Below are positions 1 to 64,000 of a stretch of DNA of 64,000 nucleotides, piece after piece. The first letter of the stretch is position 1. Each line of letters begins with the position of its first letter. Under the pieces are notes generated by a model, which was not told where the DNA came from, made no database searches, and was given only the letters and a program-made list of their open reading frames with translations. Origin of the DNA: Brachionus manjavacas (taxonomy: Eukaryota > Rotifera > Eurotatoria > Ploima > Brachionidae); contig JAHQIY010000023.1 of the NCBI GenBank assembly GCA_019054805.1, positions 124,001-188,000 of the forward strand. The letters are read 5' to 3'. Both the position numbers and the translations under genes were made by a program.

Positions 1-540
1 CGAAAATGTCAAGACATATTACTGCTGAGACATTTAAAGATTACCTTGAGCCTGTCATTAATTATTTTTAGTTCGATAAAACAAAAATTACTGGTGTTGT
101 TTGTGATCAAGGTTCATCTCTTGTAAGACTATTTAAAGAGAACCAACATGTGATGTTTGATAATGCAATTGACGAACTTGAAAAAAAGTTCGACTATGAA
201 TGGTTTTAGAGAAGTTGAAGATGGACAACTTTAGTTCGATCAATCTTATTAGAGGGATGACCAAAACGATCTAAATGAGCTAAATCAAAGAGCAAATTCT
301 AGATCTTTGGTATGCAGTTTTGAAGATGTAGACATTGAGATTGGTCGTGTGGTAGAAGAACCAGTACCTTTTATCGATGAACTTTTATTCAATCAACGAT
401 TAGAAGACTAACAAATACAAGAAGATGCTGATGATGAAAACAAAAATGATTATTTGTATCCAGTTTCCAATTTTAATCTAAAAATTGGACCAGAAACAGT
501 ACCAAGATACTCATGCTCATCGCATTTTGTTTCTTAAGTA
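1..540 (+). pseudogene. hAT-type transposase remnant, 5' end outside window
   Basis: Reading the plus strand with stops and frame changes gives a recognisable transposase core. An early segment reads ITGVVCDQGSSLVRLF, like the hAT segment that places a catalytic Asp before a conserved Asn/Ser patch. An acidic linker follows, and near 485-530 comes ETVPRYSCSSH, like the hAT motif that precedes the insertion domain (C..H). In-frame stops lie near 70, 208 and 410, so the copy is dead. The 540-680 stretch just downstream repeats the word ACACTTGAAA in both orientations, as subterminal regions of DNA transposons do. The family call rests on motif resemblance only. Confidence 0.5.
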
Positions 541-1690
541 AAAAGTCACACTTGAAAAATTCAAGTGTTCAAGTGAAAGGGGAATTGTTACACTTGAAAA
601 TACTTTTGGTGTAAGTTTAAGTCCAGGTATTATCTAATACTAACACTCACACTTGAAACTTGACTTTAATAAAGTGTAATTGTATACGTTGATGCTATTT
701 AATTGTTTTATCAACTACCTTGATTTTCTATTACTTTAATTATTATCTAGATTTTAATTCATTTAAAAATATAAAACCTAATAAATAAAAAAGAGACTTA
801 GGAAAAATCTTATATTTGATTAAAGATCGAAAAATTAAACTTTATAATAAATCCTAAGCTCCAAAAATTCTTTAAAATATAGTATTTAATTTGAATATCT
901 AGCTTTTAGATTTTTTTTTTAAATAGATAAAATTTAACTAAGGTTAATACCAAAATTCTTTATTTAATTTAGTGAGCTTTAAGATTATACAAATTTCTAA
1001 TTTTATACAAAATTTTTGAAACAATGAAAAATATTGGAAGCTTAACGAACTTATAAAGCAATTTTTGGGGTGGATTAATATGTGAAAAAAAACTACATAG
1101 TATAAGCTCATAAGATTATTAATTTTTTTAATATTTTCGTTCTATGAGACTATGATAGATTAAAAAAAAGCAGACTAAGGGGTTAAAGTGAAAATGAAAT
1201 TGAAAAAATTGGGCTGAAACCAAGTCTTAGGGAACAAGGTTTATGGCTAATTATACACCAGACCCACGGGATAATTTTCAAGGACTAATATTAGGTCTTA
1301 CCATTCCACATAGTTTTAAAACCCCATTCATTGTCCACATCATTAAGAAAAAATGGATTCTCTAGTTTAACTTGAATTATAATTATTCAAATAAAAATTT
1401 TTTTAAAATTTAAATTCGTTTCATATTAGACATGATTAGCAATTCACGACAGAGAAAATTTTGGTCGTTTGAATGCTAAACGAATTTTTTTTTTCTTTAT
1501 TTAATGGGTTGCTATTTAGAGTTGATTTTTAAAAAAATTTTACAGAATTTTTCTGAATCAACTTAAAAATATTTAACAATTAAAAAATCATAACACTTGG
1601 CAAAAAAAGTTTATTTTATGCAAAAGAAACTTAGAAGTATTAGTTCTCTTTTTGTTATGGTATTAAAATCAGAATCTAAAAATGAAATCT
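541..1690. other. Intergenic, no gene seen
   Basis: The first 140 bases carry repeated ACACTTGAA-type words, probably the end of the hAT relic. The rest is AT-rich with no convincing open frame. It lies directly upstream of the vWA-like gene and should contain its promoter, but I see no decisive core element. Confidence 0.4.
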
Positions 1691-1700
1691 TTAATTAACA

Positions 1701-2705
1701 ATGAGAAATTTTATTCTATTGCTAAATCTTTTGGTAAAACCAGTGTATGGATGTGACCATGCAGTCTTAAACAATTTAAATTTCAGCTTGATTGATTGTT
1801 CAAAATCTTTTGATGTTTTTATCTTGTTAGACACAGCCACCGACATAGAACAGAATGAATTTGATTTAGCCCTATTGGAAATAGCAAATTTTATTAGGAA
1901 AGCTAATATTGGACCCAGATCAACACGTTTGGGTTTAATTACTTTTTCGCATTCAATAAAAAGTGTAATAAGTATAAATTCAAATGAATCCAAGCAGGAA
2001 ATGATAAACCGAGTTGAAACCATCGAGCAATCAGGCAACTTCAAGAATATGAGAAAGGCAATACAGAAAGCAAAATTATTGATAAAAATAAATGAAAGTA
2101 GAGAAGATAATTCCTTAGTTCATCGGATTGTTATTTTTTTGACAAATGGTCTAGGCTTTGATCTGCAATTGATCCAAAGAGAACTCAATATGCTTAAAAG
2201 TCTGTGTCAAATAATAACTGTGGGGATCGGAAAAATGTTCGACAAGACGATTTTAAAATTGATGGCATCTTGTCCGAATTATTTAATATCTTTGGAAAAA
2301 ATGTTGGAATTTTCGCATAGGATAACTTGTTTCACATGCGCAAAGTTACCTTTAAACGCAAGAGTAAAATTAACACTGAACAAGGAAGAAAAACAATTTT
2401 TGAAACTACATATCATTAATTTCAATAAGTTTAACATGGAAATTTTAGACCTAAATTTGACGACTATTTACGGCTCATATGTTTATTTTTATTCATTTTC
2501 AAATAAATTTCATCAGAATTTTTTTGATCCTAGTTTTGAATTTTACGGAAAAAATGAAAAATTGAAAGAAAATTTCCGATTTTTAATACCTCACGGCGTT
2601 CACAATCTTTATTTTACAATCAAAGGTGTAAACTTTGTTAATAAGTTTGAAATTTTAGCTTCAAAATATTCCTTTCGTAAATACTATTCAAGTTTTTTTA
2701 AATAA
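1701..2705 (+). CDS. Predicted secreted vWA-like protein, single exon
   Basis: The frame encodes 334 residues without an intron. Residues 1-17 form a hydrophobic leader ending in VYG before C18, a plausible signal peptide. Residues about 38-200 look like a von Willebrand A fold: DVFILLDTATD as first strand, RLGLITFS as second, a helix MRKAIQKAKLLIK, then RIVIFLTNG and IITVGIG. The metal site is degenerate: DTATD replaces D-x-S-x-S, the middle Thr is missing, and LTNG replaces LTDG, so cation-dependent ligand binding is doubtful. The last 130 residues are unrecognised and hold a CFTC pair. An AATAAA overlaps the stop and could be the poly(A) signal. Neighbours are transposon relics. It could be a lineage-specific extracellular adhesion-like protein; exact function unknown. 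Confidence 0.6.
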   Translation: MRNFILLLNLLVKPVYGCDHAVLNNLNFSLIDCSKSFDVFILLDTATDIEQNEFDLALLEIANFIRKANIGPRSTRLGLITFSHSIKSVISINSNESKQEMINRVETIEQSGNFKNMRKAIQKAKLLIKINESREDNSLVHRIVIFLTNGLGFDLQLIQRELNMLKSLCQIITVGIGKMFDKTILKLMASCPNYLISLEKMLEFSHRITCFTCAKLPLNARVKLTLNKEEKQFLKLHIINFNKFNMEILDLNLTTIYGSYVYFYSFSNKFHQNFFDPSFEFYGKNEKLKENFRFLIPHGVHNLYFTIKGVNFVNKFEILASKYSFRKYYSSFFK

Positions 2706-2750
2706 ATCTAATAAAATTCTGAATTCTCTATATTTACATAAAAAAATTAA

Positions 2751-3311
2751 CACTAGAAGCACCAACGAGTCAAAATGACTCTTTTTCGATATTTGGCCGC
2801 TAAAATCTAAGTCAATTTTTGCTATTTGAGCATTTTTTTTTTTCAGCATAAAAATAAGAATAACTTTCTAAATTAACTAAATTCAAATAAAAAAAATATT
2901 TCCTTTGTACAAAATCAAGTATATACAAATAGAAGCACCAAAAAGAATCATTTTGACTCTTTTTTTAATTAAATTTTTAATTTATCTACAAAATTAATGG
3001 ATGAGTCATAAAATATTTATAAAAAGTATACAAATCTTTAAAAACTGACTCAAATCCTAATACTTGAACGAAGATAAGCAAATTTAAAAGATGCAAAAAT
3101 TATAGTTTGCGTATTTTGCATGAAAGACGAAAAATTGGTTCAAAAAGGAATGAATTCATTAGAAGATAAAATTTTTGCCAGATACCTTTTTTTAGCCAAA
3201 TTTTTATTTTTAATCAATTAAAATTTAGTTTTGAATAGATTTATCCAAATAATTTTATCCATTAGATTCCATTAAAACAAGTCATTTTGACTCGTTTTGG
3301 TGCTTCTAGTG
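2751..3311. mobile_element. piggyBac-like miniature element with TTAA duplication
   Basis: The ends are inverted repeats beginning CACTAGAAGCACCAA and are flanked on both sides by TTAA (2747-2750 and 3312-3315), the target duplication typical of piggyBac elements. Immediately inside each end lies a palindrome of the type GAGTCAAAATGACTC. A third, internal copy of the same end plus palindrome sits near 2932-2965. There is no transposase frame, so this is a non-autonomous element of 561 bp. Confidence 0.75.
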
Positions 3312-3329
3312 TTAAAAACAATTTTTGCC

Positions 3330-4410
3330 AGCCAGTCAACTCAAATGAGAAAAACAGGGCTCCAAATCAACACTAAAGGCTTTTCTCCAAGCTCGTAGGA
3401 CTAACTACCCGGCCACCTAAATATATAAATTAGTCATATACATAGAAATCACGAACTCAGAAAGAAGGACAAGGAAGTAGTTTTGACATCACAACCGATT
3501 CAAGGTTAGTCATGTCGCTTCAAATTGAAAATCTACGGGGAAATGGGATATTTACTGCGAAGCATAGATGTACAGTCGGAATCTGGAATGTCAGAACTAT
3601 GTCCGAAACATCAAGAAGCGCTCAAGCCCAACTGGTCATCTGTTGTAGTTCTCTCAATAACTACAACACCGACTAAAGCCAACTTAAATGCCTTTAATTT
3701 CACAGTGCAATACTATGATCTCATGCGCTTAGCAAGTCGCTAGTATTCAACACTGTGTAGAACTAGGCAAAGAAGATCATCACTACTATAGTTAAAATTA
3801 TTTTTTTTGTATTATTTTCTTTCCTTTATTATTTGTTTAGGCTACAAGAGGCAATTTATTAATAAAGTTATTATTATTATTTATTTATTTTCTTTATTAT
3901 TTGTGTTATAACCGCGAACCACCAGATCTTAACAGAACTGAATAAATATAAGTATTTAAGGTTTATAACACATGGATAAATACGGTTAAGAGGACTGGAC
4001 CAAAGGCCAAATAGTCAAGCTCCCTAAGAAAGGTAACAAAATGATCTGTGAAGTATCATTCTTCGCTGCTAGCAAAAGAAAGCAAGACGTTATGCGACGT
4101 AATTCCGTAAAGGATCAGGAACGCTTTGGATGTAACACTTAAGCAGGATTTAGACGAAGTAGAGGATGCAAAGACAAGATATTTGCACTTAAGAAGATCA
4201 CAAAACAAAGTCTTGAATGGAATAGCCTCCTGTATCTTAACTTCATTGACTTAAAGAAGTCCTTTGATAGCATACACGAAGAAACCTTGTGTGTAATATT
4301 GAGATTTATGGCCTGATGCAGAAGATAGTTAACTCAATTAAACTCTTCTATGAGAAATTTGAGTGGTGCGTGATTCTGGAAAAAGGATCTGAGAGCTTCA
4401 AAGTGTGTAA
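3330..4410 (+). mobile_element. RTE-like LINE remnant (endonuclease start and reverse transcriptase)
   Basis: At 3571-3600 the plus strand reads TVGIWNVRTM, the usual start of an RTE-type apurinic endonuclease. At about 3990-4050 it reads WTKGQIVKLPKKGNK, and at about 4144-4310 AGFRRSRGCKDKIF followed by LYLNFIDLKKSFDSIH, the typical RTE reverse transcriptase fingers and palm A. Stops and frame changes show it is dead. The next palm motif resumes at about 5125, after a foreign insertion, so the two pieces belong together. Confidence 0.6.
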
Positions 4411-4411
4411 T

Positions 4412-5115
4412 AGAAATAGTAATAATAATAAAAAATAAGTAACGGCAAGCATGCTTGCGGAGATGTCTTACAAGGAAAACATCTATGGTAGCTGGATAGC
4501 TTTCTTTTTCATTATAAGCACAATCTGTAAATTATAAAAATAAAAACGAAAAAAACTATTTATAAAAAGAAAGGGAAAACGTGATCGAGAACAACTAACA
4601 AAAAAAAACACTACAGACAAACAATCCGTTACACAATCTTCCCAAAAAGGTCAATACCCTTAAACTTAACAATCTCACTCAAATTCCACAGAAATATTTC
4701 AATGCATCGAGCCTGTTCTTGAACTGGTTTACAGTCTAGGCACCGATTACTGTCTCAGACAGGCTGTTCCACTCTCTGATGACATGATTCGTGAAATTGG
4801 TTAGCGCTTGGACGGAAGACGCCTGTAAAGCCCTCTGATATTCTGGACCGGTTCGGGTTGGGGAAGCGAGCTGCAGTGCGGGGGAGGTCTGACCCATTTT
4901 ATGCTATTTAAGTCGCTTCTTTTCTCGAACATTTGGATCATGTCTCCTCTTGTCCTGTGTTCGCTCAGAGTGGGCAATCCCAAGATGGAAAGGCGATCGC
5001 TGTAGCTAAAACTACGGATTCTCGGAGCGAGTTCGGTTGCTCGTCTTTGAACTGTCTCAAGAATGTTGCTGTCCTTGACAGTGTAGGGGGACCAGACCAC
5101 TGATGCATACTCTGT
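4412..5115 (-). mobile_element. CR1-like LINE 3' end inserted in the RTE-like LINE
   Basis: The minus strand encodes the C-terminal tail of a CR1/Jockey-type reverse transcriptase: VQRRATELAPRIRSFSY, then LSEHRTRGDMIQMF, then FTNHVIREWNSLSETV. The 3' end faces left and has a (TTA)n-like tail at 4412-4435. It is preceded by the stem-like motif CAGCTACCATAGATG, also present at 6385-6545. Flanking TGTGTA-like words on both sides (near 4402 and 5110) look like an imperfect target duplication. Confidence 0.6.
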
Positions 5116-5390
5116 GTACAGAAGTGAAACAAGGGTGCGTTCTCTCTCTCCGACTCTATTGCTAATACTGATTGACTATGTCATGAAGAAAACAACTGTC
5201 GATTAAATAGCAAAGCTTGAAGATCATCAGTACAGCGATGGGAACACACAGAAACATTAAGAATAAACTTGCCAAAGCAAACAGTGTCTTTGCTAGTCTC
5301 CGACCGGCATGGAAATCAACCAGCCACAGTAATTTCTCTAGAAATCTCTCTATCACCATTTTTGTCTCATAAAAAAGAACTCTTTTCTAA
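5116..5390 (+). mobile_element. RTE-like LINE remnant, continuation
   Basis: The plus strand reads EVKQGCVLS, then with a one-base shift LILIDYVMKK, matching the RTE palm segment V-R-Q-G-C-V-L-S-P...I-D-W-V-M. This is the next expected motif after the piece ending at 4410, so the CR1-like copy split this LINE. Confidence 0.5.
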
Positions 5391-5599
5391 CTTTAATCAT
5401 TTTTAATTCTTTTATTGTATTATTATTTTTTTAAAGTAAGAACTAAAAACATTTGGCTGAAAGGAAGGACTAAGATCCGTTCCAAACTGCCAGGGTATAA
5501 CCCGAACTATGATTTTAGTAAAAAATAAAAAACCAGCCACAGCAAGGAAACAAAACTTAAATCGCGCAATACTGTAGTAAAGGCATCATTGATTATCAT

Positions 5600-5950
5600 C
5601 AGAGTTGTTTTTAAGTCACAAGTCTTAAGTCAAGTCACAAAAATTTAAGTCAAAGTCAATGACTCAAATTTTTTTTTTTAGAATAAGGCTAAGTAAAGCC
5701 GGTCAGCTTGACGGTCAAAATTTTGGACTGCCGTGCTGAAATAAAAAGAGGTTAAAATATCAAAAAAAAATTAAAAAGTTAATATAATTAAGTATGTTTA
5801 TTAATTAAAAAAAAAACCATATTTTAATTAGAAAAAAATAAAAAAATACCAACGGTCATTGACTTGACTTAAAAAAAAAATTTTAAGTCATTGACTTTGA
5901 CTTAAATTTTTGTGACTTAGACTTAAAACTGTGACTTAAAAACAAGTCTG
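5600..5950. mobile_element. hAT-type MITE, copy 1
   Basis: A 351-bp element with long inverted ends starting CAGAGTTGTTTTTAAGTCAC, flanked by the exact 8-bp direct repeat ATTATCAT (5592-5599 and 5951-5958). The arms are built of the repeated word AAGTCA/TGACTT. There is no coding frame. The 8-bp duplication and CAG.. termini fit the hAT superfamily. Related copies are at 7725-7998 and 41301-41529. Confidence 0.75.
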
Positions 5951-6384
5951 ATTATCATAAATGCTCATCGAAATGGGAATAAAATGGGGAGAAACAAGGG
6001 TAAAGCCAATAAAGATCGACTTGAATGGTAATCAAAAGTGATGACCCTATGCTCCACAAGGAGTAAATAAGGAATAAAATATTTTAAATTCATAAAGATT
6101 CAAAAGCTGACATGTCATTAGATTTTTTTGAATCAAATGGTAAAAAATGGTAATTGTGCTCAAAAACTACAAATAAAATGAGCGTTTAATCTCTTTCAAA
6201 ATTCCCGATCTAAATCCAGTTGTGATGGTTTGTAAAGAGTTGAAATATTTTTTAAGAAAAAAAGATATTTAAATATAAAAGTAAATAAATTGTTTGAAGC
6301 TTAAATTTTTTATTTTTTTTTTCAAATTAAAATAAATTAAATTCACTAATTAAATAAATTGAATCAAATGAGAGTAATAATATA

Positions 6385-6545
6385 GAGCTATATCAAGCAG
6401 GCTTGCGGAAACGACTTACTAAGGAAGTCGTCTATGGTAGCTGCATTACAGAGGCCATAGGAAATAGGCTGGTGTTTGTTTGAGCTTGAGCTTGCTCGCA
6501 AAGGTCACTCACAGATCTATTTCGGTACTAGTTTTATTGAGTAAA
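6385..6545 (-). mobile_element. LINE 3'-end fragment
   Basis: The stretch shares the motif CAGCTACCATAGACGACTTC on the minus strand with the 3' tail of the CR1-like copy at 4440-4500, including a short inverted repeat (GACTTACTAAGGAAGTC). No coding sequence remains. Confidence 0.4.
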
Positions 6546-7716
6546 AATTTCGAAAAATTAAGAAATTTTACCAAAGAAAAATAATTACCAAAAATATCGC
6601 GTCAAATCAATGTTGTATGATAAAATTTAATAAAAATTTTGCTTAGGTAACCATTGCTTTATCATTAATATCTAAATAGGAACAAAATTACTCAGCAAGT
6701 CATTCCTCTTTCATCATAATTCAATTTATTCTATTTTTTATATTAATAAACAAGAAAATTAAATATTTTCGTTCGAGGATATTTGATTGAAAAAAAAGAG
6801 CAGTTTTATCAAACGATCTCTAAATTTCTAGTTATTTTTTAATTTTAAGGAAATGAAGAGACATTTTTTAGTTAAGAAAGGTTTTAATTTTTTTTAAAAT
6901 ATCTAAAGAAAGCAATCTTCTAAAAACTGACTTAACTTGACATTATTTTTGACTAAGTCGCTTGCGGACTTAATAAAAATATTTATATTTAATAAAATAC
7001 ATATTGCTATTTTCTAATGGAAAAAAAGAAAACTCGAACAAATTAAAAAAAAAATTCGAATTTTTTCCCTAACAAGTCAAGTAATATAATTTGAATTGTA
7101 CAACAATACATTTATTACAATATTACAGTTTTATTAATTTAGTTTGACAAAATCATAATGTTTAAGTAAAAAGAAGATAAGAAGAATTTAAGTAAATTTT
7201 TAATTTTATATCAAAAATTTGTTATAAAAGTGAATTTCAGAGGCGCCTTAATGGTAGTAGGCAAACATTTACGGCATTTTTTTAAATGGTTAATTAAAAT
7301 AACTTGTTTATTTATTTTTATTTATTTTTTAGTTAATCTTATTCTATGAATATTTAACTTGAAATTAAAAATTTTGTGCCAATATATGAAAAAAAGAAAA
7401 TTTATTATTTTACTTTATTTTTTTAAACGTAAAGTTAAAAAAAAAAAAACGTACAGTACAAAACTTCCTTTTTTGCATTCTTTTTTATTTTTTTAACATT
7501 GCCGAATCGGGCGTAATTTTATGCATAAATAAATAAAATGAAATAACTTATATATGAAATAAAGAAACTTTGCATTTCTTTATTATTTTTTTAGAAATGC
7601 GGCTAAAATGAAGGAATTAGAATATCCATCATCATGTTGAATTTTTCTAATGCAATCTGGGCTTATTACACTTAATCATATATATACATACTATATGCTT
7701 ATACACTATAGAATGC
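6546..7716. other. Intergenic AT-rich stretch
   Basis: No gene seen. A short GC-richer stem, TGCCGAATCGGGCG near 7501-7515, followed by ATAAATAAATAAA, resembles the LINE 3'-end motif seen at about 17490 and is probably a retrotransposon tail. Confidence 0.35.
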
Positions 7717-7724
7717 ATTTGAAT

Positions 7725-7998
7725 CAGACTTGTTTTTAAGTCACAGTTTTAAGTCTAAGTCACAAAAATTTAAGTCAAAGCCAATGTCTTAAAAATTTTT
7801 TTCATTTTTTTAGTGAAGTTTAGTCGAGTCAACTAATTTTCTGATTTTAAAACTTAACTTTTTTGGATTAAAATTAAAAATCATATTTATTTTTTAGTTT
7901 AAAAATCAGATAATTAGTTCACTTGACTAAACTTCACTAAAAAAAAAAAAATAAAGTCATTGACTTGATTTAAGACTTGTGACTTAAAAACAACTCTG
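7725..7998. mobile_element. hAT-type MITE, copy 2
   Basis: A 274-bp element starting CAGACTTGTTTTTAAGTCAC with matching inverted right end, flanked by the exact 8-bp repeat ATTTGAAT (7717-7724 and 7999-8006). It shares ends and AAGTCA-rich arms with the element at 5600-5950. Non-coding. Confidence 0.75.
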
Positions 7999-8006
7999 AT
8001 TTGAAT

Positions 8007-10092
8007 GATGTTTATAAATTTTATTTACTAAAATTTTAACTTTTCTATTAATTTTAAAACAAAATTTTAATGTAAAATTTTTTTATTCTAAAATCCAATT
8101 TTAATTTTGCGTCAAAATCAGACACTTTTTTCTTAATTTATGAGGGTAAGATCTCAAAAGGCAGCATCCCCCGGTTGTGTGTCCAGTGCTTGTGATCACC
8201 CGGCAACAATATTAACGGAATAATTATTTACACAAATTTAAATAATTCTTAAAAAGACTGATATTTTTTTAAATATTGAAAACAAGAATTTAGTGCCTTA
8301 TTTTGTTTCCACACACTTATATGAAGCAAATCTAATTTTAAAAAAAATTGAAAAGCAATAATTTGCATGAATAATAATTTAAGTAAAATGACTTGACTTT
8401 GTGTCTTTTAAACAAGTCTGAAAGTAAATATAAAAAACATTTAACTTAATTAGTCCTGATTCCAACTTTAAAATCATTATTAAATAGTTTTTTTTTAACA
8501 AAGTCATTTATTGCTTACATTTTTAATTAAAATTTAATTTAAGTTAGTAATTGAATTTATGGCAAATAAAATGCTTACTCTCCTTGATAAAATTTAATTA
8601 ATATCTTTCAAAATAAAACTGAAATTTAATTCTTCTAATTAATCCTAATTTTTAATTCAACTCAATGACAAGAATCTTTTTCATGAAAAGTAAAATTAAG
8701 GAAATAAAATAATTTACATGATGCAATTGTAAAATTTAACTAATTGTATATTGAAGACAAGAGGCATACTAATAAATCAGAAAATATCCGCAAATTAAAA
8801 TTTATTTCTAATCTGATTCCGCTCATTTCCGGTTGTTCAAATTTTAATAAATTTTTACATTTGTTTCTTGATTTATTTATTTGTTTAGTATTTGTAAATT
8901 ACATCTACATGAAAAAAAATAAAATAAAATTTTGTCATTATTCTTTTTTACGGTCTTGGAAATCTTATTTAGGTTTTCGTTTATTTTAGCTGGTTTTTTA
9001 TTCATTCTTGCTGATAATCGAATTTTTCTTTCGAAGGATTCTTAATTTTTGATTATATTTTCGGTTTTTCACCCACTTTAAAGAATTAAATCCTAAAAAA
9101 AACATCTTTAAATTTTTAAATAAATAATAAATGACTTTTTTCTTTACAATCAAACTATTCTTTTTGTACAGGCGACTTTTCAGGTGCCAAAAAATGTAGA
9201 AGGATCAATTGAATTGCTAAGCGGATTATTTTTTTCGTTAACTTATCTTTATAAAAAATTGATTTGAAAATTTTTTAATAAAATTGTGAAATGATAGATC
9301 TGCGAAAATCTGATCAAACAAAATTATTATCAAGTGTTGTCAAAATCCAAAATGAATTTTTAGCAAGGGAATGCTAAGCTTTATTGAATAAAATTCAAAA
9401 TTTCCCCAATGCTTGTGTTATCAGCATTCGTGTCACCAATAATTTACTAACAAATTAATTGATATCAGGGAATTTGTTTATTTTAATTCAATTTTTGAAG
9501 GAAACGTATGACTGCTAAAAAATCATGTTATTAATGTTGTAAATGTGACAAAGAATTTCAATAAGCCGAAACTAAAATCGAACTATTTCGACAATATTAG
9601 ATAAATTTGTAGAATAAAAAATAAAATAAATTTCAAGTTGAAATTAAATTTAATCATGCAATAGATATTAAAAAGAGAATTTTTTTTTCTAATTACACAT
9701 TTCCTGATCACTTCACTGTTTGGATCAAATTTTTATATATTAATTAGAATATTAGTAAAGGATTAACAAGATTCAATGAGAAATATAACTTTTTTTTAGT
9801 CATTTTTGCCGCCTTTATTATTGATTATTTTACAACACGTAAATAATAAATTAGAAAAACTCAGCACCTGTTACAAACCAGAAAAAAATTGATTTTCCAT
9901 TTTGTCTGATCTTTTTGAATTAACATTTAGAAAAAAAATCGATTAATAGGAATATAAAATTAATCGATTAAATTAATTAAGTCAAGTATTCAAAATCTTA
10001 AATTTCATGCAATTTCCATTTTTATTTAAATAAGGACCATAACTTAATTTACTTTAATTATATCCTTATTAGAAACTTATAATGAGTTAAAT
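8007..10092. other. Upstream region of the large gene, no gene seen
   Basis: AT-rich with homopolymer runs. A GC-richer patch lies at about 8155-8215. A GACTTGACTTTGTG..AACAAGTCTG fragment near 8390-8420 is a solo end of the hAT-type MITE family. A short 81-codon frame at 8744-8989 has no supporting features. The 5' untranslated region and promoter of the large gene are expected here, but no site can be fixed. Confidence 0.35.
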
Positions 10093-10457
10093 ATGAACGA
10101 GAGAGTCGGAGAAAACAATTCAGATTTGTCCAGTTTGGCTCTGAGACCAAAAATAAAGAAAAAAATTAACAGACAGAGTAACATAACTCTAGAAGAAGAC
10201 CAAGTATCTCTTTCTTCAGTCAGATCTTCGTCAAAGCCATTAGTTTCGATATTGACTGGAAGCAAGAAAGATTCGAACATATTCACCATAATGCCATCGG
10301 CTTCTTCAACTTTACCTAAATTTATGAAACGATGCGAAAAGCACAGTTTAACAAGAATCAATTCACAAAATTCTTTAAATGAGCAAAATACCCTATCGAT
10401 TGCAAATCATCCAAATGCTGATTCCAATAGTAGAAAATCATCGTTCAATAGTGTCAG
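10093..10457 (+). CDS. Large gene exon 1: Ser/Asn-rich N-terminal leader
   Basis: The exon encodes 121 residues plus two bases and ends at a donor, TCAG|GTAAAT, in phase 2. The sequence is low-complexity, rich in Ser, Asn and basic residues (for example [11 protein letters not shown]), and has no signal peptide or membrane segment, so a cytosolic start is likely. The ATG at 10093 is chosen because it is the first in the frame. The frame stays open upstream to a TAA at 10045, and a TTATTAG acceptor-like site ends at 10071. This could therefore be an internal exon with the true start further left. Confidence 0.6.
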
Positions 10458-13400
10458 GTAAATACTCTTTTTATTTAGTCATTTCACAAAAGAACCCAAC
10501 TCGATTTGGATAATTGGATTCCAAAAAATAATTTTTAATCATCTTCACTTATTGTTAATTTAAAATAATTAAAAAAATTTTTTGGAAATTTTTTTATAAA
10601 ATTTCAATTGCTTAATGAATTGTTCAAAATAGAACTTAGAAAGAAAATTTCGGACAAGATGTAAATAATTTTACATTTTTATATTTTTTAAATTTTTTGT
10701 GCAATATTTCAAAAAATTAAAAAAAAACATATTTATTAAAAACTGAATTTTTTTTTTAATTGCACAAAAATATTTAAAAAAGTAAAAATTATTTAAATTT
10801 TGCCGATATTTTCTTGAAAAGAAAAAAACTAAATTCTTCATTTGAAAAATTTTCAAAAAATTTTCCTATTTTATTTTTCTACTCTTTATTTGAATACAGA
10901 GTTAAAAAAATTCCTAATTGTAGTAAAATATTTGAATATATTAGAATATCAAAGAGTAGAATTATTAAAATTTTGCCAAAAATTCACTGTATCTTAATAA
11001 AACAATTTCACATAAGTTTTCAATCTTGAGTAAAAAGAACTTTTAAAAGAAAGAGAGTCAAAATCCAAAATGAAAATTTGAAGAAAATGTAAACTGCGCT
11101 TAAAAAAAAGTTTTAGAAAAGGTGAATCTAAATTTTAAATTAGAACTGATAAAATAATTCAATCAAAAGTGTGAAAAAAGCAAACCCTAAATATAGCTCA
11201 ATCAAGTAAATATCAGTGTCAAAAAAATTATTTAAACAGCGTGTACAAATAATCTTCTTAATTTTTAATAATCTGCTTTTATCGAACAGCATTACTAAAA
11301 TTAAATAGATAAAATTATGCCCATTAATTCGAACAAAATACTTATTTAGAAGATTTGACACAATGATCTACGGTAGATTTATCTAAATTATTAATAGAAT
11401 TTAAATTATTTTATTAAAAATCAGAATTTTAGTTCGAAATAAATGTCTAGCATTTATTGGAATAGAAAAAATAAAAGTCTTTATTTAATAATTAGGTGCC
11501 TTTGTGTTTAATTTATGTAGTTTTCTAATTGTAAAACATTTAAATAAAAGGAACTTTATATATAGTTTATAAATTATTTAAAAACAAATTAAAAAATCAA
11601 AAATGATAAGCATCATTTAAGTTAAAGAAAACTAGGCTTATAATTAACTAGTAATAAAATCAAATAAGTTTTTCGGACACAAATTGAAACTGGAAAAAGA
11701 AAAAATTGAAAAGACTATTCGGGTTGCAGTATAATCGAATAAAATTTTTAAAATTAGTTTAATTTGAATTTAAATTTTTATTTTTTTAATTTTTAAATTA
11801 AAATTCGAATTTAACTTAAATTTGATAATCAAGGGGTTGTGAAGTTCATTTCAATTCGATCGTTTCAATTCAGAAAAACTTGAATAACTTTTTTACTAAA
11901 AGAGATAATTTAGTTCTGTAAAATGCTTAATGGTTAAGCAACTTTGCTTAATCCAAAAATATATGTCTGCAAAAACTCTGCAATGTAATTGCACACTTGA
12001 TTGGAATACTTTTTAATGGCGTGCAAAATGCAGAAAATTGCAGAGTATTTTGCAGACTTATTTTACTGCATTAAGCAAATTTGCTTATAATTAAGCATTT
12101 TACAGAACTGAATTATCTCTTTTAGTAAAAAAGTTATTCAAGTTTTTCTGAATTGAAACGAACTTCACAACCCCGATAATCAATTTGAATCTAAAATAAA
12201 ATATTACATTCTAAAATATTTATTCTAAATTTATTGAATTTTTGTGTGTGTGAATCATTATTATTTTAAGTAAATTTATTTATTTATTTACAAATAGGCT
12301 CTTTGAAGGCCAACTGTTTGGAGATCGCACACTCTCCTTTCAGCAAAAATTTAAGCTAAAAAAATTGAAGGTACATGTAAAGTTACACCATTAAACAGAT
12401 ATTGAGAAAATAAAAATAATATTTTTGAAATTAAAATTATCTGATAATTTGTTCCTAAAAGAGTTGTTTAAAAGTCATAAGTATAAAGTCAAGTCCTAGT
12501 TCCGGAGACATAAATTTTTTCCGTTCCAGATAGCTATATTACAGGCTAAGTTTAAGTCAAAATCATTTAAATTAAAGTCCAAGTCGGGACTTCAAAAAAA
12601 ATTTAAATTCCAGACTTGTACTTGTCTTCTTAAGAAATGACTTTAAACAACTCTGTCAGGAACAGATTATCAAGATATTGAGTCTGTAGAGTTTAGGGAA
12701 AAAATAAAGAAAAGTGCCCGGTTCTTAATCAGAATTTCATTTAAGTTTTCTGTATCAAATTGAAGCTCGGCTCTTTAGCTTTTATTTAAGCACATTAACT
12801 TATACTTTGAATAAAATCATTTTAAAAAAAATTTGACCTAAAGGCTACCATATATTTTTCATAAAATAGAATAGATAAAAAAGTATCTATAAAATAGTGA
12901 AGAAAATAAAAAATTTTAGAATTTTTTATTCTTTTATAAAGATGAATCAAATTAAAAAAAGTGTTTAAAATTTGGTGTAAATAGTTTTTGAAATAAGGTT
13001 AAAATTTAAAGGTTTTTTGAGTATATCTTTTGAACCGAATGTAATAAAAAAAGACCTATATATCATTTTGATCCTTGTTTGATTATCTATCTAATAATAT
13101 ATAAAACTTATTAAAATAATACCAATAACTAGGAGGACATTGAGATTATTTAGGTGGGGTCAAGGCTATGGTGTTTATTTCCCGTATAAACAAAGCAGAT
13201 AAATAGTGTATTGTAATCATGAAAGTCTAATGTATTTATGTATAAAATTTGATAAGGTTTGGATGAAGCAATCACTAGATTTTAAAGAAAACAAAACCGA
13301 GCCAACCTTTTTTGAACACCCGTTAGGTGGGAGAAAAAACGAGTAAAGATATATAGGTAAAGATATCTTTTAAATAATTTTAATTAAAAGATAAGTAAAA

Positions 13401-16400
13401 GATTGAATAAAATGAATGAATAAACATGGGTTTAAAATGTACAAAGCACTTTAAGTACAAAAGAGTCGGGAGAACTGATCAGGTATAATTAAAAAGTGCA
13501 TAGAGATTATTTAAGAATAGCATTTACAGTGAATTTTTTTCCTTTAGTAGACACACAATTTCCATAGTAGACAGTTTAAAGTTGTTCCAAGTTGATGGAA
13601 TTCAAAAATTTTTTGGCAGCGTCTTCATCACTTTCGATTTCTTCTTATAATCACAAGCTTTTTTTTCATTCTATAAAACCATTTCAAAAGATAGATTTTG
13701 GCGTATATTTAATATTTTAAATTAAAAATTTTTATCTTCCCAATTTAAATCATTTTTTCCATTTGTCTCTAGTAATGACAACAGTGTTTGATATTTGAAT
13801 GATTGTGTTCATAAATTTTAAATTGGCGACAAGTTTTAAAAAAGTTTGTCAAAAAAATTGTGCCTGAATGAATAAAATGCAAATTTCAACACTTGGCCTT
13901 TTAACTCGAAAAGCTTTAAAAGTTTATTTGAAAGAAAATTTAATTCTAATTTAGAGAAAATACGAACCCAGATTTGAACCTTATTAGCGAATTTCGTTTG
14001 ACAAGACAATGTCTCTTTTCTAATTAAACTTTAAATGATAAAAAACTTGACACTTGGTAATTAAAGTTAAAGCACTCTGATTTTTTCTATTTTTTTAATT
14101 ATATTTAAAATTTCAAGCCGTCATATCAATGATTAAATGGTCATATTAAAAAAAATTGATTACCATTTAACAACCAATTTCAATATATGTCTTTTAAACT
14201 TTCTTCACATTTTTTTTTTTATCTAATTAACTTTATTTTTTAGATTTTTTTTAATGCTGTAAATTAAAGAACTATTAGTTAAAAAATTAAAATTAATAAT
14301 TAAACTTGTATAAAATTAAAATCTTTAATTTAATTATCCATATGATGATTTTATTTATTATCAAATGACAATTTAATTATTGAAATGACAGGTTAATATG
14401 CATCCTTTTTAATCATACTTCTAATAATTTTCAAACTAAATCTAATATTTTTTTAATAAAATTATATATTTTTATAAGATTTTTTTACACCTGTTTGAAT
14501 AATCGAGATTAATTTCTAAGTTTTTTCTTTCTTAGTGAATGAAGCTGAATTTATTTAAAGGCAAAGAATTATGGATATTTAGAAAAAAGTATTAAGTCAA
14601 CTAGTTTATTTTTATTAAATAAAAGGTAATAAAATCAGACACTATTTAAAAATATAATTTGGTAGATAAAGTAATTGATTGTCTATCTCTAATCTTTATT
14701 TTATTAAAAAATTTTCTTTTATTGTTTCTCACTTTGATAGAGTTAACTCTAATTTTTTGATACAGCTTTTTGGTCTACCACGACTACGGTTCAGTTGAGT
14801 TATTTCTTCAGCAGCATTAATTTCCGTTGAATTACTTATTTGTATATTCCTTTGCTTATTTATCGGTATTTCTAGATGATCTTCATGCGTATGTTCAACA
14901 CTAGAATCAGTGACAGCTTCCTGTGATTGTCTTTCTAAGGCAGTTGCTTTGTCTTGTGATCTACCGGGTCGCCTTTTCTGATTAATTAGTATTGATTTGA
15001 TGCTTGATGGGAAAAAATTTAAAAATTAAGAAAAAAATATAAAGTAGCATAAGTAATAAAATATAATATAAAATAAAATTAAATTTCGATGTATTTAAAA
15101 CATAGATTTTAACATTTTACTTATTTTTTACACTTATTTGTGCCAGAGTTTTGTTTCAGATTGATCAAATCATGTTCTATAAGTTGTTACAACTGAAACA
15201 TTGTCGGTACTACCACTTAAAATTATGTTGGACTTATATATAGTATTATTTTATGTCAAATTCACAATTTTCTGAATTTATTGAGTTTTTGATTTTTTAA
15301 TCTGAAAGAGCTTTAGCTCGGCACAGAAAATTAAATTAAAAAAATATTCAAACATCATCTAGAAAAGTCACTAAATTATTTTAAGTTAAAACCAGAATAA
15401 ATTTTGTAAGTTACAAACAATTTTTAGGAATAATAGAAACGGTGTCTTTTTGTTAGAAAAGATTTTTTTAAAATGAAGTTGATGAGCAAATCAAGAACCA
15501 AGCGGTCAAGCCAATTAATTGATTATTATTAAACTTTCGTTTTGAACAAATAGATTTTTGAGCTTTATAAACAATTTGCCAAAATAAAATTTGGCAAGTT
15601 CTTTAAACAATTTCATGATAAATATTCTGAAACGTGCATTTTATCTAAAGATTTACTGACAAAGAGTGTTTATTTAAACATTTGCCCAATTTATCTATTA
15701 AATATTGGTTTTGTTTATAATTAAAATAATCAGTCATTGATTATTGTAAACAATTTAGGAAATGTCAAACAAATTTCATGAGTAGTAGCAATCTTTTTTC
15801 TAAAATTTTTTCCTTAATTCCTTCTTAATTCTATTCAACTCCTGTAATTCTCCTTCTTAATATTTTTTTCTTCAGAATAAATATAATTATCATCATGCAA
15901 TTTACTTCAGTTTTAATGCAAGCTCACAATTTGATGAAAAAAATGTTCTCAATTTAATAAAATTGACTTCTTTCATCAAATAAAATAATCCGCATTTTAT
16001 ATTAATACTTTAGACTCTAATCCATATTTTAGTCTCAAAATTGGAATTTGCCTTCGCTGCTAATTTAAAAGTCTTGAAATCCGATACTATTCTTAACTTT
16101 ATTCCATAAAAAAGATGCTGCCAACAAGCCTAAAAACTTTAAATAAAAATTACTAAAATTTAATAATAATAATAATAATCATCATGAGATGCTCAGACTA
16201 TAAGCAATATTTTAATCTTTCAAAATTTTTATCTGATTTGTTTTTCAATAGATCAATACTTCAGTACTCAATATTTCAATACTATATTTGTTAAATTAAT
16301 TAAATTCTTTATTGTTTGAAAAAAAAATTAAAGAAAAAATTTTATAAACAGATTCGAGTCAGCTCAGAATGGTCCTCTATGAAAATAATTAATCATCATA

Positions 16401-19400
16401 AGTGAACTATGGTACCTCTTGTATTATACGTAGTTTTACTTTCCCTTGGTTCTCTGTATCAACTCAGCTCATCAAGTTCATTTAAGAACTTGTAAAGAAG
16501 ATAAAAAATATTTATTTTTGTTCTCTAATTTTTATTTACAAAACGAATGAAAAGTTTTTACAAATAGTTTTGATTTGAAAAAATTTTATAATGTTTTTAA
16601 ATGTCCTTCACCTTTCGTTGGGACTGTTGAATTATAGTTGAGTATTTAACCTCAACAATTAGACCACCTCCTTGCTTCGAGTTGTTCTTCTCTGTTCTCT
16701 CAAGTATATCTTTCTTCAATTAGGGATTCCATACCAGGCTCAAATTTTATTTCGAGACAGCATTTTCAAGATGTGGTCGAACAAGACTTGCAAACGTCTT
16801 TAGAGGACATATTAAAACTACATATTAAAACGTAGATTACTGGTAAAAAGGTAGAAAATGTTAATTAATAGAATTTCTAAATGTAGAAAAATAATAAAAA
16901 AAAAAAAAGGTAAAAAGACAAAAAAATTTAAAACCAAAGAATTTAAAGCACTTATTCAAGACAATAAAATATCAAGTAAAACTTTATTTTATTCTTTTTT
17001 TTTAAAAATAAAAGAAAAAAATGAATGAACAAATAGAGAATTGAATTATTTGAAAGAGGACAAGACTGATTTGTCTGGATTTTATTTTGATGGATCGCTT
17101 CAATTTTAGATAGAGACTATTTAGTTAATTATTTAAAACAAAAAATAGTTGCCGAAAAATATGATATAGTTTTTAGAGCAAATGAGGTGCATTTTACTTA
17201 CTCTGAAACAAACCTAGATATTATTACCAGACACATAAACCCACAACTAAAGGTTCACTTGTTCAAAACTAACGTAAGGCTAATAATGTATTATGATTTT
17301 GAAAATTGTAATATCAGTAAAACCGAGAGGAAAAATATCAAAAAAAAATGGAAGGCTAAATGATTAGGCAAATGCTTTTGCTAATTGAAATTATGTAATA
17401 TTTATTTTAATAAAGCATATAATCTTGAAGTTTAAGAGGCAAAAAAATTGTACTTATTTTTTTAAATTTTATACTTTAAAATTTTTTTTTCATCGCCAAA
17501 TCTGACGTAATTTTTGAAATAAACAATAATAATAATAGATTTCGAAAAATTAACTTGTGGTTCTACCTTTTTTTTCCTCTACGTTTTTTTTTCTACCAAT
17601 TATTGATTCTACTTATTTTTATTCTATGTTTTGAGTGTAAGCCATTTTTATAATGCTGCACTGATAAAGATATATGTGATGACATAATTCCTTACTGGAC
17701 TTTTCCAAATGCAGTAAGGAAAATACAAATCTAAACTCAAGATATAAAAGAACGCTACAGCTCAAGGTTAAATTTAATTAAATATTTCATGAATAGAAAA
17801 TGAGCTTGAATTTATCCTAAAAATTCTTTTATGACTTTTTGTGACCTTTACTTATAAAGAATTAAATATTGTCCTTTAGTGTCCTATACTGTCCTATAGT
17901 GTCTTTTACTGTCCTTTACTATGGGTTCATAATAATAATTTTTTGATTTTGTTTTTATAAAAATAAATTTTATTCTTAATTAAAGAGTATCTAAATAAAA
18001 AAACATTTTAATTTTACTTCATAATTTTCGGACAAAAAAGTATTTTTAAAATCTGAGATAAGTAAAAGGGGTCCGTGGCGTAGCCCTGGTTTAGGGATTT
18101 GGCTATGCATAATTATTGAGAAAATTTTAGAATGTTTTTTAAAATTTATAATTACTTACTGTAATTTTTAAAAATTTTAATTAATTTTTTTGCTTAATTT
18201 AAAAAACGTATCGAGAATTTCAAATTTAAATATAATAATAATTAAAAAAAATTAAGAAATATAGTTAATTGAATAGTTGGATAGTTATTCTTTATTAAGT
18301 AAAAGACACAAAAGGACAGAATATTCTTCTAATATAGAAAAGGACACTAAAGGACTATATTTAATTCTCTATTAAGTAAAGGACACTAAACGACAGAATA
18401 TTCTTCTAATATAGTAAAGGATAATTCTCTATTAAGTAAAGGACACTAAAGGACAGTATTTAATTCTTTATTAAGTAAAGGACACAAAAGGACAGAATAT
18501 TCTTCTAATATAGTAAAGGACAGTAAAGGACACTAAAGGACAATATTTAATTCTTTATTAAGGACACAAAAGGACAGAATATTCTTCTAATATAGAAAAG
18601 GACACTAAAGGAAAATATTTAATTCTCTATTAAGTAAAGGACACTAAAGGACTATATTTAATTCTCTATTAAGTAAAGGACACTAAACGACAGAATATTC
18701 TTCTAATATAGTAAAGGATAATTCTCTATTAAGTAAAGGACACTAAAGGACAGTATTTAATTCTTTATTAAGTAAAGGACACAAAAGGACAGAATATTCT
18801 TCTAATATAGTAAAGGACACTAAAGGACAGTATTTAATTCTTTATTAAGTAAAGGACACAAAAGGACACAAAAGAATAATTAGCTATAAAAACCCGCTCA
18901 TTGTCTACAGCTCCTTTTTATTTAAACTAATTTAAAATTTTTATGGCGAAAGGATAATTTTAAATAATAAATAAGCAAAAAGTTTAAAATAAATTAGTAT
19001 ATTGTCTAACAAAAGGTTGGGCTTTTATACTAAAACATTATGAAATCTAAACATATCGTTAATAGGTTCAATTTTAGACTATTCCTTTCCTTGTTTCACT
19101 TTATTTTCAGAATTAAACAATAAAAGAATTCAGGCTATTCAAAACTCAGCAGTTCGGTTCATACTTAAACTAAAATTTGAAACATACTGCCACATTCTAC
19201 ATCATGAGGGCTTTGATAAACTAATTAAATAATTTTTTAACAGTAAATTTTGATTTATCAAAAAAGGAAGAATTTTGTTCTTTTTGTTTTTGAAATTCAC
19301 TACACTTTCAATTATTCAAATAAAAACTCAATTTGCTCTATCTCACTAGCAAGTTTTACTTTAAATATGAAAATGCCTGCAATATTAACTTAAAATTATT

Positions 19401-22400
19401 TTTTTATTTGAAACTGAAAAAAATATTTGAAACGTCGCACTTTTTCAATGTTATTTCAACATTAGATACATTTTGTAATTCAAATACAAAAAATTAAACC
19501 ATATAAATACATATAATATTGATTTTAAATAAAATAATATAATAATATTTTTTATAAAATAAAAAAATAAACAAAATATAATTTATATGCAATAATATAA
19601 TTAAAAATTAAATAATCAAGAACAAAAAAAATAAGTGAAAATGACAAGAGTGAAATTAAAAAAAAAACTCTAAATTAAAAAATAATGAAATCTCTAAAAA
19701 ATTTGCATTTCTCAAAATTTCAAACGTTCTTTAGTATGCCATATTCTGACTTGGGCATTTTTAAGACTTGTTCAAAACTTGACACCTGTGACTTCTAAAC
19801 AATCTTTTAAACTTTTAATTTAACATTTAATTGAAAAAAAATTGAATTATATTTTGTAAATAAATAAGGTTTGCAAAATATGAATCAAATCAGAATGTGA
19901 ACAATTCATCATTGGAAGGACCCAACAACAACTACCATCCCATCGAAAATTCAGCGCCGACAAACAATTTGTCCACTAATCTAGCATCACTCCAAAATCA
20001 TCTGAAACTACCTGAATCAAAGAATGAGACCAATTTGTCACTAGCCTTGACATCCAATTCCAGTTCGAATTCAATTTTTGATTTAGTCAGCGATGCTGAG
20101 CTGCTAGAAACGTCAGTAAAGCGAAATGATAAGTACACAGTTAGACGCATTTTAGATATGCACTATTCTTATTTTCGTACCAAACAGTACGATATGTACA
20201 AAAAAGCTACTTTCAGCATACCAAGCATCTTCTACAACATTCTTCATTTGTCCATCGAGAACAATTCTTTGGACGTGCTGAGAATTTGCTTAAAATACGG
20301 CCTGGATTCAAACGAATGCGGAATATCCAAGACCATTGAGTCCAAGTTTACATTTAGATGCAATTTTTGTACAAATAAAAAAATCCAGCCAACTGATTCA
20401 AAACTAAAAGTCAACTCGATCAATTATTGCCAATACAGCTATCTTGTAGCGCTGCCTCCTCTGTTCTTGTCGATTTCTAAATGCAATCACCAAGCAACTC
20501 AATTGCTGCTGTCCTATGGTGCATGCCCCAATATTCAGGACAGCTATGATAATTCACCACTTCATGTGGCTACCGCAAAGCCAAATCCATGCTATGAATG
20601 CATCTATTTGCTGCTTAAGTATCACGCTGATTGTTGCCTATTAAATGCAAATGGTGCAACACCCGCGCAGCTTTTAAATCAGGTAATAGCAGAAAAAAAA
20701 GTTGAGCCAAGCGCCCAATGGGACCATTCAATAGGTTCCATCTATTCAAGAATTATTGGTGAAGTATTCAAGAGTTTAGAAATGGCATCACAGTCTAAAA
20801 GCAAGGCCAATTCGGATGTGAACCAATCTCCCAAAAATGACCGTCTTTTCTTTATATCCACAAACAAGTCGACCAGAAACCTGAACAAAAGTTCAACGCT
20901 GCAGCAAAATGCCAAAGAGAGTTGTTCGCTCAAAAACATTTCCAAGCTGGCATCATCGAACTCGCTTCTAAATGAGACTGATTGCAAAAATGACGGCAAA
21001 CAATTGGGGACAAGTGTGAAGAAAAAAATGCGAAATCAAAACTCGAGTTCGGATGCAAATTTGAATTCTGGCAAAAGAAGCAAAAGCAAGCTGAAAAAGG
21101 AAATGTCAGAGGCTAAAAATTTGATCACAGTGTTCGAGCCGGGAGAAAAGTGCAAAAGTCTAATAAATGTGACACCGAATAATTTTATAAATCAAAATAT
21201 TGATGGCAATGAAAGCTATTTGCTGAAAAAGTATGCCAGATACTCAAGGTCTCCTGTGAACAAGGTCGGCTCGGCTGTGGTCCGAATACCGACGTTTAAT
21301 CAATCGATTAAAATAGACAAGATCAGCCGTCAAACAAGCCTCAGCAATTTTATGATAAACAAATTGAATTCTATTCGTAATTTGAATTCAAGTTATGCCT
21401 ACGGCTCTAATCGAAGAGAGGAGAATTTCGGCCAGCAAATCAGTAAATCAACTGACCAGCAATTTAGTGTGACGAATGACAACAATTCAATGGTATCTTC
21501 TAAAGTCTCGCTTTTTAAAAAACCAGTTAGTATCTAGGTTTATATTTTTTATGAACAAAATTATCCTTTTATTTTGGGCAATTTTTTAACAGTGTTTTTT
21601 AAACAAGTGAAAACTAGATATTTTCAAAATTTACAAATTTTACAAAAATTCATTCAATTCAATGTGTATCGTCTCCTGCTTTTCTTTTGCTGATATTTCG
21701 CATCTGTGACTCAACAATTTTTTTCTTCTTTTCTCGCTCATTCAATTCATTCATAGCTACAGTGCACTCGAATTTAAACAGTTATTAATCTATAATTGGA
21801 CCAAAGGTAAGTTTTGAGTCCAATGTGACGCCTAAGAATTTAACTTTTTGCTCATTAACGGGTGACAATATAAAATCGAGACGAACTTTAAAAAGGTCAT
21901 AACTCCTTTAGTATTTACCAAAATAAAACGAAATTTTGAGAGAATATAGCATTTTTATTCTAGTTTTTATTTATGCTTTTATCTTTTTTAAATCAGTCCA
22001 TTTCTTTGAATATTATTGAGTCGTTTGGAAATAGAGGCCAAAAGGTCCTGTACGAGATTTTAGTCCATATTCCATGTTTCAAAGTCCTATTTTATTCCTT
22101 AGTTCATCTAAGGTTTTTACTCACCAGCCATTCTCATACACTTTCCCCTTTAAAGTGGACCAAAAATCTTCAGTTGGTCGTACTTCTGGCACATTCGCAT
22201 TTTTGCACAAATTTGATATTTTGGTCAATCAAGTAGTTAGTAGTTGACCATTATTTACATAATGAGAGCTCACCAAGTCGGGCCAGAACTTATAGTTGCC
22301 GTCTGAATGATGCTTTTTAATAAACGGAATGACTCTACGCTTTATAAAGTCCAAATAGACAGTTTGGTTGACTGCAAGTCCACTTTTTCGTATGACTGGC

Positions 22401-25400
22401 GCCGAAATACCCCTTTCAGAAATGACCAACCAAACATGTAATTTTTGTTCAAATTTCTTAACTGGGGTATATTTTGTACTTGCTAGTGTTGAAGCAATGT
22501 TACTTGAGAAAAATATGGAAATATTATTTCAGCACAATCAATTTCTGATTAGCACAATGAAAAAAAAAATTCAACACTATTCGATTTCTTCTCAGCACAA
22601 AAAATTATATTTAAAAATAAAACATTTAACACAAAAAAATTGTGTTTGAAAATAATTCTTAAAGGAAATTTTTTTTTCAACACAAAAATATTTGGCATAA
22701 AAAATTTTTTTTTAATTTTAAATTTTATTTAATGATATTTATAAGTGGAAGTTAAGTAAATAAAGTAAATTTCGAAGCCTAAAGAAAAGAAATTAAAAAA
22801 AAATTAGTCTCTAGAAAACCAGTTTCCGCATTTTTTGCTCTCCCTCTTTTAAGCTTATTGACAAATTTGTTCTTTTTTTAAACAGTTCTTTTAATGCCAA
22901 TAAATGTGCACAATTTCCTAATTTAGTGAAAAACTTGCAAGAACATTTTTTACTGTTGAGCTCAACTTTATAACAGTTGTTGAATAAATTTTTTTTAATT
23001 TTCCCAACAAGCCATTAATTTTTGTGTTGAATGCATTTATTTTATTTTTGATTTTTGTGCTAAAAGTGATTTTTTCAGACTTTAATTTTTGTGTTGAGAA
23101 GAAATCATTTTGTGCTGAGCTTTTTGAAATTGTGTTAAATGGTTATTTTATTGGTTTGAACAGGTAGACCCGAAAAATATATCATATCCATTGATTTTAC
23201 CATGCCTGAGAGTGAAATAGAATTCATCGTCTTAAATTCAGGAAGTATTTGGATTTTTTAAATACAAATTTCTACATTTAACTCTAGTTACTTTTTTTTG
23301 CGTTTCGGTTCGGTCAGGGATTTTCATCTTTTTTCTAGGTGTTATTTGAAGCTTATTCAACAATTTTGAGACCATTTGCTGGCTTATATCAAACTTTTTG
23401 GCTGCTTGTCGCTGACTGATGTTGTCTTTGTGATCAAAAGCCTTTTTTAGCTTGTTGAGTTGTACTTTAATCATTTTTTTCGGTGTTTGACCAGATCCTT
23501 GTTTCCTTTCTGGTGAAAAATATTCACTACGTTTTAAAATTTGGTAAACAGTAATCCCTGGAATTTTTTCTGCCATTAAATGCCTCACAGTGAATATCTT
23601 TCCAAGTGATCTATTTTCGTAAAAAAACGCGTACGCGCGAAATCCTACGGCCTCTTCTTTAGATGAATTTATCTTGTTGATTTTTAATTCAAATTTGAAT
23701 AATTTTTTTTTATCGTATTTAAAATTAAATTTACTTCAAGAATATGGAAAGAGATTTAAAAAAAATAAAATAGCATTTCAAATGATACCTAAAGTTCGTC
23801 TCGATTTTAAGTTGTCACCCGTTTTTTAAATTGTTACCATCAATTTTAAGGTCAAGTTTGATTTTAATTTTAGTCTTTTTCTCAAAGATAACATGTAATA
23901 TGACTTTTCAATAGAAATTTTTATTTTCCATTTGAAAAGCCATCTTTCATTTTTTTAAGATACTTTCTTATCATGTTTTCAAGATTTCCTATCTTTTTGA
24001 AAATAAAAAAAGTAGCCAAATCATCTGCAGAAAAGAAATGAATATTGGTTGTTATTTTAATTTTTTGTTGGTATGTTATATATAACAATGCTAGAAAGAA
24101 GTGGACTAATTACCGGCCATTATTTATTTATTTATTGATCAATTAACCTCCTATAAGGAGAAGTAAAAATTAAAAAAAAAATTAAAATTAAAAATGAAAG
24201 ATTAAAAGAAAAGAAAAAAAACCGAAATTGAACGTTAGAAGGCAAGAGAACTTGGACCAAAAACTATGAATTTATTTTAATTCGAATTAGCTCATCTAAG
24301 AGAATTCTGTAATTCTGTAATTCTGTAATTGTTAAATTTTGAATTGTTAAAACATAACCAAATTGAGTCAGATATACCATCATTACAAATTAGATTATTC
24401 TTAAGATTTTCTTTAAGGACAAATTGAAGTTTATAATCAAATGTAAATTTCAAATCAAAATTTTTAGTTTTTGATTTAAATGAAAATATATTTTTTATCA
24501 TTTTTTTAAAAATAAATGACTAAACTTTATTAAACATTTCTATTTTTACCTAAAATAGCATAAAAAGGCAATTCGGTAAATAGTTTGCAGAGAATTGCAA
24601 AATTTTTGCAGAATTGTGTTTTGTATTTAAATGAATCGAATTTTAATGCTCGAAACCATTTATCTCTTTTATTTACTTTTTTGAATTTTTCAGTCACCTA
24701 AGCAAAAAAGTAAAAAGTAATGATAAAAGTCTGGATAGTATACAATAAAAATAGGATCGTCTTAAAAAAATAGGAAATAAGATAAAAATCAAAAATCGCT
24801 TATTGAAAATAACATCAAAATTCAAAAACTTGAGTCTTATGCTTTTTTAAGCAAAAAAATCTAAAAAAATTATGCAAAAAAAATTTTTTAAAAGAATTTA
24901 AAAAATGATCGAATTTCACATAATTTATTTAAAAATTAAGATTACTTCACAAAGCCAACATTTAAAATCAAATAAGACTTTTCTAAACGGAGTAAATGAG
25001 TCGAATTCAATGGATAGCTTACAACAGCAGTCTATTTCAAAGAAAGATAATCAAAATATGAATATGAATTCTGAATTTATCAAAGGTTAGTTGACAAAAA
25101 AAAAAAAAATTTATCTCAATTTTTTTAATAGAAAAATACGAGAGTGCATTCAAGTCGATTTTTACCGAACTGGAAAAGTTTTCTTCAAATATAGAATGTG
25201 TAAAGTTTATAATTGATGAATTACAATTACACATTAAAGAATTATTGGAAACTATTTGTTTTCGAGATGAAATCATTGAATGTCAACTCGCTGATAGTTC
25301 TTCTAATTCAAACAATCAGTCAAATAACAAATTGTCACTGCCAAATCAGTTAATACAAAAACTGGAAAATTTACTCAGTGTTTTAATTCAAGTAAGATGA

Positions 25401-28400
25401 TTTTTTATTTGCATCAAAAATTAAGACCCAAATTCCCTAAATGAGAATATAATCAAATTAAAATTTTTTAAATAAAATAACAACTTGAATTGATCGATTT
25501 GTTCAAAAAATAAAATAAAATCTTGATGATAATTTTTTTATTCCATATTCTTTCAATGTTTACATTATTTAAGACTTGTTTAGATGACTTGAATAAAATG
25601 GGAAGATGCTCGACAATTGAAAATTTAAATTTAAACAATAAAACTCTGGATCCAGTAAATTCAGATTATTTTTCAAATTTTGACAGTGCTAAAAATAAAA
25701 AATTCCAATCTTTGACCCGTAAACTAATCGAGCTCTCCATAGATTTGCTGGATAAGTCACAATTGCCATCTATTCAGTACATAGCTTTTAGTACCATAAA
25801 TAGAATTTTTGACATTTATGTCTTCTACGATCTCTTCTACCCAGGATACTATGAGTCTTGTTATATTCCAAAAGTTAAACGAAATGCCAACCGCAACAAT
25901 TTCGACAAAGATAATGCCAATCCTGATAGCGAAAAACAAATGGCTCTAGGTGTCAATTTTATTCAATTGAAAAAGCCAAATAGGGCTCTGAAGTATTGTT
26001 CATGCAAGTCCAACCCCAAATCCTTCCAAACAAATAATCTGTCGAGAATAAAGGAAAGAAACTCGACTATCCAAGAAGACCCTTCATCTCTGGAAAGTCA
26101 ATCGCAAAAAATTGAATCTTTAAATTTAAACAAATCAATAAAAAAGCGGCCCGAATTGACCAAAAACTCCAGTCTGAACGCCTTTACCAAAAGAATTGGA
26201 GGATTTTTTCGAATGCTCTCGTTCAACTCGCACTTGAATTCGAACAGTGAGGCCAAGTCTAATATTGAGCCAAAAAATGAGCTTGTTTGTGCTCAGTGCA
26301 AAAAACCCATTGCCACAGATCAAAAAAACTCCAAAATACTAAGCTTGATGCATTTGAAGTCCACTGAAATAAGTGAAAAGGAAGAAGATGAGGAGAAAGA
26401 GGAGATAAGTGAAAACGAGCCCATGATCAACTTCATCAATTCAACGTTAATTAGTAAAAAAATGGAAAAAACTAAGACCGAGGAAAATAAACAAGACAAT
26501 AGTGACCTCAACTCGCATTATTTAAACCAGCCCATCAAGTGTTTAGCTTCAAGCCTAGAGCCTAAGTTTTTACTACAAATAATTCATGAAAGATTAGAAA
26601 GTGACAAAAGTGTTGACATTAATGCCACTACTGTTATGAGTTCAATGGCGCAACAATCTTCTACGACAGCAAATAGCTCAAGTCACAAGGTTAAATGTTT
26701 ACCGTCAGCTCGAACAATCCAATGTCAGCATCATTGCGTGGCTATTTTAGCTACAAGACTTTTCACAATACTGTGCAATGAGCAAGCATTCCAGGCGAAA
26801 CTAATGAACGAAAACCATCAAGCCTGCTTCAATTTAATAGTCGATATTTTGTACCCAAATAATGATCCTGTAAGCTTTGAATTATATTTCAAATTTAATT
26901 ATTTATCAAAATAATTAAATTTTACTTTAATGCATTTTTTAAATTTTTTGTTCTTCAGAGTATTCTCGAGTACTTATTTATGGCATGTATTTATTAATTA
27001 TGTTATTAATATTGAAATAAAAAACAAAATTACTGAACTAAGGAACAGATGTATTTTTTTATTTCTATTACAATAAAAAAGGTACATAATTAAAAAAAGT
27101 AATAGAATTTATATCAAATTAGAACAAAAATAATTAAACATAGACAAAAAAAATATTCAATTTACTTAGTTTTTTGTTTTTTTGATTCAACTGATCTACC
27201 CTGTACAGGCGGATCGTCCGAATCTGATTCTTCATATAAGCTGATAATAATCATTTACATTTTGAGTTTCATTTGGCCGACGAGTTAAGGCATTGGTTAC
27301 AAACAATTAAGTGGAATGTTAATTGCTAATTCTTTGATATGACAAAGTTCTTAAAATAAAATTTAGTAAAAGTTTTAGAGAATTGTTAGGTGAATAAAAA
27401 CTTACTAAGCCGAGAATAGACTGCAATCACATGATCACATTTATAATTCTTAAGCCAATCTTTGCAGCTGCAAGTGTACATAATTCGTCTTTTGCTCTTC
27501 CCATTTTGAATGATCATGAACCTCATCTGTCATTTCAATACTGATAGAGTCTTTAGAACAATAAAGCTTTAAACGAATTGTACATTTAGTGCATTGATAC
27601 CAAATGAATATGGCCCGCCAGGCAAATTCTCTATGGCCCGTTTACAGGTCCAATCGTTATCGGCAAAAGTCATAGCTAGATGTCCTTGAGCTGATTCTAA
27701 GTTATGAAAACTACAGAAAGGAAGCTAAAATTTTCCTTTTTCACTAGTTTTTTTCACTTGTACTGGTTCAATCGACTTATCCTGGCTTAAGTTGTTTGGG
27801 ATTTTTTGATAAAAGAAATTTTTTGAAAAGTGAATTTGGTCTAGCTCAATAATTTCCTTTATGTATAACACCAATAAACTCATCTTGTCGTAGTCAGCTT
27901 TAGAAGGTCTTAAATTAAAATCAAAAATTATTTAATATTGAAATAAAAAGTCTTTTTAGATATATATTTGTTTCAATTAGATCAAATTAGCCATCAAAGA
28001 AGTCAAATAGTTACTAACTCAATCATATTTGACATTATTTAATTTAATTGTACTAACAAAAAATAATTGACACTAACATCAGTATTTTTGTTCTAGAAAA
28101 TATTCTTTTTGTTTTTTTAATATATTATACGCGCTTATTTAAATATTCGAGAATACTAATGTGCATTTTTTGGCAAAATGTAAATAATTTTAAATTGTCA
28201 TATTTTAGTAGTAGTAGTAGTAATTATAATTGCTACGCTTTCGCGTTAAGTCCGGTTATATCCAGACCATAAGCAATAATTTAGTCTTTCAAAAGTATGT
28301 CTAAATTAGTTTTAAAAATGTTTGTTGATTTTGATTCTATAACTTTGTTTCCAAGCTGATTCCAATCATTGACTATTCTGTTGGTGAAAAAGTTGAATCT

Positions 28401-31400
28401 TGGTGCACAGTTTTTGACAATTTCTCTTCTTAACCTGTAGTTGTTGCCTCTTGTTTTATTTACACCAAAAACCTTGTCTGGTTGTTTATACCAGTTGACT
28501 TGATCGTAATTATTGAGCAACTTAAACATTTGTATTAAATCACCTCTCTTTCTTCTTGTTTTAAGTGTTGTAAGTTTTAGCCTTCTAAATCGTTCTGGAT
28601 ACTCTAGATTCGATAAACCTGAGATAGAACGCGTTGCTCTTCTCTGAACCTTTTCAAGCGCATCAATGTCCTTCTTTAGGTATGGGTTCCATGTCGAAAC
28701 AGCAAACTCTAAATGAGGCCGAACCAGACTCTTATACATCTTACAAATAACGTTCTCACTGCGATTACTCAAGCCATTTAAGACTAACCCCAAGATTCTA
28801 TTCGCTTTCAAATTTTCCATTATTTTCTGTGCATCATTTCAGAACATTTTTAATTTACTCTTTAATAATTTAATAATTTTTGAATATTTTTGTTGTGAAG
28901 GAGTCAGAATAAATTAAAAAAAGGACAAGAAACAATTATTTATTTAACAAAATTTTTCCTTTTTTTTTTAATTTTTGCAAGTAATCAAAAATATTAGAGT
29001 AAAACTTTTATTTTTCACTTGTGCCATGGCTCGGTAAATTTTGTACTCTATTTTTTAAAATTTTATTAATTTTGAATACTTGGAAGATAAGATTATTATA
29101 AGAAATGATTCAGTTCGAATACAAAAAAAAAAGTTAAAAAATATTATCATTATAGTTTTTTGCAGTTTTCAATTTTTTTCGAATTTTTTTTGGTCTTGAA
29201 TCACCAGTAGATATTTAACACCTAAAACAAAACATTTTTAAAAGTTTTTAAATAAAATTGAAGCAAAAATTCAAATAATTTAAAAATTATTTTCAGTTTA
29301 AAAAGCATTTTCTTGCCACAGAGACAATATGATCAAAAAAATTGATCAGTCTATAAAGAAGTTTGAGAATAGCATGAAATAATATAAAAAAATGCTATTA
29401 TATAAATTAACAAGATAAATATGAATAATTTACAAAAATTAACTTTCTACCGTTTAAAGCACTAAACACCGGCAACTATATTGTTTGTCTAAAACTTGAT
29501 AAAAAATGTAAAATTTCAAGTTGCGAAAAATTAGACTCTTTTGGGCGTCAACCTTTTTTACCAGTTTAACTGGCAATAAGGTATTTTACGTAATTTTACA
29601 TCATTTGACGCTTTTTGATGTAAAATTACGTGAAATTATGTAATTTTACCCATTCTGAGGTTAAACACAAAAGTTGCAGATACAATTTTTTACCTTTTTA
29701 ATTTCATCACTGTAAAAATTGATATGATTGTTTTAGTTCTTGGAAAATCTATAGTCACTATTTTTATACATTATTTGTTTATCTCTACAAAGCTAAAGAA
29801 CCTTCAAGATTAAAATAAAATCTAAATAAAAAAAAATTAAAAAAAACTATGATAAAATTAAAATAAGATAAAATATAGAAGAAAATAAAAAAATTGAAAT
29901 AAATATTTATTACGTGGGTCCAGTTACCAACACACTTAAAAATCGTTTCACCACATACTTAAATCTAACAAACACACTATACTTAAAAACACACATTACA
30001 CTGTCTTTAGTAAATCCAGAACAATTCATTGAAACTTCTTTACACACTTTTTAAGGTGTGTTTTTCAGACATTTAATTATCTAATGAAATTAATTAAAAA
30101 ATCAAATTTTAGTTTAATATATTTAATATTTTAGGGCTTTTGAACAATTTTTAAGAATTTCTTGGCTCGAGTTTTATCGAATATGATTCATTTCAATATT
30201 CCAAATTATATTGCAAAAAACTTTTTTTGATTGTTTTTTTTACAACTTAGAATTTAAAATTTTTTAAAAATTTTTGTGTGTAAATTAGAACTTCAAAAAG
30301 TGTATAATTAAGTTAATTTTTTCCCGGTTTAAAAATAATTTTTTGGAATGTGCAGAATTAGGAATTAGTGATTTAAGGGTGTAACTGTAAATTTTACAAT
30401 CATCATATTTTTTGAACAGTACTCTAAATCAAAATTGACTTTTATTTAAATATTTATTTATTTTCAGCATTTGTTATGTCTAATGCTACAAGGTTTGGGA
30501 ATTTTGGCTTTGAAGCCCGAATATCATGATGCGCTTCTAAAATTTGACTTGCCTGACACAATCATGAGTCTGATTTTACCAGGCGATGAGTTGTTTTATA
30601 CCAATCAAACCACCAAGTATCCCAAGTATGTAAAATATTTGGCAGCAAGAATTTTGGTGTATTTGGGTCTGTTCGAAAAAGTGAGCAACAAAGTCAATCT
30701 ATTTGACATCTTGGAAATGCAGCCAGAACAAATTGACTTGGAAAGGCCGCAATCTTTCGAAAACAACTTCATACATAACATGGCTATTGGTGAAAACATG
30801 GTAATGAAAGATGGAAGACTCAGTATTTCTGCTATTAGAATAGAAAAGCTATTAGATAATATTCTGAAAGAGGTCAAAAATGAGAAAATGGAAAAAATAA
30901 GATTCAACCTGAACGAAACTTGCAGCGATCTGTACTACAACATGTCATATTTGTGCACCTTGGTTCATCCTCTTATTATCATTCGCTTGCTGGAGCATCG
31001 GCTGTTTACACCACTGCTTAAAAAGTCCAGCTCACGTGAACCATCATCTTTTAGTCTATTGGGAAATCTGAAAAGCATACCCACATCGACTTCATTTCCA
31101 TCAAACAACCAATTGACTGACTCGAATGAAAAAGCGCTAAAGCCCGATCACAGCCAAAAACCATTCAGAAAGTGCTCCGAGGGAATGTATGAAAGGTCGA
31201 CTATGCGAAAAGAAAGCCAGCTGTCTCTGACTGACAAGCAGCAATCGGTCACAAAAACCGCATACCTCAAAGACTTGAGCAAAAAGATTATGAAAAGAGT
31301 GAACAGTGGCAACCAATTTGGATACTCAAATTTTAAAAAAAGCTTTAAATATTCTCGAGTGCGAAGAAATAGCCACAATCAAAACGAAGAGAAGACGTCA

Positions 31401-34400
31401 GCTAGTGTGGACTCTTTAAATCATGGGCCTGAAGTAGCTTCCTCTTCGTTTATACAAAAAAAATGCTCAAAAAGTAACACAAATAGCTTGGATAGAAGTT
31501 GTGCCAAAGAAGCTCTAAATTTAAATGATGCCAATTTATTTAATCAGCCAGATTTGAAAGAGATGGAGAAAAAGCTAATCAATCTTCCCACATTTACAAT
31601 ATCAGATGAACATGCTTCAAACACGCTGCCATCCAGCTCATGTCTGGTAACTGACCAAGGCTGCCTGGGCTCAAATGGGAGCAGCTCTGAACCAGTGTCT
31701 GGCTTGAAAGTGAACAGTTCAAAAACCATTGGGAGTGGTGAACGACGCCGCAAAAGCGACTTGATCGAAATGGTCAAAAAAAATGTGAATATTTTCCGCA
31801 AGCGAAACTCGCTGTCTCTTAACCATTTGTGTGACAATAGGAACTATTTTTTTGGCAAAAAAGCGAACCAAAAATTTGCTCCCATATCGAAATCGTTGAG
31901 CGAATTGTCAAGCAACATTAAAAATTTGTTTAAACGGTCAATTGATGAATTTAAAATCAAAAATTCGTCAACTGAGACAGCCAAAATAAACTTGCTGAAA
32001 GATAAGTCATTTCAGGCTCAATTGAAAGCCCCTAAAAACTGCTACCACTTCAGATCTAGCTCACCAATTGATGCCAATCAGTCCAGCATTCTCAATAAAT
32101 CATACACTTCGAAAAACTCGGCCTATTCGATCGGTTTTTTGCCTAGTCCGGACATGAACAGTCCAGCTATGAGCTCATCTTTTGACACTAAAAGAATTTC
32201 AAAAAATTACTCCTTGGGTGTCATTGCATTGACAACCGCTGCCACCACAATCGGCTCAAGTTTTATATTGACTAATAAACAAAATGAAGATATGAAAAAT
32301 AAATTAAACTCGATACAAGATGAATTGAATTGTGGCTCACCAAGAAAGCTTTTGACCAGTTCTAGTTTAACTCCAATTACAATTCAAATCAACGACCATT
32401 CTGACAAGGTGACAAAGACTTTTTCTAACAATCAAATAAGCCAAATTGAAAACAAGTCACACAATAGAGAAGACAAGAACGATTCCACCACCATCTCAAC
32501 ACACAAAACACCCAGTTTTTCTTCGGATACTTTTCACACTAGTAAAGCTTGTAATACGCAACCGAACAAACAAGGAAGTGAAGTTTTAAATTTAATTTCG
32601 CTTTGGATCAAAAATTCTCCAAATGATTTTCTAGGTAAATTTTCTTTAAAAGTTTTGAGGCGATCTAAAGTTAAATAAAGGAAAATAAAGAGAAAAAAAA
32701 GTGTTTGAATAAAATTTATACTAAATGTATTTGGGGTCTATTGTGATAGGTGACCATTAGGTGACCAGTACCCCTTACCAAAAATTAGGTGACCAAAGCA
32801 ATTCAAAATCAGCAGTTTTAAGATTTAATGTTTTAAGTTGAGCCATATATTTTTTAGCCCTTTTAGCTCAAAGTAAATATCGAATGCAGGACACTCGACC
32901 TTTCTTATCTATTAAAGTCTGCTTTACTTCTTCTATATAAGAAATAAATTCTTATTTTTTAACATATTAAAAACATAGTTTTTTGGAAAATATAAATAAT
33001 TTTCGAAGGGGTAATATGAGACCAGAAGTTTGATAATAAAACAATTAAGTGACCAAAGCAATTCAATTATGAAGGACCATAATTTTTTTTATGGTCCTTC
33101 ATAATTGAATGAATTATGAGCCACCAAGCAAACTCACCAAGAAAGAGATAAGCGTGCTCAATTGGCCATTCTTTTTTATCGTAAATCTCCTAAAGTTTAA
33201 AAAGGATCAATTTAAGAAAAAATTTTAAAGCCAGACTCTATCAAAGGATTTGGAAATATCAAAAAACAGGGAACAAACTCTTTTTTTTCCTATTAAATCG
33301 CTCCACAATTTTTTCGATTAAAAAGAAAAGATTATCGAATGCTAGCTGATATTTCCCTAAAAATAAATTAAAAATTTTGTTCCAAAAATTGTATAATCTT
33401 GAGTAGACTATACGTTCAATTTACTTTCGGAGACAGCTGGTTATACTAATTGGTCTTTAATTGGAAGGATCTTGTGAAGTAGAGGCATTTTTTCGAATAA
33501 TGTTCCCAGTATTGCGTGCTTTCGGAACTCTTCCTTCTCGAATAGATAAATTAAAAAGTTCTCTGATTTCAATTAGTGGATTTCTAGGTAATTTTTTAAC
33601 ATTAAGTTATGAATTTGGTCAGGTCCTGATGTCGCTTCACTTTTGAATCTCTTAAAAGACAAAATTAATTCATTTGGAAAAATTGGATCACTAAAACTGC
33701 ACTGATTAAAACTTCTAAAAAATTCAAAATTAAAATTTGTCATTTTGCTTTCCTTCCCAGTAATAATTTAATCAGAATTAGGACAAAACGTTGAAGATAA
33801 TAGTTCTCCGAAGCATTTTTCCTTTTCTTCATTTGTTTTTATTCCTTTTTACCCAGTCATAAAGAAAACAATAATTAATCGATGAAAATTGATAGATGGA
33901 TCATTAATGAGTTAGGAACCATTTCATCTAGATTCACTGATGAAAAAAAATATCCGATGAAATAATCGATACTTATTTTCAATAATTCGATTTAAAATTT
34001 TTTTTAATACATTATAATTTATTTAATTATTAAATGATAGTTTTTTAATTTTTCAAATAATTTTTAAGTTAATAATATGCAAAAAAATAGATGAAACATC
34101 GATGAAGTCATCGACTTTAGCTTGACTAGGTATCTAAAATAAAATGGAAGTGCGAATTAATTTTGATCCTTTCTTTGATTTAAATTTTTTTATTTAATTT
34201 CAAAAATGATATATTTTTTCTGTACTATATATTAATTTTTTTGTACCATAAAAACACTGTACTTAGAATATTTTTTTTGTGTACTATATCTTTACGGAGT
34301 GTACCATAAAAATGATGATTCTGTACTAAGAAATTATCTTTTACTGTACCAAGAAATTACTTTTAATTATTTTTAAATTTATTGAAAATAAACGAACTTA

Positions 34401-37400
34401 AATTATACAGCACATAAAAAAATAGTTTTTTAATCAAAGTAACGATTAACAGGAAATACAATTAAAATAATAAAAAATACAAATACATAAAGTTTTTAAA
34501 TCTTTCTTGGTCTTAAGACTCTATTTGATTTTGATGCTTCTTTAGGTGCATTAGATTTAGTTGCTTTTTTCATACTTTTATCATAATTTAAACCCAAAGT
34601 GGGTTTGCTTTTTGTGGTCGCCCACGTTTTCTCTTTTGACCAATAGGAATAGTTTTAGCCTCATTAGGTATAATTGTTAAACCTTTAATAGATGCTATGC
34701 CAATTATATGTTTACACATTTTAAATTTGAAATTACTAGGACAAGAAGATACTTTCTGTTCTCCAAGTATCTTCAGATGCATTTAAAGGAAAAGATACTT
34801 TCCAAATACCAAAACAAACACTTGTAAAGTCATTAAAATCTTTAAAATTAGCCGAATCGAATGCCTGTCTATATGCTTTTACTTCTTCTTTTGTTATTTC
34901 AGTCTTAAAGTCTGATCTTTTAACGAAATAATGGATACCAGTATCATCTTTAATGCTTAGTGTTTTCTTCTTTAAATGGCTCCATTGATAAGCACGAGTG
35001 TATTGCTCGGTTCCAATCGTTGGTAAGGCACAAAACTCTTTAAAATTAAGATTTTGAGGATCTCTTTTAGTTGACCAAACTTTTACAATATTGAATGCTA
35101 CGTTAAAGAACACAGCTAATTCCAAGCGTTTTCTTAAAGTCTTTTCTTTTTTTATTTTTGAGTTGTAAGATTCAAGTCCATTATTGGTACTTGGATACCG
35201 TTTAATAAAACCCTCATACCACCCAGAATGAAGATTAAGCCATTCTTGCTTAAAAAAAAGCAAAAAGGTTTTCATACATTTATCGCTGCTTTTTAACCAT
35301 TTCTTCATAAATAATTTTGTACCAGCTTGAAATACTCTGTTGTCTTGACTTATCTGCACCATGTCTATGTCTTGCATGACATTTAATTGATTTTGTTTAT
35401 CCAATATCAGTATCTTTTTTTGTACAGCTTTTCTCATGTGAAACCAGCACACACCGCGAGAAAAATCCTTTCCAAAAATTTCACTAAAACCATTTGTAAT
35501 TGAATCAGCAGCATCAGCTAATAAGTCAACATTTTTAAGTCTCTCTAGGCCTAATTTTTCAATACCAATTTGTAATGATTCAAAAATAATGGAAAAATCT
35601 GTTGCTTCCCCATTACTACACACAGCCATGCCTAGTGGATGAAATTTATTGTCCATATCTGACGTACCAACTATAAGCACGGGAAATCCTTGCCAAATTA
35701 ATTTATAGGTAGTTCTAGAATTTTCTCTTGTGTCTTTTGATGTATACCATGTTGCTTTTTGTTAAGATTTAGTTTATCATGGTCGTGCGCAGCTTCAGTC
35801 TTTAACAATGAAACATAATGATTCTCATGATTATACAGCAGTTGTACAGCACAGCTACATTGAGGACCTATTTTCTTAACCATATTACAACGATAAGAGA
35901 CGAGTAAACAGCTGTCATTTTAATGTTCATTTCTAAACGACCACACTTTTTCACTTTCTAAGCATTTCGTTGCATCTCTAGCATTGTTGAATTTTTCAAC
36001 GAAAACATACTTCTTCTTCTTTGTCTTTTTATTGTTAACAACTTTTTCTTGTGACTCTTCTTCGTCATTCGGAGACTATAGTCTTCTAGCTCTTCAAATT
36101 CATCAAAATCATAATTATTATTCATTTTATAAGCCTTAAAATAAATTTATGTTTTGAAAGCACATTTATGTTTTAAAATATAAATACGCCATAACAAGTT
36201 TCTAAAACTCAGTTTATTTTTTGTCACGCTACCATTTAGACTTTGAACAAACAATTAAATGTTCAGTATAAAAAAATTAATGTCTGGTACACAAAAAATT
36301 ATTTCTGGTACAAAACATTTAATTTCTCGTACAAAAAAGTGAAACGTAAAGTTATGGTCTCAATGATTAAAATAAAGTACAAATCATTAATTCATGGTAC
36401 AAAAGATTAATTTAAGGTACAAATACATTGATTTTATGGTACAAAAAAATTAATTTATGGTACAGAAAAATTGACATCCATTTCAAAAAAGGTCTACTTC
36501 AAAATGGGTTTTTTCTCATGTTCTGAATGTTAAACTCAAATATTAAATGATTATGAATTTACTTGAGTTTTTGACAGCGAGTTCTTTGGAAGTTTCTTCC
36601 AACGTTCTTTTATCAGACTAACAATGTTCGGGGAAAGATTGGTTTTGTAGATTTTGTGCGACTGATACATATTACTAAAGTGTGAACAGGCATGACATTT
36701 CCTCTAATTTTATCATTCAGCTAATCTATTGTTAGTGAATTTTCAGTAAAATCAGCCAAATGCACATTTAAAATCTCAGTGAGTAATTGTCAATTCTTAT
36801 AGTTAAACTTTTTGGCTTTGGACTTGCTTTTTATCAAACAGGCAAATGATCACTTGTCATTTCTTGACTATTGAGAATATTAAAATCATTTTATTTTCTA
36901 TTAATTAAGAAAGAAATAACATTTAACTTAAATAGCTAAAATTTTTTATTAAAAAGATTTTATTTTTTACAAATTAAATACATTTATTTTTTATTATACA
37001 AATAGTTTTTTTATATAAAGAAATTAATTTAAAAATAAATAGTTTAATTTTTTTCTAAATTGAATTTTTCGTAAGTTAAATAAAAATAATTCTCATTTAA
37101 ATAGATTTTTTTATATTTATAATTTTACATTAGTTCTTATTCAATTCCCCATTAATAGATTTAGGTGGTCTACCTCTCTTTTTTACTTTAACAAATTCTC
37201 GATCATTTTCGTCAAAATGAAGATTCAAAAGTGAGATAAAATGTTTGCAAATACCGTATTCCAAAAAATATGGACATGTACAAAATTTTGGATTTACACT
37301 GACCGAATATTTAATTTTTCATTAAGCACGCGATTAGCTGTCGTTTGGCTAGTAAGAAAAAAATCATTTAAAGTTATAAAATTAGCAAGTTTAATTAACC

Positions 37401-40400
37401 CATTATCCCTAACGAGTTTCAGAAAGAAACTCTCTTGAGATTTGCTTAAATCAGTGAGCATCTTTTCTAATGTTTTGCAAGCATTTAAAATCGTCTATCT
37501 CAGCCTTTGATATATTTTCTTCTAACGTTATCCAATTATCTGAGTTGGATTGGATGGCAGATTGCGAATCATCATCAAACATTGTCAAAATATATTTTTG
37601 TTTATTTAAAATTTAAATTTATTTAAAGTCAAAGTAAGTTTATTTATCAAACAATTAATTTGTATATATAGAAAAAAAAATGTTTGCTTGCAAAAATAAA
37701 TTTTTTAGGAATGAATTTTTTGGTTTATTTGTTGCATAAATTTGTTAAAAAAGATTATTTCTATTTAAAAAAAAATTATTTCTATTTATTAAAAAAGATT
37801 TCTATTTAACTTAAATAGTGAGCCATTAAGAAAGAAACTAAAAAAAGATCAAGAATTTCAAATTATAGTCCGCAATAATTAACCACAAGAAAATATTTAA
37901 GAAGAAGTTGAAGTATTAAACTGACTTAAATTAGTTCCTTGTTGATAATTAGGTTGCAAAAAATGAATAGTAAAAAAAATACTTTGTATTCTGTGTGTAG
38001 CTGAAAAGGTTTATAGAATTTTAATTGTTGAAATTAATGCTTTATAATGTTCAAAATGCAATGGAATTTAGCTAAGTATTTATTGTACACTAAAACAATT
38101 CTCTAAAATCAATTTGAATTTAGCTTATATTGATTCATTTTTATTTTAGACGTTAATAATTTAAACAAAACAAACACTTTAACTTTTAACATTTTAAACA
38201 AATAAAAAAATCACAAATTTGTTATAGAATTTTTTTGTTAACTTTTGGTATTTTAAGATTCAAAAGTTTTGGACGAGATAAAACAATTTTTCAATCAACT
38301 CGATTCATTAAAAAGCTCGTTTAGACCATGGACAAAAAAATTGAAACAGATCCTACAATTGGAAGGAAACGAGCAAAAAAAAGACGAAACAATTGATTTG
38401 ATAAATAACGAGGAAATTTTAAACCAATTTCAAATTGTAAGAATAAAAATTTTCTATTTGTATAAACGGCCTATATTTTTTATACCTTTTTTTTTGTTGC
38501 TATCAAATCCACTTCCTAAATCTCATAGCAAATTAAAAAATATTTAAGAAGTTACGCTCATCATTTTTTAAATTCTTTAAGTTTACTTAGAAGACACCGA
38601 GCAATACTCAGGGATTTTTAAAAAAATTAACGCACTTAAATTAAGAGAGGCTGGACCATGTAGAATTCACAAAACTTAATTTAAATTTGTTTAATTATGC
38701 CTTAATTACATTTTTTACTTACGCACAAGTCCCTTAATATATTTATATTTTACAATATTCAGGTAAAATATTGTAGTTTAAAAAAACGGTATTTATCGTA
38801 AAATAACGTAAATATATTTGTTGTAAAATTCAGAGAAAAAAAATCCAAAATTTTTCGAAAAAAACTGAATTTTCATGAAATATTTTTAGTCTTTTTAAAA
38901 GGTAGGAAAAATAAAAAAAATTGACGTAAATTTCAAATATATTTTTTTTATAAAAGGAGAAAATTAATAAAGAAGGAAGAATTAATTTTTGATTCTAATT
39001 ATTTTTTTTACAATATTTGTAAATTAAAAGTCACAATAAAATTTGACTGATATTAAAAGACATAAAACTGGAATTTAGTGGTCTGGCCAGTCACCATTCC
39101 TTTCAATTACAATCTTAAAAAACTATTTGAAAACCATTTATCGCCTAAAATAAGTTTAAGTAATCCAAAATTTTTTTGTCTCACAAAACTTTGACCTGTG
39201 AATCTAAAGATATTTAGAATTCAGAGTAATTTCGGTAATTACTAATCATTAGTTAAAATTAGTTCTTCGCTATCTTTCTCAGTATCAAATAAAATCAGAA
39301 TTAGAACATAGGTTCGTTTACCAGACTAGCAATGTTTGAGGGAAGACTGGTTTTGTAGATATCCTGCGACTGATAGATATTACTTATCTATTGTTAGTGA
39401 TTATTGAAGTTCAGTACAAAATAACAGAATAAAATGATTGAAAAAAATGAATAACTTTTTCTAAAAGTTAAATATTAGTTCCGTGAATGCAACATAGTAC
39501 AACATTCAAATTTGCATTGAGGTCTTCTTAATTCGCAGATTTAAGCAGAAATAAGATTTGAATATATTCAAGCGTAGTGCATTTTGCAGAGATTTTGCTC
39601 ACCACTTGCAGACTTGCAACTTTGAATGTTGTACCATACTTCATTCACAGAACTAATTTTAAACTTTTTGAAAAAAAATTTTTTTTTTACATTTTTTCTG
39701 TTCTTTCTATCATTTTTATTCCGAATAATTTTTAAAAAATTTTGTGTAAATTCACTTTTTCCGATAAATTTTGGAAATTTTTTTTACTGAATTGTACAAT
39801 GGTAAATATCGTGAATTCATCGTAACGTAGCGGTCCTAAAAATCATGAATTTCATGATCAATTTTTGTTATTCAAAATGTCCAAATTAAGTTTTAATTAT
39901 GAAATAATTGTTTGAAATGTAGAAATGATGTAGAGACATTTTTAGTTTAAACATTCTTTGTTAAATCTAGAGCTTTAATCTGCAAAAAAAATTACTCAAT
40001 TAAAAAAGCATCATTTAGATCGTATGCACTCTGCAATATGCATTCAGTTATGCAGACTCTTTATCTTTATTTAAAATAGTATTCGTATTAATTCTGTATT
40101 GTTGTTAAACTGATGCAGACATTTGGTATCCTGAGACTCAATTGATGAAGTATTTTTTGCTTTCCAGACAACCTCGTAGACTTTCCTTTTCAATATTCCA
40201 AACCAAAAATCTTCTAAAGGTCTAGAAACTTTAGGCAAACTTGCAGGGTTATCCATTTTGTTGAGATGATTGATTGAATCATAAAGTCCGATGGCGCCTC
40301 TGCGTAATGAAAGCTTATCAAGTCGAGACTAAATATAAATTTTTTGTCTGGATAATACTTATTGATGAAGGGAAGTAATATCCTGCTTAAGCATTCATCT

Positions 40401-43400
40401 CGGTAGATAATCTGATCAATTACATTGTCACTTTCAACCCTCTGATTGCTCTGAGATTCCTTTCGCAGTCGTTGTCGTTTGGTCGACAGTAAGTTTATTT
40501 CTAATAAAGCATTTTTTCATAATGTTACGCCAACAATTGGGTGACACAAGCAAGGATAAATAAAAGAATATTTATTTTTGTTACTTTGTTTTCAAGAAAT
40601 TGTATTTATGTACACAAGTTGTCCTTGGGGTAAGACAAAAGTATAATTATACACGATTTCGAATGGTCTTTCTTTTAACTCTAAAAAAGTGACTTAAAAA
40701 AAGAAATTAATCTATTTTTTTTCTTCTTTTAGAAACAAGAAAATATATGTTTTACATGACAAATGACTGACGAATTTTTGTTTTAAATGAGACTCATTTT
40801 TTTCAGAAAAACAACTTAAATAAAGGAAATTTTTGACTCAAACACTAGCATTTTTTTTCTTTTTGATAAAATACATTACTTTTTATCCATTTCATCTTTT
40901 ATAGGTCAAAAAGAATGTTCGTTTTGTACTTTATTGAAATTATTTTTGATCAAAGTCTAGAATAGGAAGAACATTTTTTTGATTAACTAAAAGAAGGCAT
41001 AAAGCGCAAAAAAAATGTCCTTTTTCAACTCAAACTTAAAAAAAATTCTAAAAAGTACAAAAAGAACATTCTTTTTGACTAACGGAACTTAAAAGAAGGC
41101 AAAAAGTTTTAAAAAAAAAATTTCCTTTTTCAACTAAAACTCATACAGTTTTATATTTAAAAAGACATTAAAAAAGACAATCATAGTTTTTTGTTTTCAT
41201 TGTCAGTAGGTGCTCAAACTAAGACCATAAACTTTGTCTTCAACCGGTTTTAAAAACCAAAATAAATTTCGTAATTAAAACTTGATTTGATCATTTTGAG
41301 TAAATTTGTTTAAGAGCCACATATCTCAAGTCGAGTCCAAGTCCGGGCTTTAAAATTTTGAATACCTTGAAGCCATTTATGCTAAAATTGCAAGAAAATT
41401 CTGATATTTGGAAAATCTGTTGCATTAGACAACCCAAGGGTATGTTAATTTTTTGATATGAAGCCTGATCTAGCAAATTTAAAAAAAATTTTGACTTGGA
41501 CCTTTTTTTGGGACTTTTAAACCACTCTGATTTTGAGCACCAAAAATAGATTCTGAAGCTCAGACTGCCGATCACAGAATTGCTCAGTGAAGCTTCAGAA
41601 ATTTAAGCTGACTTGTTGATGTAGTTGTTCAGTGGATGAACTACAAAAGATGGTATTAAAATTTTCCCTTAGATGCAAAGCATGATCATTAGCGGAAAGC
41701 TTCCATGTAGCAAGGACGAATCGGCCACTTTGGCCGCCTTGAATTTGCGAATTTTCGAAATCAATCTCATAAAAAAGACGGACAATTCAAAGTCGCCCAG
41801 CCAAAATCAAAACCAAACAAAAGAAACTGTTCCAAACGAAGACATTAGTCGAGTTTCATACTCGAACTATCCAAATAGCAACAACAACCACAACGACGAT
41901 GCGGACAGGGACATAATTGAAGAGGAGGAAGAGGCCGACTTGATATCCAAGGCGTCCAAGTCAAAAGACGTGACCAATGGAAAAAAGTCGTCGCTGCTGA
42001 CCAGCATATCTGTTCCCTTGGCAGAGCCGATCGCAAGCATGGATGTTCCAATATTGAAAAAGAACGGCGTGCAAAATTTGCTCCTGTGTTTTAGATGGTG
42101 CGCATCCGCTAGCAACGAGTCAAAATTCGTGACTCTGGACGAACTTGTGGCACCGTGCTATCACCGCTCCACAGACATCATCAAGTCAATCAAAGCCAAA
42201 AAGGCCAAGCTCACCAACACCAGCTACTTCAGCAACGAGATGAGACTGAAAGAGTACTACGTGAAGCTGTGTCGCAATCTGACTTGTTTCGGATGCGTTC
42301 TGTTCCAAGTCAAAGAGATAATGTTCAACTCGGACGAGACGGCGCCGGCCAGCCTCATGACGTTCAAAATAGCCAAGCGACTTTTGGCCATTAAGCCGAA
42401 CAAAATATCGCTAGTCGACTACAAGACCAAGCAGCTGGTGAAGACACAGCGAATGGCCGATCTGAAAAGCTGGTTCTCCGGCGACGGCTACTACAACTTG
42501 ACTCCCATATTCTTGTCCAATCCAACATCCACCCCTGTGGTCAACATGGACGACCCGGCCTTTAACTTTCACACAAAGCTAAAACAAAACATACTGTACA
42601 ATCTGCTGCGCATCGGGCCAAACTCTCTCGACACGAACAAGCTGTTTGTGATCGAATTTCGCAGCCACAAGTGGCACCTGCAAATCGACAACTTTCACTC
42701 GCTCAAGTCCATAACGTGCATTCTGCTGGACCAGTCGCTGGACATGGGCATCGACAACAATCCTCTCATGCTAGACCTCACCATCAGCGAACACAACAAC
42801 AGATACAAGCTGTACGAGTACAAGAATAGCGCCAGACACCAGAGCCACAGATACAACTCGAATTCGGCCACTACTTTTTACTCGAAAAAACGGCACACGC
42901 AGTCCTCGGGTCGAGTTAACGCGGCCAATTCGGCTGCGCTCCACGACAAAAAGTCGGCCGTGTCCAACAACTCGTCGAACAACTCGAAGAACGTGCCCAA
43001 CCGAAACGAAGCGGCCGCCTCGCCCTCCGTCTCAATCATTGCTCATCGAAACCATTCGTTGGCCAATCTGGACCAGGACCAAAATTCGGACTTCCTGGTC
43101 GGCTTTCCGATCAACGGCTCGTTTAGCATATTTGGCGATAGGCCTTTGCGACGGAACAATCCGATCGCGTCCATTTTCAGCAAAAATAGCTACTCGTACG
43201 GGTACGGCACGAGGAACAACTTTTACGGCTCGGCTCGGCCTTGTTTCAAGTACGAAAAGGAGTTCCAGGAGTTGCAAATTTTGTTGCTTTGGTTTCCGGA
43301 GGAAGTGGCCGTTCGGCTCACTCAAGTAGAGTATGAGCTGTTTAGGACAATTGCGCCATCCGAATACCTGAGACACGCTACTTTGGATATGAACAATTTC

Positions 43401-46400
43401 AAAAATGGCGAAGCCACCACTGGCAAGGATTCTAAGCACGGATGTCAAGGCTCAAAGGTCCAGGACTTGATCGTGCGATACAAAGAAGTATTTTTTTTTT
43501 TGGTTTATTTGTAATAAAAACTCCTTCCGCCATTTGATAAGAACAAAATAAAATTTTTAAATGCTTCTTCGCCATAAGAAAAATGAAAAAAAATTAAAAA
43601 TAAAAAAGATCAAATAATGGGGACTTGTCACGTCTACGGACTATAGTCCGTCAATTTTTGCCCAAAAATGTTGGCTGACCGGTGGCTGGACCACGAGTCA
43701 GTCGTTTTTATAGAAAAATATAAAAATGAGTCCGAAAGCTGCCTGTAATACGTAGGGCAGCGTATATTTTTGCCCAGGTAAAAGCCGTCGATTTATTTTA
43801 TGTCCGTCAATTATAGTTAATTGGCCGTCAAATTAAAATAGACAAAATATTAAATGGTCAGTAAAATAATGTATATTTTGCGAGGAACGAGCGGTCGCGT
43901 GACGAGCATATTAAGCAGACGTGAGCATGCGTACAGAATATAACGTTCTTTTTAAAAAGAATTCTTGACGTAACTAAGATTAGTATACGCACAATAACAT
44001 TAAATACATGTTATTTTTAAAAGAACACAATATTTTATATTTATGCATATAAAATCTAACATTTTTTTTAATTAATTAATCAACGTCTTGTTACTCGCAA
44101 TATAAAGCCTTTTTTTTTTAAATAGTTATTTTTATTTAAAAATTAATTTAAAAAGGCTTCGAGCTAACATTCGAAAAGAACGCAAACTGCACATTCGGAG
44201 TGAAGCTCCTTCTGCCCAGTAAAAAAATAAAACAATAATAAAAACAAACAAACATATTTTAAATTACATCATTAAAAATAATTTTTTTCTTTTTTAAAAA
44301 AGAAAAAAGAAAGACAGAAGAAAAGAAAGAAGACAAAAAATTGATAGATTCTAAATAACTATATAAGAGAATCCTGTTCTCATATCAGATCTTAAAAAAG
44401 CTAAGAAACAAATATAAACTAATTAGGACAGTACACGCATACGCAATTCGAATTATTGAGAAAAAGGCTCCTACCGAAGTAGAGGTAACCGATACTTTAG
44501 CTGTGTTTTCAGACCACGACCCACTATATTCCTCAACAAGTAGCTTAATGAATCTGTTTTTATAAGAGAAACATTTTAGCATATATCTAGCACCCATTTG
44601 TAAGAATCTTTCTTTAATAAACAAAATGCTACTAACTGAAAAGAGACTCCTAGTTGGGCTGTCCCATCTTAACTTATAGATACACCTAATAGCTCTGTTT
44701 TGAACTGTTTGAACAAGTTATAAGTTGGTCTTAGAAATACATGCTACGGTAAAGAAAGAGTAATCAAACATGGAACCAATTAAGGCTCTGTAGATACTAG
44801 TGAGGGTAGTTTTTTTTAGGTGCCAAGAATAAAAATCAAAGTTAGATAGCTGAAGTTTATCTTTAAATAGCTGAAGATAATTTTCTGAATAAAATTTACT
44901 GATGAGATAATCATTTTTAGTGAATAAAATTTTATTTTTACTGAAGCGATAATCATATGCCATTAAAATACAGTCCGTGAATTTTTTTTTGGCCGCAAAT
45001 TTCTCTTTTATATTACAAAACAAACATAAAACGAAACTAATTATGCTTTTGAAAGTTTAAAAAATATAATTAAGACGCACATTTTTTATTTGTTCACTTA
45101 TTACATTTTTAGACCGTGCCAAAACATCCAGCACTCTCATTAAGCTTTCAACCGACGACTTGATTTGCTATCCGAATGTTGATAAAGTGATCGGTAAAAC
45201 TTCTCCGAAAAAAAGCGGTAAAAAGCCAAAGGTTACATCGAATAAGGAAGATATTTTAAATGATAAAATACCATTAAAGAAATATAATTAAAGGGATCGA
45301 AATTAGCTTTTCTAATTACTTAAAACAAAAAAACATTTAATTAGCTTCGAATAAATATTTTTTTTTAAATTTCAAAAAAGAAAAAAAAAGACTTTGAGTA
45401 ATGAAACTCCTTTCGCTATTGATATTTAGAATTTTAAAAAAGTTTCCATTTAAAAAGTTGTGTTGAATTAATTAAATTAATAAAATGACATTAAAAGTTG
45501 AAAAAGAAATCGGAAATGTGACAGAAAAACAGTTGTTCATTGAAATAGCTCATCTGAGACTTTACAAAGGAGGGTTTTGAGTTCAGATTGACCGTCTTTT
45601 AATTAATTGGACCGTCTATTTTTATTGAAAGTCTGTTCATTTTTCTGATAGGCCGTGTATTTATTTACCTGTCCGTAGATTTTTTATTAAAAAAAAAAAT
45701 AACTTGGCCGTGAATTTTACCTGGACAAAAATTGATGGACTATAGTCCGTAGACGTGACAAGTCCCAAATAATGAATGTTTAAAGCCTCTTGGTGCATAA
45801 AATTCGAAAGGGTATCATATTTCAGCATCAAAATAAATTGAACTGCTTAATTTTGAATAACTTGTATTTTTTTGATGTTAGTTTCTGAGAATGAATTTAA
45901 ACAAGGAAAAGAACAATCCAAGATTGATCCTATCAAAGTAATTGTAACGATTACCTAATGTTGTTGGTTTAAAACCCCATTTCTTATTTGAGAGATATTT
46001 TATTAGATTAAGCCTTGAATTACAGCGCTCTTTTAATTCATCTTCCATTGGACCAAAGATGAGTTTCGAGTCCAATGTAATTCCTTATTATTTAAATTGT
46101 TATCATTAATTTTAAGGTCAAGATTGATTTTAATTTTAGTTTTTTTCTCAACAAACTTAAAAAGAAATTTATCTTGACCACAAAGTGAGGCTAATGTTAG
46201 TTCCAGAGAACTGCGTTAGTCCCAAAAGTTACATTTGACCCCATAGCGGAACAGCCAAAAGAGCGCTGTAACTCAAGACTTGACTCATCTAAACGTCCCT
46301 CATGGAAGAAGTGGAGGCTAAAACTAATTACACTTCCCCTGTCTTAACTCATTCTCACAAATTAATATTAAAAGACTTCAGTTAATTCAAACTGAACCAT

Positions 46401-49400
46401 TAAGTGAAAGATGTGCTACGAGGCTTCGTTGCTCACCGAGGATTATAAAATACTTTATTTAAAAAATAACAAAAATGTCAAAAAACTAACTAAAAATAAA
46501 TGTTTAAATATTGTATAGAATTCTGGCATTGTTTCTAATCAAGAAAACACTTGAATATTTAAAAAATGCAAGTTTTTCTAATTTAAATTTTGATAAAATT
46601 TTTGGTTTTTATCTGAAAATTTTTGTCATCACCTGAATTGGCGAATTGAATTGAAAATAAACAAAAATAACAGCAATTAAAAGGCTCAAGAATTTAATTT
46701 TTTTATTAAAAAGGTGAGCTCATGGATTAAAAGGTTGATTCAGTCTCAAACGACAATTGACAAAAGGATAGCCATCATTTTGTCCATAATTCGATGTGCT
46801 ATTACATGTTGGAATATTGGAAATTTCAATTCAGCACGCGAACTATGGCTTGGGATCAAGTAAACAGATATTTTCCTACTTGTTATAAATGAATAAAAAA
46901 AATTTTTTTCATTTTTTTCCATTTTTTTTTCAAAGGACGGCTCTGGTAAATCAAAATGAAGATTTTCCCGGAATGGAATTTCTGAATGCTGCATTTGATT
47001 CTTCAACATTTATTAAGACATCTAACTTTATGCACTCACTTCCAATAAGTCCGAATCAAGCCTCGTCATCAAGTAAATCTCACCCTGGTCATTCCATTAA
47101 TCCAAGCACAAATCAACTTGGCAACAAGCAATCCAGCTCAATAGTTATCGGAATCGGAAACTTAATGTCTGGTTCAAACAACGCACTGGCCAATATCAAC
47201 TTAAACTCTTCGAGTGCGCAAAATAATCTGATCTCAAGCTGTAACAATCTCTTGTCAACAGCAAAGTCATCAATAAGTACAAACCATCATGGCGCCAACA
47301 GCAGTGTATCCTCCAAAACAGCCGAAGGCCGCTCATTGTGGTTAAGGCACCTGGCAGCCATAGCTGCTAATGCATCTTCCAAAAGAGCCTATTGTTCCAA
47401 AACTCAAATTTATTCAGAGGCCGTGAGCAAGGCCTTGGATTTTGAAACATGCAAAGTTGTGCCATTTTTTGGTGCCTTTCTACACGATTTGAGATTCATT
47501 ATTGAAAGTGTTCCATCGTTGTCTATAACATGCGACCAAAAAGTCCAAAAGCCAATTCAAATGGTGTCCGAACTCAATGGACATGAAAATTTTTTTACCA
47601 GGATAAGCGTTGCCGGACTTTTGAATACTCGAAAACTAAAACTAGCTCACATGCTCCTGCAGGACATAAACATGTTCCATTTGCACCCAAATACAATGCC
47701 TGACTCTTTGATTGAAAACAAACATCTAGTCGAATCAGCCATCGCTAACATGCAGCTAAATGACAAAAAATACAATGCCAGATTAAAGAATAAAAGCAAA
47801 TCTTTTGAAAATTTATTATCAGACAAAAAAACAACTGCAAAACGCAGCAAATCGGAGATTTTGTTGTGCAAAAAGTTTTTTGATGAAAACAAGGAAGAAA
47901 TAGAGGCGAATGTGGGCGACTATCAATCGTTTGTTCTGTATGCATCGCGTAGACCCATAATTTCCTATAGGCCTATTCGAGATTTGCAAAATTTAGGTTC
48001 TCAACAAAACGACACCAACTACAGACATTCAGTCAGTTTTATCACATTAGATGACAACTTTAAATTGGACTTTCACATTTTACAAATGCTCCACAATGGT
48101 TTCACGTTTTGCTGCATTTTTAATGAGTGGGACATGAGCCAGTCTAATTACTTGCTGAACATTCGCTTGGAGGCGGACAATTCAACACTGATATGGTCAA
48201 GACCAGCTTGGGATGTGATCGGCGCAAATCCCATTGTAGAGACGAATGATAAACAAATGAACAATAATATTAACTCTAACAATGCCACAAATAATAATAA
48301 TTTGCGGAGAAAATCACAGTTTTTGGATCAACCAAATGGTTTTCAATCAAAATCTGAGAATTATTTGCGCAAAAAATTGCTCACTCCATCATTTCAGCAG
48401 ACAATTTCAAAGCATACTTTAAAAAAAGCCAACAGGTAAATCTTAATATTTAAAACCCAAATGTGTGAAAAAAAGTAAAATTTTCATGCATATACTTACG
48501 ATAATTAACTTTAATATTTGAATATAGATCTTTTATAATTGTCTTAATCTATTTTTTTAGATTACATAATATTTATTTATTTATTCTAAGGCAGAGGCCG
48601 TTTTCCGACCACTAGCTCAACATTCCTATAAAAAGGCGATGTTGTATTCTGATACAAAAAAAAAAAAAAAAAAAATTTTTCTATAAAAAGAAGTAAAAAA
48701 CAAAGTTTGTCGTAAAAATATAAAATTAGTAAAATAAAAAAATAAAAAATAAAAAATGCTGTAAAAAAAATTAAGTTATTTCCATATTTTGAAATTAATC
48801 TAGAAATGAATTTAAAAAAGAGAAGAAAAAAAAAAAAAAAAATGTCAAAATTGCTTATCTAAATTAAATTTAAGAAGTTCGCATATCTTTTTGCTGTATC
48901 CATTTTGTTCCTTGAATATGTATTTTTGCTCTTCTACTTCGTAATTGTTTTTTTTTTCTAGCTTTGAATTCCATTTCTCTAAAAAAATTGTAGTACTTAC
49001 ATTTGCCAAATAGATCTATGTCTTTTTCATAGTCTATTTCATCTAATATATCAAGTTGTGAGCTGACGTAGTCATTGTTACTATTTAGCAGTAATAAGTT
49101 CTTAATAATGTCACAAGTGAGTTTGTTTTCTAACAATCGTGAGAAGAAGTTAATTTGCATAAGTTTGAGTCTGGTGATCGTATCATTTAGATTGTTAATT
49201 AGTCTTAGGCTTGTACTCCTAGATACTTAGGCTTGAGATTGTTCTCGAATCTTGTTATTTGATTAAGCCTTGTTTTGGTTAAGCTTATAGTCTCGAATCC
49301 GTAAAAAAGAATTGGCATTAGAAATGTTTTGTATAGTTGTCCTCTTAGGTATGAGTTAGTTGAGTTTGTAAGGATTTCGTTGCTCTTTAGTTTAATGAAT

Positions 49401-52400
49401 GCTATTTGAGTTGCTCTTTTTCTGCTTTCCACATGTCCGTTATCATTGTTTACATCATATATTATAAATCCTAGATATTTCATGCTGTTAGAGAATTTTA
49501 TTAACTCTCCGTTGAGTTTAAGATCTTCTTGCCATAGATCTTCCCTTCGTTCTGTGGCACATCTTTTCAGTTTACGATTGAAGATCAAATAGAGTGTCTT
49601 ATCTGGATTAAATCTAACATCATACTCGTTTCCGAAATTTGTGGTAATGTCTAAAGATTCTTGTAATCCTTTCTTTGTTGAGCTAATAATGAGAATATCA
49701 TCTGCGTACGCGATTATGTCGATCTGTGTGTTGACAAGTTTAATTCCGTTACAAACGTCCGAGATCCTCTTAAGAAGTTCTTCTGTATATATAGAGAAGA
49801 GCTTAGGTGACGCTTTACCCCCTTGTTTGACTCCAACTTGTGTCTTAAAAGATTTTGAGAATACGTCTCCATTATTTACTATCACATATGAATCAATGTA
49901 ATAATTTATAAAACCTAGAATTATTTCGGGAGTGATATTTTTTTTAACCAATTCGTTCCACAGTGAAGTTCTATTAACTTTATCGAACGCTTTGCTCGCG
50001 TCAATTGTGCAAACGTACACATATTTGCCTTGTTTTTTACCCCTATCTATAGCTTGTTTAAGCGTCCATATTGCATGTTGGCAAGATGAGTTGCGTTTAA
50101 ATCCAAATTGCTTCGGGTGGTCTTCGTGCTGTTGGTCTAGAAGGTCAAGAAGAACTGCTTCGTAAAGATTCGAAATGCTATCTGATATTGCTACTGGTGG
50201 GATGTTTTCAATATCAGAATTAGGTTTTTTATGGTTTTTAACTAATGGCTTCAAGACTGATAAATTGAACAAATAGGGTGTTACTTGCTTATTAATAATT
50301 ATCTCAAAAATATTTTTAATAAATGTATAGAGCTTTGTGTTGTTAGCGTGTTTGATCATTTCAAAACTCACGTCATTTAGCCCTACACTTTTGTTATTTG
50401 GCAAATTATTAATTAATTTAATCAGCCGATCAATATCTATTTTTAGGGCAAAATTAAGATCTTTATGATTAAACACAAATTATAGATTACATAATATATA
50501 TTAATATTTTTACAACTTAAAAATAAATTTTAATTAAAAAATTAAGAAAATAAAAAAACATTCAAGTTCATTGAAATTCATTCATTCAAGTTTTTCTTAC
50601 AAGAAATGTTGTTTGTACATTATGTTCCAAAAAGTTAGAATCAAGTTGAAAAAAATAAAAATATTGTTTTTTTTGCAATTAAAAAAATCGTTAATTATGA
50701 ATTTTTTTCAAATAATAGCCTTTTGAAAATAAGACTACCTAAAAATCTGACAAAATAGAAAAAATAATGGTCAAAAAATAAAATAACTGATCAACAGAGA
50801 TGGCAAATTGCATGTTTTTGAAAAATCTGACAAAGACTGAAAGAGAAATAGCCGAGTTAACGAAATAATGAACAAAAAACAATCAAATAGAAAAAAAAAC
50901 TTGATTCTAATTTTTTGTGACATACTGGACAGAAATATTCATTAAATCATTTATTCTCATTTATTCAACACTAATGAAAAAAAAATTTTAAATCAATTTT
51001 TAATAAGAATTTTTCAATATAATAAATAAAATAAATCAATCTATTAAATAATCAATACTGATTTCTTTGTCTTTTATTTTTATTATTCTGGCATCGGAGC
51101 AACAGGTAAAACCTTGTTCCATTTATAATTACTGTTATTATTTTTTATTTCAATGAACGTCTTTAAGACAAGATAAGATAAAAAAATCAAATTTGGCTTG
51201 TTAAATTTTTAATTTCGATAATGATCGTCATTTTGTGTATCTCAAAATAAAAAAAAATAATTTTCTTGGGCAACAAAGCGATTAAGGAATATATTCGACT
51301 GGCCATGAGCTACTAAAAAATTAAAAAATTTTTAAACTAAACTGCATAAATTCAAAATTGCACAAAAGTCAGAAAAAAAATCGTTATTTAATATTTTTAA
51401 AAGTCAAGTTACTAAATTGACTTCGAATTTAAAATAATAAAGTCATCTAAAATGACAAAATTACTCTAAAAGATCAAAAAACTAAAAATTTTAATTTATT
51501 ATCAAAAGAGATGACGCTTTGCTACTAAAAGTTAAAACCAATAACCTATTGATTTTTTTTAAATTCATATATAAACAAAATTTCAATTAAAAAATTTTGA
51601 AAAGCAAGGTACGCAGGTTAGGGTTCCTTTTTGTGAGCAAAAAGGATTGAAGGAATCATTTTAAAAATGCTTTTGCTAAATTCTCACATCTATTTAGCAA
51701 GCATTACATTTTAAAACTAAAAATAAAAATACTATAATAAGACTTTAAATATGTGAGATTGAAAGATTTAACGCTGTAAAAGCTTACAATTTCGAGTTTT
51801 TGATTTCTTGAAAAAAAAAACAAGTCAGTTGAGGTTACTTGTTTTTGGTGTTTCAAATGATTTAGTTTTTTTTATGATTGATTTCATTTTTTTTAAGTTA
51901 TTATTTTATTATATTTTAAATTTTTTGACTTAAGGATTTTGTACAACACTGTATTAATTAGATATTTTTAAATTAGGAATTATTTTAAAAATTTTTTAAT
52001 ATTTCATAAGAATAAGTTTTACAATTATTCAACATTTAGAATACGTGAGTAAACCTTCCCACAAATTTAGACAGAATCATAACCTATTCAGCAATTGAAT
52101 CTCTTTTACATTTAAAAAGCTATTTGGCTTTTTTTCTTTACGCTGCAATACAAGGCTAAATATTATAAAGATATAGTCAAGCAAAAAATGGGATGTTGAT
52201 CAAAATAGACTAGAAAATTTATTTGAATTTTTAGTCGGATCAATTTTAACTCTTATCCGTCCAAAATTGGGTCAAAAATGACCCAAGCATAATTTTTTTT
52301 TTATTTGTATTCTGTACCGAGCTAAAGCTCCTTCAGAATAAATTAAAAATAAAATAAAAAAATAAAATAAAAATAAAATTAAAGTTAATAAAATTAGATA

Positions 52401-55400
52401 AAAAAAAAGAATCAAAATATAGTAAATAAGCTAAAAAAATGAAAGTTGAAAAGACATAAATTGGAAAAGATTGTTACATGTGGCAAATGTTTAAATAGTT
52501 CAAGTTTCAGGAAAAAAAGAAGCAATAGTAAGGTAGCAATTACACAATGGAGTTCATAATTACATTGAATTTTTTCTATAAATAAAAAAACTTTTCATTC
52601 AACTTAATTGATTTCGATTGTTAATTGATTGTCTTTCCCTTTAAAAAAAAACACCGAAAACTGATCTTATTGTTTTATTCAACACCATTGTTTAAAAAAA
52701 ATTAAAAATACCGAAAACTGATATTACTTTAATTGTTTTATTCAGTGTAACTTTTCAAAAAATGAGAAAATGATAAATGTTCTTATTTTTAACTTCGCTA
52801 AGTTGAATTAAAACGGCTAGAATAAGCTTACTCCTTGATTAATCAATTAAAATTAACGGTTCATGGCTGGGTCTATAAAAACATAGTTCTTAATTTTCTT
52901 AGAAGCATTAAAAAAACCTTTATTAGAATCTCAATCTAGCACACCCAGGATTCCTCGCTCATCGACATTTACCATAGCCTCCGAATCCAGCAGCATAACT
53001 AACAAAAAAAATTGGAATTTTTTTTCAGGTTTACTCACATATTCTAAACGTTGAATAATTGTAAAACTAATTCTTATGAAATATTAAAAATTTTCAAAAA
53101 AATAACGTTATCGACCCATTTGGCCGATAACGTTATTTTTTCTATTTTGGACGGATAAGAGTTAAACTATTCTTTTCCTTGCTTGAATTCATTTTCTGGT
53201 GAAGAAATACAAAGCGGGAAAATTGCAGCTGTGGCTACAAAAATGGAGGCTAAAGATATCCCCAGAAAAATGTAGCTTCATTTTTTACTCTGGTAATCCG
53301 TCAAAAAACATTAAGCTAAGTCTAAAACTATTTGGAAAACAAATACCCTACACTGACTCCCCAGTCTTCCTTGGAATAAAATTTGACCAAAGTCTTTGTT
53401 TCAACTCCCAGGTTGAACTCATTCGTTTTAGATGTCATGATCGCGTAAATAAAAAAGGTCTATTGTAAATTATTGTTAAATGATTTTAATGTCAAAAATT
53501 TTAATGTCAAAAATGAAATAAGGATTTTAATGTTAAAATATTTTAATGTCAAAAATGAAATAAGGATTTTAATGTTAAAATTTTCTGATGTTAAAAGCTA
53601 TAGTCAATAAAGATAATTAAAAATTTGTATTTTTTGTAATTTTTATTAAGCAAGGACAAAAAAAAAACAAAAATTAATTAATTAAATGGTTGAACGCCAT
53701 GTTTTTCCAAAAATTCGGATGCTAATTGAATTTTAACTTTTTCTTTTATTTGATGCTTCAAACTTAAAACAGCAGCTTCCCGGTCTTTTTTCGAAATTTT
53801 TTATTGTTTAAAAAAGTTAATTTTGTTCAATTTTTAAGTAAATTTTGGACTACTCAATATTTTAAAGGGTAAAAATTTAATTTTTATCAAAAGAATGCTG
53901 ATTTCAAAACAATTTCGGACTTCTATTAATTCAAAGCTTTTTTTTAAGAAAGCGGTCAATTAGTCTTTTTTAATTAGGCAAATTAAAATAGAATAGCATC
54001 ATTTTTTAACATTAGATTATTAATTAAGATTTAACAATAATTTCCTTATTTAGCAAATAACATTTAATTCCTTATTTAATTTTTAACATTAGATTCCTTA
54101 ATTAAGATTTAACATAAAACTCACTGACATTAATTTTTTGACATTAAAATATTTTAACATTAATTTACAGTAAATCAATAAAAAAACCTTTATTGGAGTC
54201 TATAATGCACTTATAGGTTCCATTATAGACTATAGTTTTTTCATCTTATCCCGTGTCTCCCAGACAAACATTCAAAAACTGCAAGTAATTCAAAATACAT
54301 GTTTTAAATCAATCTATCATTTACCTTATGACACTCCTTCTATCCAACTTTCTGGCCTTCTCAAAGACCAAAAGGTTGATAGAATTGAGTCTAGACTCAG
54401 AATTCTGCTCGAAAAATACATAAAAAAAAGTTTAATATATAAAAACACACTCATTACTTCACTCATACAGGATTATATTGATGTTTTTGTTGAAAGCTCA
54501 AGAAGTTCTGAACTTAAAACCCTCCTCTGTAAAGTCTCAAATGAGCTATTTAAATGGACAACTGTTTTTCTGTAACATTTCCGATTTCTTTTTCAACTTC
54601 TAATGTCATTTTATTAATTTAATTAATTCAACACAACTTTTTATATGGACACTTTTTTAAAATTTTAAATACCAAAGGCGAAAGGAGTTCCATTACTCAA
54701 AGCCTTTATTTCTTTTGAAATATTAAATAAACTATTAACAACAACATTAAAAAATTTAATAACTTTTGATCTAAAAGTTTAAAATATATTCTGTAAATGC
54801 AGCATGATGCAACATTCATGGTTGCATCAACTGTAAAAGTCTGCTAATGGTGTGCAGAATCTCTGCAAAATGCACCAAGCTCGATTATATTGAAATTTAA
54901 TTTCTGCATAACTCTGCAAATTTAGCACGCTTTGATATTTGATGCAACTTTGAAAGTTGCACTATATTGCATTTACAGAACTAAGTTTAAACCTTTAGAC
55001 AAAAAGCTAATTCAATTTTTTTTACATTTTTTCTGTTCTTTTTTTCATTCTGTACTGAATTTCACAAAACCATTATATTAAATTTCAATAATAAAATCAT
55101 TCCTAACATTGGTATTTTTGTTTTTATTATGCGTGAAAATAACATAGAAAATAATTACATGCCATTAAAAAAGTTTAAATTGCTAAACTTCGCACTAATA
55201 ATTGAAAAAACTGTTGGACAATATTTTCGAAATTTTAAAATGAAATGCTGGACAAAAAATTCAAAAAAATATCTGTATTTAAAAAAATCTATTTTAAATT
55301 TTGTTAACAAAGACGCAAAATGACACTACTCAATCAAGAATCGGAAGCTAAAAAATCATTTGATGATAGCGATTTGCTTTATGACGAAATCGACAGCAAC

Positions 55401-58400
55401 ATAGTTTACTCGGTGGCTTCCATACGAAAGCATTATGTTCACGGAGAATTGGTGAATGTGAGCGATCCATACGAAGGCTTCATAGATTTAACTTGCATCA
55501 AACACATTCGCCAAGGATGCATTGACAAACAAATGTACTCCCAGATTCATTTGATCGCAACCACAAGATATTCCATTACTGATTTCGATGAAAAGAACAT
55601 AATCTGTTTGGTTTACGGTAATTCTTTTTCAGAAAATCGGAGCCTCTATTTTATCGGTGCCAAGCAGAGCATTCACGTTTTCTTTGTTGGCCTCAGCGTT
55701 TTAATTGACAACCTGAAGCAACATTCCGCATTGACACCAGATAATCGGACCAAATGGCTCAAAAGCTTGTACCTGAATCTTTTTTTTGGCCAAAAGAACA
55801 AAAACTTCAGAAACCCCACTCCAATGGAAGCGTTGCTCGCTTTTGGAGGTCGCCAATTTAACATTATGACTCTGGAAAACCATCTGAACCAAGCCATAAG
55901 CAACCTATTGATATCTTCTTATTCAAATCAGAACATCAATCATGAGCAACAAGAGCCGGAGTTGAAACACAAAAACAGCATTGGTACCACTTCTTCCCAG
56001 TCGTCAATTAACAAAAGAAAGTCGAGCACATCGATCACCTCGTTTAGGCTGAAAAACTTTAAGGGCTCGAATCAGCGAAAAATGACCAAGGCCGAAATGA
56101 TCACAAAAAAAGATGCGGAAATCGAAAAATTTGTCCAAAACAAAAGTGTGGCATTAAAATCAAGATTTTCCAAGTTGAAAAATTTCAAGAACAAGTCTTT
56201 GATGTACGACCTGTTCACTCGGTCGTCGTCAGCATCACTGGATCTTCACAATTCGTTTGATTCCGATAACCTCGCCAAGAACAGGCCTCTCAATTCATTC
56301 AAGCCACCAATAATTTTAACTTTGCTACCCAAGCCAGCAGAACCAAGTTTGATCAGTCCTTTGGTGAAACACCAGAGTGTGTGCTCGTCGTCAGGAGTTT
56401 CTACTTTGCGCTCAGGACACAGTTTCAATCCTTACCAATTGAATCCACAGAATTCGTTCAGCTCTTCGTCGCCTCCGAATGGAAGCTCGGCGGCCAACAT
56501 CTTCGGCAACAATTTCAATTTCAAATTTTTAACAGAAACTGGAGAAGCCAAACTCAGCTCAATTCTGCTGGACACGTTCATAGAATTCGACCAGTTTGTG
56601 GACCTTTTTAAATCATTTTATGTTTACATGAGAAAAGATCTAAAAGATTTGTTTGACAAGTATGCGATCAAAGTGAGCCAGAACACGGCTGATGACATGG
56701 AAAGAACTTGGCAAAAGCACAGACAATTGGTCAAAAAACTTGTGTATGACGACAAAAGTTTATCCAGTGGGCATTTGGATGACGTCAAAAGAATTAACAA
56801 TGAAAAGACCATTTTGACTCGCAATAACTTGAGGGATGAGCTGAAATTTTTTAATTTAGAGCAAAATTTTGACAACATAAATTCGACTAGTGAAAAATAC
56901 AATGCCCTCAAAGCGGACCACAAAAATCAATTGATCAAAGTGAACAATAGTCGTTTATTTAATGATCTAATCTGCTCGAATTCAGTAGCACCCTATTCAA
57001 TTAATTTTTGCTCCGAATTGGTCCTGCTCAATCATTTTAGTCAAGTGCAAGGTGCGGACAAAAAGGAATTTCACGAATTTTATGCTATTAATGTCAAACA
57101 ATTGAGAGAGTTTGTTGCCAATGAACAATGCGAATATTTAAATGACCAAGAACTACAATCGATTATTAGCAAACATGAACCAAATGCTTTTTTTAGGTAA
57201 GTTTTATTTTTTAAATTTGAAAAATTCTCACAAGAAAAAACATGTCAAAGACCTATAATAATTTATTTATTTCAAAAATTAAGCCAGATTTGGCGATGAC
57301 AAAAAAAATTAACATTAAAGAGAAATATTAAAAAAGGGAAATTTTATAAAATTAAAGGCTATTTTTTGTCTCTCTTAGGATTCAAGAATGAGAACGGGTA
57401 ATTAGACTTATGAAAAAAGGAAAGTATACAATAGGAAATATAAGTTTACAATCAAAAAATTCACTTAAATGTATTAAATATTTTTATTGTTGTATCAATA
57501 ATTTTTTTATTGTAAAATTTTTAAAATATAAGTCGATTCAAGCCAAAAGAGATAATTCACATTTAGTTTAATCATAATTCAAACAATTTGATTTCTTTTT
57601 TCCTGGCTTATTACGAGTTGCGAAAAAGCCTTCAGATACAAACCCTTTGAGTCTAAGTTTTAATAATCTGACTAAAGCTAATAAGTGTTTACAAACATAA
57701 AATCTATGGAAATGGACACTACCACAAGCACAATAATGGTGTCTATGATAAATAGTATTAGTGTCATAACTCACATAATACTTATTATCATAAATGTAGG
57801 TCTTATCATTGTAATGCCTAAACATGTCCATGTTTATTTTTTTCGAACGGTCTATTAAGTCTTTATCCGGTACTCTGTAATACATAACCTCCTTCTCTTG
57901 TCTTGAATGATAATTGACTACTTTGGTCATTACGATCTTTAACATTTCATGAATAGTATAACTAATGTAGTTTGTGTACAAGAGCTTAATGAGTTTATTG
58001 TACGATTCAAGACACGAATTAGTAATAGCATAACCTTGAGGAACATGAAACAGTTGCCATCTCCAAAATCTGACACTAAACCATTCTTTTTCAAAGTAAG
58101 CTCTAAAATCATGTAAACCCATACTTGGCCACTTGTTCTTGAGTCGAACCTTCAGCCATTGTTGTTAACTTTTCGAAATTTAAGTAGAAATGCTTTTTTG
58201 TTGTATTGTTTTAAATTTGTAAGTATTCTTTTAAAACTGTAAGTATAGTTTTAAAACTGCAAGTAAACTCTATTAAAATTATTGTCAAATTTTAATATTG
58301 TTGTATACTCATTCAATATTAAGTAAAGCTGAATTATTTGTTGTAAAATTTACTTTTCATTAGTATAAAAGAAAAATAGCATAAGTGAAAAGGACCATTC

Positions 58401-61400
58401 CCATTCAAGAATACATGCTAAACAAAAAAAAAAAATCTTCATAAATTTTATCTTTACAATTTAGAAATAATTTCTTTTTCAACTTATTATATTTGTTTTT
58501 TTTTTTCTTCTTTTCTTTTAGCAGTCAAAGACAAATAGAGTAAAGACCAATATTTCGATTATTTGACTATTCGATTATTCGATTATTTCATTATTCGAAA
58601 GCAATTATTTTCTAAGTGATATTTTATAAATTCAATGAAGAACAAATATTTTTGTTTAATTTATAAATAATCACAAATATGATTTTCTTTAAGCAAACTG
58701 TGGAGTAAACGGGGTCCTGCGCAGCCCCGGTTTAGGGACTCCTAGTAATTAAACAATAAGAGAGATTTTAATAATTTAATACTCGTATAATCGAATAATC
58801 GAATAGTCCTAGGATTGAATAATTGTATTTAATAAAATATTGTCCATACATCTCTGGCTGGTCCCTTGTTTTCTGATTTATTTTCTAGATTCTTGACCAA
58901 ACTAAACTTTTCTATTCCATTCACTATTTTGTACATTTCAATCAAGTCCCCTCTCACTCTCCTTTCACTCAGCTTTGTCAATCCTAATTTTGTCAGCCTC
59001 ATTTCATACGGCATGTTTCTTACAGACATAGGTTTTTTGTTGCTCTCTCTTGCACTTTTTCCAACGCATTCACGTCCATTTTCATACTTGGATTCCAAAC
59101 CTGCACTTCGTAATCTAGGTGGGGTCTCACCATAGATATGTACAATCTTACCCAAAGTCTTTCCTCTCTACTTGTAAACGTTCGCTTTAGCATTCCAAGT
59201 ACCCTTCTCGCTTTCGCACAAGCATTTTTCACTTGGCTGGTTCATTTTAAATCTGATGAAACCATCACTCCAAAATCCCTTTCACACTCTGTGGTCGCTA
59301 GTATAACATTCCTGTTGCTTTTTTGAGTATATTTATTTCTTTCATTTAGTCTGCCGAAATGCATTACTTTACATTTGTTGGCACACAGTCCCATATGCAA
59401 AACCTTTATCCATTGACATACTGCATCCAGATCTTTCTGTAACATCGCTCTCTCATAAGCATTATTAACTATACCAAATATTTTTGAGTCATCTGCATAA
59501 AATTCCATTCTATTTGAAACGCAGTCAGGTAGGTCATTTATGTACAGAACAAATAGCAGGGATCCGAGTACAGACCCTTGCGGAACTCCACTCAGTACCT
59601 CTGACCATCTAGAAGCTCCATCATCAAGTACAACTCGCTGAGTTCTCATACTTAAAAAGTCTACGAGCAAACTTTTCTCACCACTATTTTCTCACCTAGC
59701 CCATAACCACGTAGCTTATGAAGAAGTCGTTGATGCGGTACCGTATCAAAAGCCTTTGAGAAGCCTAATAGTATTTCATCCACACTGTTACCTTTGGCCA
59801 ACTCAGTCGTTATCATATCAAGCGTTTCAAGAAGGTTCGTTACACATCCTTTCTTTGGAACAAATCCATATTGACTTCCAATTATTAGATTATTCTCTTG
59901 AAGGTTAAACATTAGTCGGTCCCTGACAATACTTTCCAGAACTTTACAAGCGACTGACGTAAGTGATACGGGTCGATAATTAACTAGCTCTAATTTACTT
60001 CCTTTTTTGTAGATCGGCGACACATTTGCTCTTTTCCACTCTTTTGGGATTTTTCCTGTCTCTAATGATTTTGCGTAAATTATCTTCAATATCATTTTGC
60101 ACTGCGCACTTACATCGTTTTTGCGCAGTTTTTTAGTATCAGTGGATGTACTTGGCCTGTGCCCATCGATTTTTTGCCATTTAATTTCTCTAGTCTCCGT
60201 TCAATCAGATCCTCGATTAGCTCCTGCATGACATTCTCAATATCAAAAGTAGAGGAAGTAAGTAAAGGAAAAAAAGACATATTATCATTGGTTTCTTTAT
60301 GAAACTGATCTCAATGAAACTGATCCTTTAATTGCTCAATTTTTAAGAACAAATAGAGATATTTTAGATAAAAAAATCTATAAAAGTAAATAAAAAGATA
60401 TTTATTTTTACTCTAAATTTTCTGTAAAAAGTTTGATTTGTTTTTTACAGATACATCTGTAACATAGAGATTATAATTATTAACCTAACTCCGGTCTTAT
60501 AATTTAAAAAGAAACAAATTAAATGCCAAGTGAAACTTTGCTCCAAGTACTAAAATAAAAAAGTGAAATATACATTTTTAAAAATTGTAATTGAAAAATT
60601 AAAAAAACTTAAAAATATTAGGAAACAAAATAATTCGATTTAAATTTTTGTTTTTTAATAAATGAACCAAGTTTTTACATTAATTATTTTTTCAAAAAAA
60701 TTAATGTAATTATTAATATAAATTATAAATAATTAATTATAAATATAAATATTTTAAATCAATTCCACATTTTTAAATTTTTAAATTATTCAAAATAAAT
60801 ATCTATTTTTTTCAAGGGCTAGAAATTTACTTTCGTTTGTTGGATTCTCAAAATTCCTGCTGGACAAAGATAATTTTTTGTTCGAAATGGACAAGGAAGA
60901 AAATTTTAAATTGTTTGACAATCAGAAAAAATTCAGTTACCATGATTATGATAAACTTTATAATTCTGATAAAATGGACTACCCATTATCATTCTATTAC
61001 ATCGCTTCGTCACACAATACATATTTGACTGGACACCAACTTAAAGGCGAATCTTCTGCCGAAATATATCGAACTGCGCTGAGATCTGGCTGCCGTTGTG
61101 TTGAACTGGATGTGTGGGACGGAGACGACGGATCGCCAGTCGTCTATCATGGCAGGACCTTGACTAGCAAAGTTAGCTTCACAACAGTGGTCGAGGTAAT
61201 CAATGAAAGTGCCTTCGAGACCTCTCCATTTCCAGTCATTCTTTCAATCGAAAATAGATGCTCGTTACAGCAGCAAGTCAAGATAGCACACATATTTGTG
61301 AAAATTTTCGGCGACAAACTTGTCAAAAATTATATTCTTGAACCTGAGTCTGATTTTCCACTTCTGCCATCGCCAAATCAACTAAAACATAAAATTTTGA

Positions 61401-64000
61401 TCAAAAACAAAAAGCTGCATAGCATGACTCTCCAAGCACTTGAGCTGGGTGCCAATGGAAAAAAAAACTCGACAAAAAAAATACAAAAGCAGTCTACGGA
61501 AAATGTGGATTTCAATTTGAATACCTCTAGAGAAAATTTGGAAATTTTCGATGACAATTCATCAATCATTACAAATTTCATCACTGGACCAGTGAAGCGG
61601 ATCAGAACAATCTCAACGCGACTAGCAACCACTTCCCACAATGAGCCAAGCACCAAATCAAACCAAATTCATAAAAGCAAATCTCTCACCGACTCTTCTT
61701 TCAATAAACTAAACATAAAAAATGACAACAAACAAGATTCGTTTAATACGGACGCAAATTTGAACCTTCCCGCATCCCCTACCACACTGACAAATCAGTC
61801 AGTCAACCCTTCGATCTCGACTTCAATTGCCGGAATAAGCACTGTTTTGGAAGCGCATCAAGACCTCAAGAAACTCAGGTTCCAACGAAATAGTTTGAGA
61901 AACAATTCTTTGGAAGTAAATCCATCTCTTCACAGAACTCAATCTATTTTGCCAATTACTTCATCAAATGTAAAGCTTAATCAACTTAACATTTCCAATC
62001 CAACCAATGCAGCAAAAAAACAACCCAAATCAAATCAACCAAATCCACAGATTGCCGAAGAGCTCTCTAATTTGGTTGTGTACACCCAAGCTGTCAAATT
62101 CAGAGAATTAAACTTGATACCTGCGAACATTTACACAGGAAAGACATTATCTTATAATCCTTTTAAATTGAGTCCTCAATATTCGACAATTCAAAATTCA
62201 AATAATAACAGCAAAAAATCTCTCAATAACTTGAATAATTCGAGAATATTTCACAATCAAAATCAACTGGTGACCCAGCAGAGTCTAAGCAGTTCAGGCA
62301 CAGATGGTTCTAAATGTGATATCAAGTATAAAAGCTTTACTGAATCTAATTCTCAAATTCAACACAACCAATTGTCTCACATTCAAAATAGTAATTTTCT
62401 GACAAGCCAAGTGAGTGAGCATCAAAACCAGTCAAACAATACCCCATGTAGCTATCAAATAGTGTCTTTAAATGAGTCCAAGGCAAAGCAACTGTGCAAA
62501 AAAAGACCAACGGATGTAATATGGTAAGTTAAATAGATTTATGATTTGAAAAATAGTTTTTTGACGGGAGTAACGAGAAGTTTAAGTTTTGTTAAGATTT
62601 TCTGCCAAACACGGTCACAAAAAGTTTGTAAGTTGACCGTAATAAAAAAATTTTTGGATCATTTTTTTAACCATTCACTCACACAGCTTTATCGACAATT
62701 GCTGCTTGGCCACTCTGCTTTTTATATAGCACTTCATTTCGTTTTTTGAATCTTTTAAAAAAACCGTATTTTCTCGCGTAATATCCCACAATTTTTGCAA
62801 TAATAATAACCCCTGTACATTATATGAAACATTAAGTGACATTAAGTGAAGGTAATTTTACTCTAAAATTTTGAATAACATTGAACTTTATGTTCACGCG
62901 TGGTTGAAGCTCAGTCATTTTGATTCAGTTAATCTTTTTAAATTAATCTCTCATAAAAGAGTTTTATTTCTTTAGTCTCATATAAACAGCTATATTAATT
63001 TGGTTGACTCCTCGGACTCTGATTCAGACCTAAATTCGGACTCAGAAAGTTATTCTGATAATGAATAATATTTATTTATTTATTGAATTGAATTAACCTC
63101 CTTTAAGGAGAAGTAAAAGAAAATAAAGATAAAATTTTTTTTTTTTTTTTGTGTTTTTGTGTTTTTTTAAAAAATGAAAAATTATTATCTAAAAATAAAA
63201 TTACAAAAATAAAAAAGGAACATTAGTTCGAAAATAGAAAAAGGGATGAAAGTTAGAAAGCAAGATAATTCGGACCAAAATTCATGAATTTCTTTTATTT
63301 TGAATTAGCTCATTTAGGAGAGTTCTGTAATGTTTTAATTTTAAATTGCAAAGACATAAACAAATTGAATCAGATATACCATTATTAGAAATCAGATTAA
63401 TCTTAAGATTTTCTTTAAGTTGGTTTATATTTACTGAAATTTTTGAGGTTTCAATTTTAAAGTACTTGGAAATAAGTACTAAGTCGGAGGAAAAAGATTT
63501 ATTAGAGGGGGGGGGGGTCACTTAGCATATATTTTAAAAATTGTGATGATAGATAATTATATTTAATTGTATCAATAAAAGTTAGTTTTGAAAATAGATA
63601 AAGTTCATCAAAGTTGAATAATTTTAGTACTTTTAAGACTCGTGACATGTGACAGTAGGCTTTTAAACCAAACATTTGTCTAATTAAGTTGTTTTGTAAT
63701 TTATTTATTGAATCCTTTGTGGTCGAATTAAGAGTAAGAGCCTCAAGACCATATGTGAATTTAGATAAGCAAAATGTTTTGTATATAAAAGATTTGAATT
63801 TAGGTGAAGAGGTAGGACTATTTTTAGGCAGAAGATATGAAATTCCAAAAAAGCTGCTCTGAACTTTTTTAAAATTTATAACTGCCTGTGTGTTAAGGTC
63901 AAGATTAGAATCTATAATGAATCCTAAGTATTTTAACTGATTTGCTTCTTCAAGTTCGGATCCATTAAGGTGAAATACCGACTTAAATAATTGAGTGCCA
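10093..64000 (+). CDS. Giant PLC-epsilon-like gene, ANK-ARM-REM-FERM-CDC25-PH-EF-PLC (partial, spliced)
   Basis: Fourteen exons (listed in the summary) splice with matching phases into about 4,390 residues; the 3' part lies beyond the window. Order along the protein (approximate): Ser-rich leader 1-146, ankyrin repeats 250-405, coiled coil 742-828, ARM-like helices 829-1460, REM C-terminal half 1962-2035, FERM F2/F3 2050-2410, CDC25 2582-2950, PH-like 3025-3120, EF-hand region 3600-3860, PLC X box 3880-4030, Y box from 4240. Known PLC epsilon hydrolyses PIP2 to IP3 and diacylglycerol, is driven by Ras/Rap and Rho GTPases, and its CDC25 domain activates Rap. From the CDC25 domain onward, order and motifs agree with animal PLC epsilon. 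The N-terminal 2,500 residues do not correspond to anything I know in that family. Exon junctions are inferred from splice consensus and phase; transcript evidence is absent. Confidence 0.8.
10458..11832. other. Intron 1 sequence, no gene seen
   Basis: AT-rich intron DNA with long A and T runs. Short frames near 10671-11361 are Lys/Phe/Asn-rich by base composition and match nothing. No mobile element end was recognised before 11833. Confidence 0.45.
11833..12174. mobile_element. MULE-type MITE with 9-bp duplication
   Basis: A 342-bp non-coding element with inverted ends GGGGTTGTGAAGTTC, flanked by GATAATCAA on both sides (11824-11832 and 12175-12183). Long inner arms contain AGAAAAACTTGAATAAC and TTTTACAGAACTGAATTA with their complements. 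The centre carries TGCAGA-type words. A 9-bp duplication fits Mutator-like elements. The inner motif (TTCTGTAAA.TGC, TCTGCAAAATGCA) recurs at 39406-39720 and 54775-55065. Confidence 0.65.
12298..12370 (+). CDS. Large gene exon 2 (25 codons)
   Basis: A 73-nt exon between ACAAATAG and AAG|GTACAT. Joined to exon 1 in phase 2 it reads [18 protein letters not shown] and then a Lys-rich end, and it closes in phase 0. The clean acceptor and donor, conserved-looking residue mix and exact phase fit support it, although it is too short for independent recognition. Confidence 0.6.
12431..12690. mobile_element. Fold-back element related to the hAT-type MITEs
   Basis: The left arm TGATAATTTGTTCCT..GAGTTGTTTAAAAGTC is matched in inverted form by the right arm GACTTTAAACAACTC..AGGAACAGATTATC. 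The inner part has AAGTCAAGTCC-type words like the MITEs at 5600 and 41301. No clear target duplication was found. Confidence 0.5.
12691..14728. other. Intron 2 sequence, no gene seen
   Basis: AT-rich DNA with scattered stops in all frames. A stretch near 13128-13200 is a little richer in GC but gives no readable protein. Confidence 0.4.
14729..15010 (-). pseudogene. Transposase C-terminal tail with AT-hook motifs (MULE-like)
   Basis: The minus strand encodes an acidic linker between two basic AT-hook-like motifs, [11 protein letters not shown] and [12 protein letters not shown], ending ELTLSK and a stop. A GRP tail after a SWIM zinc finger is seen in the MULE proteins of this window (34588-35883 and 37130-37600), so this is probably the 3' remnant of another copy. 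It has no zinc finger of its own. Confidence 0.4.
15011..16149. other. Intron 2 sequence, no gene seen
   Basis: AT-rich. The stem AAAGAGCTTTAGCTCGGCACAG near 15305-15326 is inverted relative to TACCGAGCTAAAGCTCCTTC at 52315 and is probably a LINE 3'-end hairpin. Confidence 0.35.
16150..16800 (-). mobile_element. CR1-like LINE fragment, interrupted
   Basis: The left part (ATAATAATAAT tail and CAGACTATAAGCAATATTTTAATC) matches the 3' end of the CR1-like copy at 28204-28830. The right part encodes, on the minus strand, [15 protein letters not shown] and then [12 protein letters not shown], the same reverse transcriptase tail as [22 protein letters not shown] there. The middle (about 16345-16600) is unrecognised and may be a later insertion. 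Confidence 0.5.
17103..17363 (+). pseudogene. Unrecognised transposon-like frame
   Basis: The plus strand stays open for about 85 codons with the segments [26 protein letters not shown] and [17 protein letters not shown], ending KKKWKAK and a stop. A tail with GCCAAATCTGACGTAATTTTTG and AATAATAATAAT follows (17495-17540), as at a non-LTR 3' end, so it is probably the last coding part of a retrotransposon. I do not recognise the protein. Confidence 0.35.
17824..18877. repeat. Fold-back element with tandemly repeated arms
   Basis: The left arm (17824-17935) is a series of TGTCCTTTA/TGTCCTATA words. The right arm (about 18290-18877) is a tandem array of AGTAAAGGACACTAAAGGACA units alternating with ATTTAATTCTTTATTAAG and GAATATTCTTCTAATATAG. 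The outer ends are inverted copies (ATTCTTTTATGAC and its counterpart). The centre holds GGGGTCCGTGGCGTAGCCC and GGTTTAGGGA, also found at 58700-58740. No coding frame. Arms of unequal array length suggest expansion after insertion. Confidence 0.65.
19050..19240 (+). mobile_element. Jockey-like LINE fragment
   Basis: One plus-strand frame reads [20 protein letters not shown] and then [16 protein letters not shown], the C-terminal thumb of Jockey-type reverse transcriptases, comparable to [15 protein letters not shown] at 54200. Flanks are lost. Confidence 0.5.
19894..21525 (+). CDS. Large gene exon 3: ankyrin-repeat region
   Basis: The 544-codon exon starts after ATCAG (phase 0) and ends at CCA|GTTAGT (phase 0). 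Protein residues about 250-405 hold ankyrin-type helices: [20 protein letters not shown], then [23 protein letters not shown], then [21 protein letters not shown] and [10 protein letters not shown]. Between the first two lies a Cys-containing insert (FRCNFCTNK). A preceding helix, [18 protein letters not shown], may be an extra degenerate repeat. The last 270 residues are Ser/Asn/Lys-rich and disordered. Ankyrin repeats usually bind protein partners, so a scaffold role is likely. Opposite-strand frames over this exon are shadows. Confidence 0.75.
21526..21857 (-). mobile_element. LINE fragment left of the mariner insertion
   Basis: The minus strand near 21790-21857 reads [21 protein letters not shown], a reverse transcriptase C-terminal motif shared with the LINE at 45870-46175. 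It continues the frame of the piece right of the mariner element (23823-24110). The first 250 bases hold no readable coding sequence. Confidence 0.5.
21858..23822 (-). mobile_element. Tc1/mariner-type transposon inside a LINE
   Basis: Ends are inverted repeats ACGGGTGACAA..TAAAATCGAGACG. On the minus strand, 23588-23238 encodes the paired helix-turn-helix region ([16 protein letters not shown], then [16 protein letters not shown] text). 22430-21960 encodes the catalytic half: [27 protein letters not shown] with the second Asp, then [17 protein letters not shown] with the third acidic residue. The middle (22430-23238) is replaced by AT-rich, non-coding DNA and stops, so the copy is inactive. 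Confidence 0.7.
23823..24110 (-). mobile_element. LINE fragment right of the mariner insertion
   Basis: The minus strand contains [14 protein letters not shown], the palm motif of a reverse transcriptase, and then [13 protein letters not shown], which continues as [10 protein letters not shown] beyond the mariner element. The 5' part is missing. Confidence 0.55.
24119..24505 (-). mobile_element. LINE 3' end (same family as 63072-64000)
   Basis: The minus strand ends a frame with [20 protein letters not shown], closely matching [20 protein letters not shown] at 63282-63440. The 3' part shares the hairpin AACCTCCTATAAGGAG and a TATTTATTTATT tail at the left. It is a 5'-truncated copy. Confidence 0.6.
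24694..24716 (+). CDS. Large gene exon 4: putative 23-nt microexon
   Basis: The sequence between TTTTTCAG and AA|GTAATG reads SPKQKSK plus two bases. It is needed to carry phase 0 from exon 3 to phase 2 at exon 5, and its own length gives exactly that change. The acceptor is strong. The donor has an alternative 7 nt upstream that would break the frame in exon 5. Confidence 0.4.
24955..25085 (+). CDS. Large gene exon 5
   Basis: From the acceptor CACAAAG to the donor AAAG|GTTAGT, about 43 codons: [16 protein letters not shown], then Gln/Asn/Ser-rich text. It enters in phase 2 and leaves in phase 1, matching exon 6. The acceptor has a weak pyrimidine tract, so the 5' boundary is the less certain one. 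No domain. Confidence 0.5.
25132..25391 (+). CDS. Large gene exon 6: coiled-coil segment
   Basis: After a 46-nt intron with a clean TTTTTTAATAG acceptor, the exon encodes [17 protein letters not shown], then [17 protein letters not shown] and [14 protein letters not shown]. This amphipathic helical stretch probably forms a coiled coil or the first helices of the following ARM-like region. It ends at CAA|GTAAGA in phase 0. Confidence 0.7.
25574..26869 (+). CDS. Large gene exon 7: helical ARM-like region, part 1
   Basis: 432 codons from ATTTAAG|ACT to CCT|GTAAGC, phase 0 to 0. Helical segments near the start ([33 protein letters not shown]) and end ([18 protein letters not shown], then [11 protein letters not shown]) look like ARM/HEAT-type helices. 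They continue directly into exon 8. The middle is Ser-rich and disordered with an acidic run ([10 protein letters not shown]), a CSC and a CAQC motif that could bind zinc as a pair, and a basic patch. Beyond ARM-like topology, no family is recognised. Confidence 0.7.
27160..27790 (-). pseudogene. SWIM zinc-finger transposase remnant (MULE-like)
   Basis: The minus strand reads [22 protein letters not shown], a SWIM-type C-x-C..C-x-H zinc finger, followed by [10 protein letters not shown] and a degenerate GR.A tail. Upstream text ([17 protein letters not shown]) has no stop over some 40 codons. SWIM fingers followed by a basic GRP tail are the C-terminal layout of the MULE transposases in this window. 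Stops and shifts show it is dead. Confidence 0.5.
28204..28830 (-). mobile_element. CR1-like LINE, 5'-truncated
   Basis: The minus-strand frame 28820-28281 encodes 179 residues of a reverse transcriptase tail: [50 protein letters not shown] and [17 protein letters not shown]. It ends with a stop and a short 3' region carrying CAGACCATAAGC on the plus strand and a (TAG)n tail at 28208-28222. The frame is intact over this stretch, suggesting a young copy. Confidence 0.75.
28831..30467. other. Intron 7 sequence, no gene seen
   Basis: AT-rich. A near-perfect hairpin at about 29582-29636 pairs TTTTACGTAATTTTACATCA with its complement around an 11-base loop. Runs of ACACACTTAAAAA-like words occur at 29930-30065. 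No coding support. Confidence 0.4.
30468..32634 (+). CDS. Large gene exon 8: ARM-like region part 2 and start of the REM domain
   Basis: 722 codons from TTTTCAG|CAT (phase 0) to CTAG|GTAAAT (phase 1). The first 200 residues continue the helical repeat region: [57 protein letters not shown]. About 480 residues of Ser/Asn/Lys-rich disorder follow, with several basic R/K-x-x-S sites that could be kinase targets. The last 18 residues, [17 protein letters not shown], match the conserved Trp..Pro-x-Asp-Phe core of REM (RasGEF-N) domains and run on into exon 9. The usual N-terminal half of REM is not recognisable. Confidence 0.75.
33061..33110. other. Perfect 22-bp hairpin
   Basis: The arms ATTCAATTATGAAGGACCAT.. 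and its exact complement are separated by six T residues. In RNA either strand would fold into a 22-bp stem. The word CAAAGCAATTCAA just upstream recurs at about 32798, so it may be the centre of a small repeat family. Confidence 0.6.
33160..33790 (-). mobile_element. Jockey-like LINE fragment, reverse transcriptase
   Basis: The minus strand, with frame changes, reads [51 protein letters not shown] and [17 protein letters not shown]. These are successive finger and palm A motifs of a reverse transcriptase. It is dead. An endonuclease remnant of the same orientation lies at 36540-36890, beyond the MULE, and may be its 5' half. Confidence 0.6.
33852..34130. mobile_element. Tc1/mariner-type MITE
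   Basis: A 279-bp non-coding element with short ends CCCAGTCA and TGACTAGG flanked by TA on both sides (33850-33851 and 34131-34132). Subterminal ATCGATGA words appear in both orientations. The ends match over only about 7-8 bp, so the call is moderate. Confidence 0.45.
34207..36480 (-). mobile_element. Complete MULE (Mutator-like) transposon
   Basis: A 2,274-bp element flanked by the exact 9-bp repeat TTTCAAAAA (34198-34206 and 36481-36489), the duplication length of Mutator-like elements. The ends are inverted and built from tandem, diverged copies of TAATTTATGGTACAAAAAA-type units (about 34220-34370 and 36255-36470). The interior encodes one transposase on the minus strand, described separately. 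Few frame breaks suggest a fairly recent insertion into intron 8. Confidence 0.8.
34588..36127 (-). pseudogene. MULE transposase with SWIM finger, frame-broken
   Basis: The minus-strand order is: start [10 protein letters not shown] near 36127, an acidic and Lys-rich linker, a zinc-finger-like DNA-binding region ([25 protein letters not shown]), then the catalytic core. The core gives [33 protein letters not shown] with a catalytic Asp, [11 protein letters not shown] (the conserved C..H pair) and [15 protein letters not shown] with the third acidic residue. After a frame break comes a SWIM finger, [17 protein letters not shown], and the basic tail KRKRGRPQK. Breaks lie near 36077, 35935, 35700 and 34760, so it is inactive as read; some could be sequencing errors. 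Confidence 0.7.
36540..36890 (-). mobile_element. LINE endonuclease-to-RT linker fragment
   Basis: The minus strand reads near its start the degenerate endonuclease end MTSDHLPV, then after about 75 codons [10 protein letters not shown] / [17 protein letters not shown] shorter copy of the latter (GGTTTTGTAGAT, TGCGACTGATA on the plus strand) is at 39300-39410. It may be the 5' half of the LINE at 33160-33790. Confidence 0.4.
36917..37824 (-). mobile_element. Deleted MULE-like element
   Basis: An exact 13-bp direct repeat, ATTAAGAAAGAAA, flanks the segment (36904-36916 and 37825-37837). Inside, the minus strand 37600-37140 begins [17 protein letters not shown] and ends with a SWIM finger, [20 protein letters not shown], and the basic tail KKRGRPPKS, but the catalytic DDE core between them is absent. 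The terminal regions contain TTTAACTTAAATAG words. The layout suggests an internally deleted derivative of an autonomous MULE. Confidence 0.55.
38258..38436 (+). CDS. Large gene exon 9: REM domain C-terminal half
   Basis: From TATTTTAAG to CAAATT|GTAAGA. In phase 1 it continues exon 8 as [19 protein letters not shown], then [12 protein letters not shown], the closing helices of a REM (RasGEF-N) domain, and ends [10 protein letters not shown] in phase 0. REM domains brace the CDC25 domain in Ras/Rap exchange factors. Here a FERM module lies between the two. Confidence 0.7.
38437..39299. other. Intron 9 sequence, no gene seen
   Basis: AT-rich. Short inverted words around TAAAATATTGTA near 38752-38775 form a small hairpin. 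No coding support and no recognised element ends. Confidence 0.35.
39406..39720. mobile_element. Non-coding fold-back MITE (GTTCTGTAAATGC family)
   Basis: The left arm TTAGTTCCGTGAATGCAAC..GTACAACATTCAAA is matched by the inverted right arm TTTGAATGTTGTACCATAC..TTCACAGAACTAA. The centre has GCATTTTGCAGAGA. The right side shares TTTTACATTTTTTCTGTTCTTT with 55015-55045. A short LINE fragment (39300-39405) precedes it. Confidence 0.55.
40000..40560 (-). pseudogene. Tc1/mariner-type transposase remnant
   Basis: The minus strand reads [20 protein letters not shown] then FHYAEA, with the second catalytic Asp, and after a shift [20 protein letters not shown] with the third acidic residue. It parallels the mariner at 21858-23822 ([32 protein letters not shown]) closely enough to be the same family. 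The N-terminal half is missing. Confidence 0.6.
40910..41085. repeat. Fold-back repeat
   Basis: The left arm GTCAAAAAGAATGTTCGTTT..GTACTTT and the right arm AAAGTACAAAAAGAACATTC..TTTGAC are inverted copies about 110 bases apart. AAAAAGGA-type words around them (40820-41150) repeat in both orientations. No coding frame. Confidence 0.5.
41301..41529. mobile_element. hAT-type MITE, copy 3 (diverged)
   Basis: A 229-bp element flanked by the exact 8-bp repeat ATTTTGAG (41293-41300 and 41530-41537). The right end ACCACTCTG and inner AAGTCGAGTCCAAGTCC / GACTTGGACC words match the MITEs at 5600 and 7725, while the left end is diverged. It ends only about 140 bases before exon 10. Confidence 0.6.
41673..43487 (+). 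CDS. Large gene exon 10: FERM F2/F3 module and start of CDC25
   Basis: 605 codons from TTCCCTTAG|ATG to AAAGAA|GTATTT, phase 0 to 0. [19 protein letters not shown] marks the start of a FERM F2 lobe. [20 protein letters not shown], then [27 protein letters not shown] and [15 protein letters not shown] form an F3 (PTB-like) lobe resembling talin. No F1 lobe is visible before it. About 150 Ser/Asn-rich residues follow, then [20 protein letters not shown] and [10 protein letters not shown], the first helices of a CDC25 RasGEF domain, reading like human PLC epsilon. FERM modules usually bind membranes or receptor tails. The exon is visibly richer in GC than all the others. Confidence 0.8.
44170..45030 (-). 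mobile_element. Jockey-like LINE 3' fragment nested in the hAT-like element
   Basis: The minus strand reads [20 protein letters not shown], then [40 protein letters not shown], a reverse transcriptase tail like that at 54180-54570. One frame break lies near 44720. The 3' region at the left has GAAGGAGCTTCAC and an A/T-rich tail. Confidence 0.55.
45113..45291 (+). pseudogene. Orphan terminal exon inside the hAT-like element
   Basis: A strong acceptor (TTCACTTATTACATTTTTAG) precedes an open frame of 58 codons reading [20 protein letters not shown], then a Lys-rich end IPLKKYN and a stop. AATAAA follows at about 45349. This looks like the last coding exon and 3' untranslated region of some gene, captured by or belonging to the transposon. 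The family is not recognised. Confidence 0.4.
45370..45585 (-). mobile_element. LINE 3' end nested in the hAT-like element
   Basis: The segment is an inverted, close copy of 54540-54760: it carries the complement of AAACCCTCCTCTGTAAAGTC, ACTGTTTTTCTG and AAAGGAGTT..ATTACTCAAAG. That is the end of the reading frame and 3' region of the Jockey-like LINE. It is 5'-truncated. Confidence 0.65.
45870..46175 (-). mobile_element. LINE fragment (reverse transcriptase C-terminus)
   Basis: The minus strand reads [20 protein letters not shown] and then [15 protein letters not shown], the typical region after the palm of Jockey-type enzymes. The sequence just upstream matches the LINE interrupted by the mariner at 21858-23822, showing that the insertion there split a frame that is continuous here. 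Confidence 0.55.
46714..46859 (+). CDS. Large gene exon 11: CDC25 core
   Basis: From TTAAAAAG to ATCAA|GTAAAC, phase 0 to 2. It encodes [20 protein letters not shown], then [20 protein letters not shown] and RELWLGIK. This is the conserved middle of a CDC25 domain and lines up residue for residue with the PLC epsilon pattern VSSW..A..CWN.GN.NA..E. It is the first exon after the 3.2-kb intron containing the hAT-like element. Confidence 0.85.
46936..48435 (+). CDS. Large gene exon 12: end of CDC25 and PH-like region
   Basis: After a 76-nt intron, 500 codons to AACAG|GTAAAT (phase 2 to 2). A Ser/Asn-rich insertion of about 100 residues interrupts the CDC25 domain. The domain then closes with [20 protein letters not shown] (the conserved catalytic-helix region), [18 protein letters not shown] and [13 protein letters not shown] disordered basic linker leads to [32 protein letters not shown] and [13 protein letters not shown], which correspond to the PH-like segment of PLC epsilon (Q-P-D-N-S-T-L-T-W). 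This exon ties the exchange-factor domain to PLC epsilon in one reading frame. Confidence 0.85.
48573..50482 (-). mobile_element. LINE with 15-bp target duplication, 5'-truncated
   Basis: TAGATTACATAATAT stands at both ends (48558-48572 and 50483-50497). The minus strand encodes a reverse transcriptase: [84 protein letters not shown] and [11 protein letters not shown], ending near 49205 in the first frame. A one-base shift then continues [15 protein letters not shown] to about 48870. The 3' region ends in TTAGAATAAATAAATAAAT. The endonuclease part is missing. Confidence 0.85.
50498..52245. other. Intron 12 sequence, no gene seen
   Basis: AT-rich. A GC-richer patch with AAGGTACGCAGGTTAGGGTT and GAGCAAAAAGGATT at 51604-51655 is not part of any readable frame. 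No element ends recognised. Confidence 0.4.
52250..53161. mobile_element. piggyBac-like element with TTAA duplication, non-coding
   Basis: Inverted ends CTCTTATCCGTCCAAAAT are flanked by TTAA at 52246-52249 and 53162-53165. Next to the left end is the palindrome GGGTCAAAAATGACCC; next to the right end is a hairpin of AAAAATAACGTTATCG with its complement. The interior includes a LINE 3'-type stem (GAGCTAAAGCTC, 52319). No transposase. It abuts the Jockey-like LINE on its right. Confidence 0.75.
53166..54760 (+). mobile_element. Jockey-like LINE 3' half, split by a fold-back element
   Basis: The first part (53199-53460) encodes [20 protein letters not shown] then CSFIFYSG and PVFLGIKFD. After the insertion at 53461-54172 the frame resumes as [37 protein letters not shown] and ends [19 protein letters not shown] with a stop at about 54573. 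The 3' region to 54760 is duplicated in inverted form at 45370-45585. Confidence 0.7.
53461..54172. mobile_element. Fold-back element inserted in the LINE
   Basis: The ends are inverted: TATTGTAAATTATTGTTAAA and the complement of TACTGTAAATTAATGTTAAA. The inner arms are arrays of ATTTTAATGTCAAAAA / TTTTTGACATTAAAAT and GAAATAAGGATTTTAATGTT words. The centre encodes on the minus strand (about 53785-53680) a short frame, [19 protein letters not shown] then [15 protein letters not shown] and a stop, possibly the last piece of a transposase. Superfamily unknown. Confidence 0.6.
54775..55065. mobile_element. Non-coding fold-back MITE (GTTCTGTAAATGC family)
   Basis: The left arm TTCTGTAAATGCAGCATGAT..GCAACATTCA is matched by the inverted right arm TGCAACTTTGAAAGTTGCAC..GCATTTACAGAACT. 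The centre has TCTGCAAAATGCACC. It shares the right-hand TTTTACATTTTTTCTGTTC tract with 39660-39710, and inner motifs with the 9-bp-flanked element at 11833-12174. It ends about 250 bases before exon 13. Confidence 0.55.
55313..57196 (+). CDS. Large gene exon 13: PH-EF-hand region of PLC epsilon
   Basis: 628 codons from TTAACAAAG to TTTTTTAG|GTAAGT, phase 2 to 2. [14 protein letters not shown], then [32 protein letters not shown] and [15 protein letters not shown] follow the order of the segment after the PH-like region in PLC epsilon (F-V-A-P-K..; A-V-E-L-F-G-G-R-R-W). After a Ser-rich basic linker, [20 protein letters not shown] and [10 protein letters not shown] match the conserved EF-hand-region motif [17 protein letters not shown]. 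The end, [13 protein letters not shown], parallels ..I-L-S-I-I-Q-K-F-E-P. The acceptor is short of pyrimidines but is the only site giving the needed phase. Confidence 0.85.
57560..58150 (-). pseudogene. MULE-like transposase C-terminal half
   Basis: A minus-strand frame of 184 residues (58122-57568) reads [20 protein letters not shown], the third acidic motif (N-x-x-x-E-S-Y-N), and after a linker the SWIM finger [20 protein letters not shown], then a basic tail with KPGKKKSN. The same layout occurs at 34588-36127 ([16 protein letters not shown], basic tail). The N-terminal half is missing and the sequence right of 58150 is non-coding. Confidence 0.65.
58545..58805. repeat. Fold-back element sharing a core with 17824-18877
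   Basis: The left arm is made of ATTCGATTATT units (58552-58602) and the right arm of AATAATCGAATAATCGAATA (58783-58803), in inverted order. The centre carries GGGGTCCTGCGCAGCCCCGG then TTTAGGGACTCC, nearly the same as the core at 18068-18110. Non-coding. Confidence 0.6.
58829..60240 (-). mobile_element. CR1/L2-type LINE, frame-broken
   Basis: Minus strand, several frames: [58 protein letters not shown], then [35 protein letters not shown] and the tail [41 protein letters not shown]. All the main reverse transcriptase motifs, including YADD, are present, but shifts near 59670, 59240 and 59040 break them. It lacks the endonuclease part and lies in intron 13. Confidence 0.75.
60241..60816. other. 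End of intron 13, no gene seen
   Basis: AT-rich. One plus-strand frame near 60285-60390 gives [20 protein letters not shown] and a stop after some 35 codons; it has no splice context and matches nothing I know. Confidence 0.35.
60817..62523 (+). CDS. Large gene exon 14: PLC catalytic X box and start of Y box
   Basis: 569 codons from TTTTTTCAAG (phase 2) to ATATG|GTAAGT (phase 2). [17 protein letters not shown] closes the EF region as in PLC epsilon. The X box follows: [20 protein letters not shown] with the first catalytic His and Asn, [14 protein letters not shown] with Glu and Asp of the calcium site, VVYHGRTLT with the second His, and [12 protein letters not shown] with the calcium Glu. 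[17 protein letters not shown] text ends it. A Ser/Asn-rich X-Y linker of about 200 residues precedes [18 protein letters not shown], the Y box start, and [19 protein letters not shown]. The exon ends inside Y. All active-site residues are present, so the enzyme should be catalytic. Confidence 0.9.
62524..63070. other. Start of the last visible intron, no exon seen
   Basis: I looked for the next expected Y-box segment (A-C-Q-L-L-R-T-Y-P-type) and found none. A plus-strand frame near 62997-63069 ends [19 protein letters not shown] and stops; such acidic Ser/Asp tails occur in transposases, but nothing before it is readable. Confidence 0.4.
63072..64000 (-). mobile_element. LINE 3' half, running off the right edge
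   Basis: The minus strand from 64000 reads [78 protein letters not shown] and [20 protein letters not shown], open apart from a run of ten or so G (C on this strand) near 63508. The 3' region carries the hairpin AACCTCCTTTAAGGAG and ends in a TATTTATTTATT tail near 63072. It is the same family as 24119-24505 and related to 48573-50482. Confidence 0.7.

What the first reader, a model, noticed from the sequence alone, without database searches (positions are those of the whole stretch)
10093..62523. One gene fusing ankyrin, ARM-like, REM and FERM modules to phospholipase C epsilon
Fourteen exons join with matching phases into about 4,390 residues. Two shared exons fix the key links directly: exon 10 encodes the FERM module and the first CDC25 helices, and exon 12 encodes the end of CDC25 plus the PLC epsilon PH-like motif. 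Canonical PLC epsilon (human PLCE1, nematode PLC-1) has no ankyrin/FERM front part that I know of. The layout predicts a membrane- and adhesion-tethered enzyme that both activates Ras/Rap GTPases and makes IP3/DAG. An animal RasGEF family with ankyrin and FERM domains may exist separately; if so, this would be its fusion with PLC epsilon.
Basis: partly seen in the sequence, partly recalled or inferred. Interest (0 to 1): 0.9.

Follow-up and report, generated by a model that had tools for sequence, protein, structure and literature searches.

The report
Full-length PLC-epsilon gene in a rotifer
The window holds most of a giant rotifer gene for phospholipase C-epsilon, a signalling enzyme that here carries a long scaffold and talin-like FERM front part; the same long form turns up in molluscs, insects and nematodes but not in the vertebrate versions checked, so it is an old and apparently undescribed design rather than a new fusion.

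Summary
Twelve phase-compatible exons (10093-62523, +) encode 4,373 residues without a stop; related sequence continues to about 84.7 kb. Profiles from 14 non-rotifer proteins find ankyrin, two ARM blocks, two REM halves, FERM F2 and F3, CDC25 and PLC-X in order. A predicted structure makes the ARM block an armadillo solenoid; FERM is closest to talin F2-F3.

The interpretation needs correcting. It is not a fusion peculiar to this animal: 42 of 138 retrieved proteins carry all eight tallied modules, from rotifers, molluscs, a nemertean, arthropods and nematodes including Caenorhabditis elegans. A hemichordate model has FERM; eight of eight vertebrate PLCE1 scored lack ankyrin, ARM, REM and FERM signals. 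Ten paper searches listed no description of the layout. Best reading: a PLC-epsilon long form present early in protostomes; tethering by the front part is inferred. Weak points: joins of exons 1-5 rest on order only, exon 1 is unsupported, and many annotated models break or start at the REM/FERM junction, so a second promoter or a gene split there is not excluded.

The parts
10093..10457 (+). Exon 1 (tentative): Ser/Asn-rich N-terminus, residues 1-121
   Evidence: Open frame, good donor, phase fits exon 2; no homolog crosses its junction, so unsupported
19869..21525 (+). Exon 2: ankyrin repeats (about 20329-20658) plus low-complexity stretch
   Evidence: Pfam Ank_2 1.8e-8; leave-out profile 63.2 bits; collinear with Adineta P0009 and Mytilus P0016
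24941..25085 (+). Exon 3: short linker exon
   Evidence: Open frame and phase only; no homolog crosses its junctions
25132..25391 (+). Exon 4: start of ARM block 1
   Evidence: Leave-out profile ARM1 17.0 bits over residues 798-895, exons 4-5
25574..26869 (+). Exon 5: ARM block 1 (to about 25831) and start of ARM block 2 (from about 26687)
   Evidence: ARM2 171.5 bits over exons 5-6; junction to exon 6 crossed by 75 of 149 proteins
30468..32634 (+). Exon 6: rest of ARM block 2 (to about 30773), REM N-half (about 30948-31037), long low-complexity loop, start of REM C-half (about 32583-32634)
   Evidence: Leave-out profiles; tblastn of Adineta P0009 30468-31025; single place in the genome
38258..38436 (+). 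Exon 7: rest of REM C-half and lead-in to FERM F2
   Evidence: Junction 32634/38258 crossed by 18 of 149, 38436/41673 by 78 of 149 proteins
41673..43487 (+). Exon 8: FERM F2 (to about 42305, with an insertion), F3 (about 42285-42725), linker, first CDC25 helices (from about 43248)
   Evidence: Leave-out F2 77.2 and F3 32.2 bits; talin best in PDB, E 0.0029 for this exon alone; single place in the genome
46714..46859 (+). Exon 9: CDC25 core
   Evidence: Pfam RasGEF 1.3e-6; junction 43487/46714 crossed by 137 of 149 proteins
46936..48435 (+). Exon 10: CDC25 with a long low-complexity insertion, CDC25 end (to about 47701), start of the PH-like part (about 48020-48421)
   Evidence: tblastn of P0009 and P0001; junction 46859/46936 crossed by 55 of 149 proteins
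55313..57196 (+). Exon 11: PH-like part (about 55407-56054) and EF-hand region (from about 56490)
   Evidence: tblastn of P0009 and P0001; junction to exon 10 crossed by 2 of 149 proteins only
60817..62523 (+). Exon 12: EF end, PLC X half (about 60962-61420), X-Y linker, start of Y
   Evidence: Pfam PI-PLC-X 4.3e-59; junction 57196/60817 crossed by 131 of 149 proteins

Best explanation
This is the ortholog, in a Brachionus-like rotifer, of a full-length PLC-epsilon whose layout is ankyrin - armadillo - REM - FERM (F2-F3) - CDC25 - PH - EF - PLC X/Y - C2 - RA, present early in protostomes and inherited vertically. Shown here: the exons, the module order, collinearity with single annotated proteins in several phyla, and a PLC-X half with its usual catalytic motifs. 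Inferred: the ankyrin and armadillo blocks are protein-binding scaffolds; the F1-less talin-like FERM, placed between REM and CDC25 where Epac (recalled) has its RA domain, ties the exchange-factor unit to membrane lipid or to receptor or adhesion tails; active Ras-family or Rho GTPases bound by the C-terminal half (known for mammalian PLC-epsilon) trigger PIP2 hydrolysis, while CDC25 loads Rap at the same place and so sustains the signal. Rough odds by step: gene identity 0.95; one continuous long polypeptide 0.87; tethering by FERM 0.5; GEF activity in this species 0.5.
For: Module order beyond chance in a leave-out test; unbroken homologs across the four key junctions; 42 of 138 proteins with all eight tallied modules, 38 of these 42 aligning across the REM/FERM junction; tree of CDC25 plus PLC-X roughly follows animal groups; armadillo fold for the ARM block; talin F2-F3 as nearest solved FERM, E 3e-13; REM halves match REM domains of other genes of the same genome, hhalign 75% and E 2.5e-5 against at most 2% for six controls; no paralog of the FERM or ARM exons in the genome; C. 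elegans PLC-1 is needed with filamin in a stretching tissue and in epidermal morphogenesis (PMC3650001 and PMC2274882, abstract starts, passages), which fits a tether but does not test it.
Against: No RNA evidence. B. calyciflorus P0001 starts exactly at exon 8, in 13 of 138 proteins the F2 hit begins within the first 30 residues, and 5 of 10 short N-terminal models end between REM and FERM, so that junction is where annotations break. Pfam misses REM in the window (16.1 bits against 28.3) and in three of three other joined REMs; the REM C-half was found in 44 of 138 proteins and in 21 of the 42 complete ones, not in C. elegans. The REM-FERM-CDC25 model was unusable, mean pLDDT 40.8. The Brachionus CDC25 lacks a segment that molluscs, arthropods and C. 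elegans share and carries an insertion of about 110-130 residues. Nothing here tests membrane or adhesion binding.
Confidence: 0.72

Rival explanations
1. Two neighbouring genes, or two non-overlapping products: an ankyrin-ARM-REM protein (exons 1-7) and a FERM-CDC25-PLC-epsilon protein (exons 8 onward) with its own promoter. The long join would be wrong in this rotifer.
For: P0001 of B. calyciflorus begins at exon 8; F2 starts within the first 30 residues in 13 of 138 proteins; 5 of 10 short proteins end between REM and FERM; exon 8 opens with ATG; its donor scores poorly.
Against: 78 of 149 proteins, among them rotifer P0002, P0003 and several bdelloids, run across this junction; close relatives of the split models are continuous; the junction is in phase.
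Confidence: 0.12
2. Both: a long form and a short form from an internal promoter at exon 8, so that the enzyme is made with and without the ankyrin-ARM-REM front.
For: Long and short isoforms are listed for one species under source names (Mytilus californianus P0016 and P0015, Centruroides P0066 and P0081); vertebrate and several arthropod models resemble a short form.
Against: Isoform lists are predictions by their sources; no start-site data here.
Confidence: 0.35
3. A recent, rotifer-only fusion of a RasGEF with ankyrin and FERM to PLC-epsilon.
For: Only the contrast with the vertebrate layout.
Against: The same order in molluscs, a nemertean, arthropods and nematodes, with a tree that keeps the sampled groups together apart from rotifers joining nematodes.
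Confidence: 0.02

Closest known systems
Long PLC-epsilon (PLC-1) protein of Caenorhabditis elegans, P0089, 3,487 aa
   Same: Ankyrin, ARM, REM N-half, FERM F2-F3, CDC25, PLC-X and RA in the same order
   Different: REM C-half not detected in the worm; the rotifer has longer low-complexity loops and an altered CDC25
Mytilus californianus P0016 and Adineta steineri P0009 ('uncharacterized' or 'unnamed' in their sources)
   Same: All modules, collinear with the window model
   Different: Shorter loops; about 25-49% identity per aligned block
Vertebrate PLC-epsilon (PLCE1)
   Same: CDC25, PLC-X and RA
   Different: No ankyrin, ARM, REM or FERM signal in eight of eight proteins scored
Talin FERM, F2-F3 lobes
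   Same: Nearest solved structures by profile, E 3e-13; a Trp in F3 lines up with the talin Trp after the Lys-Arg pair
   Different: No F1 lobe between REM and F2: in 41 of 44 proteins the two hits lie at most 22 residues apart; no integrin binding tested
KRIT1 (ankyrin plus FERM, binds Rap1; recalled)
   Same: FERM match, E 8e-4; ankyrin and FERM in one protein
   Different: Much weaker than talin; KRIT1 has no GEF or PLC (recalled)
Epac/RapGEF4 (REM-RA-CDC25; recalled)
   Same: REM and CDC25 with another domain between them
   Different: That domain is RA there and FERM F2-F3 here; CDC25 match weaker than to SOS1 or RalGPS1

Membership tests
PLC-epsilon | CDC25 domain ahead of a PLC catalytic core in one protein | tested here: met
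   RasGEF and PI-PLC-X in linked exons; junctions crossed by homologs
PLC-epsilon | Catalytic X half with its usual motifs | tested here: met
   PF00388 198.7 bits; SSHN, ELD, YHG and SIEN motifs kept in alignment (motif roles recalled)
PLC-epsilon | Y half, C2 and C-terminal RA domains | tested here: met
   Beyond the window: P0001 residues 2499-3421 match at 71421-84729; Y, C2 and RA1 are clear by homology, RA2 only as the P0001 C-terminal match; no Pfam scan of these exons was run
PLC-epsilon | Closer to PLC-epsilon than to other PLC classes | tested here: met
   Protein search returned PLC-epsilon entries by name; a PLC gene on contig 8 looked different by eye
RasGEF (CDC25) exchange factor | Intact exchange surface | tested here: inconclusive
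   A shared segment after the GLK motif is replaced and an insertion follows; no activity data
REM (RasGEF_N) | Curated Pfam score | tested here: not met
   16.1 bits against 28.3 in the window, nothing in three other members; profile-profile comparison does support REM, 75% and 2.5e-5, so it is filed as REM-like
FERM | F2 and F3 lobes | tested here: met
   FERM_M 43.7 bits in Mytilus P0016 but 18.2 against 23.8 in the window exon; talin F2-F3 3e-13 by profile
FERM | Complete three-lobed FERM with F1 | tested here: not met
   No room for F1 between REM and F2 in 41 of 44 proteins; an F1 elsewhere was not sought
Armadillo repeat | Helical ARM solenoid | tested here: met

The most novel reading that the evidence does not exclude
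The bilaterian ancestor's PLC-epsilon was a much larger, adhesion- or cortex-tethered enzyme with an ankyrin-ARM-REM-FERM front, still present in C. elegans PLC-1; the vertebrate form is a shortened descendant that lost at least the talin-like FERM (a hemichordate model still has it) and possibly the rest, so that work on mammalian PLCE1 has missed half of the ancestral regulation.
Probability: 0.4. Interest if true: 0.75.

Novelty: new member of a known kind. Interest (0 to 1): 0.55.

Why it matters
PLC-epsilon is studied mostly in mammals, where a 2026 review says the N-terminus shares no sequence homology with other proteins (PMC13022664, passages). A long form across protostomes, with a talin-like FERM inside the exchange-factor unit, would give this enzyme a physical anchor. 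It sits in a worm gene, plc-1, with known phenotypes in stretch-driven calcium signalling and epidermal morphogenesis (PMC3650001, PMC2274882), so the question can be tested directly.

Tried and rejected
REM-FERM-CDC25 structure (alignment A2, Stegodyphus as subject): mean pLDDT 40.8 with five sequences, not searched further. Rotifer-only fusion: rejected. Separate ankyrin-FERM RasGEF family: not found in one search with the ARM block (96 candidates, 38 hits; 37 have named sources and all are protostomes, one has no name). That search needs shared 5-residue words and proteins of 0.55-1.75 times 2,324 aa, so absence outside protostomes, in cnidarians for instance, is not shown. FERM relic in vertebrate PLCE1: at most 2.9 bits in eight proteins scored; a more sensitive profile-profile test was not run. 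Duplicate or paralog: one place each for the FERM and ARM exons. Rfam: no match in the window at gathering scores. Exon 1 joined to exon 2 by similarity to Adineta: 7 of 200 shuffles as good, not significant.

Controls and limits: the iterated profiles included the window and all 138 proteins, so one search is the clean test. Two of seven REM loci, those with stops inside (L016, L018), were left out of the comparison; the joined REM set there included the window. The tree joined rotifers with nematodes, probably a long-branch effect. Protein counts are clusters with near relatives and isoforms among them. In one search only the 7,981 candidates sharing most words were scored.

Papers: ten searches listed none whose title or abstract start describes this layout. 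Passages were seen of three (PMC13022664, PMC2274882, PMC3650001); the rest only as listings. 'Not described' holds for those searches of open-licence papers.

Full report
The window lies at 124,001-188,000 of contig 23 of a 114-Mb, 61-contig genome. The closest named relative of the protein is Brachionus calyciflorus P0001, 66% identical over the searched part, so the host is a Brachionus-like rotifer (inference).

Gene model. From open frames and splice signals I assembled 12 exons: 10093-10457, 19869-21525, 24941-25085, 25132-25391, 25574-26869, 30468-32634, 38258-38436, 41673-43487, 46714-46859, 46936-48435, 55313-57196 and 60817-62523. They give 4,373 residues with no stop. The gene continues past the window: P0001 matches at 71421-72080, 77839-78681 and 83848-84729 in extended window coordinates.

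Is it more than chance? Profiles built from 14 non-rotifer proteins detect every module in the window model, in the order of the relatives, while 50 shuffled copies and the reversed model stay at or below 5.3 bits. The weakest are the REM C-half (15.0 bits) and ARM1 (17.0 bits). The joins were tested by asking whether homologs run unbroken across each junction, with at least 8 aligned residues on both sides: 26869/30468, 75 of 149 proteins; 32634/38258, 18; 38436/41673, 78; 43487/46714, 137; 46859/46936, 55; 48435/55313, 2; 57196/60817, 131. The four most upstream junctions got 0 of 149, because the sequence there is unconserved; ankyrin before ARM is the order of complete relatives, but exon 1 has no support.

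Distribution. Of 138 proteins from two searches, 42 carry all eight modules of the tally (ankyrin, ARM2, REM N-half, F2, F3, CDC25, PLC-X, RA), and 36 carry only CDC25, PLC-X and RA, among them vertebrate PLCE1 and short arthropod and nematode models. The 42 include bdelloid rotifers, molluscs, a nemertean, arthropods and nematodes with C. elegans; the REM C-half, not in the tally, was found in 21 of the 42. A third search with the ARM block gave 38 hits, 37 from named protostomes and one unnamed. A hemichordate model has F2 and F3 but starts close to them, so its front is unknown. Eight of eight vertebrate PLCE1 scored at most 2.9 bits for ankyrin, ARM, REM or FERM, against 204-224 for CDC25. 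The CDC25 plus PLC-X tree keeps the sampled groups together apart from rotifers joining nematodes. So the long form was there early in protostomes and FERM probably earlier; whether ankyrin-ARM is a protostome gain or a deuterostome loss is open.

Against a single long product. P0001 starts exactly at exon 8; in 13 of 138 proteins F2 begins within the first 30 residues; of ten short proteins, five stop between REM and FERM and one inside F2. Annotations thus tend to break at one place, the window's 38436/41673. Since 78 of 149 proteins cross it, 38 of the 42 complete ones among them, and close relatives of the split models are continuous, I take long introns and an internal promoter as likelier than two genes.

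Reading. The gene is a long-form PLC-epsilon ortholog. It most likely works as a tethered amplifier: ankyrin, ARM and FERM place the enzyme, Ras-family or Rho input turns on PIP2 hydrolysis, and CDC25 loads Rap locally. Placement by FERM and exchange activity in this species are inferred. Against the second, the Brachionus CDC25 has replaced a segment shared by arthropods, molluscs and C. elegans and carries an insertion.

Literature. The 2026 review (PMC13022664, passages) says that the vertebrate N-terminus shares no sequence homology with other proteins; the words FERM and ankyrin do not occur in its text. Two C. elegans papers seen by passage mention neither; one describes a module figure of PLC-1 with CDC-25 and PH domains. 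None of ten searches listed a paper on the layout. The sequences are in public databases, many as 'uncharacterized protein', so the arrangement is visible in data but, as far as I could search, not described.

Verdict.

Noticed in passing
window 41673 (start of exon 8): The B. calyciflorus model P0001 begins exactly here with a Met, and several arthropod models start or stop at the same junction: a possible internal promoter.
   Followed up: partly
window 46859-47330: Brachionus CDC25 replaces the KSEKLxPFW-type segment shared by arthropods, molluscs and C. elegans with an unrelated stretch and then has a long low-complexity insertion; B. calyciflorus shares this.
   Followed up: partly
window 1695-2702 (+): A separate open frame with a von Willebrand factor A domain, 82 bits.
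   Followed up: no
window 49208-50479 (-) and 59245-60200 (-): Reverse-transcriptase sequences inside introns on the opposite strand; the second lies in two frames and looks decayed.
   Followed up: no
window 23241-23735 (-): Transposase-like helix-turn-helix open frame in the intron after the ankyrin exon, just below the Pfam cut-offs.
   Followed up: no
G000:C11:1283867, 1291384 and 1298901: Three near-equal RasGEF fragments 7,517 bases apart ahead of a stronger RasGEF hit at 1302011: a tandem duplication inside another RasGEF gene.
   Followed up: no
P0117 (Trichinella sp. T8): Named 'beta-4' by its source although it carries ankyrin, FERM, RasGEF and RA domains like the long PLC-epsilon: probably misnamed.
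   Followed up: no
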